Shown piece by piece: positions 1 to 64,000 of a stretch of DNA of 64,000 nt (position 1 is the stretch's first letter; each line of letters opens with the position of its first letter). Location of the stretch: contig NZ_CP122539.1 in the NCBI RefSeq assembly GCF_029853675.1, forward strand, positions 1,543,001-1,607,000, written 5' to 3'. Made by a program: the position numbers and the translations under genes. The notes under the pieces were generated by a model. That model made no database searches. It was given only the letters and a program-made list of their open reading frames with translations, and had not been told where the DNA came from. The DNA is from Tenacibaculum tangerinum. GTDB lineage: Bacteria > Bacteroidota > Bacteroidia > Flavobacteriales > Flavobacteriaceae.

Positions 1-764
1 GCGGTACTACGCACAAAAAGCACTAAGATTCCTAAGGCAATAGGAACATCGATATTCAATATTTTTGAACGTAGTCCTTTGTATGCAGAAATAAAATAGT
101 CTTGCCCCGCATAAAAAACCACAGGCAACGAAAATATAAACATTAACCAGCGAAAGATGCCTTTGTATTGTTCTAACCAATATTCTGATACTTCAAAATA
201 CTCGGGAAAAGATAAAAACATCACATTTCCAAAGGCAAAACCTGCTATTCCTAATTTGTAGATTAAACTACGGTCTATTTTCTTCTTCCCTACCTCATAA
301 TCCTCTAAACTAATATAAGGCTCGTACCCAATAGAACTTAGCAATAGTACTATTTCTTTGAGCGAGGTTTTTTCAGAATTATAAGTAATTCGTACGGTTT
401 TCTTCGGAAAATTAACTTGTGATGAAGATACATATTCCTGTAGTTTATGTAAGTTTTCTAAAACCCAAATACATGAGCTACAGTGTATATGCGGAATGTA
501 TAAATTAACAACTTGAATATTGCCATCGTTAAACTCTACTAACTTGTCTACAATAGCCTCATTATCTAAGAAATCATATTTTCCTTTTATCTCTTCGGGG
601 ATGGCTCCTGGATTGCTTTGAAAATCGTAATAACAAGTTAAATCGTTCTCTGAAAAAATTTCAAAAACCGTTTTACATCCATTACAACAGAAAAATTTAT
701 CCTCTATTGTATTTTTTTTTGTATCGCACTCGTTACCACAATGAAAACATGTTGTGCTTTCCAT
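1..764 (-). CDS. ccoI: CcoI/FixI-type copper-translocating P-type ATPase, N-terminal part (runs off window)
   Basis: About 254 residues are visible; the gene continues past base 1. Residues 6-30 hold a cysteine cluster (C6, C9, C13, C26, C27, C30) like the extra metal-binding domain of FixI/CcoI ATPases. A heavy-metal-associated domain follows with CSSC at 95-98, then hydrophobic segments that start the membrane domain. The ATPase core (DKTGT etc.) lies outside the window. CcoI supplies copper for cbb3 cytochrome oxidase assembly. The divergent Fnr-like regulator 100 bp away fits this: oxygen regulators commonly sit beside cbb3 genes in flavobacteria. The ATG at 764 is chosen because it begins directly before the cysteine cluster. 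The family is clear; the CcoI subtype is inferred from the N-terminal domain and neighbour. Confidence 0.85.
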   Translation of the reverse strand, partial: MESTTCFHCGNECDTKKNTIEDKFFCCNGCKTVFEIFSENDLTCYYDFQSNPGAIPEEIKGKYDFLDNEAIVDKLVEFNDGNIQVVNLYIPHIHCSSCIWVLENLHKLQEYVSSSQVNFPKKTVRITYNSEKTSLKEIVLLLSSIGYEPYISLEDYEVGKKKIDRSLIYKLGIAGFAFGNVMFLSFPEYFEVSEYWLEQYKGIFRWLMFIFSLPVVFYAGQDYFISAYKGLRSKILNIDVPIALGILVLFVRST

Positions 765-815
765 ATTTACTCTTTTGCCTGGCACAAATATCTAATAAGA
801 TATTATATTAAAACA

Positions 816-827
816 TGATAATTGTCA
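816..827. promoter_or_regulatory. Candidate Crp/Fnr-family binding site
   Basis: TGA-N6-TCA (TGATAATTGTCA) lies in the 102-bp divergent region between ccoI and the Fnr-like gene. It has the half-site spacing of Crp/Fnr operators but lacks the full TTGA/TCAA arms, so the match is weak. Confidence 0.35.
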
Positions 828-836
828 GCTTTTATG

Positions 837-844
837 TATCTTTG
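837..844 (+). promoter_or_regulatory. Bacteroidota-type -7 box (TATCTTTG) for the Fnr-like gene
   Basis: TATCTTTG matches the TAnnTTTG consensus of the Bacteroidota primary sigma factor and lies 22 bp before the ATG at 867. A TTG is present upstream but closer than the usual -33 spacing. Confidence 0.45.
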
Positions 845-866
845 AACAGTTAAAAAAGGCATATTT

Positions 867-1553
867 ATGAGCAAGTGTGAACAATGCATCGTTCGGGAAT
901 TCAATTCTTTAAAAGCTTTGACTAAAGAGGAATTGATTAGGGTGACGGGATGTAAAACTTCAAAAATAGTAAAAAAAGGAGAAGTACTTTTTGATGAAGG
1001 TGAATACATTAATGGTATTTTTTGTGTTAAAGATGGCGTTTGTAAAGTTTCTAAAATGAGTGATAATGGTCGAGATCAAATTATTCATTTAATTAAAAAA
1101 GGAGATATCATAGGCGAACGCAGTTTAATAAACAATGAGGCTTCTAATTTAAAAGCCATCGCAGTAAATGACATGGAAGTTTGTTTTATTCCTAAGGAAG
1201 AAATTCTTAGAGATTTAGAGAACAACGCTAGTTTCTCTATGGATATTTTAAAGAAAATGGCAAATTCTTTGAAGGAAGCAGATGATGTTATTGTTGATAT
1301 GGCTCAAAAAACAGTAAAACAACGTTTAGCTGCCACGCTATTGTTGTTAGATGCTAAGTTTGATAAAAATGAAAATGGCTCTATGAATATTTCCTTATCA
1401 AGAGAAGACATTGCCAATATTATTGGCACGGCTACCGAAAGTGCCATTCGCTTGCTATCTGAATTTAAAAAGAAAAAACTTATTGACTTAAAAGGGAAAG
1501 AAATTTTTATTAATGATATAAAAGCATTAAGAGAACTTTCGGAAGGTTTTTAA
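867..1553 (+). CDS. Crp/Fnr-family transcriptional regulator
   Basis: A 228-residue protein with an N-terminal cyclic-nucleotide-binding-type beta-roll (about 30-120), a long dimer helix (about 125-150) and a C-terminal winged helix-turn-helix (about 165-215, around LSREDIANIIGTATESAIR). The recognition helix keeps the E and R of the Fnr E-x-x-S-R motif, but the Ser position is Ile. Cys4 and Cys7 match the first two iron-sulfur ligands of Fnr, and Cys105 (in VCFIP) aligns with the inner fourth ligand (MVCEIP in E. coli). The third expected N-terminal Cys is not at its usual spacing; Cys29 is further on. It may sense oxygen and control the divergent ccoI and cbb3 genes; that role is inferred. 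Confidence 0.85.
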   Translation: MSKCEQCIVREFNSLKALTKEELIRVTGCKTSKIVKKGEVLFDEGEYINGIFCVKDGVCKVSKMSDNGRDQIIHLIKKGDIIGERSLINNEASNLKAIAVNDMEVCFIPKEEILRDLENNASFSMDILKKMANSLKEADDVIVDMAQKTVKQRLAATLLLLDAKFDKNENGSMNISLSREDIANIIGTATESAIRLLSEFKKKKLIDLKGKEIFINDIKALRELSEGF

Positions 1554-1576
1554 GCTTAGCCTATACAAATAAATAA

Positions 1577-1611
1577 AAAAAATCGTCTAAATAAATTAGA
1601 CGATTTTTTTT
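1577..1611. terminator. Bidirectional terminator between fnr-like gene and DUF3467 gene
   Basis: Inverted repeat ATCGTCTAA / TTAGACGAT flanked by an A-run on the left and a T-run on the right. It serves two convergent genes, and the right arm reaches the stop of the minus-strand gene. Confidence 0.8.
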
Positions 1612-1918
1612 ATGCTTCACCTGTGGTTCCTCCAAAATTCATTGGAATTGGTGGTTGTTCATAATCTTTTATTTCACCGTGTGCTTGTTCGAACTTACGA
1701 ATGTTATCTGCCAATGCTTTTGACAAACGCTTCGCATGCTGTGGTGTTAAGATAATTCTTGATTTTACTTTTGCTTTGGGAACACCTGGCATAATATTGA
1801 TGAAATCTACTATAAACTCTGAAACAGAGTGATTTATAATAGCTAAATTACTATAGGTTCCTTCTGCTACTTCCTGATCTAATTCTATATTTAATTGTGG
1901 TTCTTTATTTTCTGCCAT
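1610..1918 (-). CDS. DUF3467 family protein
   Basis: A 102-residue protein of the DUF3467 family: beta-rich start, an N-H-S-V-S-E-F-x-x-D-F segment near residues 30-40, then KSRIILTPQHAKRL near 53-66, and a Pro/Gly-rich tail. No signal peptide or membrane segment. It sits 118 bp downstream of rpoC on the same strand, the usual position in flavobacteria, so it is probably the last gene of the RNA polymerase operon. The function of the family is unknown; co-location with rpoBC hints at transcription or general growth, but this is inference only. Confidence 0.8.
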   Translation of the reverse strand: MAENKEPQLNIELDQEVAEGTYSNLAIINHSVSEFIVDFINIMPGVPKAKVKSRIILTPQHAKRLSKALADNIRKFEQAHGEIKDYEQPPIPMNFGGTTGEA

Positions 1919-2036
1919 AATCGTATGTTTTTTAATAGTTATATCAAGTAATTGTTAAAGAAAAAGTTGAATTGCATCGGTAAATAAATTACGTTAACAA
2001 TCCAACTTTTAAACATTGAAACGATTAAATTTTAAT

Positions 2037-5000
2037 CTATAAACTTTGCTCTATTTCATCTTTAGGTCCGACGATGATGTCTTCATAAGCTCTCATTCCT
2101 GTACCTGCTGGTATACGTTTACCTACAATTACATTTTCTTTCAATCCTTCTAAATGATCAACTTTACCGTTTACAGCGGCTTCGTTTAATACTTTAGTAG
2201 TTTCTTGGAACGATGCAGCCGAGATAAATGACTTCGTTTGTAACGATGCTCTTGTAATACCTTGCAATACTTGCTCGGCTGTTGCTGGTTGAGCATCACG
2301 TGCTACTACTAAGTTTTTATCTTCTCTACGTAATAAAGAATTTTCATCTCTTAACTGTCTCGCCGTAACTATTTGTCCTGCTTTTAAGTTAGTAGAATCT
2401 CCTGAATCTTCAATAACTTTCATTCCGTAAACTTCGTCGTTTTCTTTGATGAAGTCAGTTTTATGAACTAATTGATTTTCCAAGAATAAGGTATCACCTG
2501 AATCAATAATTCTTACTTTACGCATCATTTGACGTACAACTACCTCGAAATGCTTATCATTAATCTTCACCCCTTGTAAACGATATACTTCTTGAATTTC
2601 GTTTACTAAGTACTCTTGTACTGCTGAAGGTCCTTTGATATTTAAGATATCGATAGGCGTAATAGCTCCGTCAGACAATGGCATTCCTGCTTTGATAAAG
2701 TCGTTTTCTTGAACTAAGATTTGGTTCGATAATTTAATTAAGTATTTCTTAACATCACCAGTCTTAGATTCGATAATAATTTCACGATTACCACGCTTAA
2801 TTTTACCAAATGAAACTACTCCATCAATTTCTGCTACTACCGCTGGATTAGAAGGGTTACGTGCTTCAAATAATTCTGTTACACGTGGTAAACCTCCTGT
2901 AATATCTCCTGCTTTACCAGACTTACGAGGAATTTTTACTAATGTTTTACCAGTTTCAACTTTATCTCCATCATTTACAATTAAGTGAGCGCCTACAGGT
3001 AAACTGTATGAACGCAATGCATTTCCATCAGCATCTTCAATAATTAAAGAAGGAATAATTTTCTTGTTTTTAGAATCGGTAATTACTTTTTCTTGCTTAC
3101 CTGTTTGTTCGTCAATTTCTACAGAGTAATTGATTCCTTGCTCTAAATTGTCAAACTTTACTTTTCCTTCAAACTCCGATACAATAACTCCGTTAAATGG
3201 ATCCCATTGACAAACTACCTGTCCTTTTTTAATCGTCTTTCGATCTTTATCAAAAATAATAGAACCGTAAGGAATAATATTCGTGCTTAAGGTAATGTTC
3301 GTTTTCTTATCTATAATTTTAATTTCTGCAGTACGAGAAATTACGATGTCTACTTCAGTTCCTTCGTTGTCTTTTCCTTTAACTGTTCTTAAATCATCGA
3401 TAGCTACGTTTCCGTCGAACCTCGCTATGAGTTTATTTTCTTCGGAAATGTTACCTGCAACCCCACCAACGTGGAACGTACGTAAGGTTAACTGAGTACC
3501 TGGTTCTCCAATCGACTGTGCAGCAATTACACCCACAGCTTCACCTCTTTGAACTTTTTTACCAGTTGATAAACTCTGTCCGTAACATTTTTCACAGATT
3601 CCTTTTTCAGACTCACATGTTAATGCCGAACGTACTTCTACTTTATCGATTCCTGAAGCATCTATTTTATCTGCTAAAACTGGAGTAATTAACTCTCCTG
3701 CTTCTACTAACAATTCATCAGAAGAAGGTGCATACACATCATATAGTGCGGTACGTCCTGCAATTCTTTCACTTAAAGATTCAACGATTTCATCATTCTT
3801 CTTTAATGCAGAAACTTCTAATCCTCTTAAGGTACCACAATCTTCTTCGTTTACAATAACATCTTGAGATACATCTACCAAACGACGTGTTAAATACCCT
3901 GCATCGGCAGTTTTTAATGCGGTATCGGCAAGACCTTTACGTGCACCGTGCGTTGAGATAAAGTATTCTAAAATTGATAACCCTTCTTTAAAGTTTGATA
4001 AAATTGGGTTTTCAATAATCTCTCCACCTCCGGCAGTCGATTTTTTAGGTTTCGCCATTAATCCACGCATACCTGTTAACTGACGAATCTGTTCTTTCGA
4101 TCCACGGGCTCCAGAATCTAACATCATAAATACCGAGTTAAATCCTTGTTGGTCTTCACGTAAACGTTTCATAGATAATTCAGTTAATCGGTTGTTGGTA
4201 GAACCCCAAACATCAATTACCTGATTGTAACGTTCTTTCTGTGTTAACATACCCATGTTATAGTTCATAACGATTACGTCTACCTCTTTATTAGCTTCGG
4301 CAATCATGCTATGTTTTTCTTCTGGGATAATGATATCTCCTAATGAGAATGATAAACCACCTTGGAAGGCAAATTTATATCCCATTCCTTTGATATCATC
4401 TAAGAATTTTCCTATTGATGGAATATCGGTTACTTTTAAGATATTACCAATAATTCCACGCAACGATTTTTTAGTTAATACCTCATTGATATATCCTGCT
4501 TGCTCTGGTACTACTTCGTTGAATAATACTCTACCTACCGTAGTTTCAATTAATTGGGTTACTAACTCTCCGTTTTCGTTAAAGTCTTTCGTTCTTACTT
4601 TTACTCCTGCATTTAAGTCTACTTTACCTTCGTTGTAAGCAATCGTTACTTCTTCTGGAGAATAAAAAGTTAATCCTTCTCCTTTAATAGGAACTTCTGG
4701 AGTTGACTTTCTTTCTTTTGTCATGTAGTACAACCCTAAAACCATATCCTGTGAAGGTACCGTAATTGGTGCTCCGTTAGCAGGGTTTAAGATATTATGA
4801 GAAGCTAGCATTAATAATTGTGCTTCTAGAATAGCTTCTGGTCCTAATGGTAAGTGAACCGCCATTTGATCTCCATCGAAATCGGCGTTGAATGCCGTAC
4901 ATACTAATGGGTGTAAACGAATTGCTTTTCCTTCAATTAATTTTGGTTGGAAAGCTTGAATACCTAAACGGTGTAAGGTAGGAGCACGGTTTAATAAAAC

Positions 5001-6311
5001 TGGGTGTCCTTTAATTACATTTTCTAAGATATCCCAAACAACAGGTTCTTTTCTATCAATTATTTTCTTTGCAGATTTTACTGTCTTAACAATTCCTCTT
5101 TCGATTAATTTACGAATAACAAAAGGTTTGTATAATTCAGCCGCCATGTCTTTTGGCAATCCACATTCGTATAATTTTAACTCTGGTCCAACAACAATTA
5201 CCGAACGTGCAGAATAATCAACACGCTTACCTAATAAGTTTTGACGGAAACGTCCTTGTTTTCCTTTTAAACTATCAGATAATGATTTTAACGGTCTGTT
5301 AGACTCTGTTTTTACTGCTGAAGATTTACGTGTGTTGTCAAATAATGAATCTACCGATTCTTGTAACATACGCTTTTCGTTACGTAAAATTACTTCTGGT
5401 GCTTTAATTTCCATCAATCGCTTTAAACGATTGTTACGGATAATTACACGACGGTATAAATCATTTAAGTCTGATGTTGCGAAACGACCTCCATCTAATG
5501 GTACTAATGGACGTAATTCTGGTGGAATTACCGGAATTACTTTCATAATCATCCATTCTGGATTGTTCTCTCTATTTTGTTGAGATTCTCTAAATGCTTC
5601 AACAACATTTAAACGTTTTAAGGCTTCGTTTTTACGTTGTTTTGAAGTTTCGGTATTGGCTTTGTGTCGTAACTCGTATGATAAAGCGTCTAAGTCGATT
5701 CTTTGTAATAAATCGATTAAACATTCTGCTCCCATTTTAGCAATGAACTTATTAGGGTCAGAATCTTCTAAGTACATATTTTCTTGTGGAAGTTCATCTA
5801 GAATATCTAAATATTCTTCCTCAGTTAAGAAATCCATTTTTTGTAATGGCTCTCCTTCGGCATTTTTAGCAATACCTGGTTGAATTACTACGTAACGCTC
5901 GTAGTAAATAATCATGTCTAACTTCTTAGAGGGCAACCCTAAAAGGTATCCCATTTTGTTAGGCAATGATCTAAAGTACCAAATATGTGCTACTGGTACT
6001 ACTAGGTTAATGTGTCCTACTCTATCTCTACGTACTTTTTTCTCAGTAACTTCAACACCACAACGGTCACAAACGATACCTTTATATCGAATTCTTTTAT
6101 ATTTACCACACGCACACTCATAGTCTTTTACAGGACCGAAGATACGCTCACAAAACAACCCATCTCTTTCTGGTTTGTGTGTACGGTAGTTAATAGTTTC
6201 TGGTTTTAACACCTCTCCTTTAGAAGCCTCTAAAATAGACTCGGGTGATGCTAAACCTATTGAAATTTTGTTAAACTTCTTAACAGTGTATTTTTCGTTT
6301 TTTCTTGCCAT
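2037..6311 (-). CDS. rpoC: DNA-directed RNA polymerase beta' subunit
   Basis: 1424 residues, the normal size for flavobacterial RpoC. The catalytic [12 protein letters not shown] motif, whose three Asp hold the active-site magnesium, is near residue 474. The N-terminal zinc ribbon (CACGKYK...CDRCG, about 66-85) and the second zinc site in the C-terminal half ([13 protein letters not shown]) are intact. The trigger-loop and bridge-helix region is continuous and there is no frameshift. It follows rpoB by 98 bp on the same strand, forming the rpoBC unit. Product is cytoplasmic and part of the alpha2-beta-beta'-omega core enzyme. Confidence 0.98.
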
Positions 6312-6409
6312 GATAATGGATTCGAATTAAAAATAAATGTCTTTTAAAAAGACTGATATTGAAAAAATGATTTGCCTCAGAGTTTTCACTCTGAGACATT
6401 TCACTGTGA

Positions 6410-9400
6410 TTATTCTTCTAACTTAACGTCTAATCCTAAACCTTTAAGTTCGTGCATTAATACGTTGAAAGATTCTGGTAAGCCTGGTTCTGGCATTGCT
6501 TCTCCTTTAACGATAGATTCGTAAGTTTTAGCTCTACCTAATACATCATCAGACTTCACAGTTAAGATTTCACGTAAGATACTTGATGCACCGTAGGCTT
6601 CCAATGCCCATACCTCCATCTCACCAAAACGCTGACCTCCAAACTGAGCTTTACCTCCTAATGGTTGTTGTGTAATTAATGAGTAAGGTCCGATAGAACG
6701 TGCGTGCATCTTATCTTCAATCATGTGACCTAACTTAATCATATAAATTACTCCTACAGTTGCTGGCTGGTCGAAACGCTGACCTGTACCACCGTCATAT
6801 AAATAAGTATGCCCGTAACGTGGTATTCCTGCTTCGTCTGTTAATTTATTGATTTCATCAATTTTTGCTCCATCAAAGATAGGTGTCGCATATTTTTGAC
6901 CTAATTTTTGACCTGCCCATCCAAGAACAGTTTCATAAATCTGACCAATATTCATACGAGATGGTACCCCTAATGGGTTTAACACGATATCTACAGGTGT
7001 TCCGTCTTCTAAGAAAGGCATATCTTCTTGACGTACGATACGTGCAACAATACCTTTGTTTCCGTGACGCCCTGCCATCTTATCTCCTACTTTTAACTTA
7101 CGTTTCTTCGCAACGTAAATTTTAGCTAGCTTTAAAATTCCTGCTGGTAGTTCGTCTCCTACAGAAATTGTGAATTTCTCACGACGTAAAACTCCTTGTA
7201 AATCGTTTACTTTAATCTTATAGTTATGAACTAGCTCTACAACTAATTGATTTAGGTCTTTATCGGTAGTCCAAGTACCACTTAAATGTGTAAAATCTTC
7301 AACAGAATTTAACATTTTTTGTGTGAACTTTTTTCCTTTTGGTAATACTTCTTCTCCAAGGTCGTTGTATACTCCTTGTGAAGTTTTACCTGATACTAAG
7401 TTGAATAATTTTTCAACTAATACCTCTTTTAACGAGTCGAATTTAGATACATAAGACGCTTCTAAAGTTGCAATTGCTTCTTTATCACGAGCACGCTTAT
7501 TCTTATCTTTTACAGCACGTTTAAATAGTTTTTTATTGATTACAACACCTCTTAATGATGGAGAAGCTTTTAATGATGCATCTTTTACATCACCCGCTTT
7601 ATCACCAAAGATAGCACGTAATAATTTTTCTTCAGGAGTTGGGTCAGACTCTCCTTTTGGTGTAATCTTACCAATTAAGATATCACCTGGATTTACTTCT
7701 GCTCCAATGCGAATCATTCCGTTTTCATCTAAGTCTTTAGTAGCCTCTTCTGAAACGTTAGGAATATCGTTGGTTAACTCTTCTGCTCCTAGTTTTGTAT
7801 CACGTACATCTAACGAGTATTCATCGATATGAATAGAGGTAAAGATATCTTCACGAACTACTTTTTCAGAAATCACAATCGCATCCTCGAAGTTATACCC
7901 TTTCCAAGGCATAAAGGCTACTTTCATGTTTCTACCTAAAGCTAATTCTCCTTTTTGTGTTGCATATCCTTCACAAAGTACTTGTCCTTCTTCAACTCTA
8001 TCTCCTACTTTTACAATAGGTTTTAGGTTGATGTTTGTACCTTGGTTGGTTTTTCTAAACTTAATTAAGTCATACGATTTTTCATCAGAATCAAAACTTA
8101 CAATGCGCTCTTCTTCTGTTCTGTCGTACTTGATAGTAATTCTGTTGGCATCTACATACTCAACAACTCCAGCTCCTTCAGCATTGATTAAGATACGAGA
8201 GTCTTTTGCTACTCTACGCTCTAAACCAGTACCTACAATTGGAGATTCTGGACGCAATAATGGAACGGCTTGACGCATCATGTTTGATCCCATCAGTGCA
8301 CGGTTCGCATCATCGTGTTCTAAGAAAGGAATTAGCGATGCCGAAATTGATGCAATTTGGTTTGGAGCGACGTCCATATAATTAATTGCTTCTGGGCTCT
8401 CTACTGGGAAATCTCCTTCTTCACGAGCGATAACTCTATCACTTTCTATCTTTCCATCGTTAGCAACTGGTAAGTTAGATTGTGCAATCTTCATTCCTTC
8501 TTCCTCTTCTGCACTTAAATATATCGGTTCTTCGTCTAAGACTGTTCCTTCTTCTACTTTCTTATAAGGAGTTTCGATGAATCCCATGTTGTTTACTTTC
8601 GCATAAACAGCTAAAGAAGAAATCAATCCAATGTTTGGTCCTTCAGGTGTTTCAATCGGACATAAACGACCGTAGTGTGTATAGTGAACGTCACGCACCT
8701 CGAAACCTGCTCTCTCACGTGATAAACCTCCTGGTCCTAAAGCTGATAAACGACGCTTATGGGTAATCTCTGCTAATGGATTGGTTTGGTCCATGAACTG
8801 AGATAACTGGTTGGTTCCAAAGAAAGAGTTAATTACTGAAGATAAGGTCTTCGCATTAATTAAGTCGATTGGCGTAAATACTTCGTTATCACGAACATTC
8901 ATTCTTTCACGAATGGTACGTGCCATACGTGCTAAACCTACACCGAATTGACCTGCTAATTGCTCTCCTACAGTTCTAACACGACGGTTAGATAAGTGGT
9001 CGATATCATCTACTTCTGCTTTTGAATTGATTAACTCAATTAAGTACTTAATGATAGTAATGATATCGTTCTTCGTTAATACTTTTTGGTCTAAATCTTC
9101 ATCTAAACCAAGTTTTGTATTCATTCTAAAACGTCCTACTTCTCCTAAGCTATAACGTTGTTCAGAGAAGAATAATTTTTCAATAATTCCTCTTGCTGTT
9201 TCCTCGTCTGGCGGTTCGGCATTACGTAATTGTCTATATACATGCTCTACAGCTTCTTTTTCAGAGTTTGTAGGGTCTTTTTGTAATGTATTGTGAATAA
9301 TGGCGTAATCTGCTTGCTGGTTGTCTTCTTTGTGTAATAACACCGTTTTAGCACCTGCTTCGATTATTTCATCAATGTGTTCTTTTTCTATGATGGTATC

Positions 9401-10219
9401 ACGGTCAAAGATTATTTCGTTACGCTCAATCGATACCACTTCTCCTGTATCTTCGTCTACGAAATCTTCATGCCAAGTTTTTAATACTCTTGCCGCTAAT
9501 TTACGCCCTAATACCTTTTTTAATCCAGCTTTTGAAACTTTTACTTCTTCTGCTAAATCAAATATTTCTAAAATATCTTTATCTCTTTCAAAACCTATGG
9601 CTCTGAATAACGTTGTTACTGGTAATTTTTTCTTTCTATCAATATAGGCATACATTACCTGATTGATATCGGTAGCAAATTCAATCCATGAACCTTTAAA
9701 TGGAATTACTCTTGCAGAGTATAATTTGGTTCCGTTAGCGTGGAATGATTGCCCAAAAAACACACCTGGTGAACGGTGTAATTGCGATACCACAACTCTT
9801 TCTGCACCATTAATAATAAAGGTACCTGAGTTTGTCATATACGGAATTGTACCTAGATACACATCTTGAACAATAGTTTCAAAATCTTCGTGTTCTGGAT
9901 CGGTACAATATAATTTTAAACGTGCTTTTAGAGGTACACTATGCGTTAATCCACGTTCTATACATTCTTGGATGCTGTATCTTGGCGGGTCTACAAAGTA
10001 GTCTAAAAATTCTAATACAAATTGATTACGCGTGTCTGTAATCGGGAAGTTATCCATGAAAGTTTTATACAAACCTTCTTCTCCTCGCTCTTCCGCTTTG
10101 GTTTGCAATTGAAAAAAATCTTGGAAAGATTTTACCTGTATATCTAGAAAATCTGGATAATCAGCTCCTAACTGCGATGAAGCGAAGTTAATTCTTTCAG
10201 TAGTGTTTGTCGTTGCCAA
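6410..10219 (-). CDS. rpoB: DNA-directed RNA polymerase beta subunit
   Basis: 1269 residues, full length. The rifampicin-binding stretch around residues 462-490 reads [15 protein letters not shown] then [16 protein letters not shown], with the Asp, His and Ser positions commonly mutated in resistance all wild type. The C-terminal [13 protein letters not shown] segment that contacts beta' is present. It lies 237 bp downstream of rplL, separated by a hairpin region, and 98 bp upstream of rpoC. Ribosomal-protein plus polymerase co-transcription is the standard bacterial arrangement. Confidence 0.98.
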
Positions 10220-10377
10220 AAGAGATGCTATTTTTAATTAAAAATATTATTTTTGAAACTAACTTGTTTCAATACTGCAATTTTAATTGCTTTTACTGAT
10301 TAAAAATCAGCCCTTTATAATCGTAAACTCACAATATAAAAAATTGTGAAAATAAAGAACGAATATATACGCAAAAT

Positions 10378-10416
10378 GGTTTAGGCCTAAAAACCGTAAT
10401 TTTTAGTACCTAAACC
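10378..10416 (-). terminator. Hairpin between rplL and rpoB (possible attenuator or processing site)
   Basis: GGTTTAGG at 10378-10385 pairs with CCTAAACC at 10409-10416, and inside it CTAAAAA pairs with TTTTTAG, giving a long stem. There is no clear T-run after it on the minus strand, so a partial terminator or RNase site (as known between rplL and rpoB in E. coli) is more likely than a full stop. Confidence 0.5.
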
Positions 10417-10455
10417 TTTATTGTTTTTTCCCGTTTTTAAATTCGGGAGTATAGC

Positions 10456-10830
10456 TTACTTAAGCTCTACTTCAGCTCCTGCTTCTTCTAAAGAACTCTT
10501 AAGACCTTCAGCCTCGTCTTTAGATACTCCTTCTTTGATTGGAGCTGGTGCGCTATCTACAATACCTTTAGCGTCTTTTAATCCTAATCCAGTTAATTCT
10601 TTAACTAACTTTACAACTGCTAATTTAGAAGCACCTGCTGCTTTTAAGATTACATCAAACTCAGTTTTTTCTTCTGCTGCATCACCTCCACCTGCTACTG
10701 GTCCTGCTACTGCTACTGCAGCTGCCGCTGGCTCAATACCATACTCTTCTTTTAAAATATCAGCTAATTCATTAACTTCTTTTACTGTTAAGTTAACTAA
10801 TTGTTCTGCGAAATCTTTTAAATCTGCCAT
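10456..10830 (-). CDS. rplL: 50S ribosomal protein bL12 (L7/L12)
   Basis: 124 residues: an N-terminal dimerisation helix, an Ala/Gly-rich hinge (about 38-52), and the conserved C-terminal domain with [12 protein letters not shown] and [15 protein letters not shown] that binds translation factors. Acidic and Ala-rich as usual. It lies 49 bp after rplJ; L10 and L12 form the ribosomal stalk. Confidence 0.97.
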
Positions 10831-10879
10831 TTTAATTGTTTTTAAAAATTTTATTTATTTAGTTTATTAGTGCGCGTAC

Positions 10880-11398
10880 TTATTTTTCTGATAATGTTTT
10901 TAAGATACCTGATAACTTACCACCACCTGATTGTAATGCTGAAACAACATTCTTAGCAGGAGATTGTAATAAGGTAATAATATCTCCAATAAGTTCTTCT
11001 TTAGACTTGATGTTTACAAGTGCATCTAGCTGGTCGTCTCCAACATATACTGCCTCTTCAACATACGCTCCTTTTAATAAAGGACGGTCTTTTGATTTTT
11101 TTCTGAACTCTTTGATTACTTTTGCTGGTGCATTTGCTGTCTCAGCAATTAACATTGAAGTATTTCCTTTTAATACCTCTGGTAACTCTCCAAAGTCTTT
11201 ATCAGAAGCTTCCATTGCTTTTGAAAGCAATGTATTCTTTACAACAGCCAATTGTACGTTTGCTTTAAAACAAGCTCTACGTAAGTTCGATGTAGTCGCC
11301 GCATCTAAACCAGAAATGTCTGCTAAATAGATGGTGCTTGTATCTGCTAATTGTGCTGTTAAATCTTGTATTACCTGTGATTTTTCCTCTCTAGTCAT
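10880..11398 (-). CDS. rplJ: 50S ribosomal protein uL10
   Basis: 172 residues, typical for L10. N-terminal globular domain (MTREEKSQVIQDLTAQLADT) binds 23S rRNA; the C-terminal helix from about 140 onward carries the L12 dimers. Placed between rplA and rplL with short gaps, the conserved order. L10 commonly represses its own operon through the mRNA leader, but no clear leader structure was identified here. Confidence 0.97.
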   Translation of the reverse strand: MTREEKSQVIQDLTAQLADTSTIYLADISGLDAATTSNLRRACFKANVQLAVVKNTLLSKAMEASDKDFGELPEVLKGNTSMLIAETANAPAKVIKEFRKKSKDRPLLKGAYVEEAVYVGDDQLDALVNIKSKEELIGDIITLLQSPAKNVVSALQSGGGKLSGILKTLSEK

Positions 11399-11419
11399 AA
11401 TTAAAAAGTTTTAACTGCC

Positions 11420-12112
11420 TTACGATACAGATTTTACATCTACAGCAACACTAGGACTCATCGTAGAAGACATAAAAATACTCTTAATGTATGTTCCTTT
11501 GGCCGCTGTTGGCTTTAATTTAATTAATGTTTGAATTAACTCATTTGCATTTTCTGTAATCTTCGTAGCATCGAAAGATGCTTTTCCGATTGCAGCGTGT
11601 ACAATACCAGTTTTATCTACTTTAAAGTCGATTTTACCAGCTTTTACTTCTTGTACTGCTTTTGCAACATCCATAGTTACTGTACCAGTTTTTGGGTTAG
11701 GCATTAAGCCACGAGGACCTAATATACGTCCTAACGGACCTAATTTACCCATTACACTAGGCATAGTAATAATAACGTCAACATCAGTCCAACCTCCTTT
11801 AATTTTTTGAAGGTACTCGTCTAATCCAACATAATCTGCACCCGCTTCTTTAGCTTCTGCTTCTTTATCTGGAGTAACTAATGCTAAAACTTTTACATCT
11901 TTACCAGTTCCGTGAGGTAATGTTACCACTCCACGTACCATTTGATTTGCTTTACGAGGATCTACTCCTAAACGTACCGCTAAATCTACAGATGCATCAA
12001 ACTTTACGTTTGTTATATCTTTAACTAAAGCTGATGCTTCACTTAAATTATAAACTTTAGAGCTATCTATTTTAGCACGAGCCTCTTTTTGTTTTTTAGT
12101 CAATCTTGCCAT
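11420..12112 (-). CDS. rplA: 50S ribosomal protein uL1
   Basis: 230 residues with the two-domain L1 fold. The signature stretch [20 protein letters not shown] lies around residues 126-145. It lies 20 bp after rplK and before rplJ. L1 forms the mobile stalk near the E site and in many bacteria represses the rplKA mRNA. Confidence 0.97.
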
Positions 12113-12132
12113 TTTCTAAATCTCTTTTAAGT

Positions 12133-12570
12133 TTATGCAGGAGCATCACCTGTTACTGTTAATCCCATAGAACGAGCTGTTCCAGCGATCATTCTCATTG
12201 CAGAGGCTACTTCAAAGGCATTCATATCTACCATTTTGTCTTCTGCAATTCCACGAATTTGATCCCAAGAAACGCTTGCTACTTTTTTCCTATTAGGTTC
12301 ACCAGAACCTTTCTTAATTTTGGCCGCTTCTAATAATTGTACTGCAGCTGGTGGTGTTTTAACAACAAAATCGAACGATTTGTCTTTATACACTGTAATC
12401 ACCACAGGTAATACTTTACCTTGCTTGTCCTGTGTACGAGCATTAAACTGCTTACAGAACTCCATGATGTTAACACCGGCAGCACCTAAAGCGGGTCCAA
12501 CTGGTGGCGACGGATTCGCTGCACCTCCCCTAACTTGTAGTTTTACTAATTTACTTACTTCTTTTGCCAT
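12133..12570 (-). CDS. rplK: 50S ribosomal protein uL11
   Basis: 145 residues. The N-terminal domain has the Pro-rich loop [21 protein letters not shown] (here about residues 19-38), the site involved in thiostrepton action; the C-terminal domain binds 23S rRNA. First ribosomal-protein gene after nusG, conserved order. Confidence 0.97.
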
Positions 12571-12634
12571 TGTTTAAGATTTAACGATGTGTTTAAATTG
12601 GAAGCTTAAACGCATCAAAATATAGGTGTAACAA

Positions 12635-13186
12635 TTATATTTTTTCTACTTGCATGTAATTTAGTTCTAATGGAGTTTTTCTTCCGAAAATCTTAACCAT
12701 TACTTCTAATTTACGTTTTTCTTCATTTACGTTTTCAACAGTTCCATCGAAACCATTGAAAGGACCGTCAATTACTTTTACAGTTTCTCCTACTGTATAA
12801 GGAATTGCGATATTTTCATCTTTAACAGAAAGTTCATCTACTTTACCTAACATCCTGTTTACTTCAGATTTACGCATTGGCACAGGGTCGCCTCCTTTTG
12901 TTTCACCTAAAAAACCGATAACCCCTGTTACTGATTTTATTACGTGAGGCACCTCTCCTGCTAAATTAGCTTCTACCATTACATAACCTGGAAAATAAAC
13001 TCTTTCTCTGTTAATTTTTTTTCCATTTCTTATCTGAATAACTTTTTCTGTTGGAACAATTACTTGGCTCACATAATCTGACAACCCATGACGAGCAATC
13101 TCAGTCTCGATATAGGTTTTCACCTTATTTTCTTGACCTCCAATAGCCCTAACCACATACCACTTCATCACTGAATCAGCCATCAT
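12635..13186 (-). CDS. nusG: Transcription termination/antitermination protein NusG
   Basis: About 183 residues with the NGN domain (KWYVVRAIGGQENKV) and a C-terminal KOW domain (GETVKVIDGPFNGFDGTVE). It binds RNA polymerase and couples it to the ribosome or Rho. The start overlaps the secE stop (TAATG), so the two are translationally coupled. Two adjacent ATG codons at 13186 and 13183 could both serve. Confidence 0.97.
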   Translation of the reverse strand: MMADSVMKWYVVRAIGGQENKVKTYIETEIARHGLSDYVSQVIVPTEKVIQIRNGKKINRERVYFPGYVMVEANLAGEVPHVIKSVTGVIGFLGETKGGDPVPMRKSEVNRMLGKVDELSVKDENIAIPYTVGETVKVIDGPFNGFDGTVENVNEEKRKLEVMVKIFGRKTPLELNYMQVEKI

Positions 13187-13377
13187 TAAAACAGTTTAAA
13201 GAAGTTATCCAATCCTGTTTGAAAAACCTTATCTATAGCTGCTACAACCAAAGCGAAGGCTACGGTAAATGCTGCAACTACTACTGTAGTTTTTTGAGCT
13301 TCTTCACGAGAAATCCAAGTCATATTGGTATTTAATTCTTCAAAAGAATCTTTAATGTATTGTATAAAGTTACTCAT
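13186..13377 (-). CDS. secE: Preprotein translocase subunit SecE
   Basis: 63 residues with an amphipathic cytoplasmic helix (IQYIKDSFEELNTNMTWISR) followed by a single membrane helix (about 30-50, VVVAAFTVAFALVVAAI). This is the short one-TM form of SecE, a partner of SecY in the inner membrane. It sits between tRNA-Trp and nusG. Confidence 0.95.
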   Translation of the reverse strand: MSNFIQYIKDSFEELNTNMTWISREEAQKTTVVVAAFTVAFALVVAAIDKVFQTGLDNFFKLF

Positions 13378-13428
13378 ATTTTATCCTTTTAACGAGTTGC
13401 AGTTATCACTACAACTCGTTCTGATTTG

Positions 13429-13501
13429 CACGGGTTGAGAGACTCGAACTCCCGACACCTGGTTTTGGAGACCAGTGCTCTACCAACTGAGCTAAACCCG
13501 T
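13429..13501 (-). tRNA. tRNA-Trp (CCA)
   Basis: 73 nt; acceptor ACGGGTT pairs with AACCCGT, D stem GCTC/GAGC, anticodon loop CTCCAAA giving CCA, T arm GGGAG-TTCGAGT-CTCTC. CA follows the discriminator base. Confidence 0.97.
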
Positions 13502-13560
13502 ATTTTAAAGGAGTCTCTCCTAAAAAGAGACTCCTTTATATCTTTATAATTAAACTATAA

Positions 13561-14748
13561 TTAGTCTAAGATTTCAGTTACCTGACCAGCTCCTACTGTT
13601 CTACCTCCTTCACGGATAGCGAACTGTAAACCTGTGTTTAATGCGATTGGTTGGATTAAATCAACTGTAATAGTTAAGTTATCACCTGGCATTACCATTT
13701 CTACTCCATCAGGTAAGTTAATGTTACCAGTTACGTCAGTTGTACGTACGTAGAACTGTGGACGGTAGTTGTTGTGGAATGGAGTGTGACGTCCACCTTC
13801 TTCTTTCTTTAAGATATACACCTCAGCTTTAAACTTAGCGTGTGGAGTTATAGAACCTGGCTTACAGATTACCATTCCTCTCTTAATTTGAGTCTTTTCA
13901 ATACCTCTTAATAAGATACCTGCGTTATCTCCAGCCTCACCTCTATCTAAGATTTGACGGAACATTTCGATACCCGTTACAGTAGACGTTAATTTTTCGT
14001 CTCCCATACCGATAATCTCTACAGGATCTCCAGTGTTCACGATACCAGTTTCGATACGTCCAGTTGCTACTGTACCACGACCAGTAATAGAGAATACATC
14101 TTCGATTGGCATTAAGAATGGCTTTTCAGTATCTCTTGGTGGCTCTTCAATCCAAGTATCAACAGCTTCCATTAATTCTAAAACTGTATCTACCCACTTT
14201 TGCTCTCCGTTTAATGCACCTAAAGCAGAACCAGCGATTACAGGACCATTATCTCCATCGTACTCATAGAAAGATAATAAGTCTCTTACTTCCATTTCTA
14301 CTAATTCTAATAACTCCTCGTCATCAACCATATCTACTTTGTTTAAGAAAACAACGATACGTGGAATACCTACCTGACGACCTAATAAGATGTGCTCACG
14401 AGTTTGTGGCATTGGACCATCTGTAGCAGCTACTACTAAGATAGCACCATCCATTTGTGCAGCACCAGTTACCATGTTCTTTACGTAGTCGGCGTGACCT
14501 GGACAGTCAACGTGCGCGTAGTGACGGTTAGCTGTTGCATACTCTACGTGAGAAGAGTTAATTGTAATACCTCTTTCTTTTTCTTCTGGAGCGTTATCGA
14601 TTTGATCAAAAGCTCTCTGCTCAGAATATCCAGCATCTGCTAATACTTTAGTAATTGCAGCAGTTAAAGTAGTTTTACCGTGATCTACGTGACCAATAGT
14701 ACCTACGTTTAAGTGCGGTTTCGAACGATCATAAGTTCCTTTTGCCAT
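13561..14748 (-). CDS. tuf: Elongation factor Tu
   Basis: 395 residues. GTPase motifs are [10 protein letters not shown] (about 19-28), DCPGHADY (about 81-88) and NKVD (about 136-139), then the two beta-barrel domains. Delivers aminoacyl-tRNA to the ribosome. It lies between a four-tRNA group upstream and tRNA-Trp-secE downstream, a classical arrangement. Confidence 0.98.
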
Positions 14749-14823
14749 GATTATTAATTTTAATTCTTAGTTAAATATATTTAGTGTTATTTTAAAACTC
14801 TTGTCAAATAAACTCTAAAATAG

Positions 14824-14896
14824 AGCCAACAACGGGATTTGAACCCGTGACCTCATCCCTACCAAGGATGCGCTCTACCAACTGAGCTATGTCGGC
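14824..14896 (-). tRNA. tRNA-Thr (GGT)
   Basis: 73 nt; acceptor GCCGACA with TGTTGGC (one G-T pair), anticodon loop TTGGTAG giving GGT. Last of the four tRNAs before tuf. Confidence 0.96.
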
Positions 14897-14907
14897 AACG
14901 AATTTAG

Positions 14908-14980
14908 AGCGGGAGACCGGGTTCGAACCGGCGACATTCAGCTTGGAAGGCTGACGCTCTACCAACTGAGCTACTCCCGC
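14908..14980 (-). tRNA. tRNA-Gly (TCC)
   Basis: 73 nt; acceptor GCGGGAG with CTCCCGC, anticodon loop CTTCCAA giving TCC. Confidence 0.96.
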
Positions 14981-15002
14981 AATTTTGTTGTAAAAGAGAT
15001 TG

Positions 15003-15085
15003 TGGGGAGAGCAGGATTCGAACCTGCGAAGTCGTAAGACAACGGAGTTACAGTCCGTCCCATTTGGCCGCTCTGGAATCTCCCC
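15003..15085 (-). tRNA. tRNA-Tyr (GTA)
   Basis: 83 nt with the long variable arm of class II tRNAs; acceptor GGGGAGA with TCTCCCC, anticodon loop CTGTAAC giving GTA. Confidence 0.96.
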
Positions 15086-15128
15086 AAAAATCTTAAATCA
15101 AAATTTTAATGAACTTTTGTTCTTTTAG

Positions 15129-15202
15129 AGCCGATGGAGGGACTCGAACCCACGACCTGCTGATTACAAATCAGCTGCTCTAGCCAGCTGAGCTACATCG
15201 GC
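15129..15202 (-). tRNA. tRNA-Thr (TGT)
   Basis: 74 nt; acceptor GCCGATG with CATCGGC, anticodon loop TTTGTAA giving TGT. First gene of the tRNA-tuf operon. Confidence 0.96.
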
Positions 15203-15243
15203 TTTTTGCCATAAAAAAACAATCCGCTATTTCTAACGGACTG

Positions 15244-15251
15244 CAAATGTA
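15244..15251 (-). promoter_or_regulatory. Bacteroidota-type -7 box for the tRNA-tuf operon
   Basis: TACATTTG on the minus strand matches TAnnTTTG and lies about 42 bp before the first tRNA, with an AT-rich stretch upstream. Confidence 0.5.
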
Positions 15252-15300
15252 AAAAGTAATTTTTAATTTTTAAAACTTTTTTAATTATTTTTTATCTTTA

Positions 15301-15609
15301 TTATGAAACCAAAGTACTCTTTGATTTTTCCTTCGATTTTTGTAATTGTCTTTTTAAGGAGTCTACCGACAAGCTAATTCCTTCTTCGAAAGTCTTATTT
15401 TGTTTTTTCACTATCAATTCACCTCCAGGAATATTAATTTTCACCTCAGTAATTTTATTTTCTTTTTCACTTGTTTTTTGCACTTTTAGAAACACTTCTG
15501 CATCAACAATCTTATCATGAAACTTTTCTAATCCTTCTATTTTTTTCTCAATAAAATCTATTAATTTTTGGTCTGCTGAGAAATTTACTGATTGTGTGAA
15601 TACCTTCAT
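15301..15609 (-). CDS. hpf: Ribosome hibernation promoting factor (short form, HPF/YfiA family)
   Basis: 102 residues, the length of short HPF. Beta-alpha-beta-beta-beta-alpha pattern starting MKVFTQSVNFSADQKLIDFI; the second helix near residues 77-95 is basic (SLKRQLQKSKEKSK). Binds the 30S decoding region and inactivates ribosomes in stationary phase. It starts 14 bp after the recombinase gene, so the two are probably co-transcribed. Confidence 0.88.
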   Translation of the reverse strand: MKVFTQSVNFSADQKLIDFIEKKIEGLEKFHDKIVDAEVFLKVQKTSEKENKITEVKINIPGGELIVKKQNKTFEEGISLSVDSLKRQLQKSKEKSKSTLVS

Positions 15610-15623
15610 AATTCTTCGATCTT

Positions 15624-16511
15624 TTAAATTGACTCTCTAGGATGAGCCTTATTATACACTTTTTTTATTTGTTCCAAGCTATTGTGCGTATACACTTGGG
15701 TAGAGGCTAAACTTGAATGCCCTAGTAATTCTTTAACCGAATTTAACGACGCACCGTTATTGAGCAAATGTGTTGCAAAAGCATGCCTTAATATATGAGG
15801 ACTTTTTTTTGCTTTTGTTGACACTCTACTAAAGTACAAATTTATTATTCGGTAAACAAGAGTTTCATAAATTTTAACGCCTTTTTTAGTTACAAAAAGC
15901 ACCTCTAAATCTACCTCGTCAATTTCTCTTTTTTTGCTTAAATATTCTTGTAAAGTCTTATATACTGACGGTAAGATTGTTATATATCTTTCTTTACTTC
16001 TTTTTCCTAACACTTTTATTGTTTTACCAATATGATCGATGTCTTTTTCTTTAATATTGATTAACTCGATTCTTCTCACTCCTGTTGAGTATAACATTTC
16101 TACAATCAATCGATCTCTTACCGACTCAAAATCTGACCCTTCGTTTATTAATTTTAAAACTTCTTTTACTTCATTTTGATCAAAGGCTGTTTGTATTTTT
16201 TTTTGAACTTTTAGCGCCTTGTGACTTGACAAAGGATTTGTCGTTATTTCTCCAATCTTTTGCAGAAACTTATAAAAGGTTTTTAAAGAACTTATTTTTC
16301 TATTCACACTTCTATTCGTCACATTAGCATTCACTAAACTAACAATCCATGTTCGAATTTGATTGTAATGAATATTCTCTAAATCTCCTTGATTAAACTC
16401 AATCTCACAAAAATCTTTGAAAGCTATCAAATCTGTTTTATATGCTTGAATTGTATTTTTTGAATATTTTCTCTCAAACTCTAAATATTCTAAAAAGGCT
16501 TCTATTAGCAT
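15624..16511 (-). CDS. XerC/XerD-type tyrosine recombinase
   Basis: 295 residues. N-terminal SAM-like core-binding domain (1-90), then the catalytic domain with the Arg of STGVRRIEL, His-x-x-Arg in HILRHAFATHLL, the second His in LGHSSLASTQ, and Tyr nucleophile in QVYTH near residue 276. All catalytic residues are present. Length and context (between rpsU and hpf) are those of the housekeeping chromosomal Xer protein of flavobacteria, not of an integrative element. Whether it is XerC or XerD cannot be decided without comparison. Confidence 0.88.
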   Translation of the reverse strand: MLIEAFLEYLEFERKYSKNTIQAYKTDLIAFKDFCEIEFNQGDLENIHYNQIRTWIVSLVNANVTNRSVNRKISSLKTFYKFLQKIGEITTNPLSSHKALKVQKKIQTAFDQNEVKEVLKLINEGSDFESVRDRLIVEMLYSTGVRRIELINIKEKDIDHIGKTIKVLGKRSKERYITILPSVYKTLQEYLSKKREIDEVDLEVLFVTKKGVKIYETLVYRIINLYFSRVSTKAKKSPHILRHAFATHLLNNGASLNSVKELLGHSSLASTQVYTHNSLEQIKKVYNKAHPRESI

Positions 16512-16542
16512 TGTTAACTTTATTTAGTAATTGAAGATACAA

Positions 16543-16576
16543 AAAAAACCTGTATCGACATCAATACAGGTTTTTT
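16543..16576. terminator. Terminator after rpsU
   Basis: AAAAAACCTGTAT at 16543-16555 pairs with ATACAGGTTTTTT at 16564-16576; A-run and T-run make it work in both directions. Confidence 0.8.
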
Positions 16577-16596
16577 ATACTTTTTGAAGATTATTA

Positions 16597-16794
16597 CTAT
16601 CCTACTTCTTCTTGTGTTCTTAATCTCTGAACGTAAGATGCTTTAATCATTTGAGCACGTTTTTCTACAGATGGCTTTGTAAAATGCTTTCTGTTACGTA
16701 GTTGTTTCATCGTTTTTGTACGATCAAATTTACGTTTGTAACGTTTTAACGCTCTATCGATATTCTCTCCTTCTTTTACTGGAATGATTAACAT
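16597..16794 (-). CDS. rpsU: 30S ribosomal protein bS21
   Basis: 65 residues, very basic, starting MLIIPVKEGENIDRALKRYK. An in-frame ATG lies further upstream (16848), but the start at 16794 matches the family and is fixed by the strong AAGGAGGTG sequence just before it. In Bacteroidia, bS21 helps hide the anti-Shine-Dalgarno end of 16S rRNA, and rpsU mRNA is one of the few with a strong Shine-Dalgarno, giving feedback control. The sequence here agrees with that model. Confidence 0.96.
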   Translation of the reverse strand: MLIIPVKEGENIDRALKRYKRKFDRTKTMKQLRNRKHFTKPSVEKRAQMIKASYVQRLRTQEEVG

Positions 16795-16801
16795 ATGTTT
16801 G

Positions 16802-16810
16802 CACCTCCTT
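16802..16810 (-). promoter_or_regulatory. Strong Shine-Dalgarno sequence of rpsU (likely autoregulatory)
   Basis: AAGGAGGTG on the minus strand, 7 nt before the ATG at 16794, is fully complementary to nine bases of the 16S rRNA 3' tail. Such a sequence is exceptional in this phylum and decides the start of rpsU. Confidence 0.9.
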
Positions 16811-16892
16811 TCATCGTAGTATCTATATTTTTTAAACACTGACAACACACAGTATATCAGTTAATTATATTATTTTATTTGATTTTGGTCGG

Positions 16893-16900
16893 CAAATATA
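16893..16900 (-). promoter_or_regulatory. Bacteroidota-type -7 box for rpsU
   Basis: TATATTTG on the minus strand, about 100 bp before the rpsU ATG. It implies an 85-95 nt 5' leader that contains the strong ribosome-binding site. Confidence 0.55.
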
Positions 16901-16948
16901 CAAAGTATTCTTTAAAATAAAATTATTTTTATCTTTTTTTAAACAAAA

Positions 16949-16972
16949 AAATCCTGCATCAGCAGGATTTTA
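16949..16972. terminator. Terminator after the acyl-CoA dehydrogenase gene
   Basis: AAAATCCTGC / GCAGGATTTT stem with a 4-nt loop, with A-runs and T-runs on both sides. Confidence 0.7.
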
Positions 16973-17038
16973 AGTTTTTATGCTATCAATTGCTTTTATA
17001 TGATACGAAAATAAATTTTCGAAAAATAGGAATCGCTA

Positions 17039-18205
17039 TTACGTAGCTGGTTTATATTCCTTTTTATCAATCACCATTTTTGCAATAATTTCTTTTAGTA
17101 TTTCTGAGGTTCCTCCACCTATTGGTCCCAATCTACTATCTCTTAATAAACGTGCCATTGGATATTCTTCCATATAACCATATCCTCCTAATAACTGTAA
17201 AGCATCGTATATAACTTCATCTGCCATCTTAGTAGAAAGCAACTTACTCATACTTGCTTCTTTTACCACATACCCCCCATCGTTTAAGCGTTTTGCTATA
17301 GAATAGTTGTATTCTCTACACATATCTACTCTACTTGCCATTTCTGCTACTTTATGACGTAAGGCTTGAAATTTATCTAGTGTTTTTCCGAAAGCTTCAC
17401 GTTCACTCATATATTGTATTACGTAATCAACAGCATATTCTGCGCGCGCATGTGCATTTATACCCATCACTAGCCTCTCTAATGCAAAGTGTTGCATAAT
17501 GTATGGAAAGCCTTTCCCTTCTTCTCCCATTAAATTTTCAGCAGGAATTACTACATTATCAAATGCTATTTCTGCCGTATCTGAAGCCTTCCAACCTAAC
17601 TTATCAAGTTTAGTCGCTGCTATTCCTGGGGTATCTCTATCAACAATAAAGATACTCATTCCTTTATGTTTATCTTCAGGGTTTGTTTTGGCAGCCACCA
17701 CTAAGTAATCGGAGTATACACCGTTTGTAATAAAGGTTTTTGATCCGTTAATTACATACGTATCTCCTTTTTTTATAGCCGTAGTTCGCATACCTGCCAC
17801 GTCACTCCCTCCAAAGGGTTCTGAAATACACAAGCATCCAATTTTATCTCCTTCAATACTTGGCGTTAAGTATTCTTTCTTAATACGCTCATCTCCTTCT
17901 TTATTTACGTGTGTCATCGCTAAGTAAGCATGCGCCCACATATTAGCGGCAAAACCTCCTGAATTTATTTTTTGTAACTCTTCTAAAAAAATAACGGTAT
18001 AAAAAAGGTCTAAACCTAATCCGCCATATTCTTCTGGTTGATTTAAACCAAAGTAACCCATTTCACCGAATTTCTTCCATATAAAACGCTCTACTGCACC
18101 TTCTTTTTCCCATTTTTCTATGTAAGGAACTACTTCTTTCTGTAAAAAATCTTTAAAACTCTGACGAAAAGCCTCATGCTCTTCGGTAAAGTACATACTA
18201 TTCAT
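17039..18205 (-). CDS. Acyl-CoA dehydrogenase
   Basis: 388 residues with the full acyl-CoA dehydrogenase fold: N-terminal helical domain, middle beta domain with CLCISEPFGGSDVAGM (about 124-139), and C-terminal helical domain. The usual medium-chain catalytic Glu position near the C-terminus is GGGTSEILK with Gly instead; a Glu in ALERLVMG (about 240) fits the helix-G base of long-chain and isovaleryl enzymes. FAD-dependent oxidation of acyl-CoA thioesters; substrate unknown. Stands alone, with its own terminator downstream. Confidence 0.9.
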   Translation of the reverse strand: MNSMYFTEEHEAFRQSFKDFLQKEVVPYIEKWEKEGAVERFIWKKFGEMGYFGLNQPEEYGGLGLDLFYTVIFLEELQKINSGGFAANMWAHAYLAMTHVNKEGDERIKKEYLTPSIEGDKIGCLCISEPFGGSDVAGMRTTAIKKGDTYVINGSKTFITNGVYSDYLVVAAKTNPEDKHKGMSIFIVDRDTPGIAATKLDKLGWKASDTAEIAFDNVVIPAENLMGEEGKGFPYIMQHFALERLVMGINAHARAEYAVDYVIQYMSEREAFGKTLDKFQALRHKVAEMASRVDMCREYNYSIAKRLNDGGYVVKEASMSKLLSTKMADEVIYDALQLLGGYGYMEEYPMARLLRDSRLGPIGGGTSEILKEIIAKMVIDKKEYKPAT

Positions 18206-18236
18206 AGTGGTTTGTTTATTAAATTTTGTTGCTTGT

Positions 18237-19154
18237 TTATTTAGCTTCCAAATATAAGACTATTCTATCGTATTTATTCAGCGGAAAGTCTTTAATATTT
18301 CTTAATTCTGAGATATTCTGGAGCTCTGCTACTTCATCTCGGTATTCAAAAATCTTTTTGCACAACGCATAATCGATATATGGATTTTTTAGCACTTCTT
18401 TAAATGTAGCTGTATTTATATTCACTTTTTTAATGTTTGGCTTTTCTACTATTGTGAAGGTTTGTAGAACCCTGTTGGCTGTTTTTTTGTCTAAGCCCCA
18501 AACTTCATACAATTGTTCTGAAAGTGAATATCCTTGAAGTTTCTTTCGGTATTTGATGATTCGAGAAGATAGCACTTCTCCTACTCCGCTAATAGTTTCA
18601 AAATCTTCTTGAGTCGCTTGATTAAGATTTGTAGTACTCACCGTTGGTTGCACATACTGTGAGTTTTGATTTTCGTTAATACTACTGCTTATCAATGTTG
18701 CTCTGGGTGTAGACTGAGGTTTTCTCTTATTTTTAGCAGTGACCCAATCTGGGAATTTAAAATACGGAGCTATTTCACTTAATAAGCTATCTGATATTTT
18801 TGTTACTTGTTTAAAGTCTTCAGCAGAGTTAATCCATTTTTGTTGTTTTCTGTAGTTGTGCAGTCTATCAATCTCTTCTACAGACATTCCTAATTGATAC
18901 CCTTTAAAATCGGTAATATAATTGGGATTAAATGGATATAATTTCGGTTTTCTGTTGGTTAATTCAACCTGTTTTAAACTGTCTACCTGATATTGAAACG
19001 CTAGTAACTCACTTGTTTTTATCTCTTGAACTTCTTCCGCAGAAAAATCGACAAACATATAAATGATTTGCAATACAACAATTGTAAACAGCAAAAAGAA
19101 AACCCCATTTCTTTGGCGTTTGTAATACCAGAAATGGGGTTTACATATTTTCAT
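18237..19154 (-). CDS. Helix-hairpin-helix domain protein (ComEA-like repeats)
   Basis: 305 residues. An N-terminal membrane segment (about 17-35, VFFLLFTIVVLQIIYMFV) anchors it. Three helix-hairpin-helix-like units follow, for example NLNQATQEDFETISGVGEVLSSRI (start near 174) and VNINTATFKEVLKNPYIDY (near 245). Such repeats bind DNA in ComEA, but membrane-anchored flavobacterial members are of unknown role. Ends 31 bp before the acyl-CoA dehydrogenase start and begins 9 bp after the symporter gene, so it is probably co-transcribed with the latter. Confidence 0.8.
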   Translation of the reverse strand: MKICKPHFWYYKRQRNGVFFLLFTIVVLQIIYMFVDFSAEEVQEIKTSELLAFQYQVDSLKQVELTNRKPKLYPFNPNYITDFKGYQLGMSVEEIDRLHNYRKQQKWINSAEDFKQVTKISDSLLSEIAPYFKFPDWVTAKNKRKPQSTPRATLISSSINENQNSQYVQPTVSTTNLNQATQEDFETISGVGEVLSSRIIKYRKKLQGYSLSEQLYEVWGLDKKTANRVLQTFTIVEKPNIKKVNINTATFKEVLKNPYIDYALCKKIFEYRDEVAELQNISELRNIKDFPLNKYDRIVLYLEAK

Positions 19155-19163
19155 TTATTATGA

Positions 19164-20780
19164 TTACAGATGGTTATTAACGTCTACTGCTCCATCTTCA
19201 ATTGCTTCTTCTTTCTTGTTAATTGCATTCATGTATTTAGATAGTTCTTTTTTAATTACTGGTGATAACATTACTACCCCAATAATATTTGGCACTACCA
19301 TCGCAAAAATCATTGCATCAGAGAAATCAATTACAGCGCCTAAACTAATAGATGCCCCAACTACTACAAAGAATAAGAATAAAATTTTATACACTAAATC
19401 AGTAATTTTTCCTTTCCCGAATAAGAATTTCCAACCTTGCATTCCATAATAAGACCATGATATCATTGTTGAGAATGCGAAAAGGATTACGGCAATAGTC
19501 AATACAATTGAAAAGTGAGGTATTACAGAATCAAAAGCTATTGCTGTTAACTCAACTCCTTCTTTAATTGGAACTCCATATTCCATAAACTGACCATCAA
19601 AATTTGTAATAATGATAACCAAAGCTGTCATTGTACAAATAACAACGGTATCAACAAATGGCTCTAATAATGCAACAATACCCTCACTTGCTGGGTACTT
19701 GGTACGAACTGCTGAGTGCGCTATGGCGGCTGAACCTACCCCTGCTTCGTTAGAAAAGGCTCCTCTTCGAATACCTTGAATCATAACTCCTATTAAACCT
19801 CCTGCTATTCCTAAACCTGAAAATGCACCTTCAAAGATTAACCCAAAAGCATCGTCTATTAAACTAAAGTTTGCAAACAATATAATTACCGCTGCTAGCA
19901 CATAAATTCCTGCCATAAAAGGAACTACTTTTTCAGTTACCGAAGCAATTCTTTTTATTCCTCCAATAATTACTACCGCAACTAAAACAGCCATTACCAA
20001 ACCAAAATACAATCCTGAGTTTGGCCCTGTTAATTCAAAAAGTTTAGTAAACTGAGCAGCTGCCTGATTGGCTTGAAACATATTTCCTCCACCAAACGAA
20101 CCTCCTATAACAAAGATTGCAAATAAAACTGCTAAAACTTTACCTATTCCTCCTACTCCTTTTTCTTTTAATCCCTTTGTTAGGTAATACATGGGTCCTC
20201 CGTATACGGTTCCATCTTCACCTACATCTCTATATTTTACCCCTAAGGTACACTCTGCAAATTTAGAAGCCATTCCTAGCAAACCTGCCAAAATCATCCA
20301 GAAAGTAGCTCCTGGACCACCAATAGATAATGCAACAGCAACACCTGCTATATTACCTAAACCTACAGTCGCAGAAAGAGCTGCGGTTAACGCTTGAAAG
20401 TGAGAAACCTCACCGTCTACCGATTCGTCTCTTATCGTTTCAAAAATATCTCCCCCTGGGGTTTGATCTCCGTATAATTTATCAACACCGTGCTTTTCTA
20501 TGTCTTCATATTTTCCTCTTACTACTTGTATAGCAGTTTTAAAACCTACGAAGTTTATAAATTTAAAATAAAAGGTAAAATATAGTGCACCACCTATCAA
20601 AACAATTAACACCCAAGGTATTTTAAAATTTTCCGAAAATGGAATTTCGTAAAATATTGCATTTACAAACCACCCTGTATAATCTTTAAAAATCGAATCT
20701 ATTTTGTCTGTTGTACTTTCAAAAGCGAAAGTAAACATTGGTGCTAGAGTAAAAAGCAGTGTCAGTAATCTTTTATTCAT
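19164..20780 (-). CDS. Alanine/glycine:sodium symporter (AGCS family)
   Basis: 538 residues with an N-terminal signal-like segment and about ten membrane helices. AGCS signatures are the TALSATVGLGNIAGVAVALS stretch near residues 133-152 and the RRGAFSNEAGVGSAAIAHSA stretch near 338-357. Sodium-driven uptake of alanine or glycine at the inner membrane. A cytoplasmic insert around 84-128 separates the first helices, as in other Bacteroidota members. Confidence 0.92.
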   Translation of the reverse strand: MNKRLLTLLFTLAPMFTFAFESTTDKIDSIFKDYTGWFVNAIFYEIPFSENFKIPWVLIVLIGGALYFTFYFKFINFVGFKTAIQVVRGKYEDIEKHGVDKLYGDQTPGGDIFETIRDESVDGEVSHFQALTAALSATVGLGNIAGVAVALSIGGPGATFWMILAGLLGMASKFAECTLGVKYRDVGEDGTVYGGPMYYLTKGLKEKGVGGIGKVLAVLFAIFVIGGSFGGGNMFQANQAAAQFTKLFELTGPNSGLYFGLVMAVLVAVVIIGGIKRIASVTEKVVPFMAGIYVLAAVIILFANFSLIDDAFGLIFEGAFSGLGIAGGLIGVMIQGIRRGAFSNEAGVGSAAIAHSAVRTKYPASEGIVALLEPFVDTVVICTMTALVIIITNFDGQFMEYGVPIKEGVELTAIAFDSVIPHFSIVLTIAVILFAFSTMISWSYYGMQGWKFLFGKGKITDLVYKILFLFFVVVGASISLGAVIDFSDAMIFAMVVPNIIGVVMLSPVIKKELSKYMNAINKKEEAIEDGAVDVNNHL

Positions 20781-20868
20781 AATTGTTTTTGATTATTTTT
20801 TGATTTTGTTGCCTGCAATATCATAAAAAAATGCACTTACGACAAGTTTTCATTGTTAAATATGTTTT

Positions 20869-21768
20869 TTATGTTAGGCTTTGTTTATTTTTTTGTAAAT
20901 CTTCTTTAAAAGATTTTGGATGCAAATCTAATTTTCTTTGAGTTTTTGTTAAATCAAAACCTGTTTTAGCAGGACGGTGTGCTACTTGATTTAACTCTAC
21001 GGTTGAAACTGGCTTTATTAAGTTTTTATTCAGATTAAAAACCTCAGCTATTTGCTGCGCTATTTCGTAAATACTCAATAACTTATTAGATGAAACATTA
21101 AATATTCCAACTGCTTTTTTATCAATTGACTGTTTGCAGGCGAAAGCCAAATCGCCAACATAGGTTGGCATACGAAACTGGTCGTTTACTATGGTGAGTT
21201 CTTTGCCTTCTTCTAACGATTTCTTTACCCATAACACAATGTTATTTCGTGACATATTTTTTACTTTTCCGTAAACCAATATGGTTCGTAAAATAGTATA
21301 TTGTACATTAGAGTTCGTTAAAACTTCTTCAGACTTCAACTTGGAGAGTCCGTAATAACTTAACGGATTAGGTTTATCGGTTTCCTTGTAGGGTCCGTTT
21401 TTTCCATCAAAAATAAAATCTGTTGAAATATGAATGAGGTGAGTATTCTTCTTTTCCGAGTAGTTTTTCAGATACTCAACTGCAGCTACATTTAATTTAT
21501 CACAAACCTGTTTATTAGTTTCACAAGCATCGACATCTGTCATTGCCGCTGTGTTTACAATTACATCTGGTTTATAATGTACAAGTGCTTTATAAAGAAG
21601 TTCTTGGTTTGTAATATCTATTGAGAGGTATTCAAAATCATCTCTTCCACTTCTATTCTCTCCTTTTGAAAAACCTACAACCTCATACGCTTCTTTTTCT
21701 TCTAGCAAGAGGTTTACTAAGGTTTGCCCTAACAAACCATTACTTCCCGTAATAACAATCTTTTTCAT
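20869..21768 (-). CDS. SDR-family NAD-dependent reductase (RmlD/dTDP-4-dehydrorhamnose reductase-like)
   Basis: 299 residues. Rossmann motif GSNGLLGQ at 8-15, STDFIFDG near 116-123 and the catalytic YYGLSK (Tyr-x3-Lys) near 138-143, in the order of RmlD substrate-binding proteins. Start overlaps the last base of the potassium-channel gene, so they form an operon. No other rhamnose genes nearby, so the real substrate is unknown. Confidence 0.82.
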   Translation of the reverse strand: MKKIVITGSNGLLGQTLVNLLLEEKEAYEVVGFSKGENRSGRDDFEYLSIDITNQELLYKALVHYKPDVIVNTAAMTDVDACETNKQVCDKLNVAAVEYLKNYSEKKNTHLIHISTDFIFDGKNGPYKETDKPNPLSYYGLSKLKSEEVLTNSNVQYTILRTILVYGKVKNMSRNNIVLWVKKSLEEGKELTIVNDQFRMPTYVGDLAFACKQSIDKKAVGIFNVSSNKLLSIYEIAQQIAEVFNLNKNLIKPVSTVELNQVAHRPAKTGFDLTKTQRKLDLHPKSFKEDLQKNKQSLT

Positions 21769-22772
21769 TAAAAAATTTCTCTCAGCGTTTTAATTTGTTC
21801 AGGACGCCCTAACACAATTAAATTTCCTCCTGCTTCTAGTTTTACTGATGCTTCAGGGTTAATAATATAGTCTTTATTTGGAGTACGATATCCTATAACT
21901 GTACATCCTGTTCTTCTACGTAAATCTAAATCTAAAATTGTTTTATCGATATATCTCTCTGGCAAATCATTAATAACTACTTCTTCTAAGTTTGCTGTAG
22001 TTTCTCCTTCAATAGTTAGTCTATCAACAAACTCAATAACATCTGGGGTAACCACTAAAGAAGCCATGTGAGACCCTCCTAACTTATCTGGCATAATTAC
22101 ATTATCTGCCCCAGCTATTTTTAACTTGCTATAGGAGGTTTCTTTAGATGCTCGACTAATTACTTTGCAGTTTTTATTTAGTTGCTTTGCGGTTAATACC
22201 ACAAATAAATTATCTGCATCAGAAGGCAAGGCTGTTATTAGGTTTGCAGCCTTCATAATTCCGGCTCTTACTAATGTTTCATCGAGCGTAGCATCTCCTT
22301 CTATAGCCAGCACTCCTCTTGCTTCTATCTGTTTCACCATACTCTCAAATTTTTCAACAACTACTACTTCTTTTTTATAACTCTCTAGTTTTGAAATAGC
22401 TTGTTTTCCGTTTCTTCCGTAACCACATACTATGGTGTGTCCGTTTAATTGTTCAATTCTTTTTTGCACTTTTTTTATTTTTATTTGATGAAAAAATTGC
22501 CCACTAATTAAATATTCTGAAAATGATGATACTGCATACCCGAAGATAAATAAACTGGATATGATTAAACCTATCGTAAATAGTTTTTCTCCTGTTCCAA
22601 AAGGATGTACTTCTCCAAAACCAACCGTACTAATTGTTATGATTGTCATATAAATGGCATCCACTACAGAATATCCAAATAACAAGATATACCCCAATAC
22701 TCCTACTGAAACGATCAATACAGAAAAGGTTACAGCCTTATATAGCCTTGATTGAATTACAGTACTAATCAT
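21768..22772 (-). CDS. Potassium channel with TrkA-N (RCK) domain
   Basis: 334 residues. Two membrane helices flank a pore loop with the selectivity filter TVGFGE (about 47-52). The C-terminal part is a RCK/TrkA-N domain with GYGRNG (about 117-122) for nucleotide binding and a TrkA-C-like end. MthK-like channel architecture, inner membrane. Overlaps the PspC gene by 4 bp and the SDR gene by 1 bp. Confidence 0.9.
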   Translation of the reverse strand: MISTVIQSRLYKAVTFSVLIVSVGVLGYILLFGYSVVDAIYMTIITISTVGFGEVHPFGTGEKLFTIGLIISSLFIFGYAVSSFSEYLISGQFFHQIKIKKVQKRIEQLNGHTIVCGYGRNGKQAISKLESYKKEVVVVEKFESMVKQIEARGVLAIEGDATLDETLVRAGIMKAANLITALPSDADNLFVVLTAKQLNKNCKVISRASKETSYSKLKIAGADNVIMPDKLGGSHMASLVVTPDVIEFVDRLTIEGETTANLEEVVINDLPERYIDKTILDLDLRRRTGCTVIGYRTPNKDYIINPEASVKLEAGGNLIVLGRPEQIKTLREIF

Positions 22773-22996
22773 AAATCAAAAACGGAGGTTCTTTTGGTGT
22801 AAATCATATCTTTTAATCGTAATAAAAATGCCATTGTTAAATACAATCCGAATGACAGTCCTATGGTTACAAATGACATGTATATAAAAAACAAACGAAC
22901 ATTGGTTGCTCGAATACCTAAACGGTCTGCAAACCGTGAAGACACATTGAACCCATACCGTTCAAAAAAATGTCGTACAGAATTAATCAACTTCAT
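22769..22996 (-). CDS. PspC domain protein
   Basis: 75 residues. N-terminal FFERYGFNVSSRFADRLGI resembles the start of PspC; one long membrane segment about 32-60. PspC proteins take part in envelope-stress responses. First gene of a tightly packed three-gene unit with the potassium channel and the SDR gene. Confidence 0.75.
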   Translation of the reverse strand: MKLINSVRHFFERYGFNVSSRFADRLGIRATNVRLFFIYMSFVTIGLSFGLYLTMAFLLRLKDMIYTKRTSVFDL

Positions 22997-23079
22997 TTTA
23001 CTTGTTTAAGTTTAATCGCAAGATACCAATTTCAAATCATTTGTTAACAATCACTACTTCAAAATAAATTTGGTTTTGG

Positions 23080-23087
23080 TAACTTTG
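23080..23087 (+). promoter_or_regulatory. Bacteroidota-type -7 box for uvrA
   Basis: TAACTTTG matches TAnnTTTG, 23 bp before the uvrA TTG start. Confidence 0.5.
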
Positions 23088-23110
23088 CTGTTTTTGGTAA
23101 AATACTCACT

Positions 23111-25936
23111 TTGAAAGAACAAGAATACATAGAAGTTTACGGAGCCCGTGCTCATAATTTAAAAAATATTGATGTTAAAATTCCTCGTGAAAAACTTGTA
23201 GTTATTACGGGGTTAAGCGGAAGCGGAAAATCTTCTTTAGCATTCGATACTATTTATGCAGAAGGGCAACGTCGTTATATTGAAACATTTTCTGCTTATG
23301 CACGTCAGTTTTTAGGTGGCTTGGAAAGACCTGATGTAGATAAAATTGACGGACTCTCGCCAGTAATTTCTATTGAACAAAAAACAACCAATAAGAGTCC
23401 ACGCTCTACAGTTGGAACGATTACTGAAATATACGATTTTTTAAGATTGCTTTTCTCACGTGCTGCCGATGCATATTCATATAATACAGGTGAGAAAATG
23501 GTGAGCTATTCTGACGAGCAAATCAAAAATCTAATTTTAAAAGATTTTGACGGAAAACGTATTGCTATTCTTGCTCCATTAATTAAATCGAGAAAAGGAC
23601 ATTATCGTGAATTATTCGAACAAATTTCTAAACAAGGTTTTATTCGTGTTCGTGTCGATGGAGAAATTCGCGAGATAGAAAAAGGCATGAAACTCGACCG
23701 TTACAAAACACACGATATCGAAGTGGTTATCGACCGTTTAGTCGTAAATAACGCCGCTGAAAAACGCTTAGAAGAAACGATTAAAACAGCTTTATATACG
23801 GGTGATAATATATTAATGGTAATTGATGTTGATGATGAAAAGCCTCGTTATTTTAGTCGTGAACTCATGTGTCCTACTACAGGCATCGCTTATCCAAATC
23901 CTGAACCGAATACATTTTCTTTCAACTCGCCAAAAGGTGCATGTCCTCACTGTAACGGCTTAGGAATCACTAACGAGATAAACCCTAGAAAAATAATTCC
24001 AGATGAGAGTATTTCTATTAAAAACGGAGGTATCGTTCCCTTAGGAGAACAAAAAAACAGTTGGATTTTTAAACAGTTACAAACTATTGCCGAGCGTTAT
24101 CGCTTTAAATTAACTGATACTATAAAAAGTATTCCAAAAGAAGCTATGAACGTTATTTTACATGGCGGGAAAGAAACATTTGAAATCCAATCAAAAGCAG
24201 CTGGAGTTACAAGAAACTATGAAATTGATTTTGAAGGAATTATTGCTTTTATTGAAAATCAGTATAAAAACTCTGAAAGCACCTCTATAAAACGATGGGC
24301 AAAAGGATTTATGGATGAAGTCAATTGTTCAGTTTGTGAAGGGAAGCGTCTAAAAAAAGAAGCCCTTCACTTTAAAATTACTGACAAAAACATTAGCGAT
24401 TTAGCACAGATGGACATTCTAGAATTGGCTGATTGGTTTCAAAAAGTTGACACAAAATTATCTGAAAAACAGCGCACTATTGCTACCGAAATTTTAAAAG
24501 AAATCCGTACCAGAATTCAATTTCTATTAGATGTGGGATTGGATTATTTAACTTTAGACAGAACGTCTAAATCGCTATCTGGTGGAGAAGCACAACGTAT
24601 ACGACTGGCAACACAAATAGGCTCACAACTTGTAGGTGTATTATATATTTTAGATGAACCAAGTATTGGCTTACATCAACGTGATAATCAAAAATTAATC
24701 GACTCGCTAATCAAACTTCGTGATGTAGGAAATTCTGTTTTAGTAGTTGAGCATGATGAAGACATGATAAAGAATGCCGATTTCGTTTTAGATATTGGTC
24801 CTGGTGCAGGGCGCCACGGAGGTGAAATTGTAAGTAAAGGAACTTTTAACGATTTAAAAGACCATGATACGCTAACCGCAGATTACTTATCTAAAAGAAA
24901 AGAAATTGAGGTTCCTAAAAAACGTCGTGGAGGAAACGGAAAAACAATCTCTTTAAAAGGAGCTTCTGGCAACAACTTAAAAAATGTTTCGGTTGAATTT
25001 CCGTTAGGAAAAATGATATGTGTTACAGGAGTTTCAGGAAGTGGGAAATCTACCTTAATTAACGAAACCTTATACCCTATTTTAAATGCCCACATTTATA
25101 GAGCGGTAAAAAAACCGATGCCCTATAAAAAAGTTGACGGATTAGAACATATCGACAAAGTGATTGACATTGACCAATCTCCTATCGGTAGAACTCCGCG
25201 CTCTAACCCTGCTACATACACAGGAGTGTTTGGTGAAATTAGAAGTTTATTTGCTAAAACCCCAGAAGCATCCATTCGAGGCTATAAACCTGGCCGATTT
25301 AGCTTTAATGTAAAAGGCGGACGCTGCGAAACTTGCCAAGGTGGTGGAGTTCGTGTTATTGAAATGAATTTTCTCCCCGACGTTCATGTAGAATGCGAAA
25401 CTTGCCAAGGAAAACGCTTTAATCGAGAAACCTTAGAAATTCGTTATAAAGGTAAATCAATTTCAGATATATTAGAAATGACTATTAACGAAGCGACTGC
25501 TTTTTTTGAACACATTCCTAAAATACATCGAAAACTAAAAACCATCAAAGACGTTGGTTTGGGATATATTACACTTGGGCAACAGTCTACCACCTTATCT
25601 GGTGGCGAAGCACAACGAATTAAATTGGCTTCTGAACTATCAAAAAGAGACACAGGAAACACCTTTTATATTCTCGATGAACCTACTACAGGGTTGCATT
25701 TTGAAGACATTCGTGTGCTTATGAATGTTTTAAACAAACTCACTGATAAAGGAAATACTGTACTTATTATAGAACACAACCTCGATGTTATTAAACTCGC
25801 CGACTATATCATCGACATTGGCATGGAAGGGGGCAAAAAAGGAGGAGAATTAGTAACTTTTGGCACTCCTGAAGAAGTTGCTCAGCACAAGAAAAGCTAC
25901 ACGGCAAAATTCTTAAGAAAAGAGTTAAAAAATTAA
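23111..25936 (+). CDS. uvrA: Excinuclease ABC subunit A
   Basis: 941 residues, full length. First Walker [10 protein letters not shown] at about 34-42; signature [12 protein letters not shown] near 495; second Walker [12 protein letters not shown] near 642; second signature [12 protein letters not shown] near 833. Zinc-finger CxxC pairs are present in both halves (CPHCNGLG and CETCQGGG...CETCQGK). Damage-recognition subunit of nucleotide excision repair. The start is TTG; no better ATG precedes the conserved [10 protein letters not shown]. Confidence 0.97.
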
Positions 25937-26074
25937 ATTCTTAACAATATTCTCGTTTTAATAACTTATTTTTAACATATAACTTTTGATTTTTTAAAAT
26001 AGTTTGCTTAGATTTATAATCTGATTTTAAGCATTTATTAAAATCAATAGTATTGCCCCCGAAATTATTTGACC

Positions 26075-26758
26075 ATGAGAATAGAAAAACAATCTGTGTT
26101 AATTGCAGATAATTGTCCGTTAATTTGCGAGACATACCAGAATATAATATCTAAAATTGCTAGACTAAATCCTAATTTTAGTTTTAACACTGATATTACT
26201 TACAATTGTAATGGAGCTTACGACATTGTGAAGAAAACAATTGAAAAAGAAACTACTCTAAATTTTATTGTTTTAGACTTAAAGCTCTCTCCTTCTAATA
26301 ATAGAAAAATACTTTCTGGAGAAGATCTTGGACTTTTAGTAAGAAAGTTATTACCCAGTACCAAAATAATTATTTGTACTGACTGTAATGACAACTACAG
26401 AATTCATAGTGTTTTTAAAAGTTTAAATCCAGAAGGTTTTATTATAAAAAACGACTTAACTTCAAAAGAACTAAAAAACGCAATAAAGAATATAACAAAC
26501 AATATTCCTTACTACAGCAAAACAGTTTTAAGTCTTTTAAGAAAAGAAGTTTCTAACAACTTTTCTATAGATTCATTAGACCGTAAAATTTTATATGAAC
26601 TTTCCTTAGGCTCTAAAATGAAAGAAATGCCTAATTACATCCCTCTTTCTGCTGCAAGCATTGAAAAGCGTAAAAGACATCTAAAAAAAGTTTTTAATGT
26701 AAAAGCTAAAGGAGATAGGGAGTTGATATTAATAGCCAAAGAAAAAGGCTTTATTTAG
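26075..26758 (+). CDS. NarL/LuxR-type response regulator, orphan
   Basis: 227 residues from the ATG at 26075 (a TTG 6 bp earlier is possible). Receiver domain 1-130: acidic site in LIADN, phosphoacceptor Asp in FIVLDLKLS, Thr in IICTD and Lys in GFIIKND. The C-terminal helix-turn-helix (about 165-225) is LuxR-like but divergent. No histidine kinase is adjacent. It precedes the VKOR fusion and the peptide genes by 115 bp and is the natural candidate to control them; this is an inference from position. Confidence 0.82.
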   Translation: MRIEKQSVLIADNCPLICETYQNIISKIARLNPNFSFNTDITYNCNGAYDIVKKTIEKETTLNFIVLDLKLSPSNNRKILSGEDLGLLVRKLLPSTKIIICTDCNDNYRIHSVFKSLNPEGFIIKNDLTSKELKNAIKNITNNIPYYSKTVLSLLRKEVSNNFSIDSLDRKILYELSLGSKMKEMPNYIPLSAASIEKRKRHLKKVFNVKAKGDRELILIAKEKGFI

Positions 26759-26873
26759 AAATAAAAATACGATTTTTCCTTACTTTTTTTATGGTTTTTC
26801 TATAAAAAAGATCAAAATCAAAAATTAGTTTTGGGAAAAAATTAAAATAGTTATTCTTTAAAATCCTTTACCA

Positions 26874-28463
26874 TTGAAAGACACATTAATCAATTTAGTA
26901 CAAAAATTACTTAAGAAAAACAAAATTTCTTTTGACAAAGAAGAGTTGGCTTTTCAAATTCAAAGCCATCCTTCTTATCCGAGTTTACATGCAATAACAG
27001 GTGTATTAGATCATTTTAACATTGAAAATGTTGCTGCCGACGTTCCTGTAAATTCAGAAACGCTCTCACAACTGCCCGATTGCTTTATTGCACAAATAAA
27101 CACCGATTATGGTCAAGATTTAGTTGTTATCGAAAAAAACGACATTGAATACATTATTCATAATTCAGAAAATAAAAAAGAAAAAATATCTGAAGATGAT
27201 TTTCTTAGTAAGTTTACAGGTATTATCGTAGCTGTTGAAGAAACAGAAAATTATCAAGCACCTAAAGACAATACTAAGCTAGCAAAAGCTGTCGGCTTTT
27301 CTCTAATTATTGGTCTAGCATTATTTCATGTATTCAACAACACCTCTTCTTGGTACAGCACTTTCTTTTTTCTGCTATCGATAGTAGGCGTTTTTATTAG
27401 CGTTGCCATTGTTAAGCAAGAATTAGGGCTAAAAACCTCTATTGGAGATGCTTTTTGCTCAGGTACTGACGATAAAAAAGACTGTGATGCCGTGTTAACC
27501 TCTAAAGGCGCAGAAGTTTTTAAGGGGTATAAATTAAGTGATTTCTGTATCCTTTATTTTTCTGGGTTATCACTTTTAACCTTTATACAAATTTCTAATC
27601 CTGTAATATCTTACACTATCAGTTTACTCGCTGTACCTATTACTCTATACTCTTTATACTACCAATACGCTGTGGTAAAAAAATGGTGTCTTTTGTGTTT
27701 GAGTATTGTTGGAGTACTATGGCTACAAGCTTTAATTCCCGTTTTAAGCAATAGCTATATAGAGGAATTTGTCGTAGCTGATTTTATTACCTTTGGATTG
27801 GTTGCTACTCTAACATGGATTACATGGAACTATATAAAACCTTTATTTACTGAAGTTAATGAACTTAAAAAAGAAAAAATTGAAAGTGTAAAATTCAAAA
27901 GAAACTATGCGCTATTTGATAATTTACTTCAAAAATCGCCTCAAATCGACACGCAATTAGATAATAGTCAAGAAATTGTATTTGGCAATCCAAACGCTAA
28001 CCTAGAATTAACCATTATCACCAATCCTTTTTGCGGACATTGTAAGCCTGTTCATGCCCATGTTGATGAAATTTTTAAAAGGTATCAAGATAAGGTAAAA
28101 ATCAAGATACGTTTCAACATCAATACAGAAGATAAAGAAAATGATATTGTAAAGATTACTAGTAGGCTTATAGAAATATACAACACCAAGGGTGAAAAAG
28201 AGTGCCTAACTGCCATGGACGCTATTTACGAAGGGCAAAAACCTGCCGATTGGTTAAAAGAATGGGGTACCTGTGAAAATAAAGAGCCATATATTGCTGT
28301 ACTAGAAGAAGAAAAAAAATGGTGTACAGAAAACGCTATCAACTTTACTCCAGAAATATTAATTAATGGAAGATCATTTCCAAAAGAATACAAAAGAACT
28401 GATTTAATACTATTTATTGAAGACCTAGAAGAAAATTCTCAAGTTTTAATGAGTAGTATGTAA
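26874..28463 (+). CDS. VKOR-thioredoxin fusion with C39-like N-terminal domain
   Basis: 529 residues from a TTG start. Residues 1-125 resemble a C39 peptidase domain but lack the catalytic Cys. Four to five membrane helices follow (about 137-320) with the vitamin K epoxide reductase cysteines: loop pair C195/C204 and active-site C272-L-L-C275. The C-terminal domain (about 365-529) is DsbA/thioredoxin-like with CGHC at 387-390 and extra cysteines later. This is a complete self-contained pathway for making disulfides: the Trx domain oxidises substrates and VKOR passes electrons to quinone. It lies directly before dozens of Cys-rich peptide genes, which are its likely substrates. Confidence 0.88.
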   Translation: MKDTLINLVQKLLKKNKISFDKEELAFQIQSHPSYPSLHAITGVLDHFNIENVAADVPVNSETLSQLPDCFIAQINTDYGQDLVVIEKNDIEYIIHNSENKKEKISEDDFLSKFTGIIVAVEETENYQAPKDNTKLAKAVGFSLIIGLALFHVFNNTSSWYSTFFFLLSIVGVFISVAIVKQELGLKTSIGDAFCSGTDDKKDCDAVLTSKGAEVFKGYKLSDFCILYFSGLSLLTFIQISNPVISYTISLLAVPITLYSLYYQYAVVKKWCLLCLSIVGVLWLQALIPVLSNSYIEEFVVADFITFGLVATLTWITWNYIKPLFTEVNELKKEKIESVKFKRNYALFDNLLQKSPQIDTQLDNSQEIVFGNPNANLELTIITNPFCGHCKPVHAHVDEIFKRYQDKVKIKIRFNINTEDKENDIVKITSRLIEIYNTKGEKECLTAMDAIYEGQKPADWLKEWGTCENKEPYIAVLEEEKKWCTENAINFTPEILINGRSFPKEYKRTDLILFIEDLEENSQVLMSSM

Positions 28464-28478
28464 GCTATATATAAAAGA

Positions 28479-28500
28479 CAAAGCCCCGTAAAGGGCTTTG
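28479..28500 (+). terminator. Hairpin after the VKOR gene
   Basis: CAAAGCCC / GGGCTTTG stem with a short loop. No T-run follows, so it may only weaken transcription or protect the upstream mRNA. Confidence 0.5.
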
Positions 28501-28514
28501 CATGTTTGAACAAA

Positions 28515-28566
28515 ATTCTCTCGCGAAGAATAGACACAATGGTGAGTGTCTTTAAATGTTCGCCGC
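28515..28566 (+). promoter_or_regulatory. Leader element copy 1: hairpin plus predicted H-type pseudoknot
   Basis: ATTCT...AGAAT hairpin with CTCGCGA loop, then AGACAC (28532-28537) pairing with GTGTCT (28546-28551). Loop bases GGTGA (28541-28545) can pair with TCGCC (28560-28564) downstream. In all other copies the loop is CCTTGA and the partner TCAAGG, so this copy has compensating changes on both sides. Lies 25 nt before the first peptide gene. Not matched to a known riboswitch class. Confidence 0.65.
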
Positions 28567-28590
28567 AAAAGTAACCTTAATATTTGAATT

Positions 28591-28785
28591 ATGAAAAAAC
28601 AAATTTTAAACTTAGGTAAAGCTTTAAAAAAAGCGGAACAAAAAAAAGTTAGTGGAGGAGGACATATTATCTCTCCACGTGAATGTTGTGGTGGTACTGG
28701 GGGTATAATAGTAAACTCTGTACACTGTTCAATGGGAACTTACGGAACAGATTACTGTAACGGACGATGCTGGGCTTGTTATTAA
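28591..28785 (+). CDS. GG-leader Cys-rich secreted peptide 1
   Basis: 64 residues. The leader begins MKKQILNLGKALKKAEQ and ends VSGG at 23, the cleavage site for C39 ABC transporters. The 41-residue core has 6 Cys, spacing CC-x12-C-x9-C-x3-C-x2-C, ending CWACY. Peptide 7 is almost identical in core and peptide 8 has the same spacing. Likely exported by the ABC transporter at 31297 and oxidised by the VKOR fusion. Biological activity (bacteriocin, signal or effector) is unknown. Confidence 0.85.
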   Translation: MKKQILNLGKALKKAEQKKVSGGGHIISPRECCGGTGGIIVNSVHCSMGTYGTDYCNGRCWACY

Positions 28786-28801
28786 TTAAAAACTAAACAT
28801 C

Positions 28802-29011
28802 ATGAAAAAACAGATTTTAAACTTAGGTAACGCTTTAAATAAAGCAGAACAAACTCAAATTAATGGAGGTTTAAAATTAAAGCCTACTCTATGTTGTGAT
28901 CCAGCACTGAGATGCTGTACCACAAGTCATTTAGCTCAAAACAATGCCAGTTGTGGAGGAACATATATTTCAGGCTGCCAATACCATCCAGCAACAGAGT
29001 GTTGTATCTAA
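28802..29011 (+). CDS. GG-leader Cys-rich secreted peptide 2
   Basis: 69 residues; leader ends INGG. The 46-residue core has 8 Cys, three of them as CC pairs, ending ECCI. 16 bp after peptide 1, so same transcript. No close relative of this core in the window. Confidence 0.83.
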   Translation: MKKQILNLGNALNKAEQTQINGGLKLKPTLCCDPALRCCTTSHLAQNNASCGGTYISGCQYHPATECCI

Positions 29012-29022
29012 AAACATTTATC

Positions 29023-29259
29023 ATGAAAAAACAAATTTTAAACTTGGGTACTATTTTAGACAAAGCAACTCAAAAGCTAATTAATGGAGGTGATAATCCT
29101 GTAGGTTTTTGTGACGAGAATAACAGTTGCCCTTCTGGTCAATATTGTAACGGATTTTATTGCTATGTAGATAATGATAATGGTGCAGGTGGCAGTAACA
29201 ATTGTACTCATCCGTGGCAGTTTTGTCCAAATGGCGGCATTAGCTGTACAGGGTGTTAA
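29023..29259 (+). CDS. GG-leader Cys-rich secreted peptide 3
   Basis: 78 residues from the ATG at 29023, which restores the standard leader (an upstream in-frame ATG lies inside peptide 2 and is rejected). Core has 8 Cys: C-x5-C-x5-C-x4-C, then a Gly/Asn/Asp-rich linker, then four more. Two-module core shared with peptide 9. Confidence 0.83.
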   Translation: MKKQILNLGTILDKATQKLINGGDNPVGFCDENNSCPSGQYCNGFYCYVDNDNGAGGSNNCTHPWQFCPNGGISCTGC

Positions 29260-29278
29260 TCAGTAAAAACTAAAGATC

Positions 29279-29482
29279 ATGAAAAAACAAATTTTAAATT
29301 TAGGTAACGCTTTAAATAAAGCAGAACAAACCCGAATTAACGGAGGAAGACCAACATATTGTCAATGTGACTCTGACTGTGGAGGTGGACAACACTGTTG
29401 TAGTAATATATGTTATTACCCCTCAGCTCCTAACTATCCTACAGGCAATTGCCCTGCTCAACCCTGCCTTAAGTTAGAATAG
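29279..29482 (+). CDS. GG-leader Cys-rich secreted peptide 4 (knottin-like spacing)
   Basis: 67 residues; leader ends INGG. Core has 8 Cys, including DC-x5-CC-x3-C-x13-C, the order seen in cystine-knot peptides, plus two extra cysteines. Confidence 0.83.
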   Translation: MKKQILNLGNALNKAEQTRINGGRPTYCQCDSDCGGGQHCCSNICYYPSAPNYPTGNCPAQPCLKLE

Positions 29483-29605
29483 TTTTCAATTCAAACGTAA
29501 GCTCATTTAAAAACCATTGTAACTTTTGAAATATATTATGTAATACATATGATTTATAAGTTGAGCTTTCTTTAATTTTTTAAAAACAACTTTAAACTTC
29601 TAAAT

Positions 29606-29764
29606 ATGAAAAAACAACTTTTAAACTTAGGTAAAGTTTTAAACAAAGCAGAACAAACTTTAATTAACGGAGGTAGAATGCAATGCGATGCTAATAGAGA
29701 CCGTATATGTGAAGACTTTGGCTGGAAATGTGCAGAAACTTACTGCCAATTAATGCCTTTTTAA
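29606..29764 (+). CDS. GG-leader Cys-rich secreted peptide 5
   Basis: 52 residues. Leader begins MKKQLLNLGKVLNKAEQ and ends INGG. Short core with 4 Cys, C-x7-C-x6-C-x4-C, containing EDFGW. Paralog of peptide 10 with the same spacing. Preceded by about 120 bp of AT-rich sequence with a loose inverted repeat, so a separate promoter is possible. Confidence 0.82.
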   Translation: MKKQLLNLGKVLNKAEQTLINGGRMQCDANRDRICEDFGWKCAETYCQLMPF

Positions 29765-29766
29765 TC

Positions 29767-29952
29767 ATGAGAAAATCAATTTTAAACTTAGGTAAAGCTT
29801 TAAACAAAGCTGAACAAAAAATTATTAGTGGAGGCGGTCTTAGATCTTGTTCACCCTTTTTTGGTGCATGTCGTTTTAATTCAGATTGTTGTACTGAAGA
29901 GAATGATGGCTACCCTGTTCATTGCATCAATAGAGTTTGTATTCCAACATAA
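29767..29952 (+). CDS. GG-leader Cys-rich secreted peptide 6 (knottin-like spacing)
   Basis: 61 residues from the ATG at 29767, two bases after the stop of peptide 5. Leader begins MRKSILNLGKALNKAEQ and ends ISGG. Core cysteines C-x6-C-x5-CC-x10-C-x4-C match the general inhibitor-cystine-knot pattern. Confidence 0.83.
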   Translation: MRKSILNLGKALNKAEQKIISGGGLRSCSPFFGACRFNSDCCTEENDGYPVHCINRVCIPT

Positions 29953-29999
29953 AAAGTAGAACCTAAACATTAGGTCTTGAAACCTTTAAAAACTTAACA

Positions 30000-30188
30000 A
30001 TGAAAAAACAAATTTTAAAATTAGGTAACGCTTTAAAAAAAGCAGAACAAAAAAAAGTTAGTGGAGGACGTAACCCACTACTTGCATGTTGTGGTGGTAC
30101 TGGGGGTATAATAGTAAACTCTGCACACTGTTCAATGGGAACTTACGGAACAGATTACTGTAACGGACAATGCTGGGCTTGTTATTAA
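30000..30188 (+). CDS. GG-leader Cys-rich secreted peptide 7
   Basis: 62 residues; leader ends VSGG. Core with 6 Cys almost identical to peptide 1 (differences mainly right after the cleavage site), and the following intergenic bases are also the same as after peptide 1. Marks the start of a duplicated block. Confidence 0.85.
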   Translation: MKKQILKLGNALKKAEQKKVSGGRNPLLACCGGTGGIIVNSAHCSMGTYGTDYCNGQCWACY

Positions 30189-30204
30189 TTAAAAACTAAA
30201 CATC

Positions 30205-30387
30205 ATGAAAAAACAGATTTTAAACTTAGGTAAACCTTTAAATAAATCGGAACAACAATTCATTAATGGGGGACGTGATCCACAGTGTTGTGGTGGTACA
30301 GGAGGTATGGAAATAGATTCTTTACACTGTGAATATGGGCTCTTTGGCACAGATTACTGCAACGGAAAATGCTTTTGGTGCTATTAA
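30205..30387 (+). CDS. GG-leader Cys-rich secreted peptide 8
   Basis: 60 residues; leader ends INGG. Core has the same CC-x12-C-x9-C-x3-C-x2-C spacing as peptides 1 and 7 but most residues between have changed, which shows a conserved framework with variable loops. Confidence 0.84.
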   Translation: MKKQILNLGKPLNKSEQQFINGGRDPQCCGGTGGMEIDSLHCEYGLFGTDYCNGKCFWCY

Positions 30388-30403
30388 TCAAAAACTAAAA
30401 ATC

Positions 30404-30652
30404 ATGAAAAAACAAATTTCAAACTTGGGTACAGTTTTAGACAAAACAACTCAAAAACTAATTAATGGAGGTGACGACATCATTGGTTTTTGTGACTATC
30501 AAGGAAATTGCCCAGCTGGAAGTTATTGCGAAAACGATTTCTGTGTCAAAGACCATTCATCGGGAGGTGGACCTGGTGGTGGTGGGTCTGGGTGTATTAA
30601 TCCTCATAGATTTTGTGAAAACGAGTACGACACCTGTTGCTACTACGCATAA
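30404..30652 (+). CDS. GG-leader Cys-rich secreted peptide 9
   Basis: 82 residues from the ATG at 30404. Leader like that of peptide 3 (NLGTVLDKTTQKLINGG). 8 Cys in two modules joined by a Gly-rich linker with GGGPGGGG. The longest peptide of the family in this window. Confidence 0.83.
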   Translation: MKKQISNLGTVLDKTTQKLINGGDDIIGFCDYQGNCPAGSYCENDFCVKDHSSGGGPGGGGSGCINPHRFCENEYDTCCYYA

Positions 30653-30696
30653 AATAACAATCAATTTAACAATATTAATATTAAAAAACAAAACAA

Positions 30697-30855
30697 ATGA
30701 AAAAACAACTTTTAAACTTAGGTAAAGTTTTAAACAAAGCAAAACAAACTCAAATTAATGGAGGTAGAAGGCAATGCGACATCAATGGAGACCGCATATG
30801 TGAAGACTTTGGTTGGAGATGTGCAGAAACTTACTGCCAATTAATATCTATTTAA
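30697..30855 (+). CDS. GG-leader Cys-rich secreted peptide 10
   Basis: 52 residues; paralog of peptide 5, same C-x7-C-x6-C-x4-C spacing and EDFGW segment. Leader ends INGG. Confidence 0.82.
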   Translation: MKKQLLNLGKVLNKAKQTQINGGRRQCDINGDRICEDFGWRCAETYCQLISI

Positions 30856-30857
30856 TC

Positions 30858-31046
30858 ATGAAAAAACAAATTTTAAGATTAGGAAAAATTTTGCCAAAGG
30901 CAGAACAAACTAAAATTAATGGGGGTATAGCTATCGCATGCTACTCTCATGCAGATTGCCCTAGACACATGGGATGCTGTAAAGACAGCCCTTATGTTGG
31001 ATTATGTATGGAAGGAGAAGATTACAGAATGTATTGTGATAATTAA
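30858..31046 (+). CDS. GG-leader Cys-rich secreted peptide 11 (knottin-like spacing)
   Basis: 62 residues from the ATG at 30858, two bases after peptide 10. Leader ends INGG. Core C-x5-C-x5-CC-x8-C-x9-C, six cysteines in cystine-knot-like order. Confidence 0.83.
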   Translation: MKKQILRLGKILPKAEQTKINGGIAIACYSHADCPRHMGCCKDSPYVGLCMEGEDYRMYCDN

Positions 31047-31058
31047 AAAGCAAAACAA

Positions 31059-31235
31059 ATGAAAAAACAAATTTTAAATTTAGGGAAAGCTTTAGATAAA
31101 AAACAACAATCTAAAATTAATGGAGGTTTTTTTTCTTGTGTAAGATCCTCAGATTGCTCAGGTAGATATGATTGTTGCTCAGGAGGTACATGTATAAACA
31201 CTAGTTACGCCTTTTTGCAACCTTATTGCTCATAA
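31059..31235 (+). CDS. GG-leader Cys-rich secreted peptide 12 (knottin-like spacing)
   Basis: 58 residues. Leader begins MKKQILNLGKALDKKQQ and ends INGG. Core C-x5-C-x5-CC-x4-C-x11-C. Last peptide of the first block, followed by a strong hairpin. Confidence 0.83.
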   Translation: MKKQILNLGKALDKKQQSKINGGFFSCVRSSDCSGRYDCCSGGTCINTSYAFLQPYCS

Positions 31236-31243
31236 TAATTACT

Positions 31244-31282
31244 ATAACTAGGTTAGAAATTGTATATTTCTAACCTAGTTAT
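31244..31282 (+). terminator. Strong hairpin between peptide block 1 and the ABC transporter gene
   Basis: A perfect 17-bp inverted repeat, 31244-31260 with 31266-31282, loop TGTAT. No long T-run after it; likely partial terminator that reduces transporter expression relative to the peptides. Confidence 0.7.
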
Positions 31283-31296
31283 ACATTATAACAAAA

Positions 31297-33489
31297 TTGA
31301 ACTTGAAAAAATTCCCAAATTACAAACAAACAGAAGCAAAAGATTGCGGACCTACGTGTATAAAAATCATAGCAAAATACTATGGTAAAACCATTAACAC
31401 GCAACAATTAAGAAAACTCAGTGAAACCACTAGAGAAGGCAGTAGTCTTCTTGGTTTAAGTGAAGCTGTTGAGTCTATTGGTTTTAAATCTTTAGGAATT
31501 AAATTAGCCTTTAGTAAACTTAAAGAAGCACCTCTTCCTTGCATTATTCATTGGAATAAAAACCATTATGTAGTTCTTTACAAAATAAAGAAAGATACCG
31601 TTTATATATCTGACCCAGCACACGGATTGATTACTTTCAACAAAGAGGAGTTCATACAACATTGGATTGGCAACAATGCTGATGAAAATACAGAAGAAGG
31701 AATCGCTTTACTTGTTGAACCAACTCCTAAATTTTACCAAGAAGAATTTGAAGAGGATGAAAAGTTTGGTTTTTCATTCATTTTCAAATACCTATTCAAG
31801 TATAAAAAATTTATCGTTCAATTAATCATTGGACTTCTTGCGGGTAGTTTATTACAATTAATACTGCCTTTTTTAACACAAAGTATCGTTGATGTAGGGA
31901 TTAAAAACCAAGATCTAAACTTTGTGTATTTGATATTATTCGCTCAATTATTCTTATTCATAGGAAAAGCTTCCCTAGAAATTATTCGAAGCTGGATTTT
32001 ATTACACCTAAGTACTCGGATTAATATTTCGTTAATATCAGACTTCTTTATCAAATTAATGAAGTTACCCATCTCCTACTTCGATGTACGAATGACAGGA
32101 GATTTATTACAAAGAATTAACGACCACAAACGTATTGAAAGAATTTTAACCACCTCTTCGTTAACGGTATTGTTCTCTTTTTTCAACCTTATCATATTTA
32201 GTTTAGTCTTAGCCTATTATAGCCTTCAAATTTTTGGGGTATTTGTACTAGGTAGTGTACTCTATTTTGGATGGGTGTTGTTCTTCTTTAAAAAACGAAA
32301 AGAATTAGACTACAAGCGTTTCTCACAAGTAAGTCAAGAACAAAGTAAAGTAATTGAACTTATCAACGGAATGCAAGAAATAAAGCTTCATAATGCTGAA
32401 AGACGTATGCGTTGGAATTGGGAATATGTACAAGCTCGTTTATTTAAAGTAGCCACCAAAAGCCTTGCGTTAGAGCAAACTCAAAGTGTAGGGTCTAACT
32501 TTATTAACGAACTTAAAAACATGTTTATTACCGTATTATCTGCCAAGCTGGTTATTGAGGGACAAATTACGCTAGGGATGATGATGGCCATTAGCTACAT
32601 CGTTGGGCAGTTAAACGGACCGATTACACAGCTAATTAATTTTATGAGAGATATACAAGATGCTCAAATCTCTTTAGATCGACTTGGTGAAATACATAAC
32701 ATGGAAGACGAAGAAAAACCTGGTGATGAAAAAGTAACAAACATTCCTGAAAACGCTTCTATAAAATTAAACAATATTTCATTTAGATATACAGGGGGAT
32801 TAGAACCTGTCTTAAAAAATTTATCTCTTGAAATACCAGCTAATAAAACCACAGCGATTGTGGGGGTTAGTGGAAGCGGTAAAAGTACACTAATGAAGTT
32901 GTTACTCGGTTTTTATCAGGTAGATGAAGGAGATATTATGATTAACAATTTTAACCTCAAAAACATCTCGCAAAGAGAATGGAGGCGAAATTGTGGAGTC
33001 GTAATGCAAGAAGGATATATTTTTAATGACTCTATTGCTAAAAACATTGCTGTAGGTGAAGATTTCGTTGATAAAGAAAAATTAGCTCATGCTATTGATG
33101 TAGCCAATATTGATGATTACATTGAAGGATTACCTCTCGGATACAATACTAAAATTGGTAGTGAAGGTAACGGACTCAGTACCGGTCAAAAACAACGATT
33201 GTTAATAGCAAGATCTGTTTATAAAAACCCAAAGTTCTTATTCTTCGATGAAGCTACCAGCGCATTAGATGCCAATAACGAAAAAGTGATTATGGAAAAA
33301 TTGAATACCTTTTTTGCGAATAAAACAGCCGTGGTTATAGCACACCGATTAAGTACAGTAAAAAATGCACATCAAATCGTGGTATTGGATAAAGGAAAAA
33401 TAATTGAAAAAGGAACACACGAAGAACTCATTAAACTAAAAGGAAATTATTATCATCTAGTTAAAAACCAACTAGATTTAGGTAAATAA
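31297..33489 (+). CDS. Peptidase-containing ABC transporter (C39, PCAT type)
   Basis: 730 residues from a TTG start (a second TTG two codons later is equally possible). N-terminal C39 peptidase: Q11, DCGPTC with nucleophile C17, H90 and D106. Six membrane helices about 165-450. ATPase domain with Walker [10 protein letters not shown] near 527, signature LSTGQKQR (Thr for the usual second Gly) and Walker B FLFFDEATSALD near 650. It cuts Gly-Gly leaders and exports the cores across the inner membrane. Between two blocks of GG-leader peptides, it is their evident exporter. Confidence 0.93.
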   Translation: MNLKKFPNYKQTEAKDCGPTCIKIIAKYYGKTINTQQLRKLSETTREGSSLLGLSEAVESIGFKSLGIKLAFSKLKEAPLPCIIHWNKNHYVVLYKIKKDTVYISDPAHGLITFNKEEFIQHWIGNNADENTEEGIALLVEPTPKFYQEEFEEDEKFGFSFIFKYLFKYKKFIVQLIIGLLAGSLLQLILPFLTQSIVDVGIKNQDLNFVYLILFAQLFLFIGKASLEIIRSWILLHLSTRINISLISDFFIKLMKLPISYFDVRMTGDLLQRINDHKRIERILTTSSLTVLFSFFNLIIFSLVLAYYSLQIFGVFVLGSVLYFGWVLFFFKKRKELDYKRFSQVSQEQSKVIELINGMQEIKLHNAERRMRWNWEYVQARLFKVATKSLALEQTQSVGSNFINELKNMFITVLSAKLVIEGQITLGMMMAISYIVGQLNGPITQLINFMRDIQDAQISLDRLGEIHNMEDEEKPGDEKVTNIPENASIKLNNISFRYTGGLEPVLKNLSLEIPANKTTAIVGVSGSGKSTLMKLLLGFYQVDEGDIMINNFNLKNISQREWRRNCGVVMQEGYIFNDSIAKNIAVGEDFVDKEKLAHAIDVANIDDYIEGLPLGYNTKIGSEGNGLSTGQKQRLLIARSVYKNPKFLFFDEATSALDANNEKVIMEKLNTFFANKTAVVIAHRLSTVKNAHQIVVLDKGKIIEKGTHEELIKLKGNYYHLVKNQLDLGK

Positions 33490-33493
33490 AAAC

Positions 33494-33546
33494 ATTCTAT
33501 CGCGAAGAATAGACACAAACCTTGAGTGTCTTTAAACGGTTCAAGG
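33494..33546 (+). promoter_or_regulatory. Leader element copy 2
   Basis: Begins 4 bp after the ABC transporter stop. ATTCT-ATCGCGA-AGAAT hairpin, AGACAC/GTGTCT stem, and CCTTGA/TCAAGG pseudoknot pairing. Lies before peptide 13. Confidence 0.65.
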
Positions 33547-33574
33547 ATTAATTAAATTTCTAAATTTTTTAATC

Positions 33575-33748
33575 ATGAAAAAATCAATTTTAGACTTAGG
33601 AAAAGTCATTAGTAAAGCAGAACTACAACAAATTAATGGAAGTGTTGCTGTTAAAGCAAGTTTCGATTGCTATTGTAATGGTAAGTACGTAGGTAAAGCA
33701 TCTAGTATTTCAGAATGTTGGAACATGTGTCCTAGTCAAATACAATAA
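33575..33748 (+). CDS. Cys-rich secreted peptide 13, leader ends Gly-Ser
   Basis: 57 residues. Standard leader start (MKKSILDLGKVISKAEL) but the cleavage pair is INGS rather than GG. Gly-Ser is tolerated by some C39 peptidases. Core has 4 Cys. Confidence 0.78.
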   Translation: MKKSILDLGKVISKAELQQINGSVAVKASFDCYCNGKYVGKASSISECWNMCPSQIQ

Positions 33749-33763
33749 TCAAAAAACAATATC

Positions 33764-33961
33764 ATGAAAAAAGCAATTTTAAAACTAGGAAAAGCTTTAA
33801 ACAAACTAGAACAACAAGAGATTAGCGGCGGAAAAATAAAACCTGTTGCGTGTCTTAGAAATTCAGATTGTGATCACGAGGAATTATTTGGTTGTTGTAT
33901 GTCTGGAGACTGTTGGTATGTTCTTTTTGGATGTGAATTAGACATCAATAGTTTAAAATAA
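33764..33961 (+). CDS. GG-leader Cys-rich secreted peptide 14 (knottin-like spacing)
   Basis: 65 residues; leader ends ISGG. Core C-x5-C-x7-CC-x4-C-x6-C, six cysteines in cystine-knot-like order. Confidence 0.83.
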   Translation: MKKAILKLGKALNKLEQQEISGGKIKPVACLRNSDCDHEELFGCCMSGDCWYVLFGCELDINSLK

Positions 33962-33991
33962 TACATAATCAATTATTTAAACTATTTAATT

Positions 33992-34147
33992 ATGAAAAAA
34001 ACAATTTTAAAACTAGGAAAAACTTTAAACAAAATCGAACAACAACAAATCAATGGAGGAGCAGTATGCTGGATGCATGGATTTCCTTGTTGTGGAAGAT
34101 GTAATTATATTACTGGTACCTGCTCTGAACCTTGTGAGCCATTATAA
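33992..34147 (+). CDS. GG-leader Cys-rich secreted peptide 15
   Basis: 51 residues. Leader begins MKKTILKLGKTLNKIEQ and ends INGG. 28-residue core with 6 Cys including one CC pair and two Trp/His-containing turns. Confidence 0.82.
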   Translation: MKKTILKLGKTLNKIEQQQINGGAVCWMHGFPCCGRCNYITGTCSEPCEPL

Positions 34148-34219
34148 TTGGTAATGTAATTTTCCAAAGAGGTAACTATAATACAAACTTCTTAGTATTT
34201 AACTTAATAAATTTTAAAC

Positions 34220-34447
34220 ATGAAAAAATCAATTTTAAACTTAGGAAAAAACTTAAATAAAATAAAACAAAAATCAATCAATGGTGGAGGAACTCAATCA
34301 TGCCCTCCTATTGACTGTTACTATGGCAGTCCTGACACAGAGTTATTTGGTGGAGGTGTCTATTGCGGTAGTTGTAGTGACTACAACAACCTTCCTCCTA
34401 GCTGTCAAAGCAAAGTTAGAGTTGGACATTATTGCTTCGGTATGTAA
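34220..34447 (+). CDS. GG-leader Cys-rich secreted peptide 16
   Basis: 75 residues; leader ends INGGG. Core with 6 Cys, Gly/Ser/Pro-rich, ending HYCFGM. No close relative in the window. Confidence 0.82.
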   Translation: MKKSILNLGKNLNKIKQKSINGGGTQSCPPIDCYYGSPDTELFGGGVYCGSCSDYNNLPPSCQSKVRVGHYCFGM

Positions 34448-34463
34448 TTAAAAAAATAAGAAA

Positions 34464-34673
34464 ATGAAAAAATCAATTTCAAAACTAGGAAATACTTTAA
34501 ACAAAATTGAACAACAACAAATCAATGGAGGGTATTTTATTCCTGTAGGTGATTCAGATGGTGAGTGTGATCAAGAATCACAATCAAAAATTAGGTGTTA
34601 TCATGGGAGTAACAGAAATTGCGATATGGATGCTATATGTAATAACCAAGGTTACTGTGAATGTGCCGTCTAA
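34464..34673 (+). CDS. GG-leader Cys-rich secreted peptide 17
   Basis: 69 residues; leader ends INGG. Acidic core with 6 Cys, ending YCECAV. The pattern C-x7-C-x7-C-x5-C-x5-C-x1-C differs from the other groups. Confidence 0.82.
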   Translation: MKKSISKLGNTLNKIEQQQINGGYFIPVGDSDGECDQESQSKIRCYHGSNRNCDMDAICNNQGYCECAV

Positions 34674-34685
34674 AAACAAAATAAC

Positions 34686-34892
34686 ATGAAAAAATCAATT
34701 TTAAAACTAGGAAATACTTTAAACAAAATCGAACAACAACAAATCAACGGTGGAGGCGGATTTCTATTCCACAAATGCTTTGATTATTTCTTTTGTGCTT
34801 TTGACTGCCAAGAGGGTGATGCTTGTGCTGTTCCAAATGGAAGAGGAGGAGTCAACAGAGGAGTTATAAAAAACGGACAGTGTTGCGTGTAA
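34686..34892 (+). CDS. GG-leader Cys-rich secreted peptide 18
   Basis: 68 residues; leader ends INGGGG, so the exact cut is uncertain. 6 Cys; the C-terminal half (EGDACAV...RGVIKNGQCC) is related to peptide 27. Confidence 0.82.
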   Translation: MKKSILKLGNTLNKIEQQQINGGGGFLFHKCFDYFFCAFDCQEGDACAVPNGRGGVNRGVIKNGQCCV

Positions 34893-34912
34893 AAAAATAA
34901 TTATAACAAACT

Positions 34913-34945
34913 ACAGAGAGAAAGTTTAACCTACTTTCTCTCTGT
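34913..34945 (+). terminator. Hairpin before the HlyD gene
   Basis: ACAGAGAGAAAG at 34913-34924 pairs with CTTTCTCTCTGT at 34934-34945. It closes peptide block 2; the HlyD start is 21 bp later. Confidence 0.65.
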
Positions 34946-34965
34946 TAAAACATTTTAAAGACTTA

Positions 34966-36252
34966 ATGCCAAACAATTCTAACATAGAAATTAGAAGTGA
35001 AGAAGTACAAGAAATCTTAACACATGTACCCAATTGGATGATTCGTTGGGGAAATACCTTACTTCTTTGTCTCATTGTAATACTGTTATTTATTTCATGG
35101 TTCGTAAAGTATCCTGATGTAATTTCTACCGAAGTAATGGTTACTACCGCTACGCCTCCTGAAAAAATATATGCAAAATCCACAGGACAATTCGAAACCT
35201 TTTTAACTAGCGAAGGCAAAAGTGTTTCTGAAGGAGACATTTTAGCAGTTATTGAAAACAGTGCTTCCTATAAAGACGTATTACTACTTAAAAGTATTGT
35301 AGACACTATTAAATTTAATCAACAAAATTTCTCTTTTCCTATTGACGAAGTGCCTCCTTTAATTTTGGGAGATATCACTGCCAGCTACTCGCAGTTTGAA
35401 AACGACTATTCCGAGTATGTTTTAAATGAGCAATTAACTCCGTTTAAATCTGAAAATTTTGCGAACCAAATGTCTGTCTTAGAAGCTAAAAGTAGATTGC
35501 AAATTTTATTATCGCAAAAAGAACTGAACTCAAAAGAACTCGAATACAAACAAAAAGATTTAGAGCGTAGTAGAAAAATGTTTGAACAAGGTGTTATTTC
35601 TGCTAAAGAAAAAGATCAAAGAGAAATAGAATATTTACAAGCCAAACGCGCTTATAAAACCTTAGAATCTTCCATCTCACAAATAAGAGAATTAATTAAT
35701 AACTCTGCAAAAAACTTAGAAGGAACCTCTATTAAAAAAACACAACAAGATACCCGATTAAAAAAGAAAGCGATTCAATCTTTGTTATATCTTAAAAAAG
35801 CAATTAAAGATTGGGAAAAACAATACGCCTTAACTTCTTCTATTAACGGAAAAGTATCTTTTCTTTCTTTTTGGAACAAAAACCAAACTGTGAATATGGG
35901 CGACTTAATTTTTACCATTATTCCTGATAAAGGAAACTCTTTTATAGGAAAAATCGAAGCACCTGCCGCTAACTCTGGGAAAATAAAGAAAGGACAAAAA
36001 GTGCAAATCAAACTATTAAACTATCCTTCTGATGAATTCGGTGAATTAAATGGAACCGTAAAATCTATTTCGTTAATTCCTAATGAAGAAGGGAATTATC
36101 TAGTTGATGTACAACTACCACAAGACTTAAAAACAACCTATAACAAAACCATTCCTTTCAGACAGGAAATGAAGGGAGCAGCAGACATTGTTACTGAAGA
36201 TTTACGTTTGATAGAACGTTTTTTCTATCAACTTAAAAATATTATTAAATAA
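34966..36252 (+). CDS. HlyD-family periplasmic adaptor
   Basis: 428 residues. One membrane helix at about 29-48, a lipoyl/barrel-sandwich half near 65-100, a long coiled coil about 160-255, and the second lipoyl half plus beta-barrel from 285 onward. It links the inner-membrane ABC transporter to an outer-membrane TolC-type channel; no TolC gene is in the window. Its 3' end (encoding EDLRLIERFFYQLKN) recurs several times downstream as non-coding copies. Confidence 0.9.
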   Translation: MPNNSNIEIRSEEVQEILTHVPNWMIRWGNTLLLCLIVILLFISWFVKYPDVISTEVMVTTATPPEKIYAKSTGQFETFLTSEGKSVSEGDILAVIENSASYKDVLLLKSIVDTIKFNQQNFSFPIDEVPPLILGDITASYSQFENDYSEYVLNEQLTPFKSENFANQMSVLEAKSRLQILLSQKELNSKELEYKQKDLERSRKMFEQGVISAKEKDQREIEYLQAKRAYKTLESSISQIRELINNSAKNLEGTSIKKTQQDTRLKKKAIQSLLYLKKAIKDWEKQYALTSSINGKVSFLSFWNKNQTVNMGDLIFTIIPDKGNSFIGKIEAPAANSGKIKKGQKVQIKLLNYPSDEFGELNGTVKSISLIPNEEGNYLVDVQLPQDLKTTYNKTIPFRQEMKGAADIVTEDLRLIERFFYQLKNIIK

Positions 36253-36255
36253 AAA

Positions 36256-36308
36256 ATTCTTTCGCGAAGAATAGACACAAACCTTGAGTGTCTTTAAACA
36301 GTTCAAGG
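36256..36308 (+). promoter_or_regulatory. Leader element copy 3
   Basis: Starts 3 bp after the HlyD stop; hairpin ATTCTTTCGCGAAGAAT, AGACAC/GTGTCT and CCTTGA/TCAAGG all present. Before peptide 19. Confidence 0.65.
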
Positions 36309-36336
36309 GTTAATTAATTTTTTAAATTTTTTAATC

Positions 36337-36498
36337 ATGAAAAAATCAATTTTAAACTTAGGTAAAGCTTTAAATAAAACTTCCCAAAAACAAATTAATG
36401 GTGGTTATCCTGCAATTCCTGATGAACAAAAATGTAAAGATTATTGTTTGTACGAACGTTTTGATGGAGTCTTTTATTTAGGCTGTTGCTCTTATTAG
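36337..36498 (+). CDS. GG-leader Cys-rich secreted peptide 19
   Basis: 53 residues; leader has TSQKQINGG, as in peptides 29 and 30. Core with 4 Cys, ending GCCSY. Confidence 0.81.
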   Translation: MKKSILNLGKALNKTSQKQINGGYPAIPDEQKCKDYCLYERFDGVFYLGCCSY

Positions 36499-36766
36499 AG
36501 CTGAGTAAAGGATTCTCTTAAACCTCCTTAATAGGTAGAGGGAATTTTTCCCTATATCTTAATCTCAAAATACAATACAAAGTATGTGAGTTGGTATCCA
36601 GTTAACTTTAACCCAGAACACCTATGCCTATATAATTTAAAATAAAGGTAATATAACAATCCTTCACTTTCTTACCAAAATGAAAGGACCAGCAGACATT
36701 GTAACTGAAGATTTACGTTTGATAGAACGTTTTTTCTATCAACTTAAAAATAGTATTAAATAAAAA
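36499..36766 (+). repeat. Non-coding copy of the hlyD 3' end
   Basis: Bases about 36650-36763 repeat the last hundred bases of hlyD with few changes near the end, including the arms TTGATAGAA / TTCTATCAA and the stop. A 27-codon open frame remains but has no sign of independent function. The first 150 bp hold only a short GGGAA/TTCCC hairpin. Leader element copy 4 follows directly, so hlyD tail, element and peptide moved together. Confidence 0.8.
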
Positions 36767-36819
36767 ATTCTTTCGCGAAGAATAGACACAAACCTTGAGT
36801 GTCTTTAAACTGTTCAAGG
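36767..36819 (+). promoter_or_regulatory. Leader element copy 4
   Basis: All three pairings conserved. It follows the hlyD-tail copy and precedes peptide 20. Confidence 0.65.
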
Positions 36820-36846
36820 GTTAATTAATTTTTAAATTTTTTAATC

Positions 36847-37017
36847 ATGAAAAAATCAATTTTAGACTTAGGAAAAACTTTAAATAAAGCATATCAAAAA
36901 CAAATCAACGGAGGAGATATGCAAGCTACCTGTGAAGATTTGGGATGGAACGAATATACATGTCCTTATGCAACCTCTCAACAGCGAGCATCCGAAGGTT
37001 ACAGAAGATGTTGTTAA
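36847..37017 (+). CDS. GG-leader Cys-rich secreted peptide 20
   Basis: 56 residues; leader ends INGG. Core with 4 Cys ending RRCC; the CEDLGW segment recalls CEDFGW of peptides 5 and 10. Confidence 0.81.
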   Translation: MKKSILDLGKTLNKAYQKQINGGDMQATCEDLGWNEYTCPYATSQQRASEGYRRCC

Positions 37018-37160
37018 TGTAAAACTTTGAGAAATGAAGAGGTAAAAAGGGATATAAGAAAAATACTTTTGCAAAGGTTCTAATTGAAAGTATGCAGAAA
37101 TGGTATCGTACTAATTTACGACAATGCATTTTATTCTTTTGAAATTTCTAAAAACTATGT

Positions 37161-37187
37161 GTGAGGAGAAATTCTAATTCTCCTCAC
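37161..37187 (+). terminator. Hairpin before the hlyD pseudogene
   Basis: GTGAGGAGAA / TTCTCCTCAC stem. It occupies the same place as the hairpin before the intact hlyD, which supports a duplication of the whole unit. Confidence 0.6.
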
Positions 37188-37230
37188 TTTAAACAAATTG
37201 AATCGTACATTATTTGTTATTAAACAAATC

Positions 37231-37702
37231 AAAACCGACATAGAAATTAGAACTAAAGAGGTTCTAGAAACCTTATCCCATATACCAATTAGCTAATTCA
37301 TTGAGACAACATCATGCTTATTTGTCATGCTATATTGCTGTATTCATAAAATGCAATGATTTAATTTTTCTACTGTAGTGATAATTATCAACACTACGAC
37401 TAGTGAAAAAATCTAAGTAAAAATAAGAAGGATAATTCCAAACCTTTTTCATAAAGAAAGACGATAGTGTTTCTGAAAGAGATGTTCTAGCTGCTATTGA
37501 AAACAATGCTTCCTGTAAGGATACATTATTACTTAAAATTATTGGAAAAAACTATTAAGATTAAATCGACAAAAGACTCAAAACAACCTATAACAAAACC
37601 ATTCCTTTCAGACAAGAGATGAAAGGAACAGAAGACATCCTAACTGAAGATTTACGCTTGATAGAACGTTTTTTCTATCAACTTAAAAATAGTATTAAAT
37701 AA
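37231..37702 (+). pseudogene. Decayed second copy of hlyD
   Basis: The start matches the intact gene from its fourth codon region (GACATAGAAATTAGAA) and the lipoyl part (GTGTTTCTGA, GAAAACAATGCTTCCTG) is recognisable. There are stop codons and an internal loss of roughly 800 bp, joining to CAAAACAACCTATAACAAAA and the conserved 3' end. 472 bp remain of about 1287. The region 37018-37230 before it holds only the hairpin and no gene. Confidence 0.85.
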
Positions 37703-37706
37703 AAAA

Positions 37707-37759
37707 ATCTCTCGCGAAGATATAGACACAAACCTTGAGTGTCTTTAAACGGTTCAAGG
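37707..37759 (+). promoter_or_regulatory. Leader element copy 5
   Basis: Upstream hairpin is shifted to ATCT-CTCGCGA-AGAT, keeping pairing on both sides; AGACAC/GTGTCT and CCTTGA/TCAAGG intact. Before peptide 21. Confidence 0.65.
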
Positions 37760-37786
37760 ATTAATCAAATTTTTAAATTTTTAATC

Positions 37787-37951
37787 ATGAAAAAATCAAT
37801 TTTAAACTTAGGAAGAACTTTAAACAAGATTGACCAAAAACAAATTAACGGAGGTAGCTATAGAACGCAAGAAGAGTGTCTTGCCGCAGGTTGTTTTTGG
37901 GGGTTAGACGCTTACACAAACAAGTGGAGGTGTGTTTGTCCACTATTCTAA
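37787..37951 (+). CDS. GG-leader Cys-rich secreted peptide 21
   Basis: 54 residues from the ATG at 37787, which gives the standard leader. Core C-x4-C-FWG-x9-C-x1-C; the C-x4-CFWG part and following 12-residue loop match peptide 23. Confidence 0.82.
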   Translation: MKKSILNLGRTLNKIDQKQINGGSYRTQEECLAAGCFWGLDAYTNKWRCVCPLF

Positions 37952-38000
37952 ATATAAAAGAAAATAAAAAACTCTTTTAACCTAATAAATAACATTGTAA

Positions 38001-38036
38001 AACAAAAACCTTGAGTATCTTTTAAAAGGTTCAAGG
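38001..38036 (+). promoter_or_regulatory. Leader element copy 6 (truncated)
   Basis: CCTTGA and TCAAGG remain but the upstream hairpin and AGACAC arm are lost. Before peptide 22, whose cleavage site is also abnormal. Confidence 0.5.
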
Positions 38037-38055
38037 ATTAATTAAATTTTTAATC

Positions 38056-38247
38056 ATGAAGAAATCAATTTTAATTTTAGGAAAAGTTTTAAACAAAAAA
38101 GAACTAAGAAAAATAAACGGGAAACTTGGAAATACTTGTGATGGTCCTGAAAAATACTACGTAAACAATTGTAGAGAATGTATAAATACTATTCTACCAG
38201 GAGCTCCAACATTCTGCTTCAACAATTGCTGTGTCATGGCATACTAA
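38056..38247 (+). CDS. Cys-rich secreted peptide 22, leader ends Gly-Lys
   Basis: 63 residues. Leader conserved to INGK: Lys replaces the second Gly, which C39 peptidases normally do not accept. Core has 6 Cys with one CC pair. Either inactive for export or processed at another site; its leader element is truncated as well. Confidence 0.72.
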   Translation: MKKSILILGKVLNKKELRKINGKLGNTCDGPEKYYVNNCRECINTILPGAPTFCFNNCCVMAY

Positions 38248-38291
38248 TTAGTTTCTTTACTCTCGTAGTAAGTATTGAATAAAAAGTAAAA

Positions 38292-38345
38292 ATTCTTTCG
38301 CGAAGAATAGACAACAAGCCTTGAGTGTCTTTAAACGGTTCAAGG
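38292..38345 (+). promoter_or_regulatory. Leader element copy 7
   Basis: Hairpin ATTCTTTCGCGAAGAAT and CCTTGA/TCAAGG present; one inserted A gives AGACAAC, bulging the first stem. Before peptide 23. Confidence 0.58.
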
Positions 38346-38365
38346 ATTAATTAAATTTTTAAATT

Positions 38366-38563
38366 ATGAAAAAATCAATTTTAAACTTAGGTAAGACTTT
38401 AAGTAGAAACGAACAACAAGAAATTAAAGGAAAAGGTCACATAACGACTCGATGTAGTAAAATACAAGATGAAGCAACGTGTGTTGAAAATCACTGTTTT
38501 TGGGGCAAGAACAGTAGTGGTGGTGATTGGTATTGTTCATACCCAGGACTGCCTCCTTTATAA
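38366..38563 (+). CDS. Cys-rich secreted peptide 23, leader ends Gly-Lys
   Basis: 65 residues; cleavage region IKGKG instead of INGG. Core with 4 Cys: C-x8-C-x4-C-FWG-x9-C, related to peptide 21. Confidence 0.74.
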   Translation: MKKSILNLGKTLSRNEQQEIKGKGHITTRCSKIQDEATCVENHCFWGKNSSGGDWYCSYPGLPPL

Positions 38564-38720
38564 TTGAAAGAACTTAGTAGGAAATATTTCCTGTATTATT
38601 TTTATTTTCCCCCTGTGAACTAGCATTTTAGTCTTATTTACTATTAAATATTTTTAAAAAAGTAAAAGCACTAATAGGCATTGAGTTTCCTAGGGATTAA
38701 ACAACTTTAAATTTTTAATG

Positions 38721-38918
38721 ATGAAAAAATCAATTTTAAACTTAGGTAAAGCTATAAGCAAATCTAAACAAAAACAAATTAGTGGTGGAAATGATGCTCC
38801 AATGGGTGACTGTTATGAACCAGGAAGCTACCCTCTTATTCTAATTGGTCATGCTCCTTGTGACGGAGTAAGTACATGTCCAGGTGGAGGATTACCCTTT
38901 TGTTTTGCTACGTTCTAA
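38721..38918 (+). CDS. GG-leader Cys-rich secreted peptide 24
   Basis: 65 residues from the second of two adjacent ATGs (38718 is the other). Leader ends ISGG. Core with 4 Cys beginning NDAPMGDCYEPG, related to peptide 28. The region just upstream (about 38655-38720) holds a worn remnant of the leader element. Confidence 0.8.
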   Translation: MKKSILNLGKAISKSKQKQISGGNDAPMGDCYEPGSYPLILIGHAPCDGVSTCPGGGLPFCFATF

Positions 38919-39306
38919 TTCAATTAAGAGCCGTAGAGGACTCACCCTTCTATTTTAATTAAAGATCAAAACATTTTTATCTTTATTAGAAAAAGAAAAT
39001 GGTATTAGTTAAACTAATATTATAAGACCGTTGCAGGAATAACATTCTGGTTATTATTGTAATAAAAAACGATTTCCTTTTGTGAAAAACGATTTTAAAC
39101 ATAAAAATAATTAGATTTTTATCTTTTTTGTAAAAAATACAAAAGCGCAGATAAACTATGCTTTTCAACCCTGCAACGGTCTTACTACTATAAAACTAAA
39201 TTATTTCTTTCACACTCGAAAGGAAAGGAATAGTAAACATTATAACTAAAAATTCACGTTTAATAAAATACTTTTCTATCAAACTAAAAATATAATCAAA
39301 TAAAAA
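38919..39306 (+). other. Gene-free region with MITE-like element and decayed hlyD tail
   Basis: No gene. 39023-39184 is a small inverted-repeat element (separate entry). About 39207-39303 is a heavily changed copy of the hlyD 3' end, again directly before a leader element. Confidence 0.6.
39025..39182. mobile_element. MITE-like element with 13-bp terminal inverted repeats
   Basis: AGACCGTTGCAGG at the left end and its exact complement CCTGCAACGGTCT at the right end, 158 bp in all, flanked on both sides by TA (possible target duplication). No transposase inside. TA targets suit IS630/mariner or some IS5-type elements; the family is not determined. Confidence 0.6.
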
Positions 39307-39359
39307 ATTCTTTCGCGAAGAATAGACACAAGCCTTGAGTGTCTTTAAACGGTTCAAGG
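39307..39359 (+). promoter_or_regulatory. Leader element copy 8
   Basis: All pairings conserved; loop AAGCCTTGA instead of AAACCTTGA. Before peptide 25. Confidence 0.65.
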
Positions 39360-39386
39360 ATTAATTAAATTTTTAAATTTTTAATC

Positions 39387-39548
39387 ATGAAAAATCAAAT
39401 TTTAAAATTAGGTAAAGTTCTAAACAAAACTGAGAGACAAAAAATTAATGGAGGCAGGGAAGTAAACTGTATTCACTATGCTATCTGTCCACCATATAAC
39501 GAAGTTTCATGCATCATTATAGCAGGGAGGTGTTACTACAATGGATAA
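39387..39548 (+). CDS. GG-leader Cys-rich secreted peptide 25
   Basis: 53 residues. Leader begins MKNQILKLGKVLNKTER and ends INGG. Core with 4 Cys, C-x6-C-x7-C-x6-C. Confidence 0.81.
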   Translation: MKNQILKLGKVLNKTERQKINGGREVNCIHYAICPPYNEVSCIIIAGRCYYNG

Positions 39549-39953
39549 AATCTATAAAAGATAAATTTTAAGTTTAGAAAAATTTATTAGTAAAACTGCC
39601 ATAATTTCGTATACATAAAAATATAGTAATCATTGTTCTTTTATGTACTAGATTGCATCGCTTTTGATACTTTACCTATTAATTGAGTATAAGAATCATC
39701 TATAAAATACTAATAAATGAGTGTTATGATTTATAATTTATTAAACAAAAATTAACTTTAAATCATGTAACGTTTCTAACAAAATAGAATTGTTTGTAAA
39801 TCTTCACTTAAAATATGTAAAAACTTGTAGCTATAACAACCAAAATTTTAAGATTCCTTCTAAAAACAAAAAGAAGCTATTGATATAGCTACAAGATGAT
39901 TGCGTTTGATAGATTCTTTTTCTGTCAACTTAAAAAATAGTATTCAATATAAA
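39549..39953 (+). other. Gene-free region with decayed leader and hlyD-tail remnants
   Basis: Around 39556-39597 the bases resemble a leader coding region (compare ATTTTAAGTTTAGAAAA) but carry stops: a dead peptide gene. About 39880-39953 is a worn copy of the hlyD 3' end (TTGATAGA ... CTGTCAACTT). Nothing else recognised. Confidence 0.5.
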
Positions 39954-40006
39954 ATTCTTTCACGAAGAATAGACACAAACCTTGAGTGTCTTTAAACGGT
40001 TCAAGG
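39954..40006 (+). promoter_or_regulatory. Leader element copy 9
   Basis: Hairpin loop TTCACGA (one change); both pseudoknot stems intact. Before peptide 26. Confidence 0.65.
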
Positions 40007-40025
40007 ATTTATTAAATTTTTAATC

Positions 40026-40217
40026 ATGAAAAATCAAATTTTTAACTTAGGGAAAGTACTCAATAAAAAAGAACTAAAAAAAATTAAAGGAAGTGTTGGT
40101 TTTGGTGAGTTCGGATGTAATACAGATTTAGATTGTGATTCGTATAGACTAAGATGTTGTCATGGGGTTTGCTTAAGCTTTGACTCTCAATACGACGCTT
40201 TCTGCAATATTGTTTAA
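40026..40217 (+). CDS. Cys-rich secreted peptide 26, leader ends Gly-Ser (knottin-like spacing)
   Basis: 63 residues. Leader begins MKNQIFNLGKVLNKKEL and ends IKGS. Core C-x5-C-x6-CC-x3-C-x10-C, six cysteines in cystine-knot-like order. Confidence 0.8.
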   Translation: MKNQIFNLGKVLNKKELKKIKGSVGFGEFGCNTDLDCDSYRLRCCHGVCLSFDSQYDAFCNIV

Positions 40218-40277
40218 ACACTAGAATCAATTAAAACTTATAATAAAAAGAAGAATTTGTAAAAGAACATCTAAAAA

Positions 40278-40330
40278 ATTCTTTCGCGAAGAGTGGACAT
40301 GAACCTTGAGTGTCTTTAAACTGTTCAAGG
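40278..40330 (+). promoter_or_regulatory. Leader element copy 10
   Basis: First stem is GGACAT/GTGTCT: both changed bases still pair as G-U in RNA. Hairpin ATTCT/AGAGT also keeps pairing through a U-G pair. CCTTGA/TCAAGG intact. Before peptide 27. Confidence 0.68.
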
Positions 40331-40356
40331 ATTAATTAATTTTTAATTTTCTAATT

Positions 40357-40575
40357 ATGAAAAAATCAATTTTAAACTTAGGGAAAACCTTAAACAAAGT
40401 TGAACAAAAACGAGTACAAGGAGGTATGGTAATACTTAGATGCTCTTCTGGAAATTGCTATTCAGACAATTGGGTCTCTGGTGGCACTTCTGAAGGTGAT
40501 ACATGTGCTGTATTATTTGGCTACGGAGATTACTGTCGAGGTGTAATTAATAATAATGAATGCTGCATCAATTAA
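40357..40575 (+). CDS. GG-leader Cys-rich secreted peptide 27
   Basis: 72 residues; leader ends VQGG. 6 Cys; EGDTCAV and RGVINNNECC match peptide 18. Confidence 0.82.
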   Translation: MKKSILNLGKTLNKVEQKRVQGGMVILRCSSGNCYSDNWVSGGTSEGDTCAVLFGYGDYCRGVINNNECCIN

Positions 40576-40588
40576 AATTAATAAAATT

Positions 40589-40780
40589 ATGAAAAATCAA
40601 ATTTTTAACTTAGGTAAAATTCTTAGTAAACCTGAACAAAAAAAAGTAAATGGAGGTAATGATGAACCCAACTCTAGAGGTTGCTACGAGCAGCCTGTTG
40701 CCGATGTGGAATGTATAAGCCCATGGGTGTACGTTTCTGGTTGCGGTTTTACTTGCATGATTGCTCCTACATGGCCTTAA
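40589..40780 (+). CDS. GG-leader Cys-rich secreted peptide 28
   Basis: 63 residues from the ATG at 40589, 13 bp after peptide 27 (same transcript). Leader ends VNGG. Core with 4 Cys beginning NDEPNSRGCYE, related to peptide 24. Confidence 0.82.
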   Translation: MKNQIFNLGKILSKPEQKKVNGGNDEPNSRGCYEQPVADVECISPWVYVSGCGFTCMIAPTWP

Positions 40781-40941
40781 TTCTAAAGAACTAAGGTATA
40801 CTAGAATAAAAATGAATTTGAATAAATAAAAAACGATACGTGATATGAGTCAAATAGTATCTGTTATTTGAATGTATTTACATTCTTACTTGAAACTAAT
40901 TCATTTTTAAAATGGCATTCTCTAATGTTTTATCAAAAAAC

Positions 40942-40977
40942 AGACACAAACCTTGAGTGTCTTTAAACTGTTCAAGG
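40942..40977 (+). promoter_or_regulatory. Leader element copy 11 (no upstream hairpin)
   Basis: AGACAC/GTGTCT and CCTTGA/TCAAGG present; the 5' hairpin is missing. Before peptides 29-30. The stretch 40781-40941 has no gene. Confidence 0.58.
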
Positions 40978-41004
40978 ATTAATTAATTTTTAATTTTTTT
41001 AATC

Positions 41005-41190
41005 ATGAAAAAATCAATTCTAAACTTAGGTAAAGCTTTAAATAAAACTTCCCAAAAACAAATTAATGGTGGAGCTAATTATGGTGGTGGCTGCTATCAA
41101 AAATCTGTTCATATATGTTGCCAGTACTATTCTTGGGGAGAGTTTTGTGATGCAGGTAAGTGTGGTACGTTCGGTTGTTTTTGGTATTAA
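41005..41190 (+). CDS. GG-leader Cys-rich secreted peptide 29
   Basis: 61 residues; leader ends INGG. Core C-x7-CC-x8-C-x4-C-x4-C, ending CFWY. Adjacent tandem copy is peptide 30. Confidence 0.84.
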   Translation: MKKSILNLGKALNKTSQKQINGGANYGGGCYQKSVHICCQYYSWGEFCDAGKCGTFGCFWY

Positions 41191-41208
41191 CCTTAAAAAT
41201 TTTTAATC

Positions 41209-41394
41209 ATGAAAAAATCAATTTTAAACTTGGGTAAAGCTTTAAACAAAACTTCCCAAAAACAAATTAATGGAGGGATTAACTATGGTGGTGAGTGCTA
41301 CCAACTGCTTGATAATACATGCTGTCAATATTACTCTTGGGGAGAATTTTGTGATACTGGACGGTGTCGTGGAGACGGTTGTCATTTTTATTAA
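41209..41394 (+). CDS. GG-leader Cys-rich secreted peptide 30
   Basis: 61 residues; tandem paralog of peptide 29 with identical Cys spacing and QYYSWGEFCD in common, but changed loops. Confidence 0.84.
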   Translation: MKKSILNLGKALNKTSQKQINGGINYGGECYQLLDNTCCQYYSWGEFCDTGRCRGDGCHFY

Positions 41395-41410
41395 TCTCAA
41401 ATTTTTAGTC

Positions 41411-41577
41411 ATGAAAAATCAATTTTAAACGTAGGAAAAGCTTTAAATAAAGCTGAACAAAGAAAAGTAAATGGAGGTCTTGACCCTTATTTATGCACCC
41501 TTAACGACCCTTGTTTTATTTATGATAGTGGGGGTATATGCACAGATGTGTGTATGCACGATCCAGATGGACAATAA
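41411..41577 (+). pseudogene. Frameshifted GG-leader peptide gene
   Basis: After the ATG there are five A instead of six, so translation stops at codon 6. With one base restored, the frame gives a normal leader (ILNVGKALNKAEQRKVNGG) and a core with 4 Cys ending HDPDGQ. No alternative ATG in the good frame. A homopolymer sequencing error or phase variation cannot be excluded. Confidence 0.75.
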
Positions 41578-41746
41578 CAGTAAGAATTAAATATCTGCTT
41601 TTAAGTTAATTTTGAAGCTGGCTTTAAAATTACGACTTGTTTTTTAAGCTTTAATTATCAACAATATGTGTTTTTAAATATTAGAGTATAAGAAACGACA
41701 AAGTATACATGAAAACTGAGAGTTTCCTTAAAACTGTATGTAAAAA

Positions 41747-41799
41747 ATTCTTTCGCGAAGAATAGACACAAACCTTGAGTGTCTTTAAACTGTTCAAGG
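41747..41799 (+). promoter_or_regulatory. Leader element copy 12
   Basis: All three pairings conserved. Before peptide 32. The 169 bp between it and the pseudogene hold nothing recognised. Confidence 0.65.
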
Positions 41800-41826
41800 A
41801 TTAATTAAATTTTTAAATTTTTAATC

Positions 41827-41985
41827 ATGAAAAAATCAATTTTAAACTTAGGTAAGGCTTTAAACAAAGCGGAACAAGAAAACATTAATGGAGGATGGGT
41901 ATATGCCCCAGGAGATGGCAAAAGTTGTGACTTTTGGGGGTGGTGTGAAAACGAATTTGGTAGATGTCACTACTGCGGAGTTTGA
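41827..41985 (+). CDS. GG-leader Cys-rich secreted peptide 32
   Basis: 52 residues; leader ends INGG. Core with 4 Cys, rich in Trp/Gly (CDFWGWCENEFGRCHYC). Last intact member of the cluster. Confidence 0.83.
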   Translation: MKKSILNLGKALNKAEQENINGGWVYAPGDGKSCDFWGWCENEFGRCHYCGV

Positions 41986-42002
41986 TGCGGTTTAATTAAC
42001 AT

Positions 42003-42035
42003 TGGCATGAGAATATATAAATTATTCTCATGCCA
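42003..42035 (+). terminator. Terminator at the end of the peptide cluster
   Basis: TGGCATGAGAATA / TATTCTCATGCCA, 13-bp perfect stem, 17 bp after the last peptide stop. No T-run. Confidence 0.6.
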
Positions 42036-42148
42036 TTAACTCTTTAAAAAGCGATTAAAATTGGCAATAAACTCCCCCAATGCTAGCATACTGGTTATTC
42101 AAAAAAATTATTTACTATTTTCGACACTAGTCTCTAAAAATTAAACAT

Positions 42149-42268
42149 TTGACTATCTCCCTTCGGTTAAAAATCATAGGAGGATACTCACAAGAAGATT
42201 TTGAATATTCTAAATACTCATGTGTTACAATATTTAGGCAACAAACATGTTGTGAGCCTGAACATTAA
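42149..42268 (+). pseudogene. Possible remnant of a different GG-leader peptide
   Basis: In one frame, RLKIIGG is followed by a 27-residue Cys-containing end (YSC, QTCCEPEH). No ATG; a TTG at 42149 is the only start codon. The leader is unlike the MKKSILNLG family. Weak; the rest of 41986-42426 has only terminators. Confidence 0.35.
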
Positions 42269-42290
42269 ACTTATTTATTGAAAATACCGT

Positions 42291-42320
42291 AAAACTACCT
42301 TAAGTTTAAGGTAGTTTTTT
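42291..42320. terminator. Terminator before the LOG-family gene
   Basis: AAAACTACCTTAA / TTAAGGTAGTTTT followed by more T. Confidence 0.7.
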
Positions 42321-42426
42321 TCTTTTATCTTTTTTCTATCATTAAAAAAGAACTAAATTAGCAGGCTTGCTAAAAGCGTAATTTTGGCAGTATCACTATT
42401 TATTAATTATATAAAGAAGAAGAATT

Positions 42427-43137
42427 ATGAGTCCGAATGATGACAGAAAAATTAGAGAAAAATTACAACAAAAAACATGGAATGAGATAAAAACAAACGA
42501 TTCTTGGGCCATTTTTAAAATTATGTCTGAGTTTGTAGAAGGGTATGAAAAATTAAGTAAAATAGGACCTTGTGTTTCTATTTTTGGTTCTGCTCGTACA
42601 AAAACCAACCATACCTATTATAAATTAGCAGAAGAAGTAGCTTTTAAACTAACCCAAAGTGGTTTTGGCGTAATTACAGGTGGTGGCCCGGGTATTATGG
42701 AGGCAGGTAATAAAGGCGCACACCGTGGCAAAGGAACTTCTGTAGGACTCAATATAGAACTTCCTTTTGAACAACACGATAACCCTTGGATTGATAGTGA
42801 TAAAAATCTAAATTTTGATTACTTCTTTGTTCGTAAAGTAATGTTTGTGAAGTATTCTCAAGGTTTTGTTGTCATGCCAGGTGGCTTTGGTACCATGGAT
42901 GAGCTTTTCGAAGCAATTACCTTGATTCAAACAAATAAAATTGGCCGCTTCCCCATCGTACTGGTTGGCAAAAAGTTTTGGGCAGGATTACTAGATTGGA
43001 TTAAAAACACCTTGCTAGAAGAAGGTAATATTAGTGAAAAAGACTTGAATTTATTTAGAGTTGTAGACACTGCCGACGAAGCTGTTGAACACTTTAATAA
43101 ATTTTATGCCAAATATCAACTTAAACCAAATTTCTAG
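42427..43137 (+). CDS. LOG-family protein (TIGR00730-type, nucleoside 5'-monophosphate phosphoribohydrolase-like)
   Basis: 236 residues. Rossmann fold with GSART (about 53-57), GGGPGIMEAGNKGA (about 80-93) and PGGFGTMDELFEA (about 156-168), the PGGxGTxxE motif of LOG proteins. Members release a base from nucleotides such as cytokinin or purine monophosphates; bacterial role unclear. Own terminator follows. Confidence 0.9.
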   Translation: MSPNDDRKIREKLQQKTWNEIKTNDSWAIFKIMSEFVEGYEKLSKIGPCVSIFGSARTKTNHTYYKLAEEVAFKLTQSGFGVITGGGPGIMEAGNKGAHRGKGTSVGLNIELPFEQHDNPWIDSDKNLNFDYFFVRKVMFVKYSQGFVVMPGGFGTMDELFEAITLIQTNKIGRFPIVLVGKKFWAGLLDWIKNTLLEEGNISEKDLNLFRVVDTADEAVEHFNKFYAKYQLKPNF

Positions 43138-43150
43138 AATAATTTTGTAT

Positions 43151-43180
43151 AAAAGCTTATTGAGAATTCAATAAGCTTTT
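43151..43180 (+). terminator. Terminator after the LOG-family gene
   Basis: AAAAGCTTATTGA / TCAATAAGCTTTT followed by T-run. Confidence 0.8.
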
Positions 43181-43259
43181 TTTATTTTCAAATGGTTTAA
43201 AACAATTACTTTTATAAAATTATGATTTTTAAAAGTTACTCTTGAATAAACGCTAAAAT

Positions 43260-46091
43260 ATGTTTCTAATATTGAGACAAAAAATATATTTTTTGATAGT
43301 TTTTACGCTATGTTGTTACACCATTACAGCACAAGAAAACGCTATAAAAATAAAAGCTAAGTTGAACTCAGAGAGCGACTTAATTCAAATTTTACAAACC
43401 ACGACTTTTCACAACCACTCCTCTGTTAATTTAAACACCATTTATTTGCATAACTGGGCAAACAGTTTTAAGAATCATAACACACCTCTAGCAAAACGCT
43501 TTATTGAAGATTACAAAAAAAACTTTTACTTCTCTAAAGAAAAAGACAGAGGCTATGGCAAGATTAAAAATTTAACCGTTAACTTTCAAAATGTTTCGTT
43601 TAGTGAATTAAAAAACCAACAAGACATTGTAAAAATAACTCTTAACGCTCCCTTAAAACCAAAAGATAGCATCGTTATTCGTTCGACTTATGATGTTAAA
43701 ATACCTAATGCAAAATACACAGGCTACGGTAAAACAAATACAGGATATCACTTACGCTTTTGGCACCTAACCCCTGCCATTTATGATGAAGAATGGCAAC
43801 TAATGAGTAATTTAAACTTAGACGACCTATACCAGTCTCTTTCTAAATACAACATATCTATTGATGTTCCTAAAAAATATTATATAGAAAGCAACCTATA
43901 TCAATACAAAACCGATAACGGTGATTATAATAATTACTACTTGGTAGGCACTCAAAAAAAAGACATTATAGTACATATTAGCACTGAAAAAACATTCAAA
44001 TCTTTTAAAATAAAAGATAAAGAAATAAAAACCGATGCTTACCCAAGAAAAGTTTCGAATCAAGAAATAACTAAAATTATTGACAGACAAATACAGTTTA
44101 TAGAAGATTTTATTGGAAAACACCCTCATCCAGAAATTCTTGTAGATTCGCGTACCGTTAGAAAAAACTCATTACACGAAATTTATGGTATTCCAAGTTG
44201 GTTAAAACCATTTCCCAAAAACTTTAGATGGGAAACAGGCTTTTTCTATGCTCTTACACAAAAATATTTTGATGATGTAATTATTCAAAATCCAAGAAAA
44301 GATTATTGGTTATCTGATGGATTACAAACATTCTTAATGATTGAATATGTAAAAAAATATTATCCTAATATTACAATTTTAGGCAAATACTCTAACTACT
44401 GGCCTATAAAAACCTATAATATTTCACAATTAAAACAAAACGATAAATATGCACTTGTGTATCAGTTTAGCTCTCGTAAATTCTTCGACCAGCCATTAAC
44501 AACCTCAAGTGACTCCTTATCTAACTTTAACAGAAAAGTTGTTAGTAAATACAAGGCAGGTTTAGGAATAAAATATTTAGCTGATTTTTTAGGTAATGAT
44601 ATTGTAATAAACGCTGTAAAAGAATTTTATGCCCAAAATCAATTAAAACCATCAAACAGTAAAGACTTTGCTAAAATTCTTCAAAGTAAAACTTCTAAAA
44701 ATTTACAATGGTTTTTCGGAGATTATCTAACTACCAACAAAAAAATTGACCACACAATACAAAAAGTATCTTACACTAAAAATAAAGATTCTTTGCAAGT
44801 AACTATTAAAAATAGAAGAAACTTTACAGCACCTGCTGCTTTATATGGAATACAAAAGAAAACCGTTAAATTTAAGACTTGGGTTACGAACATCGATTCT
44901 ACTAAAACCATAAAAATAAAGAGAGGAGACTTTAATAAACTAGCGCTAAACTATGAAAACAATTATCCGGAGTTCAACTCTTTAGACAACTTTAGAAATG
45001 TTAACAATAGCATTATAAGCAAACCTCTTCAATTTCGATTTTTTAAAGATTTTGAAAACCCTTATTACAATCAGTTGTTTTATTATCCTGATATAAAATA
45101 CAATTTATACGACGGGCTAATTCTTGGAGTTAATATCAACAACCGTTCTATCGTTAATCATAATTTTGATTTTAGCATTACCCCCAACTACAGTCTTAAA
45201 AGTAAAAATTTAACTGGTTCTTTTTCAGTAGGGTATAATCAATTTTTAAAAGAATCAAAACTCTATAAAATACGATACGGTATTTCTGGAAGCAACTATC
45301 ATTACGCACCAGAATTGGGCTACAATACCTTAAGTCCGTACATTAGTTTTCAGCTTAGAAGAAAAACTCTGCGCCATATAGGGTCTAAATTCCTAATCGC
45401 CCGTATGGTAAGTGTTCATAAAGAAATTGCACAAAATCAAATCAAAAGCGACCGAGACAATTACAATATTTTTAACCTTCGTTATATTAACAATACGTTT
45501 GATGCCGTACGAAGAATTAGGTATGCTGCCAATCTAGAAATAAACTCCAATTTCAGTAAAATATCGACGGATATTCGTTACAGAAAATTTTTTACTACAA
45601 ACGAAAGTTTTCAAATCCGATTTTTTGGCGGACTCTTTTTATCTAATGAAACTGAAGGAGATTACTTTAGTTTCGGATTAAATCGTGGAAGCGACTACCT
45701 CTTTGAACAAAATTTATTTGGAAGATCAGAAAATGAAGGTATTTTTAGTCAGCAATTTGTGATAGGACAAGGAGGCTTCAAATCTAAATTTAGCCAACCT
45801 CATTTTGCAAATCAACTCATAACTTCTTTAAACACGAGTGTAAGTGTATGGAAATGGGCAGAAATTTATAACGACGTTGCTATGTTAAAAAACAAAAGTA
45901 CTGCCCCTAAGTTCTTTTATGAAAATGGTATTCGGCTAAATTTTCTTCCAGAAATTTTTGAGTTTTACTTTCCAGTATACACAAACGAAGGATTTGAGGT
46001 TAGTAAAAAAGCATATGCTTCAAAAATTAGGTTTATTATCTCTACAGATATAGATAGAATTTATAATTTTATTAGAAGAGGAATATTATAG
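43260..46091 (+). CDS. M1 aminopeptidase-like protein with C-terminal beta-barrel-like region
   Basis: 943 residues. Signal peptide 1-25 (ends TITAQ). Residues about 30-500 resemble gluzincin (M1) aminopeptidases: beta-sandwich, then a helical part with WLSDGLQTFLMIEY where M1 enzymes have the WLNEGFA segment. The HExxH zinc motif expected some 20-30 residues earlier is absent (ETGFFYALTQKYF there), so peptidase activity is unlikely. Residues about 600-943 are rich in alternating aromatic strands, suggesting an outer-membrane barrel. Function unknown. Confidence 0.65.
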   Translation: MFLILRQKIYFLIVFTLCCYTITAQENAIKIKAKLNSESDLIQILQTTTFHNHSSVNLNTIYLHNWANSFKNHNTPLAKRFIEDYKKNFYFSKEKDRGYGKIKNLTVNFQNVSFSELKNQQDIVKITLNAPLKPKDSIVIRSTYDVKIPNAKYTGYGKTNTGYHLRFWHLTPAIYDEEWQLMSNLNLDDLYQSLSKYNISIDVPKKYYIESNLYQYKTDNGDYNNYYLVGTQKKDIIVHISTEKTFKSFKIKDKEIKTDAYPRKVSNQEITKIIDRQIQFIEDFIGKHPHPEILVDSRTVRKNSLHEIYGIPSWLKPFPKNFRWETGFFYALTQKYFDDVIIQNPRKDYWLSDGLQTFLMIEYVKKYYPNITILGKYSNYWPIKTYNISQLKQNDKYALVYQFSSRKFFDQPLTTSSDSLSNFNRKVVSKYKAGLGIKYLADFLGNDIVINAVKEFYAQNQLKPSNSKDFAKILQSKTSKNLQWFFGDYLTTNKKIDHTIQKVSYTKNKDSLQVTIKNRRNFTAPAALYGIQKKTVKFKTWVTNIDSTKTIKIKRGDFNKLALNYENNYPEFNSLDNFRNVNNSIISKPLQFRFFKDFENPYYNQLFYYPDIKYNLYDGLILGVNINNRSIVNHNFDFSITPNYSLKSKNLTGSFSVGYNQFLKESKLYKIRYGISGSNYHYAPELGYNTLSPYISFQLRRKTLRHIGSKFLIARMVSVHKEIAQNQIKSDRDNYNIFNLRYINNTFDAVRRIRYAANLEINSNFSKISTDIRYRKFFTTNESFQIRFFGGLFLSNETEGDYFSFGLNRGSDYLFEQNLFGRSENEGIFSQQFVIGQGGFKSKFSQPHFANQLITSLNTSVSVWKWAEIYNDVAMLKNKSTAPKFFYENGIRLNFLPEIFEFYFPVYTNEGFEVSKKAYASKIRFIISTDIDRIYNFIRRGIL

Positions 46092-46176
46092 ATACTTCAA
46101 TAATCCCTTATTTTTTTATCTTTTATTGAAAAATATGCAATAAAAATTCGTATTTTTAAATTTCAACTAAAAAACT

Positions 46177-46184
46177 TATCTTTG
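46177..46184 (+). promoter_or_regulatory. Bacteroidota-type -7 box for the E1 gene
   Basis: TATCTTTG, 25 bp before the ATG at 46209. Confidence 0.5.
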
Positions 46185-46208
46185 TAACCATACCTAAATT
46201 AAACGATT

Positions 46209-48662
46209 ATGATGCAAAGTACCGATATAGCTAATACTCAAGAACTTTCTTTTCAAGATTTCAAAAATGAAGTTTTAAACGATTACAAAACTGCTCGTAT
46301 TAGTAGAGAATGTAGTTTATTAGGAAGAAGAGAAGTGTTAACAGGTAAAGCTAAATTTGGAATTTTTGGAGATGGTAAAGAAGTACCTCAATTGGCGATG
46401 GCTAAAGCTTTTCAAAATGGTGATTTCAGGTCAGGTTACTACCGCGATCAAACGTTTATGATGGCAATAGGCGAATTAACTGCGCAACAGTTTTTTGCTG
46501 GTTTGTATGCACATACAGATATTGAAATTGAACCCATGTCGGCAGGAAGGCAAATGGGAGGGCATTTTGCAACCCACTCTTTAGATGAAAATGGAAAATG
46601 GAAAAACTTAACAGCACAAAAAAACTCCTCTGCTGATATTTCTCCAACGGCAGGTCAAATGCCTCGCTTATTAGGATTGGCACAAGCATCGAAAATATAT
46701 CGAAATGTTAAAGGTTTAGAAAATCACACAAACTTTTCAATCAACGGAAATGAGGTAGCTTGGGGTACTATTGGCAATGCTAGTACCAGTGAAGGCTTGT
46801 TTTTTGAAACAATTAACGCCGCTGGAGTTTTGCAAGTGCCCATGATTATGAATGTTTGGGATGATGAATATGGTATTTCAGTTCACGCACGCCATCAAAC
46901 AACTAAAGAAAGTATTTCAGAAATCTTGAAAGGATTCCAACGCGAAAACAAAACCAATGGGTATGAAATTTTTGTGGTTAATGGTTGGGATTACGTTCAG
47001 TTAATAGACACTTATAATAAAGCTTCTCGAATAGCAAGAGAACAACACATACCTGTATTAATTCATGTAAAAGAGTTAACACAACCGCAAGGACACTCTA
47101 CCTCAGGTTCACACGAGCGTTACAAATCAACAGAACGTTTACAATGGGAACAAGAATTTGATTGTATTGCGCAAATGCGCAAGTGGATTTTAGAGTTTGA
47201 ACTTGAAAATGAACATGGAGAAACGCTGAGGTTTGTTGACTCAGAAGAAGAGTTAATGACTATTGAAAAAGAGGCTAAAAAAGAGGTAAGCCAAGCAAAA
47301 CGAGATGCTTGGAGTGCTTATACCAATGAAATAAAAGCAGAAGTTTCCAAAGCCACTGCATTACTAGAGGCTGTAGCGCAAAAAAGCAATAATGGGTCTT
47401 TTATTACAAAATATAAAAATGATTTAGCTTCCATAGCTGAACCCATAAGAAAGGACGTTCTAATTGCCGTTCGCAAGAGCTTACGCTACCTAAAAGATGA
47501 AGATTTTACTGAAAAAAAAGCACTTCAAAACTTCATCAAATCTTCTATTGATAAAGCAGCCATAAAATATTCTGCTCATTTATTAAGTGAAGACGAATTG
47601 GCTGTACAAAATGTTGCCGCCGAAGCCCCAACATACGCTTCTGAAAAGAAAATGGTAGATGCACGTATTGTAATGCGTGATAACTTCGAGGCTATTTTAA
47701 CAAAGCATCCAGAAGTATTAATTTTTGGGGAAGATGCCGGATATATTGGTGATGTAAATCAAGGATTGGAAGGCTTACAAGAAAAATTTGGTGCACTACG
47801 TGTTTCAGATACTGGAATTCGTGAAGCTACCATTGTAGGTCAAGGTATTGGTATGGCAATGCGTGGTTTACGTCCAATTGCTGAAATTCAATATTTAGAC
47901 TATTTACTATATGCTTTGCAAATTATGAGTGACGATTTAGCCACACTTCGCTACCGTACTTTTGGAAAGCAAAAAGCACCGTTGATTATCCGTACACGTG
48001 GTCATCGTTTAGAAGGAATTTGGCACTCTGGTTCGCCAATGGGCGGAATTATAAACAATGTAAGAGGAATTCATGTTTTAGTTCCTCGTAACATGACCAA
48101 AGCTGCTGGATTTTACAATGCCTTACTAGAAGGTGATGACCCTGCCTTGGTAGTAGAATGCTTAAATGGATACCGCTTAAAAGAGGAACTACCAACAAAC
48201 TTAGGTGAGTTTAAAACACCAATTGGTGTTGTTGAAACCATTAAAGAAGGAAGCGATATTACTGTTGTTTCTTATGGCTCTACGTTACGTATTGTTGAAG
48301 AAGCTGCGAAAGATTTAGCCCAAGTTGGTATCGACGTAGAAATTATAGATGCACAAAGTTTGTTACCTTTTGATGTTAATCACGATACTGTAAAATCTCT
48401 AGCAAAAACAAACCGTTTATTGGTGGTTGATGAAGATGTTCCTGGTGGGGCTTCAGCGTATTTATTACAGGAAATTATTGAAAACCAAAATGGCTATGTA
48501 CATTTAGACAGCAAGCCTCAAACCCTAACAGCAAAAGCCCACAGACCTGCTTATGGTACCGATGGAGACTATTTTTCTAAACCATCTGCAGAAGATGTTT
48601 TTGAAAAAGTATACGAAATTATGCACGAAGCAAAACCAACTAAATTTAAGAGTTTGTATTAG
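46209..48662 (+). CDS. 2-oxoacid dehydrogenase E1, fused alpha and beta subunits
   Basis: 817 residues. Alpha half (about 1-390) has the thiamine-diphosphate region GTIGNASTSEGLFFETINAAG near 193 and the ISVHARHQT loop; beta half (about 475-817) has FGEDAGYIGDVNQGLEGL near 509 and the C-terminal LLVVDEDVPGGASAYLLQ. Bacteroidota commonly fuse the two E1 subunits, most likely for branched-chain 2-oxoacids. The last 129 bp are repeated at 58181. Alternative start one codon later. Confidence 0.9.
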   Translation: MMQSTDIANTQELSFQDFKNEVLNDYKTARISRECSLLGRREVLTGKAKFGIFGDGKEVPQLAMAKAFQNGDFRSGYYRDQTFMMAIGELTAQQFFAGLYAHTDIEIEPMSAGRQMGGHFATHSLDENGKWKNLTAQKNSSADISPTAGQMPRLLGLAQASKIYRNVKGLENHTNFSINGNEVAWGTIGNASTSEGLFFETINAAGVLQVPMIMNVWDDEYGISVHARHQTTKESISEILKGFQRENKTNGYEIFVVNGWDYVQLIDTYNKASRIAREQHIPVLIHVKELTQPQGHSTSGSHERYKSTERLQWEQEFDCIAQMRKWILEFELENEHGETLRFVDSEEELMTIEKEAKKEVSQAKRDAWSAYTNEIKAEVSKATALLEAVAQKSNNGSFITKYKNDLASIAEPIRKDVLIAVRKSLRYLKDEDFTEKKALQNFIKSSIDKAAIKYSAHLLSEDELAVQNVAAEAPTYASEKKMVDARIVMRDNFEAILTKHPEVLIFGEDAGYIGDVNQGLEGLQEKFGALRVSDTGIREATIVGQGIGMAMRGLRPIAEIQYLDYLLYALQIMSDDLATLRYRTFGKQKAPLIIRTRGHRLEGIWHSGSPMGGIINNVRGIHVLVPRNMTKAAGFYNALLEGDDPALVVECLNGYRLKEELPTNLGEFKTPIGVVETIKEGSDITVVSYGSTLRIVEEAAKDLAQVGIDVEIIDAQSLLPFDVNHDTVKSLAKTNRLLVVDEDVPGGASAYLLQEIIENQNGYVHLDSKPQTLTAKAHRPAYGTDGDYFSKPSAEDVFEKVYEIMHEAKPTKFKSLY
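48533..48661 (+). repeat. Left copy of the island-flanking 129-bp repeat (3' end of E1 gene)
   Basis: Matches 58181-58309 with 3 differences (A/G, A/T, T/C), all at third codon positions and synonymous; the stop is TAG here and TAA in the other copy. Confidence 0.92.
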
Positions 48663-48689
48663 ATAGTAGTTTATTTAATTTTTTCTTTT

Positions 48690-48716
48690 ACACCACAAAA
48701 AAATTATTTGTGGTGT
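48690..48716. terminator. Terminator after the E1 gene
   Basis: ACACCACAAA / TTTGTGGTGT stem between convergent genes. Confidence 0.65.
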
Positions 48717-48760
48717 GCACAGCCATTAGTTCTGAAAAAAACTTTCTTCAAAGTTCGGTA

Positions 48761-51007
48761 TTAGCTGCCAAGCTCCAACTGATTTTTTACTAAGTTATAA
48801 TATTCTCCTCTTTTTTCGGTTAACTCTTTGTGTTTTCCCAATTCAACTATTTTTCCCTTTTTCAAAACAATTATATTATCTGCATTCTTCACAGTAGATA
48901 ATCTGTGAGCAATAATAACAACAGTTTTACCTATAAAAAATTCTTGAAGGTTGTTATGTATTATTTTTTCATTTTCTGCATCCAATGCACTTGTTGCTTC
49001 ATCTAAAAAGATATAGTCTGGGTTTTTATAAATAGCTCTTGCTATTAAGATTCGTTGCTTTTGTCCTCCGCTTAGTTGTAGACCAGAATTACCTATTTTA
49101 GTATTAAATCCCATTGGCAAGTATTTAATAAACTCATAAGCACTAGATATTTCACAAGCTTTTTTTAACCTATCAAAATCTACTTCACCATCAGACAATG
49201 CTATGTTATCTGCAACTGTTCCACTAAAAATATTTCCATCTTGCATAACAATTCCACATTGCTGTCTCCAAGTTGAAGGAATAATAGTATTCATATCAAT
49301 ACCATCAATTGAAATGGCATTACGTTCAGTTTCATAAAAAGACAACAGTAATTTTAGCAGAGTAGTTTTCCCACTTCCGCTAGCACCGACAATAGCTGTA
49401 ACTGTGTTTTTCTCTATTTTAAAACTAATATTTTCAAGAATTGTTGGGCTAAACTTACCTGGGTATTTAAACGAAAGGTTCTGTATATTGATATTTGAAA
49501 CTTTTCTGGTAGAAAAATCAATGTTTCTGTCCTTATTTTCTTCCTTTGTGGTATAAATATCATTAATTCTATCGTTTGATAATTTTGCATCTTGTGTATC
49601 CTTAATAAAGCTAATAATATTATTCATAGGCCCAGTGAGTTGACCTATCACATACGATATACTTATTAAAGCTCCTAAAGTTATTTGACCTTGAATAATA
49701 AAATAAGCACAAACCCCAATAGCCACAATCTCTTTGATCTTGGTTAATACATTAACACCTATTAACTGATAGGTATTCAGGTATAGTGAACGTAATTCTA
49801 TATCGTTTAACTTATCCTGAATATTAGTTATTTTGTTTATAATGTTATTTTGAGCATTGTTTATTTTTATTTCAGGCATATTCATAATAAATTCATAAAT
49901 ATGATTACTATTTTCAGATTTTTTCAAAAACATCGCATACTCTAAGATTGCTCTCCTTTTTAAAAATAAGAAAACCCAAACAAATGAAATTACGCTTAAA
50001 ATAAAATATGATAAAAAGACTGTTGTATTATAATATAATAAAATACTTCCAAAAATTAAGATATTTAGAGCACTGATTATTAACTCTGGACCTTTCCAAG
50101 TCATATACGTTTGAATCCTATTTTGATCATTAATTCTTTGTAACGTTTCAGTATTCAATCGAGTATCAAAGTAATTAATAGGTAATTTAATAAGCTTCAA
50201 TAATAAATTTTCTTTTAAATCAACACTTAATGAAAAATTAAATTTTGTTAAAATCAATCTACTAAAAAAATCAGAGACAAAGTATGACAAGAATAAAACT
50301 ACCTGAGACATTAAAAAAAAGTACACGATATTCATACTCTTAGACATAACTCCCTCATCAATTATTTTCTGAAAAACAAATGGAATAGCCCAGTTAGCTA
50401 CAAGGCTAATAATTAATAAACTAAGTGCTAGAATATACTTTAGTCGGTTTTTTAATAAAAACTTTTTTATATATTTAATAATTGGGCTAGAAAAAGATTT
50501 TAAAACATTTTCATTCCTATTTATATCTAACGCATCAAAACTCTCGGTTGGCTGTAATACAATAGCAATCCCTTTTTCATTGATACCTTTCCATTCATTT
50601 TCAAAGGTTTCTTTATCTAATTTAACTTTTCCATAGGCAGGATCGGCTAAATGAAAAGTTAAAGTTTCATTGCTCTCTATTGCTCTATCAAATACTAAAA
50701 AATGCTCTTGTTTCCAATATAGAATTGTAGGGTAAGGAATAGTAGCCAATTCTTCTGAACTCACTTTTAAAACAGTAGCAGACAATCCTAATCTTTCTGA
50801 GGTATCGACAATATCATTTATAGAAACACCATTCCTAGTAAACTCAAAATATCCTTTTATATCATTTAAACTGGCCTTTTTATCAAAGTAATTAACAATC
50901 ATGCACAAACAAGCAGCGGCACAATCTGTACTTGTCAGTTGATAAAAAAATGGAAGTTTTTTAACCTTTCTATTAGGCGGTTTTAAGTATGTCTGTAACC
51001 TTAGCAT
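48761..51007 (-). CDS. Second peptidase-containing ABC transporter (C39)
   Basis: 748 residues from the ATG at 51007; longer in-frame starts (to 51103) lie inside the radical SAM gene and before the family start. C39 domain with DCAAAC (nucleophile C29), His in HFLVFD and Asp in LADPAYG. Membrane helices about 185-440, ATPase with GASGSGKTT, LSGGQKQR and YIFLDEATSALD. Exporter for the GG-leader precursors at 52798 and 53077. No HlyD gene is beside it; it may use the adaptor at 34966. Confidence 0.92.
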   Translation of the reverse strand: MLRLQTYLKPPNRKVKKLPFFYQLTSTDCAAACLCMIVNYFDKKASLNDIKGYFEFTRNGVSINDIVDTSERLGLSATVLKVSSEELATIPYPTILYWKQEHFLVFDRAIESNETLTFHLADPAYGKVKLDKETFENEWKGINEKGIAIVLQPTESFDALDINRNENVLKSFSSPIIKYIKKFLLKNRLKYILALSLLIISLVANWAIPFVFQKIIDEGVMSKSMNIVYFFLMSQVVLFLSYFVSDFFSRLILTKFNFSLSVDLKENLLLKLIKLPINYFDTRLNTETLQRINDQNRIQTYMTWKGPELIISALNILIFGSILLYYNTTVFLSYFILSVISFVWVFLFLKRRAILEYAMFLKKSENSNHIYEFIMNMPEIKINNAQNNIINKITNIQDKLNDIELRSLYLNTYQLIGVNVLTKIKEIVAIGVCAYFIIQGQITLGALISISYVIGQLTGPMNNIISFIKDTQDAKLSNDRINDIYTTKEENKDRNIDFSTRKVSNINIQNLSFKYPGKFSPTILENISFKIEKNTVTAIVGASGSGKTTLLKLLLSFYETERNAISIDGIDMNTIIPSTWRQQCGIVMQDGNIFSGTVADNIALSDGEVDFDRLKKACEISSAYEFIKYLPMGFNTKIGNSGLQLSGGQKQRILIARAIYKNPDYIFLDEATSALDAENEKIIHNNLQEFFIGKTVVIIAHRLSTVKNADNIIVLKKGKIVELGKHKELTEKRGEYYNLVKNQLELGS

Positions 51008-52283
51008 AAATAACTTTATCTTTTTGAGTTTCATCAAATGCATATACACAATATCCTTCTTCATTATCAAGGTTTTCCATAGCATGTTGACTACATCCTC
51101 CATTGCAAAGAGGCATTATTCTACAGCTTAAACAAGGCTTGTTATGAAGCTTTGACTTCATTCTCTTTTCAACGTATCCATCATCCCATATCAATTCTCC
51201 TTCACTATCTATAAAACCATTTCTACTTTCTGAGCTAAAATCTCTAGCAGTACATTTATATAAGTCTCCATTGTAGTTAATTACTGCGCTATTTCTTTTA
51301 TCAGCATAACAAGAATTAATTACATTATTTGCAGAGAAAGTTCCAGTTACATTAAAACCTTTTGCTTTAATAATTTCCATGTTTTCGTTTAAAACAGTGT
51401 CTAAATCATCTACTGCATCATCTTGCCAAACTCTATGATAATCTACAATTAAATTTCTCTTTATATACTTCAAGTCAACATCAGAAAAATCGTCAATAAT
51501 TTTAAACGTATCTTTTAAGTTTTCACTTGTATAATTTATACGAAGACGCACGTGAAAGCCGTTTCTTATTAACAGTTTTATATTGTTTACAATTTCAAAA
51601 TAGGATCCTTTTGTTTTAGACACAAATCGTACTTTGTCATGCTCTTCTCTATAACCATCAAGAGTAATTTGTAAATTACATGTAAGATCTTTACTGTGAA
51701 AATAGTCTACAAAATCTTGATTCACTAAATATCCGTTTGATGTGAAATTTATGCCAAATTCTTTACCAAACGCTTTGCTTTCTGCTGCTAAATGATCGAT
51801 AATAGGAATAACGTTTCTTTTAAAATACAACAAAGGTTCTCCTCCAAAAAATCCAACATGAAAATATTTTATAAACTCATCTTGAAGTTTTTTCGTAATA
51901 AACTTATTTACTTTAATCACCATACTACTCTTTAAACGAGAAGCTTTTATATGATCTTCATAACAATACCAACATTTAAAGTTACAATTCATTGTTGGAT
52001 TAATAGTTAACTGAAACATAGAAGTTTGTTCGTCTACCTTTCTCGCAACCTCTCTTACTTTATCGACTTCATCTACATTATTATCTACTAAAAACTTATT
52101 CTCTGAAAGATATTTATAAAAGGCCGGATGTATATGCTCTAATTCATCTATTCCTTCACGCTTACCTGCTGTAAGAAGTTCTTTCAAATCATTTTCTAAA
52201 AAAATAACTTTATCTTCGAATGCATTGTATAATGCAAACTGATTATTATAAGGGATTATTGAATTAAATTGACTGTATTTCAT
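50973..52283 (-). CDS. Radical SAM/SPASM peptide maturase
   Basis: 436 residues. N-terminal part (1-88) is a possible precursor-recognition region. Radical SAM core with CNFKCWYC (C100, C104, C107) binding the 4Fe-4S cluster and GGEP near 150. The C-terminal SPASM region has CLSCRIMPLCNGGC and a later Cys for auxiliary clusters. Such enzymes install thioether or C-C links in ribosomal peptides. The partner precursors are upstream at 52798 and 53077; resembles the GG-type Bacteroidetes maturases. Overlaps the ABC transporter start by 35 bp. Confidence 0.9.
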   Translation of the reverse strand: MKYSQFNSIIPYNNQFALYNAFEDKVIFLENDLKELLTAGKREGIDELEHIHPAFYKYLSENKFLVDNNVDEVDKVREVARKVDEQTSMFQLTINPTMNCNFKCWYCYEDHIKASRLKSSMVIKVNKFITKKLQDEFIKYFHVGFFGGEPLLYFKRNVIPIIDHLAAESKAFGKEFGINFTSNGYLVNQDFVDYFHSKDLTCNLQITLDGYREEHDKVRFVSKTKGSYFEIVNNIKLLIRNGFHVRLRINYTSENLKDTFKIIDDFSDVDLKYIKRNLIVDYHRVWQDDAVDDLDTVLNENMEIIKAKGFNVTGTFSANNVINSCYADKRNSAVINYNGDLYKCTARDFSSESRNGFIDSEGELIWDDGYVEKRMKSKLHNKPCLSCRIMPLCNGGCSQHAMENLDNEEGYCVYAFDETQKDKVIYAKVTDILKTA

Positions 52284-52593
52284 AATTTACGAGTTTATAA
52301 ATTGATATTGTTTTTCTAATCAATATTTTGCTTTAATAAAACAATTATTAAATAGTTAAAAATAAAGACCAAAGCTCATCTCTGATATAGGGATATTTCT
52401 GAAAATTTCTAAAATGATTAGCTTTTTAAGAAATTGATCTCTTTTGATTTTTTATATTTTTTCTATCAAATTATATTTGATGATAATAATTTAATATTCT
52501 AAAGAGGTATTTTAATGTCTCTTTATTTAATCTAATTTGCTCTTTACAACACCTAGCCAGTAAATTACCAATTAGTTACACTACAACTTCTAG
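52284..52593 (-). other. Gene-free leader region of the maturase gene
   Basis: AT-rich, no gene. Bases about 52550-52593 are the worn 3' end of the dead precursor. Nothing else recognised. Confidence 0.5.
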
Positions 52594-52728
52594 TTAAGTT
52601 AATATATCCAATGAAGCAGTACTTATCCCTTTTGTTACTGAGAGCACTAGTGAAATCCCACCTTCTAAAGAGTCATTTGAAATTTCTAATCTTTCAAATT
52701 TTCCTAATTCCAATTTCTTATTATTAAT
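52594..52728 (-). pseudogene. Third, decayed radical-SAM precursor
   Basis: Homologous to the two intact precursors through the leader (KFERLEISNDSLEGG), but the start codon is ATT and a stop comes after the DIL segment, before the Cys-containing core. Core bases beyond the stop are only partly recognisable. Confidence 0.8.
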
Positions 52729-52749
52729 AATTAATTTTTTTACTTTAAT

Positions 52750-52777
52750 ATGAAGATATGCCGAAACATATCTTCAT
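52750..52777 (-). terminator. Intergenic hairpin 2 after a precursor gene
   Basis: ATGAAGATATG / CATATCTTCAT, 11-bp stem; same hairpin as at 53029. One follows each intact precursor. Confidence 0.65.
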
Positions 52778-52797
52778 AATTTTTAACATCGTATTTA

Positions 52798-53007
52798 TTA
52801 AGCACTTATTTCTTTACTACCACCACATCCTGCAACTAAATTACATCCAGAATTTGTAGAACCACAGTTTTTAGCTAAGTTGATATCTAGCTCAATATTA
52901 CTAATTCCTCCAGTCGCAGATAATGCTTGTGAAAACCCACCTTCTAAAGAGTCATTTGAAATTTCTAATCTTTCAAATTTTGCTAAATCAAATTTTTTAT
53001 TATTCAT
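52798..53007 (-). CDS. GG-leader precursor peptide for radical SAM maturase, copy 2
   Basis: 69 residues. Leader about 24 residues ending SLEGG; core begins FSQALSATGG and ends with three Cys (NCGSTNSGC, AGCGGSKEISA). Same C-terminal half as copy 1 with two changes. Odd Cys number and Ser/Thr/Asn/Gly around them suit thioether formation by the neighbouring radical SAM enzyme. Exported by the C39 transporter at 48761. Confidence 0.85.
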   Translation of the reverse strand: MNNKKFDLAKFERLEISNDSLEGGFSQALSATGGISNIELDINLAKNCGSTNSGCNLVAGCGGSKEISA

Positions 53008-53028
53008 AATTAAAATTTTTACTTTAAT

Positions 53029-53056
53029 ATGAAGATATGCCGAAACATATCTTCAT
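53029..53056 (-). terminator. Intergenic hairpin 1 after a precursor gene
   Basis: ATGAAGATATG / CATATCTTCAT, 11-bp stem, loop TTTCGG on the transcript. May stabilise or partly end the precursor mRNA. Confidence 0.65.
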
Positions 53057-53076
53057 AACTTTTAACATCCTATTTA

Positions 53077-53283
53077 TTAAGCACTTATTTCTTTACTACC
53101 ACCACATCCTGCAACTAAATTACATCCAGAATTTGTAGAACCACAGTTTCTAGCTAAGTTGATGTCTAACTCAATGTTACTAATTCCTCCAGTAGCAGAT
53201 AATGCTTGTGAAAACCCTCCTTTTAAAGAGTCATTTGAAGTTTCTAACTTTTCAAATTTTGTTAAATCAAATTGTTTTTTCAT
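53077..53283 (-). CDS. GG-leader precursor peptide for radical SAM maturase, copy 1
   Basis: 68 residues, starting MKKQFDLTKFEKLETSNDS and SLKGG at the cleavage site. Core almost identical to copy 2, three Cys. First gene of the precursor-maturase-transporter unit. Confidence 0.85.
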   Translation of the reverse strand: MKKQFDLTKFEKLETSNDSLKGGFSQALSATGGISNIELDINLARNCGSTNSGCNLVAGCGGSKEISA

Positions 53284-53409
53284 GATTAAAATTTTTATTA
53301 ATTAAATTAATTTTAAGAAGTATACCTCTTTTCTTTTGTTGCAACTTTAGCTTACAATTATTTTATACTGCGCATTATAAAGCAATCACAAACTATTTTT
53401 TATATATTC

Positions 53410-55764
53410 TTATGTTCTATTTTTTTCATCTTTATTTCCCAATTTTCTATTTGTTCTTCTAACCTTTTTATTACCAAAATTGTAGTTAATGGAAAATTTC
53501 ACGTATTGCGTATCATAATAACCTTTATATATGGCCTCTATTTGATTTCTAGTACTCTTGTTGTTGAAATTATATTCTCTTAAAATATTGTTTGCGTTTA
53601 ACGACATTTGAAGATTATTATTCACATTATACTTGACAAATGCATTTAATATATACTGCTCATAATTATATATTAACTCCTTAGATGTATTTGGAAAACG
53701 ATACGAAAAATCAAACCCTATAGTAGTTTTGTTATTTTTATCTATTGAAAAATGATTAGTTGTTTTAAGAATTCCTACAACTCCATTCACAGATTTTGGC
53801 GTTAATGGGTAAATTTTTGAAGTTGACTCATTGTAATAAATATGAAAGGTATTTAAACTTTGCCACCACTTCTTTTTATTATATAAGTAATTTACCCATA
53901 ATCCAACATCATAACTATCAAAATAATTCAATCTAGTTATAGATTGTGTTAAATTATCTTCATCTAAAACCGCAACTTGTCCTGAACCATTTTTTGTTTG
54001 TGAAAAATAAATTTCTGTATTTAAAAAGTTTTTGTACAAATGACTTAAACCAATGTTTGTTAATAAAACAGGTTGCAAATTGGGGTTTCCTTCTGAATAC
54101 GAAAACGGACTTGTATATATTCTAAAAGGATTTAAGGCATCAAATCTCGGTCTAAGAATTCTTTTTGAATAGTTTAAGGATAAATTATGAAGTTGGTTTG
54201 GTTTGTAGTTTATATATATAGAAGGAAAAAAATTCACATAATCATTTTTAACTTCACTTCCTAACATATTTTCTTTTGCGAATGTTTCTGTTCTTTCCAT
54301 TCTCAATCCAGACTGAAAACTCCATTCTGAAAGCCCAAGACTACTACTCAATGAAGCGTATAATGCCTGAACATCTTCCTTGTAGTTAAAACTACTTTGT
54401 TGGTCGAAATTTACAACCCCTGTTATGAATACATGATTATTCGTTTCAGAGAATGACAGCTTACTTCCAAAGTTTAATGACACGTTTTTGAAAGGATATT
54501 CAACATCAATCTTTGAAGAAAAATTAGAAACATTTTGTAAAGAAGAGTTACTAATACTGCTTTCATCTCCACTTGGACTAAAAAAAGAGTTTACTACACT
54601 TTTCTGATCTCTTTCGTAGTCGAAATAATCAAAATCTATATTGATAACTCTTTTGGGTGTTAAATTGATAACAGCATGAAAGTTTGCGGCATTAAACTGT
54701 TTGTCACCCTCTTCCTCCCCAATATTATTTACTTCAGTAACATTATTAGCCTGAGCTTTTTCTTGAATTCGAATATTACCATTATTTGTAGAGTTTGGCT
54801 CGCTAAAACTTCCTGTATACTGAGCTCCAACTAATAAATGAGAACTAATCCTATATTCCGAAGAGATATTTGTTGTTATATATTTAGTTTGATATTTATA
54901 ATAGGTTTCTTGATTCCAAAAGTTATCTGGGTAAAAGATTTCATTTTTCTCTTCACCTCTGCTAAAACCATCAGCGCCAGCTACATTTGTAGAGAAAGAG
55001 AACTTCTTTTTATTATAATTAAATGCTCCATTATAGGAAGCTATACCATAGTACCCTTGACGGTATGCCCCCGTAATATTGCTATTCCAAAATTCTACTT
55101 CTTTTTTCTTAGTAAGAATATTTATTATAGCTATGTCCCCTTCTGCTTCATATTTAGCAGGCGGGTTTTGAATAAGTTCAATACTATCTATATCTGACGC
55201 TTTTAAGGATCTCAAAAAAGCTGTTAAAGAGCTTCCTGAAAGTTTTAAATCCCTTCCGTTAACCAAAACACGTACTCCATCTTTTCCTAATACTTGTATA
55301 CTTTCTCCCTCTACAATGACACTTGGTGTAAAATTTAACAATTCTGTCATGTCTCCATTAGCCTTTCCTATTAAACTATTTTTCACGTCAAATATTAATC
55401 TGTCGGCCGATCTACTAAAAGTTCTATTAGATGTTTCTATTTGTACTTCATCTAACTTTGTACTATCTTCTAGTAAGTGAATAATCTCTTCTTTATCAGA
55501 GGTCAAATCCACGATTTTATTCCAAATCTTATACCCCAAAAAACTAACTTTTAGAGTATAAACTCCTGTTTTTACCTCTAACTTAAATTCACCCATATCG
55601 TTCGTTGTAACTCCTGCAATAATCTTTTTATTGTAATCAATTAGTACTGCATCAGCCAACTCAATAGGTTCATTGTTTGTATTTAATACTTTTCCAGTAA
55701 GAGTAACTTGAGAAAAACAAAAAATCTGAAGGCTTAAACAAAAAGCGGTAAAATATTTTTTCAT
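53410..55764 (-). CDS. Outer-membrane beta-barrel protein of the TonB-receptor type
   Basis: 784 residues. Signal peptide 1-19 (ends FCFSQ). CarboxypepD-regulatory-like domain about 20-95, plug-like domain about 115-215 (VLGKDGVRVLVNGRDL), then a large beta-barrel to the end with many aromatic strands. Family of OMP_b-brl_3 type receptors. Position next to the precursor genes suggests uptake or self-recognition of the peptide, or an outer-membrane export role; both are inference. Confidence 0.85.
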   Translation of the reverse strand: MKKYFTAFCLSLQIFCFSQVTLTGKVLNTNNEPIELADAVLIDYNKKIIAGVTTNDMGEFKLEVKTGVYTLKVSFLGYKIWNKIVDLTSDKEEIIHLLEDSTKLDEVQIETSNRTFSRSADRLIFDVKNSLIGKANGDMTELLNFTPSVIVEGESIQVLGKDGVRVLVNGRDLKLSGSSLTAFLRSLKASDIDSIELIQNPPAKYEAEGDIAIINILTKKKEVEFWNSNITGAYRQGYYGIASYNGAFNYNKKKFSFSTNVAGADGFSRGEEKNEIFYPDNFWNQETYYKYQTKYITTNISSEYRISSHLLVGAQYTGSFSEPNSTNNGNIRIQEKAQANNVTEVNNIGEEEGDKQFNAANFHAVINLTPKRVINIDFDYFDYERDQKSVVNSFFSPSGDESSISNSSLQNVSNFSSKIDVEYPFKNVSLNFGSKLSFSETNNHVFITGVVNFDQQSSFNYKEDVQALYASLSSSLGLSEWSFQSGLRMERTETFAKENMLGSEVKNDYVNFFPSIYINYKPNQLHNLSLNYSKRILRPRFDALNPFRIYTSPFSYSEGNPNLQPVLLTNIGLSHLYKNFLNTEIYFSQTKNGSGQVAVLDEDNLTQSITRLNYFDSYDVGLWVNYLYNKKKWWQSLNTFHIYYNESTSKIYPLTPKSVNGVVGILKTTNHFSIDKNNKTTIGFDFSYRFPNTSKELIYNYEQYILNAFVKYNVNNNLQMSLNANNILREYNFNNKSTRNQIEAIYKGYYDTQYVKFSINYNFGNKKVRRTNRKLGNKDEKNRT

Positions 55765-55834
55765 TAATATTAAAATTTAAAAAAACGTATTGATATGATT
55801 ATTAAGACTATTCAACTGAAATGTATTTTATCTG

Positions 55835-56425
55835 CTAAGTAAAAATTAGGTGCTTATTTTTATCATAAAAATCGATAATGTCATCAAAATACATTACAAC
55901 AGGAACAGTTTTAGATCCTAAATAATTTAAAGAATTTCCTATCTGATTTGTTTTAATTCCCATAGCATTCATTACTCTTAATAACTTACTATCACACTCT
56001 GCAAAAACAACTGAATTTTTATACTTACATACAGGTTCTAATGCTTTCACCATTAACTTTTTAAAAAGCGATCTGTTACCTTTTTTTACAGCAAATCGTC
56101 CTATATGCCATGTGTGTCTTATCGGAGAATTTCCAATAACTTCTATTGGGTTAATCTTAAAAACTCTTTGAATGGGTAAAATGTCTCTATAGTTCCATTT
56201 TACTAATCTTATAGAGCCCTGTATTTCATTATCATCATTTTTAAAAACAAAGATTCTTGAGTTTTTTAAAAAACCTACCTCTTCTTTGTATATTTCTTTA
56301 TAATCACTCTTTAAGCTGATATTTGTTTCTTCATCATAGTGATAGTTAAAATTTTGTTGAATAACAAATTTTATTATTTCAGAGATTTCTTTTCTTTCGA
56401 CTGGGGAACTAATATTAAAACTCAT
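55835..56425 (-). CDS. FeeM/GNAT-like acyltransferase-type protein
   Basis: 196 residues, no membrane segment. The middle part has HTWHIGRFAVKKGNRS (about 108-123), like the E-I-G-R-F-A-V segment of N-acyl amino acid synthases and LuxI-type GNAT folds, with a preceding strand IQGSIRLV. Ends MYFDDIIDFYDKN. Could acylate an amino acid or peptide. Divergent from the LuxR gene and near the ThiF-like gene. Function not known. Confidence 0.6.
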   Translation of the reverse strand: MSFNISSPVERKEISEIIKFVIQQNFNYHYDEETNISLKSDYKEIYKEEVGFLKNSRIFVFKNDDNEIQGSIRLVKWNYRDILPIQRVFKINPIEVIGNSPIRHTWHIGRFAVKKGNRSLFKKLMVKALEPVCKYKNSVVFAECDSKLLRVMNAMGIKTNQIGNSLNYLGSKTVPVVMYFDDIIDFYDKNKHLIFT

Positions 56426-56471
56426 AGATACTAATTATTTATATAGTCAAATTTATCCTTAGAAAAGCAAG

Positions 56472-56540
56472 TTTCTACTACACTTAAGAGTAGAAAAGTA
56501 ATTTATGTTAAAAAACTACTCAAAAAGGTAGTTTTTTAAC
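56472..56540. promoter_or_regulatory. Two inverted repeats in the divergent region
   Basis: TTTCTACT (56472-56479) / AGTAGAAA (56489-56496), then a perfect 13-bp stem GTTAAAAAACTAC (56507-56519) / GTAGTTTTTTAAC (56528-56540). Both neighbouring genes start away from it, so an ordinary gene-end terminator is not expected; operator or attenuator is possible. Confidence 0.45.
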
Positions 56541-56594
56541 ACGTATTTCTTATTTTTTTATTAGTTTTACAATAAGTCCTCGAAATTTATAGTA

Positions 56595-57356
56595 ATGAAG
56601 AAAAAAATTGATGATTTTTTCTCTATCAAAAATAGTGTTGACTCTATTTTAGATGAAGAACGAAAAAAAGCGGCTGACTATTTATCGGCTGTAAAGGCTT
56701 TTGCTAGAGTAACCTATAAAAGCATATATATAATTGATTATGAAAAGAAAGGTTTTGAGTATGTTTCTGAAAACCCTCTTTTTTTATGTGGACATACTGC
56801 CGAAGAAGTTCAAAAAATGGGGTATGCTTTTTATTTTAATTATGTAGAAGAAAAAGATTTGGACTTATTGTTATCCATTAACACAATTGGTTTTGACTTT
56901 TATGACAAACTTCCTATAGAGGATAGATTGCACTACACTATTTCGTACGATTTTCATATAGAAAATAAGGAATCTAAAAAAATATTAATCAATCAAAAAT
57001 TAACACCAATATTTTTGACAAGCGAGGGTAAAATTTGGAAGGCAATGTGTATTGTTTCTTTATCTACGGAAGAAAAATCTGGAAACATAAGAATATACAG
57101 AGAGGGAGATAACATTATAAATTATTACGATTTAAAAGGAAATTACTGGAAAAAGATAAAAAAAATAGAATTAACTAAAAGAGAGAAAGAGATATTAAGA
57201 TTTTCAATTAGGGGTTTTACAATCAACGAAATTGCTAAATCTATTTTTGTCTGTTCTGACACTGTAAAATTCCATAGAAAAAAACTATTTGAAAAATTAG
57301 AAGTAGCCAATATAGCTGAGGCTATATCATACACGATAAATAATAAGTTAATTTAG
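56595..57356 (+). CDS. LuxR-family transcriptional regulator with PAS-like sensor
   Basis: 253 residues. N-terminal 30-180 looks like a PAS fold (YIIDYEKKGFEYVSENPLFLCG). C-terminal LuxR helix-turn-helix with LTKREKEILRFSIRGFTINE and the VKFHRKKLFEKL recognition helix (about 195-250). Probably controls the neighbouring FeeM-like, ThiF-like or peptide genes. Convergent with the ThiF-like gene, 2 bp apart. Confidence 0.85.
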   Translation: MKKKIDDFFSIKNSVDSILDEERKKAADYLSAVKAFARVTYKSIYIIDYEKKGFEYVSENPLFLCGHTAEEVQKMGYAFYFNYVEEKDLDLLLSINTIGFDFYDKLPIEDRLHYTISYDFHIENKESKKILINQKLTPIFLTSEGKIWKAMCIVSLSTEEKSGNIRIYREGDNIINYYDLKGNYWKKIKKIELTKREKEILRFSIRGFTINEIAKSIFVCSDTVKFHRKKLFEKLEVANIAEAISYTINNKLI

Positions 57357-57358
57357 CA

Positions 57359-58108
57359 TCACTCAATTGTTGACATATAAAACTCAGGAAATATTTTTAG
57401 TTTTTTATTGGTCGCTATTTTGTACAACAAGTTTGTACAAATAGACGCTACTAACCAAGATGCAACCGCAAGTTGAGGTGGTGGTAATGTTTCTTTTTCT
57501 TTCTTGTAAGATTCAACTATATCTTCAAGCCAGTTTTGAGGCTTTCCCCAAAACTTCATATAGCTTGAAACATATTCCACAACATGTAGTTCATTAAAAC
57601 TCTTCTTATCTCTTACTATAGAATTTAAAGGCAAGCTACTGGAATCAATCACAACTACCAAACCTCCCCAGCCAAGATTGTAAGGGTGTAAAACTGGTAT
57701 TTGTTTCTCCCTACATATTTGATCAAATAAAATAGGGATATTTGTAGTAAAATCAAGTGCATTTATTGCTATTTGATGTCCATCAATTATTGATTTAATA
57801 TTTTTTTTGTTTATAAAACAATTATACGTTTGAATTTTAGCATTTGAATTAATATTTAAAAGTCTTTTTTTTAAAGCCATTACTTTACTTATGCCAATAT
57901 CATCTTCAATATAATTTTGTCTATTTAAATTGGTTAACTCTACAAAATCACCATCTACAATAGTAATATTTTCAAAGCCAAATCGTAATGCACACTCCGC
58001 AATAACACTTCCTATACCTGCTCCTCCTAGTAGGATAGGAATTTGTTTAATCTTTTGCTGATCTGCATTATCAAGGTAAATTCTATTTCTATTATATCTC
58101 ATTTCCAA
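57359..58108 (-). CDS. ThiF/MoeB-type E1-like adenylating enzyme
   Basis: 249 residues. Nucleotide-binding GGAGIGS at 28-34, DGDFVELTNLNRQ at 52-64 (Asp, Arg and the following Lys75 as in ThiF). The usual catalytic Cys region is not evident, and the CxxC zinc pair is missing. Such shortened enzymes adenylate a protein C-terminus or a small carboxylate in peptide-modification clusters. Substrate unknown. Confidence 0.82.
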   Translation of the reverse strand: MEMRYNRNRIYLDNADQQKIKQIPILLGGAGIGSVIAECALRFGFENITIVDGDFVELTNLNRQNYIEDDIGISKVMALKKRLLNINSNAKIQTYNCFINKKNIKSIIDGHQIAINALDFTTNIPILFDQICREKQIPVLHPYNLGWGGLVVVIDSSSLPLNSIVRDKKSFNELHVVEYVSSYMKFWGKPQNWLEDIVESYKKEKETLPPPQLAVASWLVASICTNLLYKIATNKKLKIFPEFYMSTIE

Positions 58109-58111
58109 AAA

Positions 58112-58129
58112 TGTACAATATATTGTACA
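58112..58129. promoter_or_regulatory. Perfect 18-bp palindrome, likely operator of the ThiF-like gene
   Basis: TGTACAATATATTGTACA lies 3-21 bp upstream of the ThiF-like ATG, overlapping the end of the -7 box, where a repressor would block transcription. Confidence 0.6.
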
Positions 58130-58135
58130 AATATA
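58128..58135 (-). promoter_or_regulatory. Bacteroidota-type -7 box for the ThiF-like gene
   Basis: TATATTTG on the minus strand, giving a very short leader. Confidence 0.5.
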
Positions 58136-58180
58136 ACTTTAATAAGTTACTATAACACTACTCTTTGAGGTAGTCTCTTG

Positions 58181-58309
58181 AAAAGCCCACAGACCTGCTT
58201 ATGGTACCGATGGGGACTATTTTTCTAAACCATCTGCTGAAGATGTTTTTGAAAAAGTATACGAAATTATGCACGAAGCAAAACCAACCAAATTTAAGAG
58301 TTTGTATTA
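58181..58309 (+). repeat. Right copy of the island-flanking 129-bp repeat
   Basis: Orphan 3' end of the E1 gene (AAAAGCCCACAGACC ... AGTTTGTATTA). No upstream part of the gene is here. Followed by a perfect terminator that probably was the original terminator of the E1 gene. Confidence 0.92.
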
Positions 58310-58331
58310 AACTCACTGTAATATAAAAAAC

Positions 58332-58369
58332 AAAAAATACCGTGAATTTTAAATTCACGGTATTTTTTA
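58332..58369. terminator. Strong bidirectional terminator
   Basis: Perfect stem around TACCGTGAATTT / AAATTCACGGTA with A-run and T-run. Confidence 0.85.
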
Positions 58370-58382
58370 TCCCTAAGCCTAT

Positions 58383-59654
58383 TTATTTTCGCAATAAACT
58401 ATTCCCAATAGCACACTGTAAACAACGTTTTTTTGAGCAATAATTATTTTTAAGCTCCAATAAGGCTTGCGTTTCAAAAGCATTTTTTCCTTTAATTTTG
58501 AGTTCAGAAAATTTACTTATAATCGAATTTTTTTCAGGTTGTAACTCTTGTATCAAATTCAATAAACTGTCTTCTTCAACCTCTCCTCTAGCCTGCTGAT
58601 ACGCAAATTTCAAAGGAATGATGGTATTGATAATTAACAGATCTACAAAACCTTTAGTGAGTTTTTTAGGTGACTTCTTTGAGGTCGTTTGAAAGGTATA
58701 ATGCACTTTCCAGAAATCATTTACTTCGATAGTAAACAACCCATAAATTTCTATCACGCTGTCCGCTTTCATCAAAACTGAAAACAATTTTTGATACTTA
58801 TAGTACAAAGATACCAGTTGTGCTATCCGAATCGTAGGAAAGTTGCTGGGTCGCATTCTAAAAAACTGAAAATGATGTTTTGGCAATGGTTTTAGCTTGT
58901 ATTTATGTTTCAGGTAGGTATATTCTTTTTGTAGTTTTTCATAATAGCTATCTTCTATTTCATCTTCTAAAAAACCTGCTTGTCCGAACAATAAAGCTGA
59001 CAACTGTTCTTCCTTGAAGCGTACTTTACGCAACACAGAAAAATCAAACGATTGTGCTAGTTGTAAAAAAGCAGTTCCGTTTACTTTTAATCCAAAATTC
59101 TTAGCTAACAACTGAAATAATACCGCCTCATAATCATTATGAAACTTTTGTAACAACTCTCTAATTGCAATAGACTTGTGCTCTAATCGTTCGAAATACA
59201 AGCGCTCCAACCAGTTATTCAGTAAAAAAGAGCTTACTTCAGGTATCTGTTTTTCACAAGGAATCCAACGTTGCTCTTTTGAAAACAGTTTTTCATAGTT
59301 TTGTAAAACATCTTTTGGGGCTATTTTTTGTAGCTCTAAAGTAGTGAGTGGATGATTATTCTTCATGAAAACATCCGTATCATGTTCCCATACAACATGT
59401 AAAATAACGGCATCGTAATTCACATCTTTTTCATGATGGTGTACATACCAATCAGATGATTTTATGTGAATTTCAATATTTCCTACCCATAGCTGACGAT
59501 CAATTTTCAATGTTGCATTTAAAAAATCAGGTCCAGAATTAGTGTTATATCCTCCCGAATTTATAATTTCTATAGATTCGTTTTTTACAGACTGTAAGTT
59601 GGCTTGATTAAATAATTTGTACTGCCACAAAAAATGTAGAAAATCTTCCTTCAT
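58383..59654 (-). CDS. DUF2851 family protein
   Basis: 423 residues. Characteristic N-terminal MKEDFLHFLWQYKLF and GPDFLNATLKI...WVGNIEIHIKSSDWYVHHHEKD; four Cys near the C-terminus (YCSKKRCLQCAIG) may bind metal. The nuclease-like core (Asp/Glu/Lys in the early part) has been noted for the family, but no activity is established. No operon partners. Confidence 0.85.
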   Translation of the reverse strand: MKEDFLHFLWQYKLFNQANLQSVKNESIEIINSGGYNTNSGPDFLNATLKIDRQLWVGNIEIHIKSSDWYVHHHEKDVNYDAVILHVVWEHDTDVFMKNNHPLTTLELQKIAPKDVLQNYEKLFSKEQRWIPCEKQIPEVSSFLLNNWLERLYFERLEHKSIAIRELLQKFHNDYEAVLFQLLAKNFGLKVNGTAFLQLAQSFDFSVLRKVRFKEEQLSALLFGQAGFLEDEIEDSYYEKLQKEYTYLKHKYKLKPLPKHHFQFFRMRPSNFPTIRIAQLVSLYYKYQKLFSVLMKADSVIEIYGLFTIEVNDFWKVHYTFQTTSKKSPKKLTKGFVDLLIINTIIPLKFAYQQARGEVEEDSLLNLIQELQPEKNSIISKFSELKIKGKNAFETQALLELKNNYCSKKRCLQCAIGNSLLRK

Positions 59655-59744
59655 TAGCTTTTTTATCTTACAAGATACAAAATATTCTTATAATGCTATC
59701 AATTTTTATGATTCCAAGTATTTCTCAACGACCATATATTCTAC

Positions 59745-59752
59745 TATTTTTG
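59745..59752 (+). promoter_or_regulatory. Bacteroidota-type -7 box for the nitroreductase gene
   Basis: TATTTTTG, 20 bp before the ATG at 59772. Confidence 0.45.
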
Positions 59753-59771
59753 TAACATCAAAATAAACCAC

Positions 59772-60401
59772 ATGAATAGCATAGAAAATTTACAATGGCG
59801 CTACGCTGTAAAAAAATTTGACGAACATAAATTTCTTTCCGAAGAACAACTCAATATTTTAAAAGAAGCTTTTAACCTAACGGCTACCTCGTACGGATTA
59901 CAACCTGTTAAAATGGTCGTATTAAAGGATAAAGACGTACAACAACAATTAGTTGCTCATTCTTGGAACCAACATCAAGTGGTGCAAGCTTCTCACTTAC
60001 TAGTGCTATGTATTCCTAAAACATTAACTACTACCGATGTTGAGAACTACTTTAAATTAGTAAAAGATATTCGAAATACACCTGATGAAATTTTAAATCC
60101 ATTTAAAGAATTCTTAGTAAACGATATCAAAAATAAATCTCCAGAAGTATTGTTTCATTGGATGAAAAACCAGGCCTATATTGCACTGGGAAACCTAATG
60201 ACTGTAGCTGCCAATGAAAAAATTGATAGCTGTCCCATGGAAGGTTTTGTTCCTGAAAAATATGATGAAATCTTAGGCTTAGAAAAATACGGCTTGCAAT
60301 CGGTTTTGGCACTTCCCGTAGGTTTTAGAGCAGAAGACGACTATATGAAAGATCTTAAAAAGGTTCGTAAAAAAACAGAAGAAGTAGTTATAGAACTGTA
60401 A
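59772..60401 (+). CDS. NAD(P)H-dependent oxidoreductase, nitroreductase family
   Basis: 209 residues of the NfsB/YdgI type: FMN-binding RYAVKKFD near 10-17, ATSYGLQPVKMVV near 37-49, and the late segment YGLQSVLALPVGFRAEDD. FMN-dependent reduction of nitroaromatics or quinones. Single gene. Confidence 0.9.
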   Translation: MNSIENLQWRYAVKKFDEHKFLSEEQLNILKEAFNLTATSYGLQPVKMVVLKDKDVQQQLVAHSWNQHQVVQASHLLVLCIPKTLTTTDVENYFKLVKDIRNTPDEILNPFKEFLVNDIKNKSPEVLFHWMKNQAYIALGNLMTVAANEKIDSCPMEGFVPEKYDEILGLEKYGLQSVLALPVGFRAEDDYMKDLKKVRKKTEEVVIEL

Positions 60402-60411
60402 TTTTTTAATT

Positions 60412-60486
60412 GTTACTTACGAATTATAAATTTGCGTGAGCTAAAAACTAAATTAGTACATTCGTACTTTATAATTCGTAAGTAAC
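60412..60486. repeat. 19-bp perfect inverted repeat before the symporter gene
   Basis: GTTACTTACGAATTATAAA (60412-60430) and its exact complement at 60468-60486, 37 bp apart, ending 3 bp before the symporter ATG. Could be a hairpin in the transcript or a palindromic mobile unit. Confidence 0.7.
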
Positions 60487-60489
60487 CCT

Positions 60490-61932
60490 ATGCAACCACT
60501 ACATATACTCCTCCTTATCTTAGCCTATTTCGGTGTATTAATTCTTATTTCGCACATTACAGGTAAGTCGGCAAACAATCAAACATTTTTTAAGGCAAAT
60601 AACTCTTCCCCTTGGTACTTAGTTGCTTTTGGTATGATTGGCGCTTCACTATCAGGTGTTACTTTTATCTCTGTGCCGGGTTGGGTTGAAGGAAACAAAA
60701 TGAGCTATATGCAAATGGTACTAGGCTATGTATTAGGGTATGCTGTTATTGGGCTGGTGTTACTTCCGCTTTATTACCGATTAAATCTAACTTCTATTTA
60801 TACTTATTTAGAAGAACGTTTTGGTAGGTACTCCTATAAAACAGGTGCTTCATTTTTCTTACTCTCTAGAACTATTGGTGCTGCCTTTCGCTTATTTTTA
60901 GTGGCTTATGTATTACAACTTATTTTGTTCAATGATTATGGAATTCCGTTTTGGGTAACCGTAACCATTACCATTTTACTAATTTGGCTATATACTTTTA
61001 AAGGAGGAATTAAAACTATTGTATGGACAGATACCTTACAAACTTTGTTCATGCTAATTGCCGTTGGTGTATGTATTGTGATGATAAAGAATGAAATGCA
61101 AATTGATAATTTGTTTTCATATATCGCAGACAATCGCTTATCAAAAACCTTCTTTTTTGACGATGTAAAAGCAGGAAATTATTTCTGGAAACAGTTTTTT
61201 TCTGGAGCTTTTATTTCGATTGTAATGACAGGATTAGATCAAGATATGATGCAAAAAAACCTAACGTGTCGAAATTTAAAAGACGCACAAAAAAATATGT
61301 TTTGGTTTACTATCGTGTTAGTCATTGTAAATTTTTTCTTCTTAGCTCTTGGAGTATTGTTAACAGATTATGCCACCGCAAATGAAATCAATGCGCATAA
61401 AGACGAATTATTTCCTACCATAGCCATGAGTGGCGATTTGGGCATCGCTACGTCGCTGTTCTTTTTATTAGGTTTAATTGCTGCTGCTTACTCAAGTGCC
61501 GATAGCGCATTAACCTCTTTAACCACTTCGTTTAGCATCGATATTCTTGAAGTAGAAAAAAAGAAAGACAAAGAAGAACAGGAACGTATTCGTAAAAAAA
61601 TACATGTACTTTTCTCTTTTATTTTAGTAGCCACTATCTTAATTTTTAGGTATTCCATTGCTGATAAAAGTGTGATTGCAAAAATATTTCAGTTTGCTGG
61701 TTATACCTATGGTCCACTATTAGGTTTATATGCTTTCGGATTATTTACCAAACTAGACATAAAAGATAAATTGGTACCCATAGTTTGCTTAATTGCTCCC
61801 ATAGTAACTTATTTTATAAGTTTTTACAGCAAAGAGCAGTTCGGGTTTGATTTTGGTTTCTTTATACTAATAGTAAACGGATGCTTAACTTTCTTAGGAT
61901 TGTTGGCCATTAAAACATCAAAAAATGCCTAA
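60490..61932 (+). CDS. Sodium:solute symporter (SSF family)
   Basis: 480 residues, about 13 membrane helices. Motifs GMIGASLSGVTFISVPGWV near 52-70 and the RTIGAAFRLFLVAYV stretch near 126-140 are of the sodium/glucose-type fold. Substrate not known. The next small gene overlaps its stop by 8 bp. Confidence 0.9.
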   Translation: MQPLHILLLILAYFGVLILISHITGKSANNQTFFKANNSSPWYLVAFGMIGASLSGVTFISVPGWVEGNKMSYMQMVLGYVLGYAVIGLVLLPLYYRLNLTSIYTYLEERFGRYSYKTGASFFLLSRTIGAAFRLFLVAYVLQLILFNDYGIPFWVTVTITILLIWLYTFKGGIKTIVWTDTLQTLFMLIAVGVCIVMIKNEMQIDNLFSYIADNRLSKTFFFDDVKAGNYFWKQFFSGAFISIVMTGLDQDMMQKNLTCRNLKDAQKNMFWFTIVLVIVNFFFLALGVLLTDYATANEINAHKDELFPTIAMSGDLGIATSLFFLLGLIAAAYSSADSALTSLTTSFSIDILEVEKKKDKEEQERIRKKIHVLFSFILVATILIFRYSIADKSVIAKIFQFAGYTYGPLLGLYAFGLFTKLDIKDKLVPIVCLIAPIVTYFISFYSKEQFGFDFGFFILIVNGCLTFLGLLAIKTSKNA

Positions 61933-62101
61933 AAAAGGAAAAGCAAAAAACACAGTGAACAAAGCAAAACATACACGCTTGCTAAAACAGAAAGAAAATA
62001 AACTTCGTTTAGAAAAACAGCGAACTAAAGAACGTTTGAAGGCAATTATTAAAAAAGCAAACGAGCAAAAAGAAATAAGTACTAATACAATTTACGAATA
62101 A
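61925..62101 (+). CDS. Small basic coiled-coil protein
   Basis: 58 residues, Lys/Arg-rich, one predicted helix (about 18-50), starting MPKKGKAKNTVNKAKH. Overlaps the symporter stop (ATGCCTAA), so translation is coupled. May bind nucleic acid; not recognised as a family. Confidence 0.6.
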   Translation: MPKKGKAKNTVNKAKHTRLLKQKENKLRLEKQRTKERLKAIIKKANEQKEISTNTIYE

Positions 62102-62682
62102 TTTTTTCATGTACTGTCAGTTCGAGACAACAGACAAAAAATTGTCAAGCAAATGTAATGACAGCTATAGAGTTATTTTTGAAAGACAAATTACTTTGAT
62201 TAACGAGAATACTAAAAAGCACCTCGTCATAAGCAGACTAGCCAAAAATAACACCGCAAGAATCGTTAAAAATTAAAATCTGTTTGGGTGGTAGCGAGTT
62301 ATTTTAATTTAGACTCGAAGATGGTTATTTTTAAGTGCAGGCTGGTTAAGACTAGATTTTTTGTCTTGTTTTATCCTGAGCGTAGCCGAAGGGTTCTCAT
62401 CAATGGAAAAAGAAAAACAGTTTAGAAAAAAGAGTATTCCATGTAAAATCTAAGTCGTCAAGAAAAGATGTCAATGGTAGTGGTTTTTAAGAATGGTAAT
62501 GAGTTAAAAAGTATACGTTGGCTACGCTAAGTAAAGCTATCGAGAACCAAGCTTCACTTCTCGATACAAAATTGTTTTCATTTCATTCAACTAATTTTAC
62601 TCGAAGAGACAATAGACCTAAATGCGAAATAAGAAACCATAAATCGTATAACAACACGGAAAGCACTTTAAAATAATAAGTC
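62102..62682 (+). other. Gene-free, repeat-like region
   Basis: No gene found. Contains CCTGAGCGTAGCCGAAGGG (about 62374-62392), a motif found between genes in many Bacteroidota genomes, and a palindrome TATCGAGAA (62538-62546) / TTCTCGATA (62558-62566). Confidence 0.6.
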
Positions 62683-62713
62683 ATAAAAAAAACGAGCAAA
62701 ACTCGTTTTTTTT
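62683..62713 (-). terminator. Terminator after the DUF6952 gene
   Basis: AAAAAACGAG / CTCGTTTTTT stem with T-run on both strands. Confidence 0.8.
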
Positions 62714-62969
62714 ATTTATCAATAGAACCTAAAACACGTTGCATAAAACTGTTCAATGCTTCTTTTTTAGGTGTTCCTTCTTTAATCATTTTATGAACTT
62801 CAATCGCCCCATACATATTTGAGATTAGTTCACCAATTACATCCAATTCTTCATCTTTTAATGACGGAACTTCTGTAAGAGCCTCTAAAGTTTCAATGGT
62901 TTCTAATAGGTAGTCTTGGTCGTTTTCTTCAATAAATGAAGTTAAGTGTTTAATTACAGGTAATTTCAT
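62712..62969 (-). CDS. DUF6952 family protein
   Basis: 85 residues from the ATG at 62969 (the TTG 6 bp earlier overlaps the thioredoxin stop). Mainly helical, acidic: MKLPVIKHLTSFIEENDQDY, then EGTPKKEALNSFMQRVLGS. Follows the thioredoxin gene by 2 bp, as in other flavobacteria. Unknown function, perhaps linked to peroxiredoxin/thioredoxin. Confidence 0.8.
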   Translation of the reverse strand: MKLPVIKHLTSFIEENDQDYLLETIETLEALTEVPSLKDEELDVIGELISNMYGAIEVHKMIKEGTPKKEALNSFMQRVLGSIDK

Positions 62970-62971
62970 AA

Positions 62972-63280
62972 TCAAGCAACTTCGTTTACTAAATCCTTCA
63001 ATACATCAAACTTGTTTGTTTGTGTTTGATTAAAAAACTTACCATCTACAAAAGTTGCAAATGTTGGTAAATTACTCACATCGGCTAATTTTCTACTTTC
63101 AGGAAACTTTTCAGCATCAGCAATAACGAAAACTATATCGTCATTTTCAGAAGATAACTTCTTAAACTTCGGTTTCATGATACGGCAGTTACCACACCAA
63201 GTAGCCGAAAACTGAACTATTACCTTTTTGTTATCTGCGACAATTTCCGATAAATTATCTTGACTTAATTCTTGTAACAT
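62972..63280 (-). CDS. Thioredoxin-family protein
   Basis: 102 residues, thioredoxin fold. Active site WCGNC (C29, C32) differs from WCGPC; cis-Pro in SNLPTFATF. Reduces disulfides, probably of the peroxiredoxin encoded just upstream. Co-transcribed with DUF6952. Confidence 0.9.
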   Translation of the reverse strand: MLQELSQDNLSEIVADNKKVIVQFSATWCGNCRIMKPKFKKLSSENDDIVFVIADAEKFPESRKLADVSNLPTFATFVDGKFFNQTQTNKFDVLKDLVNEVA

Positions 63281-63301
63281 AAACTTAAAATTGATTCTTT
63301 C

Positions 63302-63360
63302 GAAAGGAAGGAGCTCGTGTTCGACCCCTTCACCTATCTTACACGAGCATATTTCCTTTC
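63302..63360 (-). terminator. Long hairpin between peroxiredoxin and thioredoxin genes
   Basis: GAAAGGAA + GCTCGTGT (63302-63320) pair with ACACGAGC + TTCCTTTC (63341-63360). Probably partial terminator setting different expression levels. Confidence 0.6.
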
Positions 63361-63378
63361 TTTAGTAAGTTAAATATC

Positions 63379-64000
63379 TTAGTTTGCTGCTAAATATGCT
63401 GCAGTTGCTTTCGCATTTGCTTGCATTGCTTCTTTACCCTCTTCCCAGTTTGCAGGACAAACCTCGCCTTTTTCTTGCACATGAGTATAGGCATCAATTA
63501 AACGTAAGTATTCGTTTACATTACGCCCAACAGGCATGTGATTTATTCCTTCATGAAAAACAGTTCCTTCTTCATCTATTAAATAAGTAGCTCTATAAGT
63601 TACGTTATCTCCTTCTACTTGAACAGTTCCTGTAGCTTCATCATAAACCTCGTTAGTGATGTCTAATATACCTAAAACAGACGATAAATTACGATTACTA
63701 TCTGCTAATAAAGGATACGTAACTCCCTCAATACCTCCGTTATCTTTGCTTTGGTTTAACCAAGCAAAATGAACCTCAGGCGTATCACATGAAGCTCCAA
63801 TAACTATTGTGTTTCTTTTTTCAAATTCTGATAATGCAGCTTGAAAAGCGTGTAACTCAGTTGGACAAACAAAAGTAAAATCTTTTGGGTACCAAAATAA
63901 TAACACTTTTTTCTTGTTGTTAACTGCTTCTTCTAATACATTTAATTTAAACGTATCACCCATTTCATTCATTGCGTCTACATTTAAATCTGGAAACTTT
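63379..64000 (-). CDS. 2-Cys peroxiredoxin (AhpC/Prx1 type), start outside the window
   Basis: About 207 residues visible; the open frame runs through base 64000 (KFPDLNVDAMNEMG before the first ATG in the window). Peroxidatic Cys in FTFVCPTELHAF and resolving Cys in GEVCPANWEEG. Reduces peroxides with thioredoxin; the thioredoxin gene follows. Confidence 0.93.
   Translation of the reverse strand, partial: KFPDLNVDAMNEMGDTFKLNVLEEAVNNKKKVLLFWYPKDFTFVCPTELHAFQAALSEFEKRNTIVIGASCDTPEVHFAWLNQSKDNGGIEGVTYPLLADSNRNLSSVLGILDITNEVYDEATGTVQVEGDNVTYRATYLIDEEGTVFHEGINHMPVGRNVNEYLRLIDAYTHVQEKGEVCPANWEEGKEAMQANAKATAAYLAAN

Follow-up and report, generated by a model that had tools for sequence, protein, structure and literature searches.

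A flavobacterial cluster of cysteine-rich leader peptides with a proposed leader-guided, inverted VKOR-DsbA oxidase and a 5'UTR pseudoknot RNA

Results

Gene content of the cluster

Here, we describe a peptide gene cluster of Tenacibaculum tangerinum, located in a 64,000-nucleotide stretch (contig NZ_CP122539.1, positions 1,543,001 to 1,607,000) that is called the window below. Between 26.0 and 42.4 kb of the window, no open reading frames of at least 150 aa were found beyond a regulator-like gene, a VKOR fusion, an exporter and a HlyD-type adaptor.

26069..26758, +, response-regulator-like gene, candidate cluster regulator (NCBIfam RespRegMctR, weak)
26874..28463, +, C39-like, extra transmembrane helix, VKOR and DsbA-like fusion, 529 aa (Pfam C39, VKOR and Thioredoxin_4; AF2 model; PDB matches)
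26874..27245, +, C39-like domain of the fusion (residues 1-124), catalytic Cys absent, proposed to bind the leader
31297..33489, +, C39 peptidase ABC exporter, PCAT (Pfam; PCAT1 4ry2)
34966..36252, +, HlyD-type adaptor (Pfam HlyD_3)
37238..37702, +, HlyD gene remnant (identity to the HlyD gene)

The exporter is by sequence of the PCAT/AMS type, with a putatively active C39 domain (Pfam C39, 131.6 bits) joined to an ABC transporter; it carries the motifs DCGP, NHYVV and ISDP, and its residues 4-723 align to PCAT1 (4ry2) with an E value of 7e-105. The HlyD remnant is a trace of cassette duplication, with 70% identity to nucleotides 17-362 of the HlyD gene at 37238-37574 and 90% identity to its 3' end at 37570-37702, and extra HlyD 3' tails lie at 36678-36763, 39191-39303 and 39893-39949. 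The match of the 26069 gene to RespRegMctR is weak (44 bits, with the cut-off at 300); a response-regulator-like homologue occurs in 12 of the 62 named loci that have both 10-kb flanks and is positioned 5' of the fusion in the mapped loci. Among the cluster reading frames of at least 150 aa there was neither an immunity-like gene nor a modification-enzyme-like one besides the fusion. LanM or another lanthionine enzyme was likewise absent from those at 26-42 kb, as the initial annotation had stated. That annotation had also named the C39 exporter, HlyD and VKOR-thioredoxin genes; all three stand, but the last is not a VKOR-thioredoxin fusion alone, comprising C39-like, VKOR and DsbA-like parts.

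Leader peptides and their cores

In a six-frame scan, 31 peptides with the leader were detected, neither more nor fewer than the GG-leader, Cys-rich peptides counted initially; every one is encoded on the + strand between 28591 and 41985. A 32nd copy (41411-41577, +) has a broken reading frame.

28591..28785, +, peptide 1, 6 core Cys
28802..29011, +, peptide 2, 8 core Cys
29023..29259, +, peptide 3, 8 core Cys
29279..29482, +, peptide 4, 8 core Cys, WAP-like sub-threshold
29606..29764, +, peptide 5, 4 core Cys
29767..29952, +, peptide 6, 6 core Cys, C-C-CC-C-C
30000..30188, +, peptide 7, 6 core Cys
30205..30387, +, peptide 8, 6 core Cys
30404..30652, +, peptide 9, 8 core Cys
30697..30855, +, peptide 10, 4 core Cys
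30858..31046, +, peptide 11, 6 core Cys, C-C-CC-C-C
31059..31235, +, peptide 12, 6 core Cys, C-C-CC-C-C
33575..33748, +, peptide 13, 4 core Cys
33764..33961, +, peptide 14, 6 core Cys
33992..34147, +, peptide 15, 6 core Cys
34220..34447, +, peptide 16, 6 core Cys
34464..34673, +, peptide 17, 6 core Cys
34686..34892, +, peptide 18, 6 core Cys
36337..36498, +, peptide 19, 4 core Cys
36847..37017, +, peptide 20, 4 core Cys
37787..37951, +, peptide 21, 4 core Cys
38056..38247, +, peptide 22, 6 core Cys
38366..38563, +, peptide 23, 4 core Cys
38721..38918, +, peptide 24, 4 core Cys
39387..39548, +, peptide 25, 4 core Cys
40026..40217, +, peptide 26, 6 core Cys
40357..40575, +, peptide 27, 6 core Cys
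40589..40780, +, peptide 28, 4 core Cys
41005..41190, +, peptide 29, 6 core Cys
41209..41394, +, peptide 30, 6 core Cys
41411..41577, +, 32nd peptide copy, frame broken in the leader
41827..41985, +, peptide 31, 4 core Cys

The leader, described at the outset as near-constant, measures 23 residues in all 31 peptides, with the cleavage point behind residue 23 every time and not a single Cys. It ends in GG (27 peptides), GS (2) or GK (2), and position -7 is Gln in 27/31, where the published motif has a hydrophobic residue. All 31 cores have an even number of Cys (4 in 11 peptides, 6 in 16, 8 in 4), arranged in 11 different frameworks in which adjacent CC pairs are common; Cys amounts to 14.1% of core residues versus 0.88% in long reading frames. 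A looser matrix scan of five shuffled windows gave no match. Odd Cys numbers do occur, in 8/306 leader peptides and 35/419 de novo candidates, the latter including four with 7 Cys each from one locus (L256). Across the peptide set the leader is constant and the core hypervariable. A few cores resemble each other (peptides 7 and 1, 78% identity; peptides 10 and 5, 76%), peptides 6, 11 and 12 have the same framework, and peptide 4 shows a weak WAP-like match slightly below the Pfam cut-off.

Domains and membrane orientation of the oxidase

From its N-terminus, the fusion consists of a C39-like domain, an extra membrane helix, VKOR and a DsbA-like domain. Its six redox Cys (C195, C204, C272, C275, C387 and C390), invariant in 36 aligned sequences, make up the loop Cys pair, the VKOR CXXC and the CXXC of the DsbA-like domain, as in a VKOR-DsbA oxidase. 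The folded domain at the N-terminus, about 120 residues long, has no signal peptide, and Cys was present within residues 1-20 in none of 58 close homologues and in 6/36 of a more diverse set. In the AF2 model (pTM 0.49, mean pLDDT 79.5, mostly 68-82 in the C39-like domain) the VKOR part matches the fold of Synechococcus VKOR by PDB comparison, and the N-terminal domain is, as modelled, a C39-like domain (CLD), i.e., a C39 fold that lacks the catalytic Cys. Because of this domain, the oxidase may bind the peptide leader itself. The fusion family has a further, distant member in the same genome, within a cluster that we take to be an ATP-grasp/SPASM peptide system.

In 57/57 fusions the redox side is the one that carries the positive charges, the reverse of the canonical periplasmic VKOR pattern; in 23/27 VKORs without C39 the charges are opposite the redox side. 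A stricter count drops the stretch before TM1, of which more had been included for controls than for fusions; it gave the usual direction in 20/23 kept controls, while the four initially excluded non-C39 loci all go the opposite way (20/27 in the usual direction overall). The charge pattern of the fusions is cleaner than that of the controls. The positive-inside rule behind such counts is statistical in nature and is no measurement of topology. Our best reading of the extra helix and the charges is an inverted VKOR that probably acts in the cytoplasm, oxidising peptides that still bear their leader.

A pseudoknot RNA in the 5'UTR

Twelve peptide genes are preceded by a 5'UTR RNA element (ends approximate).

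28515..28565, +, 5'UTR RNA element, variant P2 stem
33494..33546, +, 5'UTR RNA element
36256..36308, +, 5'UTR RNA element
36767..36819, +, 5'UTR RNA element
37706..37759, +, 5'UTR RNA element
37983..38036, +, 5'UTR RNA element, degenerate P0 and P1
38292..38345, +, 5'UTR RNA element
39307..39359, +, 5'UTR RNA element
39954..40006, +, 5'UTR RNA element
40278..40330, +, 5'UTR RNA element
40925..40977, +, 5'UTR RNA element, P0 hairpin lost, pseudoknot retained
41747..41799, +, 5'UTR RNA element

The architecture, a hairpin followed by an H-type pseudoknot, has covariation support across 113 copies. At least 5 of 6 P2 positions are paired in 112/113 rows, and pairing is kept through two-sided changes (30 of 31 deviating arms; control mean 18.1, maximum 23); it falls from 92.5% to 28-57% when the partner is slid by 1-3 columns. 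P0 is the weakest pairing (78-84% of cells), and its 9 pairs changed on both sides were equalled or exceeded in 18/500 shuffles. The first part of the element, around TTCTYTCGCGAAGAA, is near-palindromic. At the gathering score, Rfam found only five tRNAs in the window and no match to the element, and a low-threshold search with one copy gave unrelated families at best (E 2.8-5).

Co-occurrence across genomes

Fusion, RNA and leader were each found in 27 of 97 genus genomes, with pairwise overlaps of 25-26. The initial reading was to fall if most peptide-bearing genomes lacked the fusion; a fusion match accompanies the leader in 25/27 genomes of the genus sample and in 23/24 of the family sample, in one of which (G134) it is only 35 residues long. 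The fusion occurs without peptides recognised by the leader model in 2/27 genus and 7/30 family genomes. Related genomes hold hundreds of cores.

Discussion

What the sequences themselves show is the gene content, leader constancy, Cys parity, the order of domains, absence of the catalytic Cys from the C39-like domain, the charge pattern, RNA covariation and co-occurrence. Our best explanation, with a probability of roughly 0.64, is a system that secretes many different disulfide-rich substrates, in which an inverted, leader-reading oxidase would form disulfides in the cytoplasm and a pseudoknot RNA would act on the messages. Briefly, the precursors would share one interchangeable 23-residue leader of the double-glycine type, which the 26874 protein would recognise via its proteolytically dead C39-like domain. 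Inverted in the inner membrane, this proposed leader-guided disulfide maturase would have its C39-like domain, VKOR active site and DsbA-like domain all facing the cytoplasm; the DsbA-like domain would oxidise, and perhaps reshuffle, the paired Cys in the core of the bound precursor, and VKOR would hand the electrons to membrane quinone, the acceptor used in the VKOR family generally. As the cytoplasm is reducing, disulfides formed there would have to last until export. The active C39 domain of the exporter would then bind the same leader and cleave behind GG, and the core would leave through HlyD. The pseudoknot RNA stands at the head of many peptide gene runs and probably governs how the peptide messages are translated or how stable they are. 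We infer leader binding by the oxidase, its cytoplasmic orientation, the chemistry, how the steps follow one another and what the RNA does. Further points that weigh against this explanation are the scores of the AF2 model, the Gln at position -7 of most leaders, the odd Cys numbers in some peptides, the genomes with a fusion but no recognised peptides, and the statistical charge rule with its less clean controls. Judging by family resemblance, our guess is that the peptides most likely act as toxins on competitor bacteria.

Oxidation could instead take place in the periplasm after export, by a VKOR in the usual orientation with the C39-like domain periplasmic or the extra helix not spanning the membrane. 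The periplasm is the usual site of disulfide formation, the VKOR part resembles Synechococcus VKOR, the charge bias of the fusions recurs in a few non-fusion VKORs, and a clostridial VKOR and a VKOR-DsbA fusion function in periplasmic folding in E. coli, according to the available text of PMC12453122. We consider this unlikely, however, as charges are reversed in every fusion and run in the usual direction in most controls, a folded N-terminal domain without signal peptide would need to cross the membrane, and a leader-binding fold is of little use once the leader is gone. That the paired Cys bind a metal (Zn, Cu) or bear another modification, with the VKOR fusion serving something else, is very improbable: even Cys numbers and frequent CC pairs would fit metal clusters too, but a thiol oxidase accompanies the peptides across genera, the frameworks are diverse, and no second modification-enzyme-like frame of at least 150 aa lies in the cluster.

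The 5'UTR repeat could also be a DNA operator, a palindrome for a response regulator whose second half has no RNA structure; its near-palindromic first part, the weak P0 pairing with two-sided changes that shuffles can match, and the regulator-like gene heading the cluster in some species are in line with this. Against an operator speak the survival of P2 pairing through two-sided changes, its collapse upon small shifts of the partner, and the copy at 40925, which lacks the palindrome and still has the pseudoknot. We regard the operator as improbable.

The chances are about even that the cluster represents a natural RiPP-like class, spread in Flavobacteriaceae and other Bacteroidota, with disulfides formed before export by a leader-guided inverted VKOR-DsbA maturase, one leader for dozens of unrelated Cys frameworks and a new pseudoknot RNA controlling the messages. 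The earlier view that one exporter and one dedicated oxidase serve many probable disulfide peptides has good support; as a whole that reading holds in part. It did not include the C39-like domain of the oxidase, the charge pattern, RNA element, HlyD remnants and exact Cys parity. Its analogy to prochlorosins applies in the sense of working alike, as these combine one machinery with many precursors of constant leader and hypervariable core. Prochlorosins receive lanthionine rings from LanM, whereas disulfides are expected here. The VKOR of the archaeon Aeropyrum pernix, which reportedly works in two compartments, resembles the fusion in a natural topology permitting cytoplasmic oxidation; to our knowledge it is a general oxidase with no C39-like domain or peptide link.

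Also comparable are the bacteroidetocins, class IIf bacteriocins of Bacteroidetes, whose available description (PMC6671954) lists 36 peptides in 35 regions and thus about one per locus. They share with the cluster a Gram-negative Bacteroidota origin, a GG leader, a Cys-containing core, an adjoining peptidase-containing C39-type ABC exporter and, at the level of gene presence, a thiol oxidoreductase; for the bacteroidetocins, deletion of that gene weakens activity (PMC6671954). Their leader has 15-16 aa ending in GG as opposed to 23 aa here, their gene for a five-TM protein has no counterpart among cluster reading frames of at least 150 aa, and the available text makes no mention of a pseudoknot in the 5'UTR or of an oxidoreductase with a leader-binding domain (PMC6671954). 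The CLD of HlyB, as described in the accessible part of PMC6363468, is likewise a degenerate C39 domain without catalytic Cys and is thought to recruit substrate, but it sits in the exporter, whereas the one described here sits in an oxidase.

The pseudoknot RNA has the appearance of a new regulatory element, the cores of related genomes form a candidate peptide library, and the system is a possible tool for making chosen disulfide peptides. We know of no leader-binding domain in engineered inverted VKOR or DsbB. These engineered proteins form disulfides in the E. coli cytoplasm, as the accessible part of PMC5471842 reports, and the fusion would be like the inverted VKOR in being turned round for cytoplasmic thiol oxidation; the engineered protein is man-made, whereas the fusion is natural and dedicated to peptides. 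If the proposed orientation is right, bacteria on their own reached the engineers' inverted-VKOR solution, aimed by a leader and accepting many cores.

Gene order and surroundings of the cluster

The host genome is a single contig of 3.61 Mb, which contains the window. All genes of the cluster lie on the plus strand, in the order response-regulator-like gene, fusion (a 529-aa protein combining a C39-like domain, an extra membrane helix, VKOR and a DsbA-like domain), 12 peptides, C39 ABC exporter, 6 peptides, HlyD-type adaptor and 13 peptides. Close homologues of the fusion occur in T. ascidiaceicola (81% identity), T. discolor and others, in line with a host in or near Tenacibaculum. The exporter was the sole match to PADLOC, and the models that hit it are taken for ATPase matches. 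Five tRNA genes are clustered at window positions 13429-15202 on the minus strand.

Flanking genes and HlyD copies (window positions)
23111-25936: left neighbour, an ABC ATPase gene that we presume from its sequence to be uvrA-like
36678, 39191, 39893: HlyD 3' tails
37238-37702: HlyD remnant
42427: gene forming the right neighbour of the cluster

Constant leaders, divergent cores and even cysteine numbers

In all 31 window peptides the leader is exactly 23 residues long and free of cysteine, and every core carries 4, 6 or 8 cysteines, an even outcome with a chance of 9e-10 (two-sided) under free parity if paralogues are counted as independent. Even numbers also prevail in relatives (237/242 leader peptides from 20 loci in 18 genomes) and over all loci scanned, window included (298/306), with three of the eight odd peptides in one locus, L116. 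A de novo search that was blind to the leader sequence, covering GG-type candidates in 79 named loci around fusion homologues, returned at least one candidate in 73 loci and a total of 419 on the strand of the fusion versus 2 on the opposite one. Of those 419, 384 have even and 35 odd cysteine numbers; the odd ones include four with 7 cysteines in locus L256 and five candidates in L216, and parity is therefore a strong tendency and no law. Even parity is a prediction of complete disulfide pairing. Leaders from Roseivirga are of the same type as those in the window, while those from Saprospiraceae and Bacteroidales look different.

The third commonest framework, C-C-CC-C-C (43/306 peptides; in the window at 29767, 30858, 31059, 33764 and 40026), is spaced like inhibitor cystine knots. 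A possible knottin fold of these peptides is a lead, as homologues of peptide 6 have the leader in common and the core hardly.

Mean pairwise DNA identity is 0.76 in the leader (0.69 at its third codon positions) versus 0.30 in the first 60 core bases, and drops at the GG codon. Even among the 11 pairs with leader DNA at least 90% identical, median core identity is 0.26, with seven pairs below 0.35 and three at 0.5 or above. Cores at least 70% identical to one of the window's 31 numbered four in each of three relatives (G054, G022, G077), one in G073 and none in G027, as counted on the 15-21 peptides encoded in the loci compared rather than on every leader match per genome. Among the cassette DNA matches listed, many begin in the 5'UTR or in the 3' end of a HlyD copy and stop at the leader-core junction. 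The HlyD remnant and 3' tails suggest that cassettes have spread through duplication that took the end of HlyD along.

Co-occurrence of fusion and leader peptides

The initial annotation had named co-occurrence of the VKOR fusion with such peptides as a check, and the genomes bear it out. In the genus sample (n = 97), fusion and leader were each found in 27 genomes, both in 25 and neither in 68 (Fisher 1e-18, genomes counted as independent); the fusion occurs by itself in G046 and G063, the leader by itself in G017 and in G012, whose genome is 67% complete. In the family sample of 199 genomes, nearly one per genus, 30 had a fusion match, one of which (G134) is merely a 35-residue stretch, and 24 had the leader. 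Both were present in 23, the fusion alone in seven and the leader alone in G189 (6e-23, genomes again counted as independent). Named loci with 10-kb flanks on both sides numbered 62; of these, 46 have an exporter match close by, 45 an HlyD and 12 the regulator. Bigger peptide sets than the present one exist, since six genus genomes exceed the 42 leader matches of the own genome (G012 and G079, 58 each; G071, 51; G060, 49; G003, 45; G088, 44).

Domains and predicted orientation of the fusion

The N-terminus of the fusion is assigned as C39-like because of a Pfam match and a structure match. A profile comparison of this domain with two exporter C39 domains gave no support, with a probability of 0.1 (two-sequence profile, global mode), phmmer against PDB sequences gave no match at E 0.001, and the sole match of a fusion profile search against PDB was thioredoxin. 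Hydropathy and the predicted model agree on six membrane helices, one more than in the Synechococcus VKOR; the extra helix precedes the first helix of that protein. Six helices would place the C39-like domain, the VKOR redox loops and the DsbA-like domain on one side of the membrane.

Lysine and arginine near the membrane averaged 9.8 on the redox side versus 1.0 on the other, with the same direction in 36/36 fusions, and 9.9 versus 0.9 over all 57 full-length fusions. Alignment A2 comprises 36 of these 57, and alignment A3 58 of the best 120 of 667 homologues. A phylum-wide sample of VKORs lacking C39 gave 2.1 versus 8.0, with the usual direction in 22/23. These 23 controls are what remained of 29 control loci after six (L156, L165, L167, L170, L171 and L178) had been removed on visual inspection because of an incorrect start, a different architecture or the presence of C39. 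With the four non-C39 loci among these six put back, 23/27 had the usual direction, with one tie, and 20/27 had it when the count omitted the stretch before TM1, where a longer segment had been included for controls than for fusions. On re-counting the removed loci, L170 (a truncated frame, fusion-like) and L178 (a C39 fusion) behave like the other fusions; among those without C39, L165 is usual, L156 and L167 are opposite and L171 is a tie. Charge bias is thus strong and uniform among the fusions, and most of the controls, with some exceptions, show the opposite bias.

The first hydrophobic segment of the fusion is centred near residue 143-151, and the N-terminal domain should therefore remain cytoplasmic. 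From these sequence features we predict an inverted VKOR, the redox side of which would face the cytoplasm. The putative leader-binding domain would then belong on the oxidase, because an inverted fusion would encounter the precursor while its leader is still in place, ahead of cleavage by the exporter. Such cytoplasmic chemistry is possible, as an engineered inverted VKOR has been used for cytoplasmic disulfide formation (PMC5471842). We put the probability of the best explanation as a whole, leader-guided disulfide formation by an inverted VKOR fusion in the cytoplasm before export, at roughly 0.64 (0.66 before the repeated charge count).

Exporter identity across species (window 31297-33489 compared with the 11 loci L179-L189) is 94-96% in all 10 loci with a match, while the fusion in these loci is 67-80% identical and most cores differ. 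Either strong constraint or interspecies exchange could account for the similarity of the exporter. Its higher conservation relative to the fusion is explicable if the exporter sees the constant leader alone and the oxidase, as we infer, has to deal with the cores too.

A pseudoknot RNA element ahead of peptide genes

A conserved stretch of ~53 bases precedes twelve window peptide genes, mostly those heading runs. It reads as hairpin P0 followed by an H-type pseudoknot in which P1 (GACAC/GTGTC) and P2 (CCTTGA/TCAAGG) interleave, and has no family match in Rfam. We compiled 113 copies (12 from the window, 94 from 20 loci in relatives, 7 from L130 and L136), picked among the 306 leader peptides by a GAGTGTCTTTAA core with at most 2 changes within 120 nt upstream; because of this choice P1 is biased by selection and the P2 3' arm is unbiased. 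P2 pairs at 5 or more of its 6 positions in 112/113 copies and at all 6 in 104/113. Among the 31 copies with a deviating P2 5' arm, 30 pair with their own partner at 5 or more positions versus a mean of 18.1 (max 23, 500 draws) with consensus-copy partners, and 23 at all 6 versus 8.1 (max 9) with such partners. Over all 16 pairs and 113 copies 92.5% of cells pair, P0 being the weakest stem (78-84%), and pairing falls to 28-57% when the partner is slid by 1-3 columns. Cells changed on both sides number 57 versus 15.3 in shuffles, and pairs with two-sided change 9 versus 6.8, a value reached by 18/500 shuffles. A third hairpin between pseudoknot and start codon, likely by eye, was dropped for want of support (mean z +0.28, 108 rows).

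The RNA model matches 27/97 genus genomes, 26 of which are among the 27 with the fusion. The own genome has 12 matches, and 11/11 among the matches listed fall in this cluster. In G046, where the fusion nearby is a distant one, the element stands ahead of peptides whose leader differs, and so seems tied to the system rather than to the leader sequence. Within 28400-42100, a sigma-70 scan gave no promoter excess (44 versus 58.8 in shuffles), and a terminator scan, whose loop limit of 8 bases puts the P2 hairpin beyond its reach, found eight sites resembling terminators, all of them away from the RNA elements. The element may act in translation, in message stability, by attenuation or as a ligand switch.

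Related loci elsewhere in the genome

Outside the cluster, the own genome has ten leader-model matches (E up to 0.001). The ten peptides that a matrix scan finds there all have even cysteine numbers, lack an RNA element within 120 nt and may use the machinery of the cluster for their export.

Related loci on the host contig (C1)
692615, 1099335, 1516596, 2374213, 2477974, 3216495, 3510545 (L120, L121, L124-L128): outside leader-model matches
2538170-2539129 (L122:9171-10130): fusion-gene fragment, 60% identical over the first 164 residues
3172201-3179027 (L123:4202-11028): second cluster, whose C39-VKOR-DsbA fusion is a distant one (26% identity)

The fragment ends next to an ORF that we take from its sequence to be transposase-like, and is probably a dead second fusion copy. 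In the second cluster, the distant fusion lies beside a further C39 exporter and two other proteins, one ATP-grasp-like and one cysteine-rich and SPASM-like; two short GG peptides immediately precede this group. The arrangement presumably resembles an ATP-grasp/SPASM peptide system, and the fusion family thus seems to serve several peptide classes.

Comparison with known systems

Among the papers listed (titles and the starts of abstracts, with subscription journals mostly outside), we found no description of the fusion paired with such peptides. A term search of PMC4555120 returned neither C39 nor a fusion, and the text consulted in PMC5306230 mentions VKORc1 and not an inverted VKOR. The nearest described system is that of the bacteroidetocins, with a C39-type exporter, a GG-leader cysteine peptide and a thiol oxidoreductase required for full activity (PMC6671954). 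Compared with that description, the window cluster differs in leader length and is without the five-TM protein, and it adds a massive substrate expansion, the C39-like domain of the oxidase, the apparent inversion of the oxidase and the RNA element. The mechanism of the oxidase could, with fair probability, be of a new kind.
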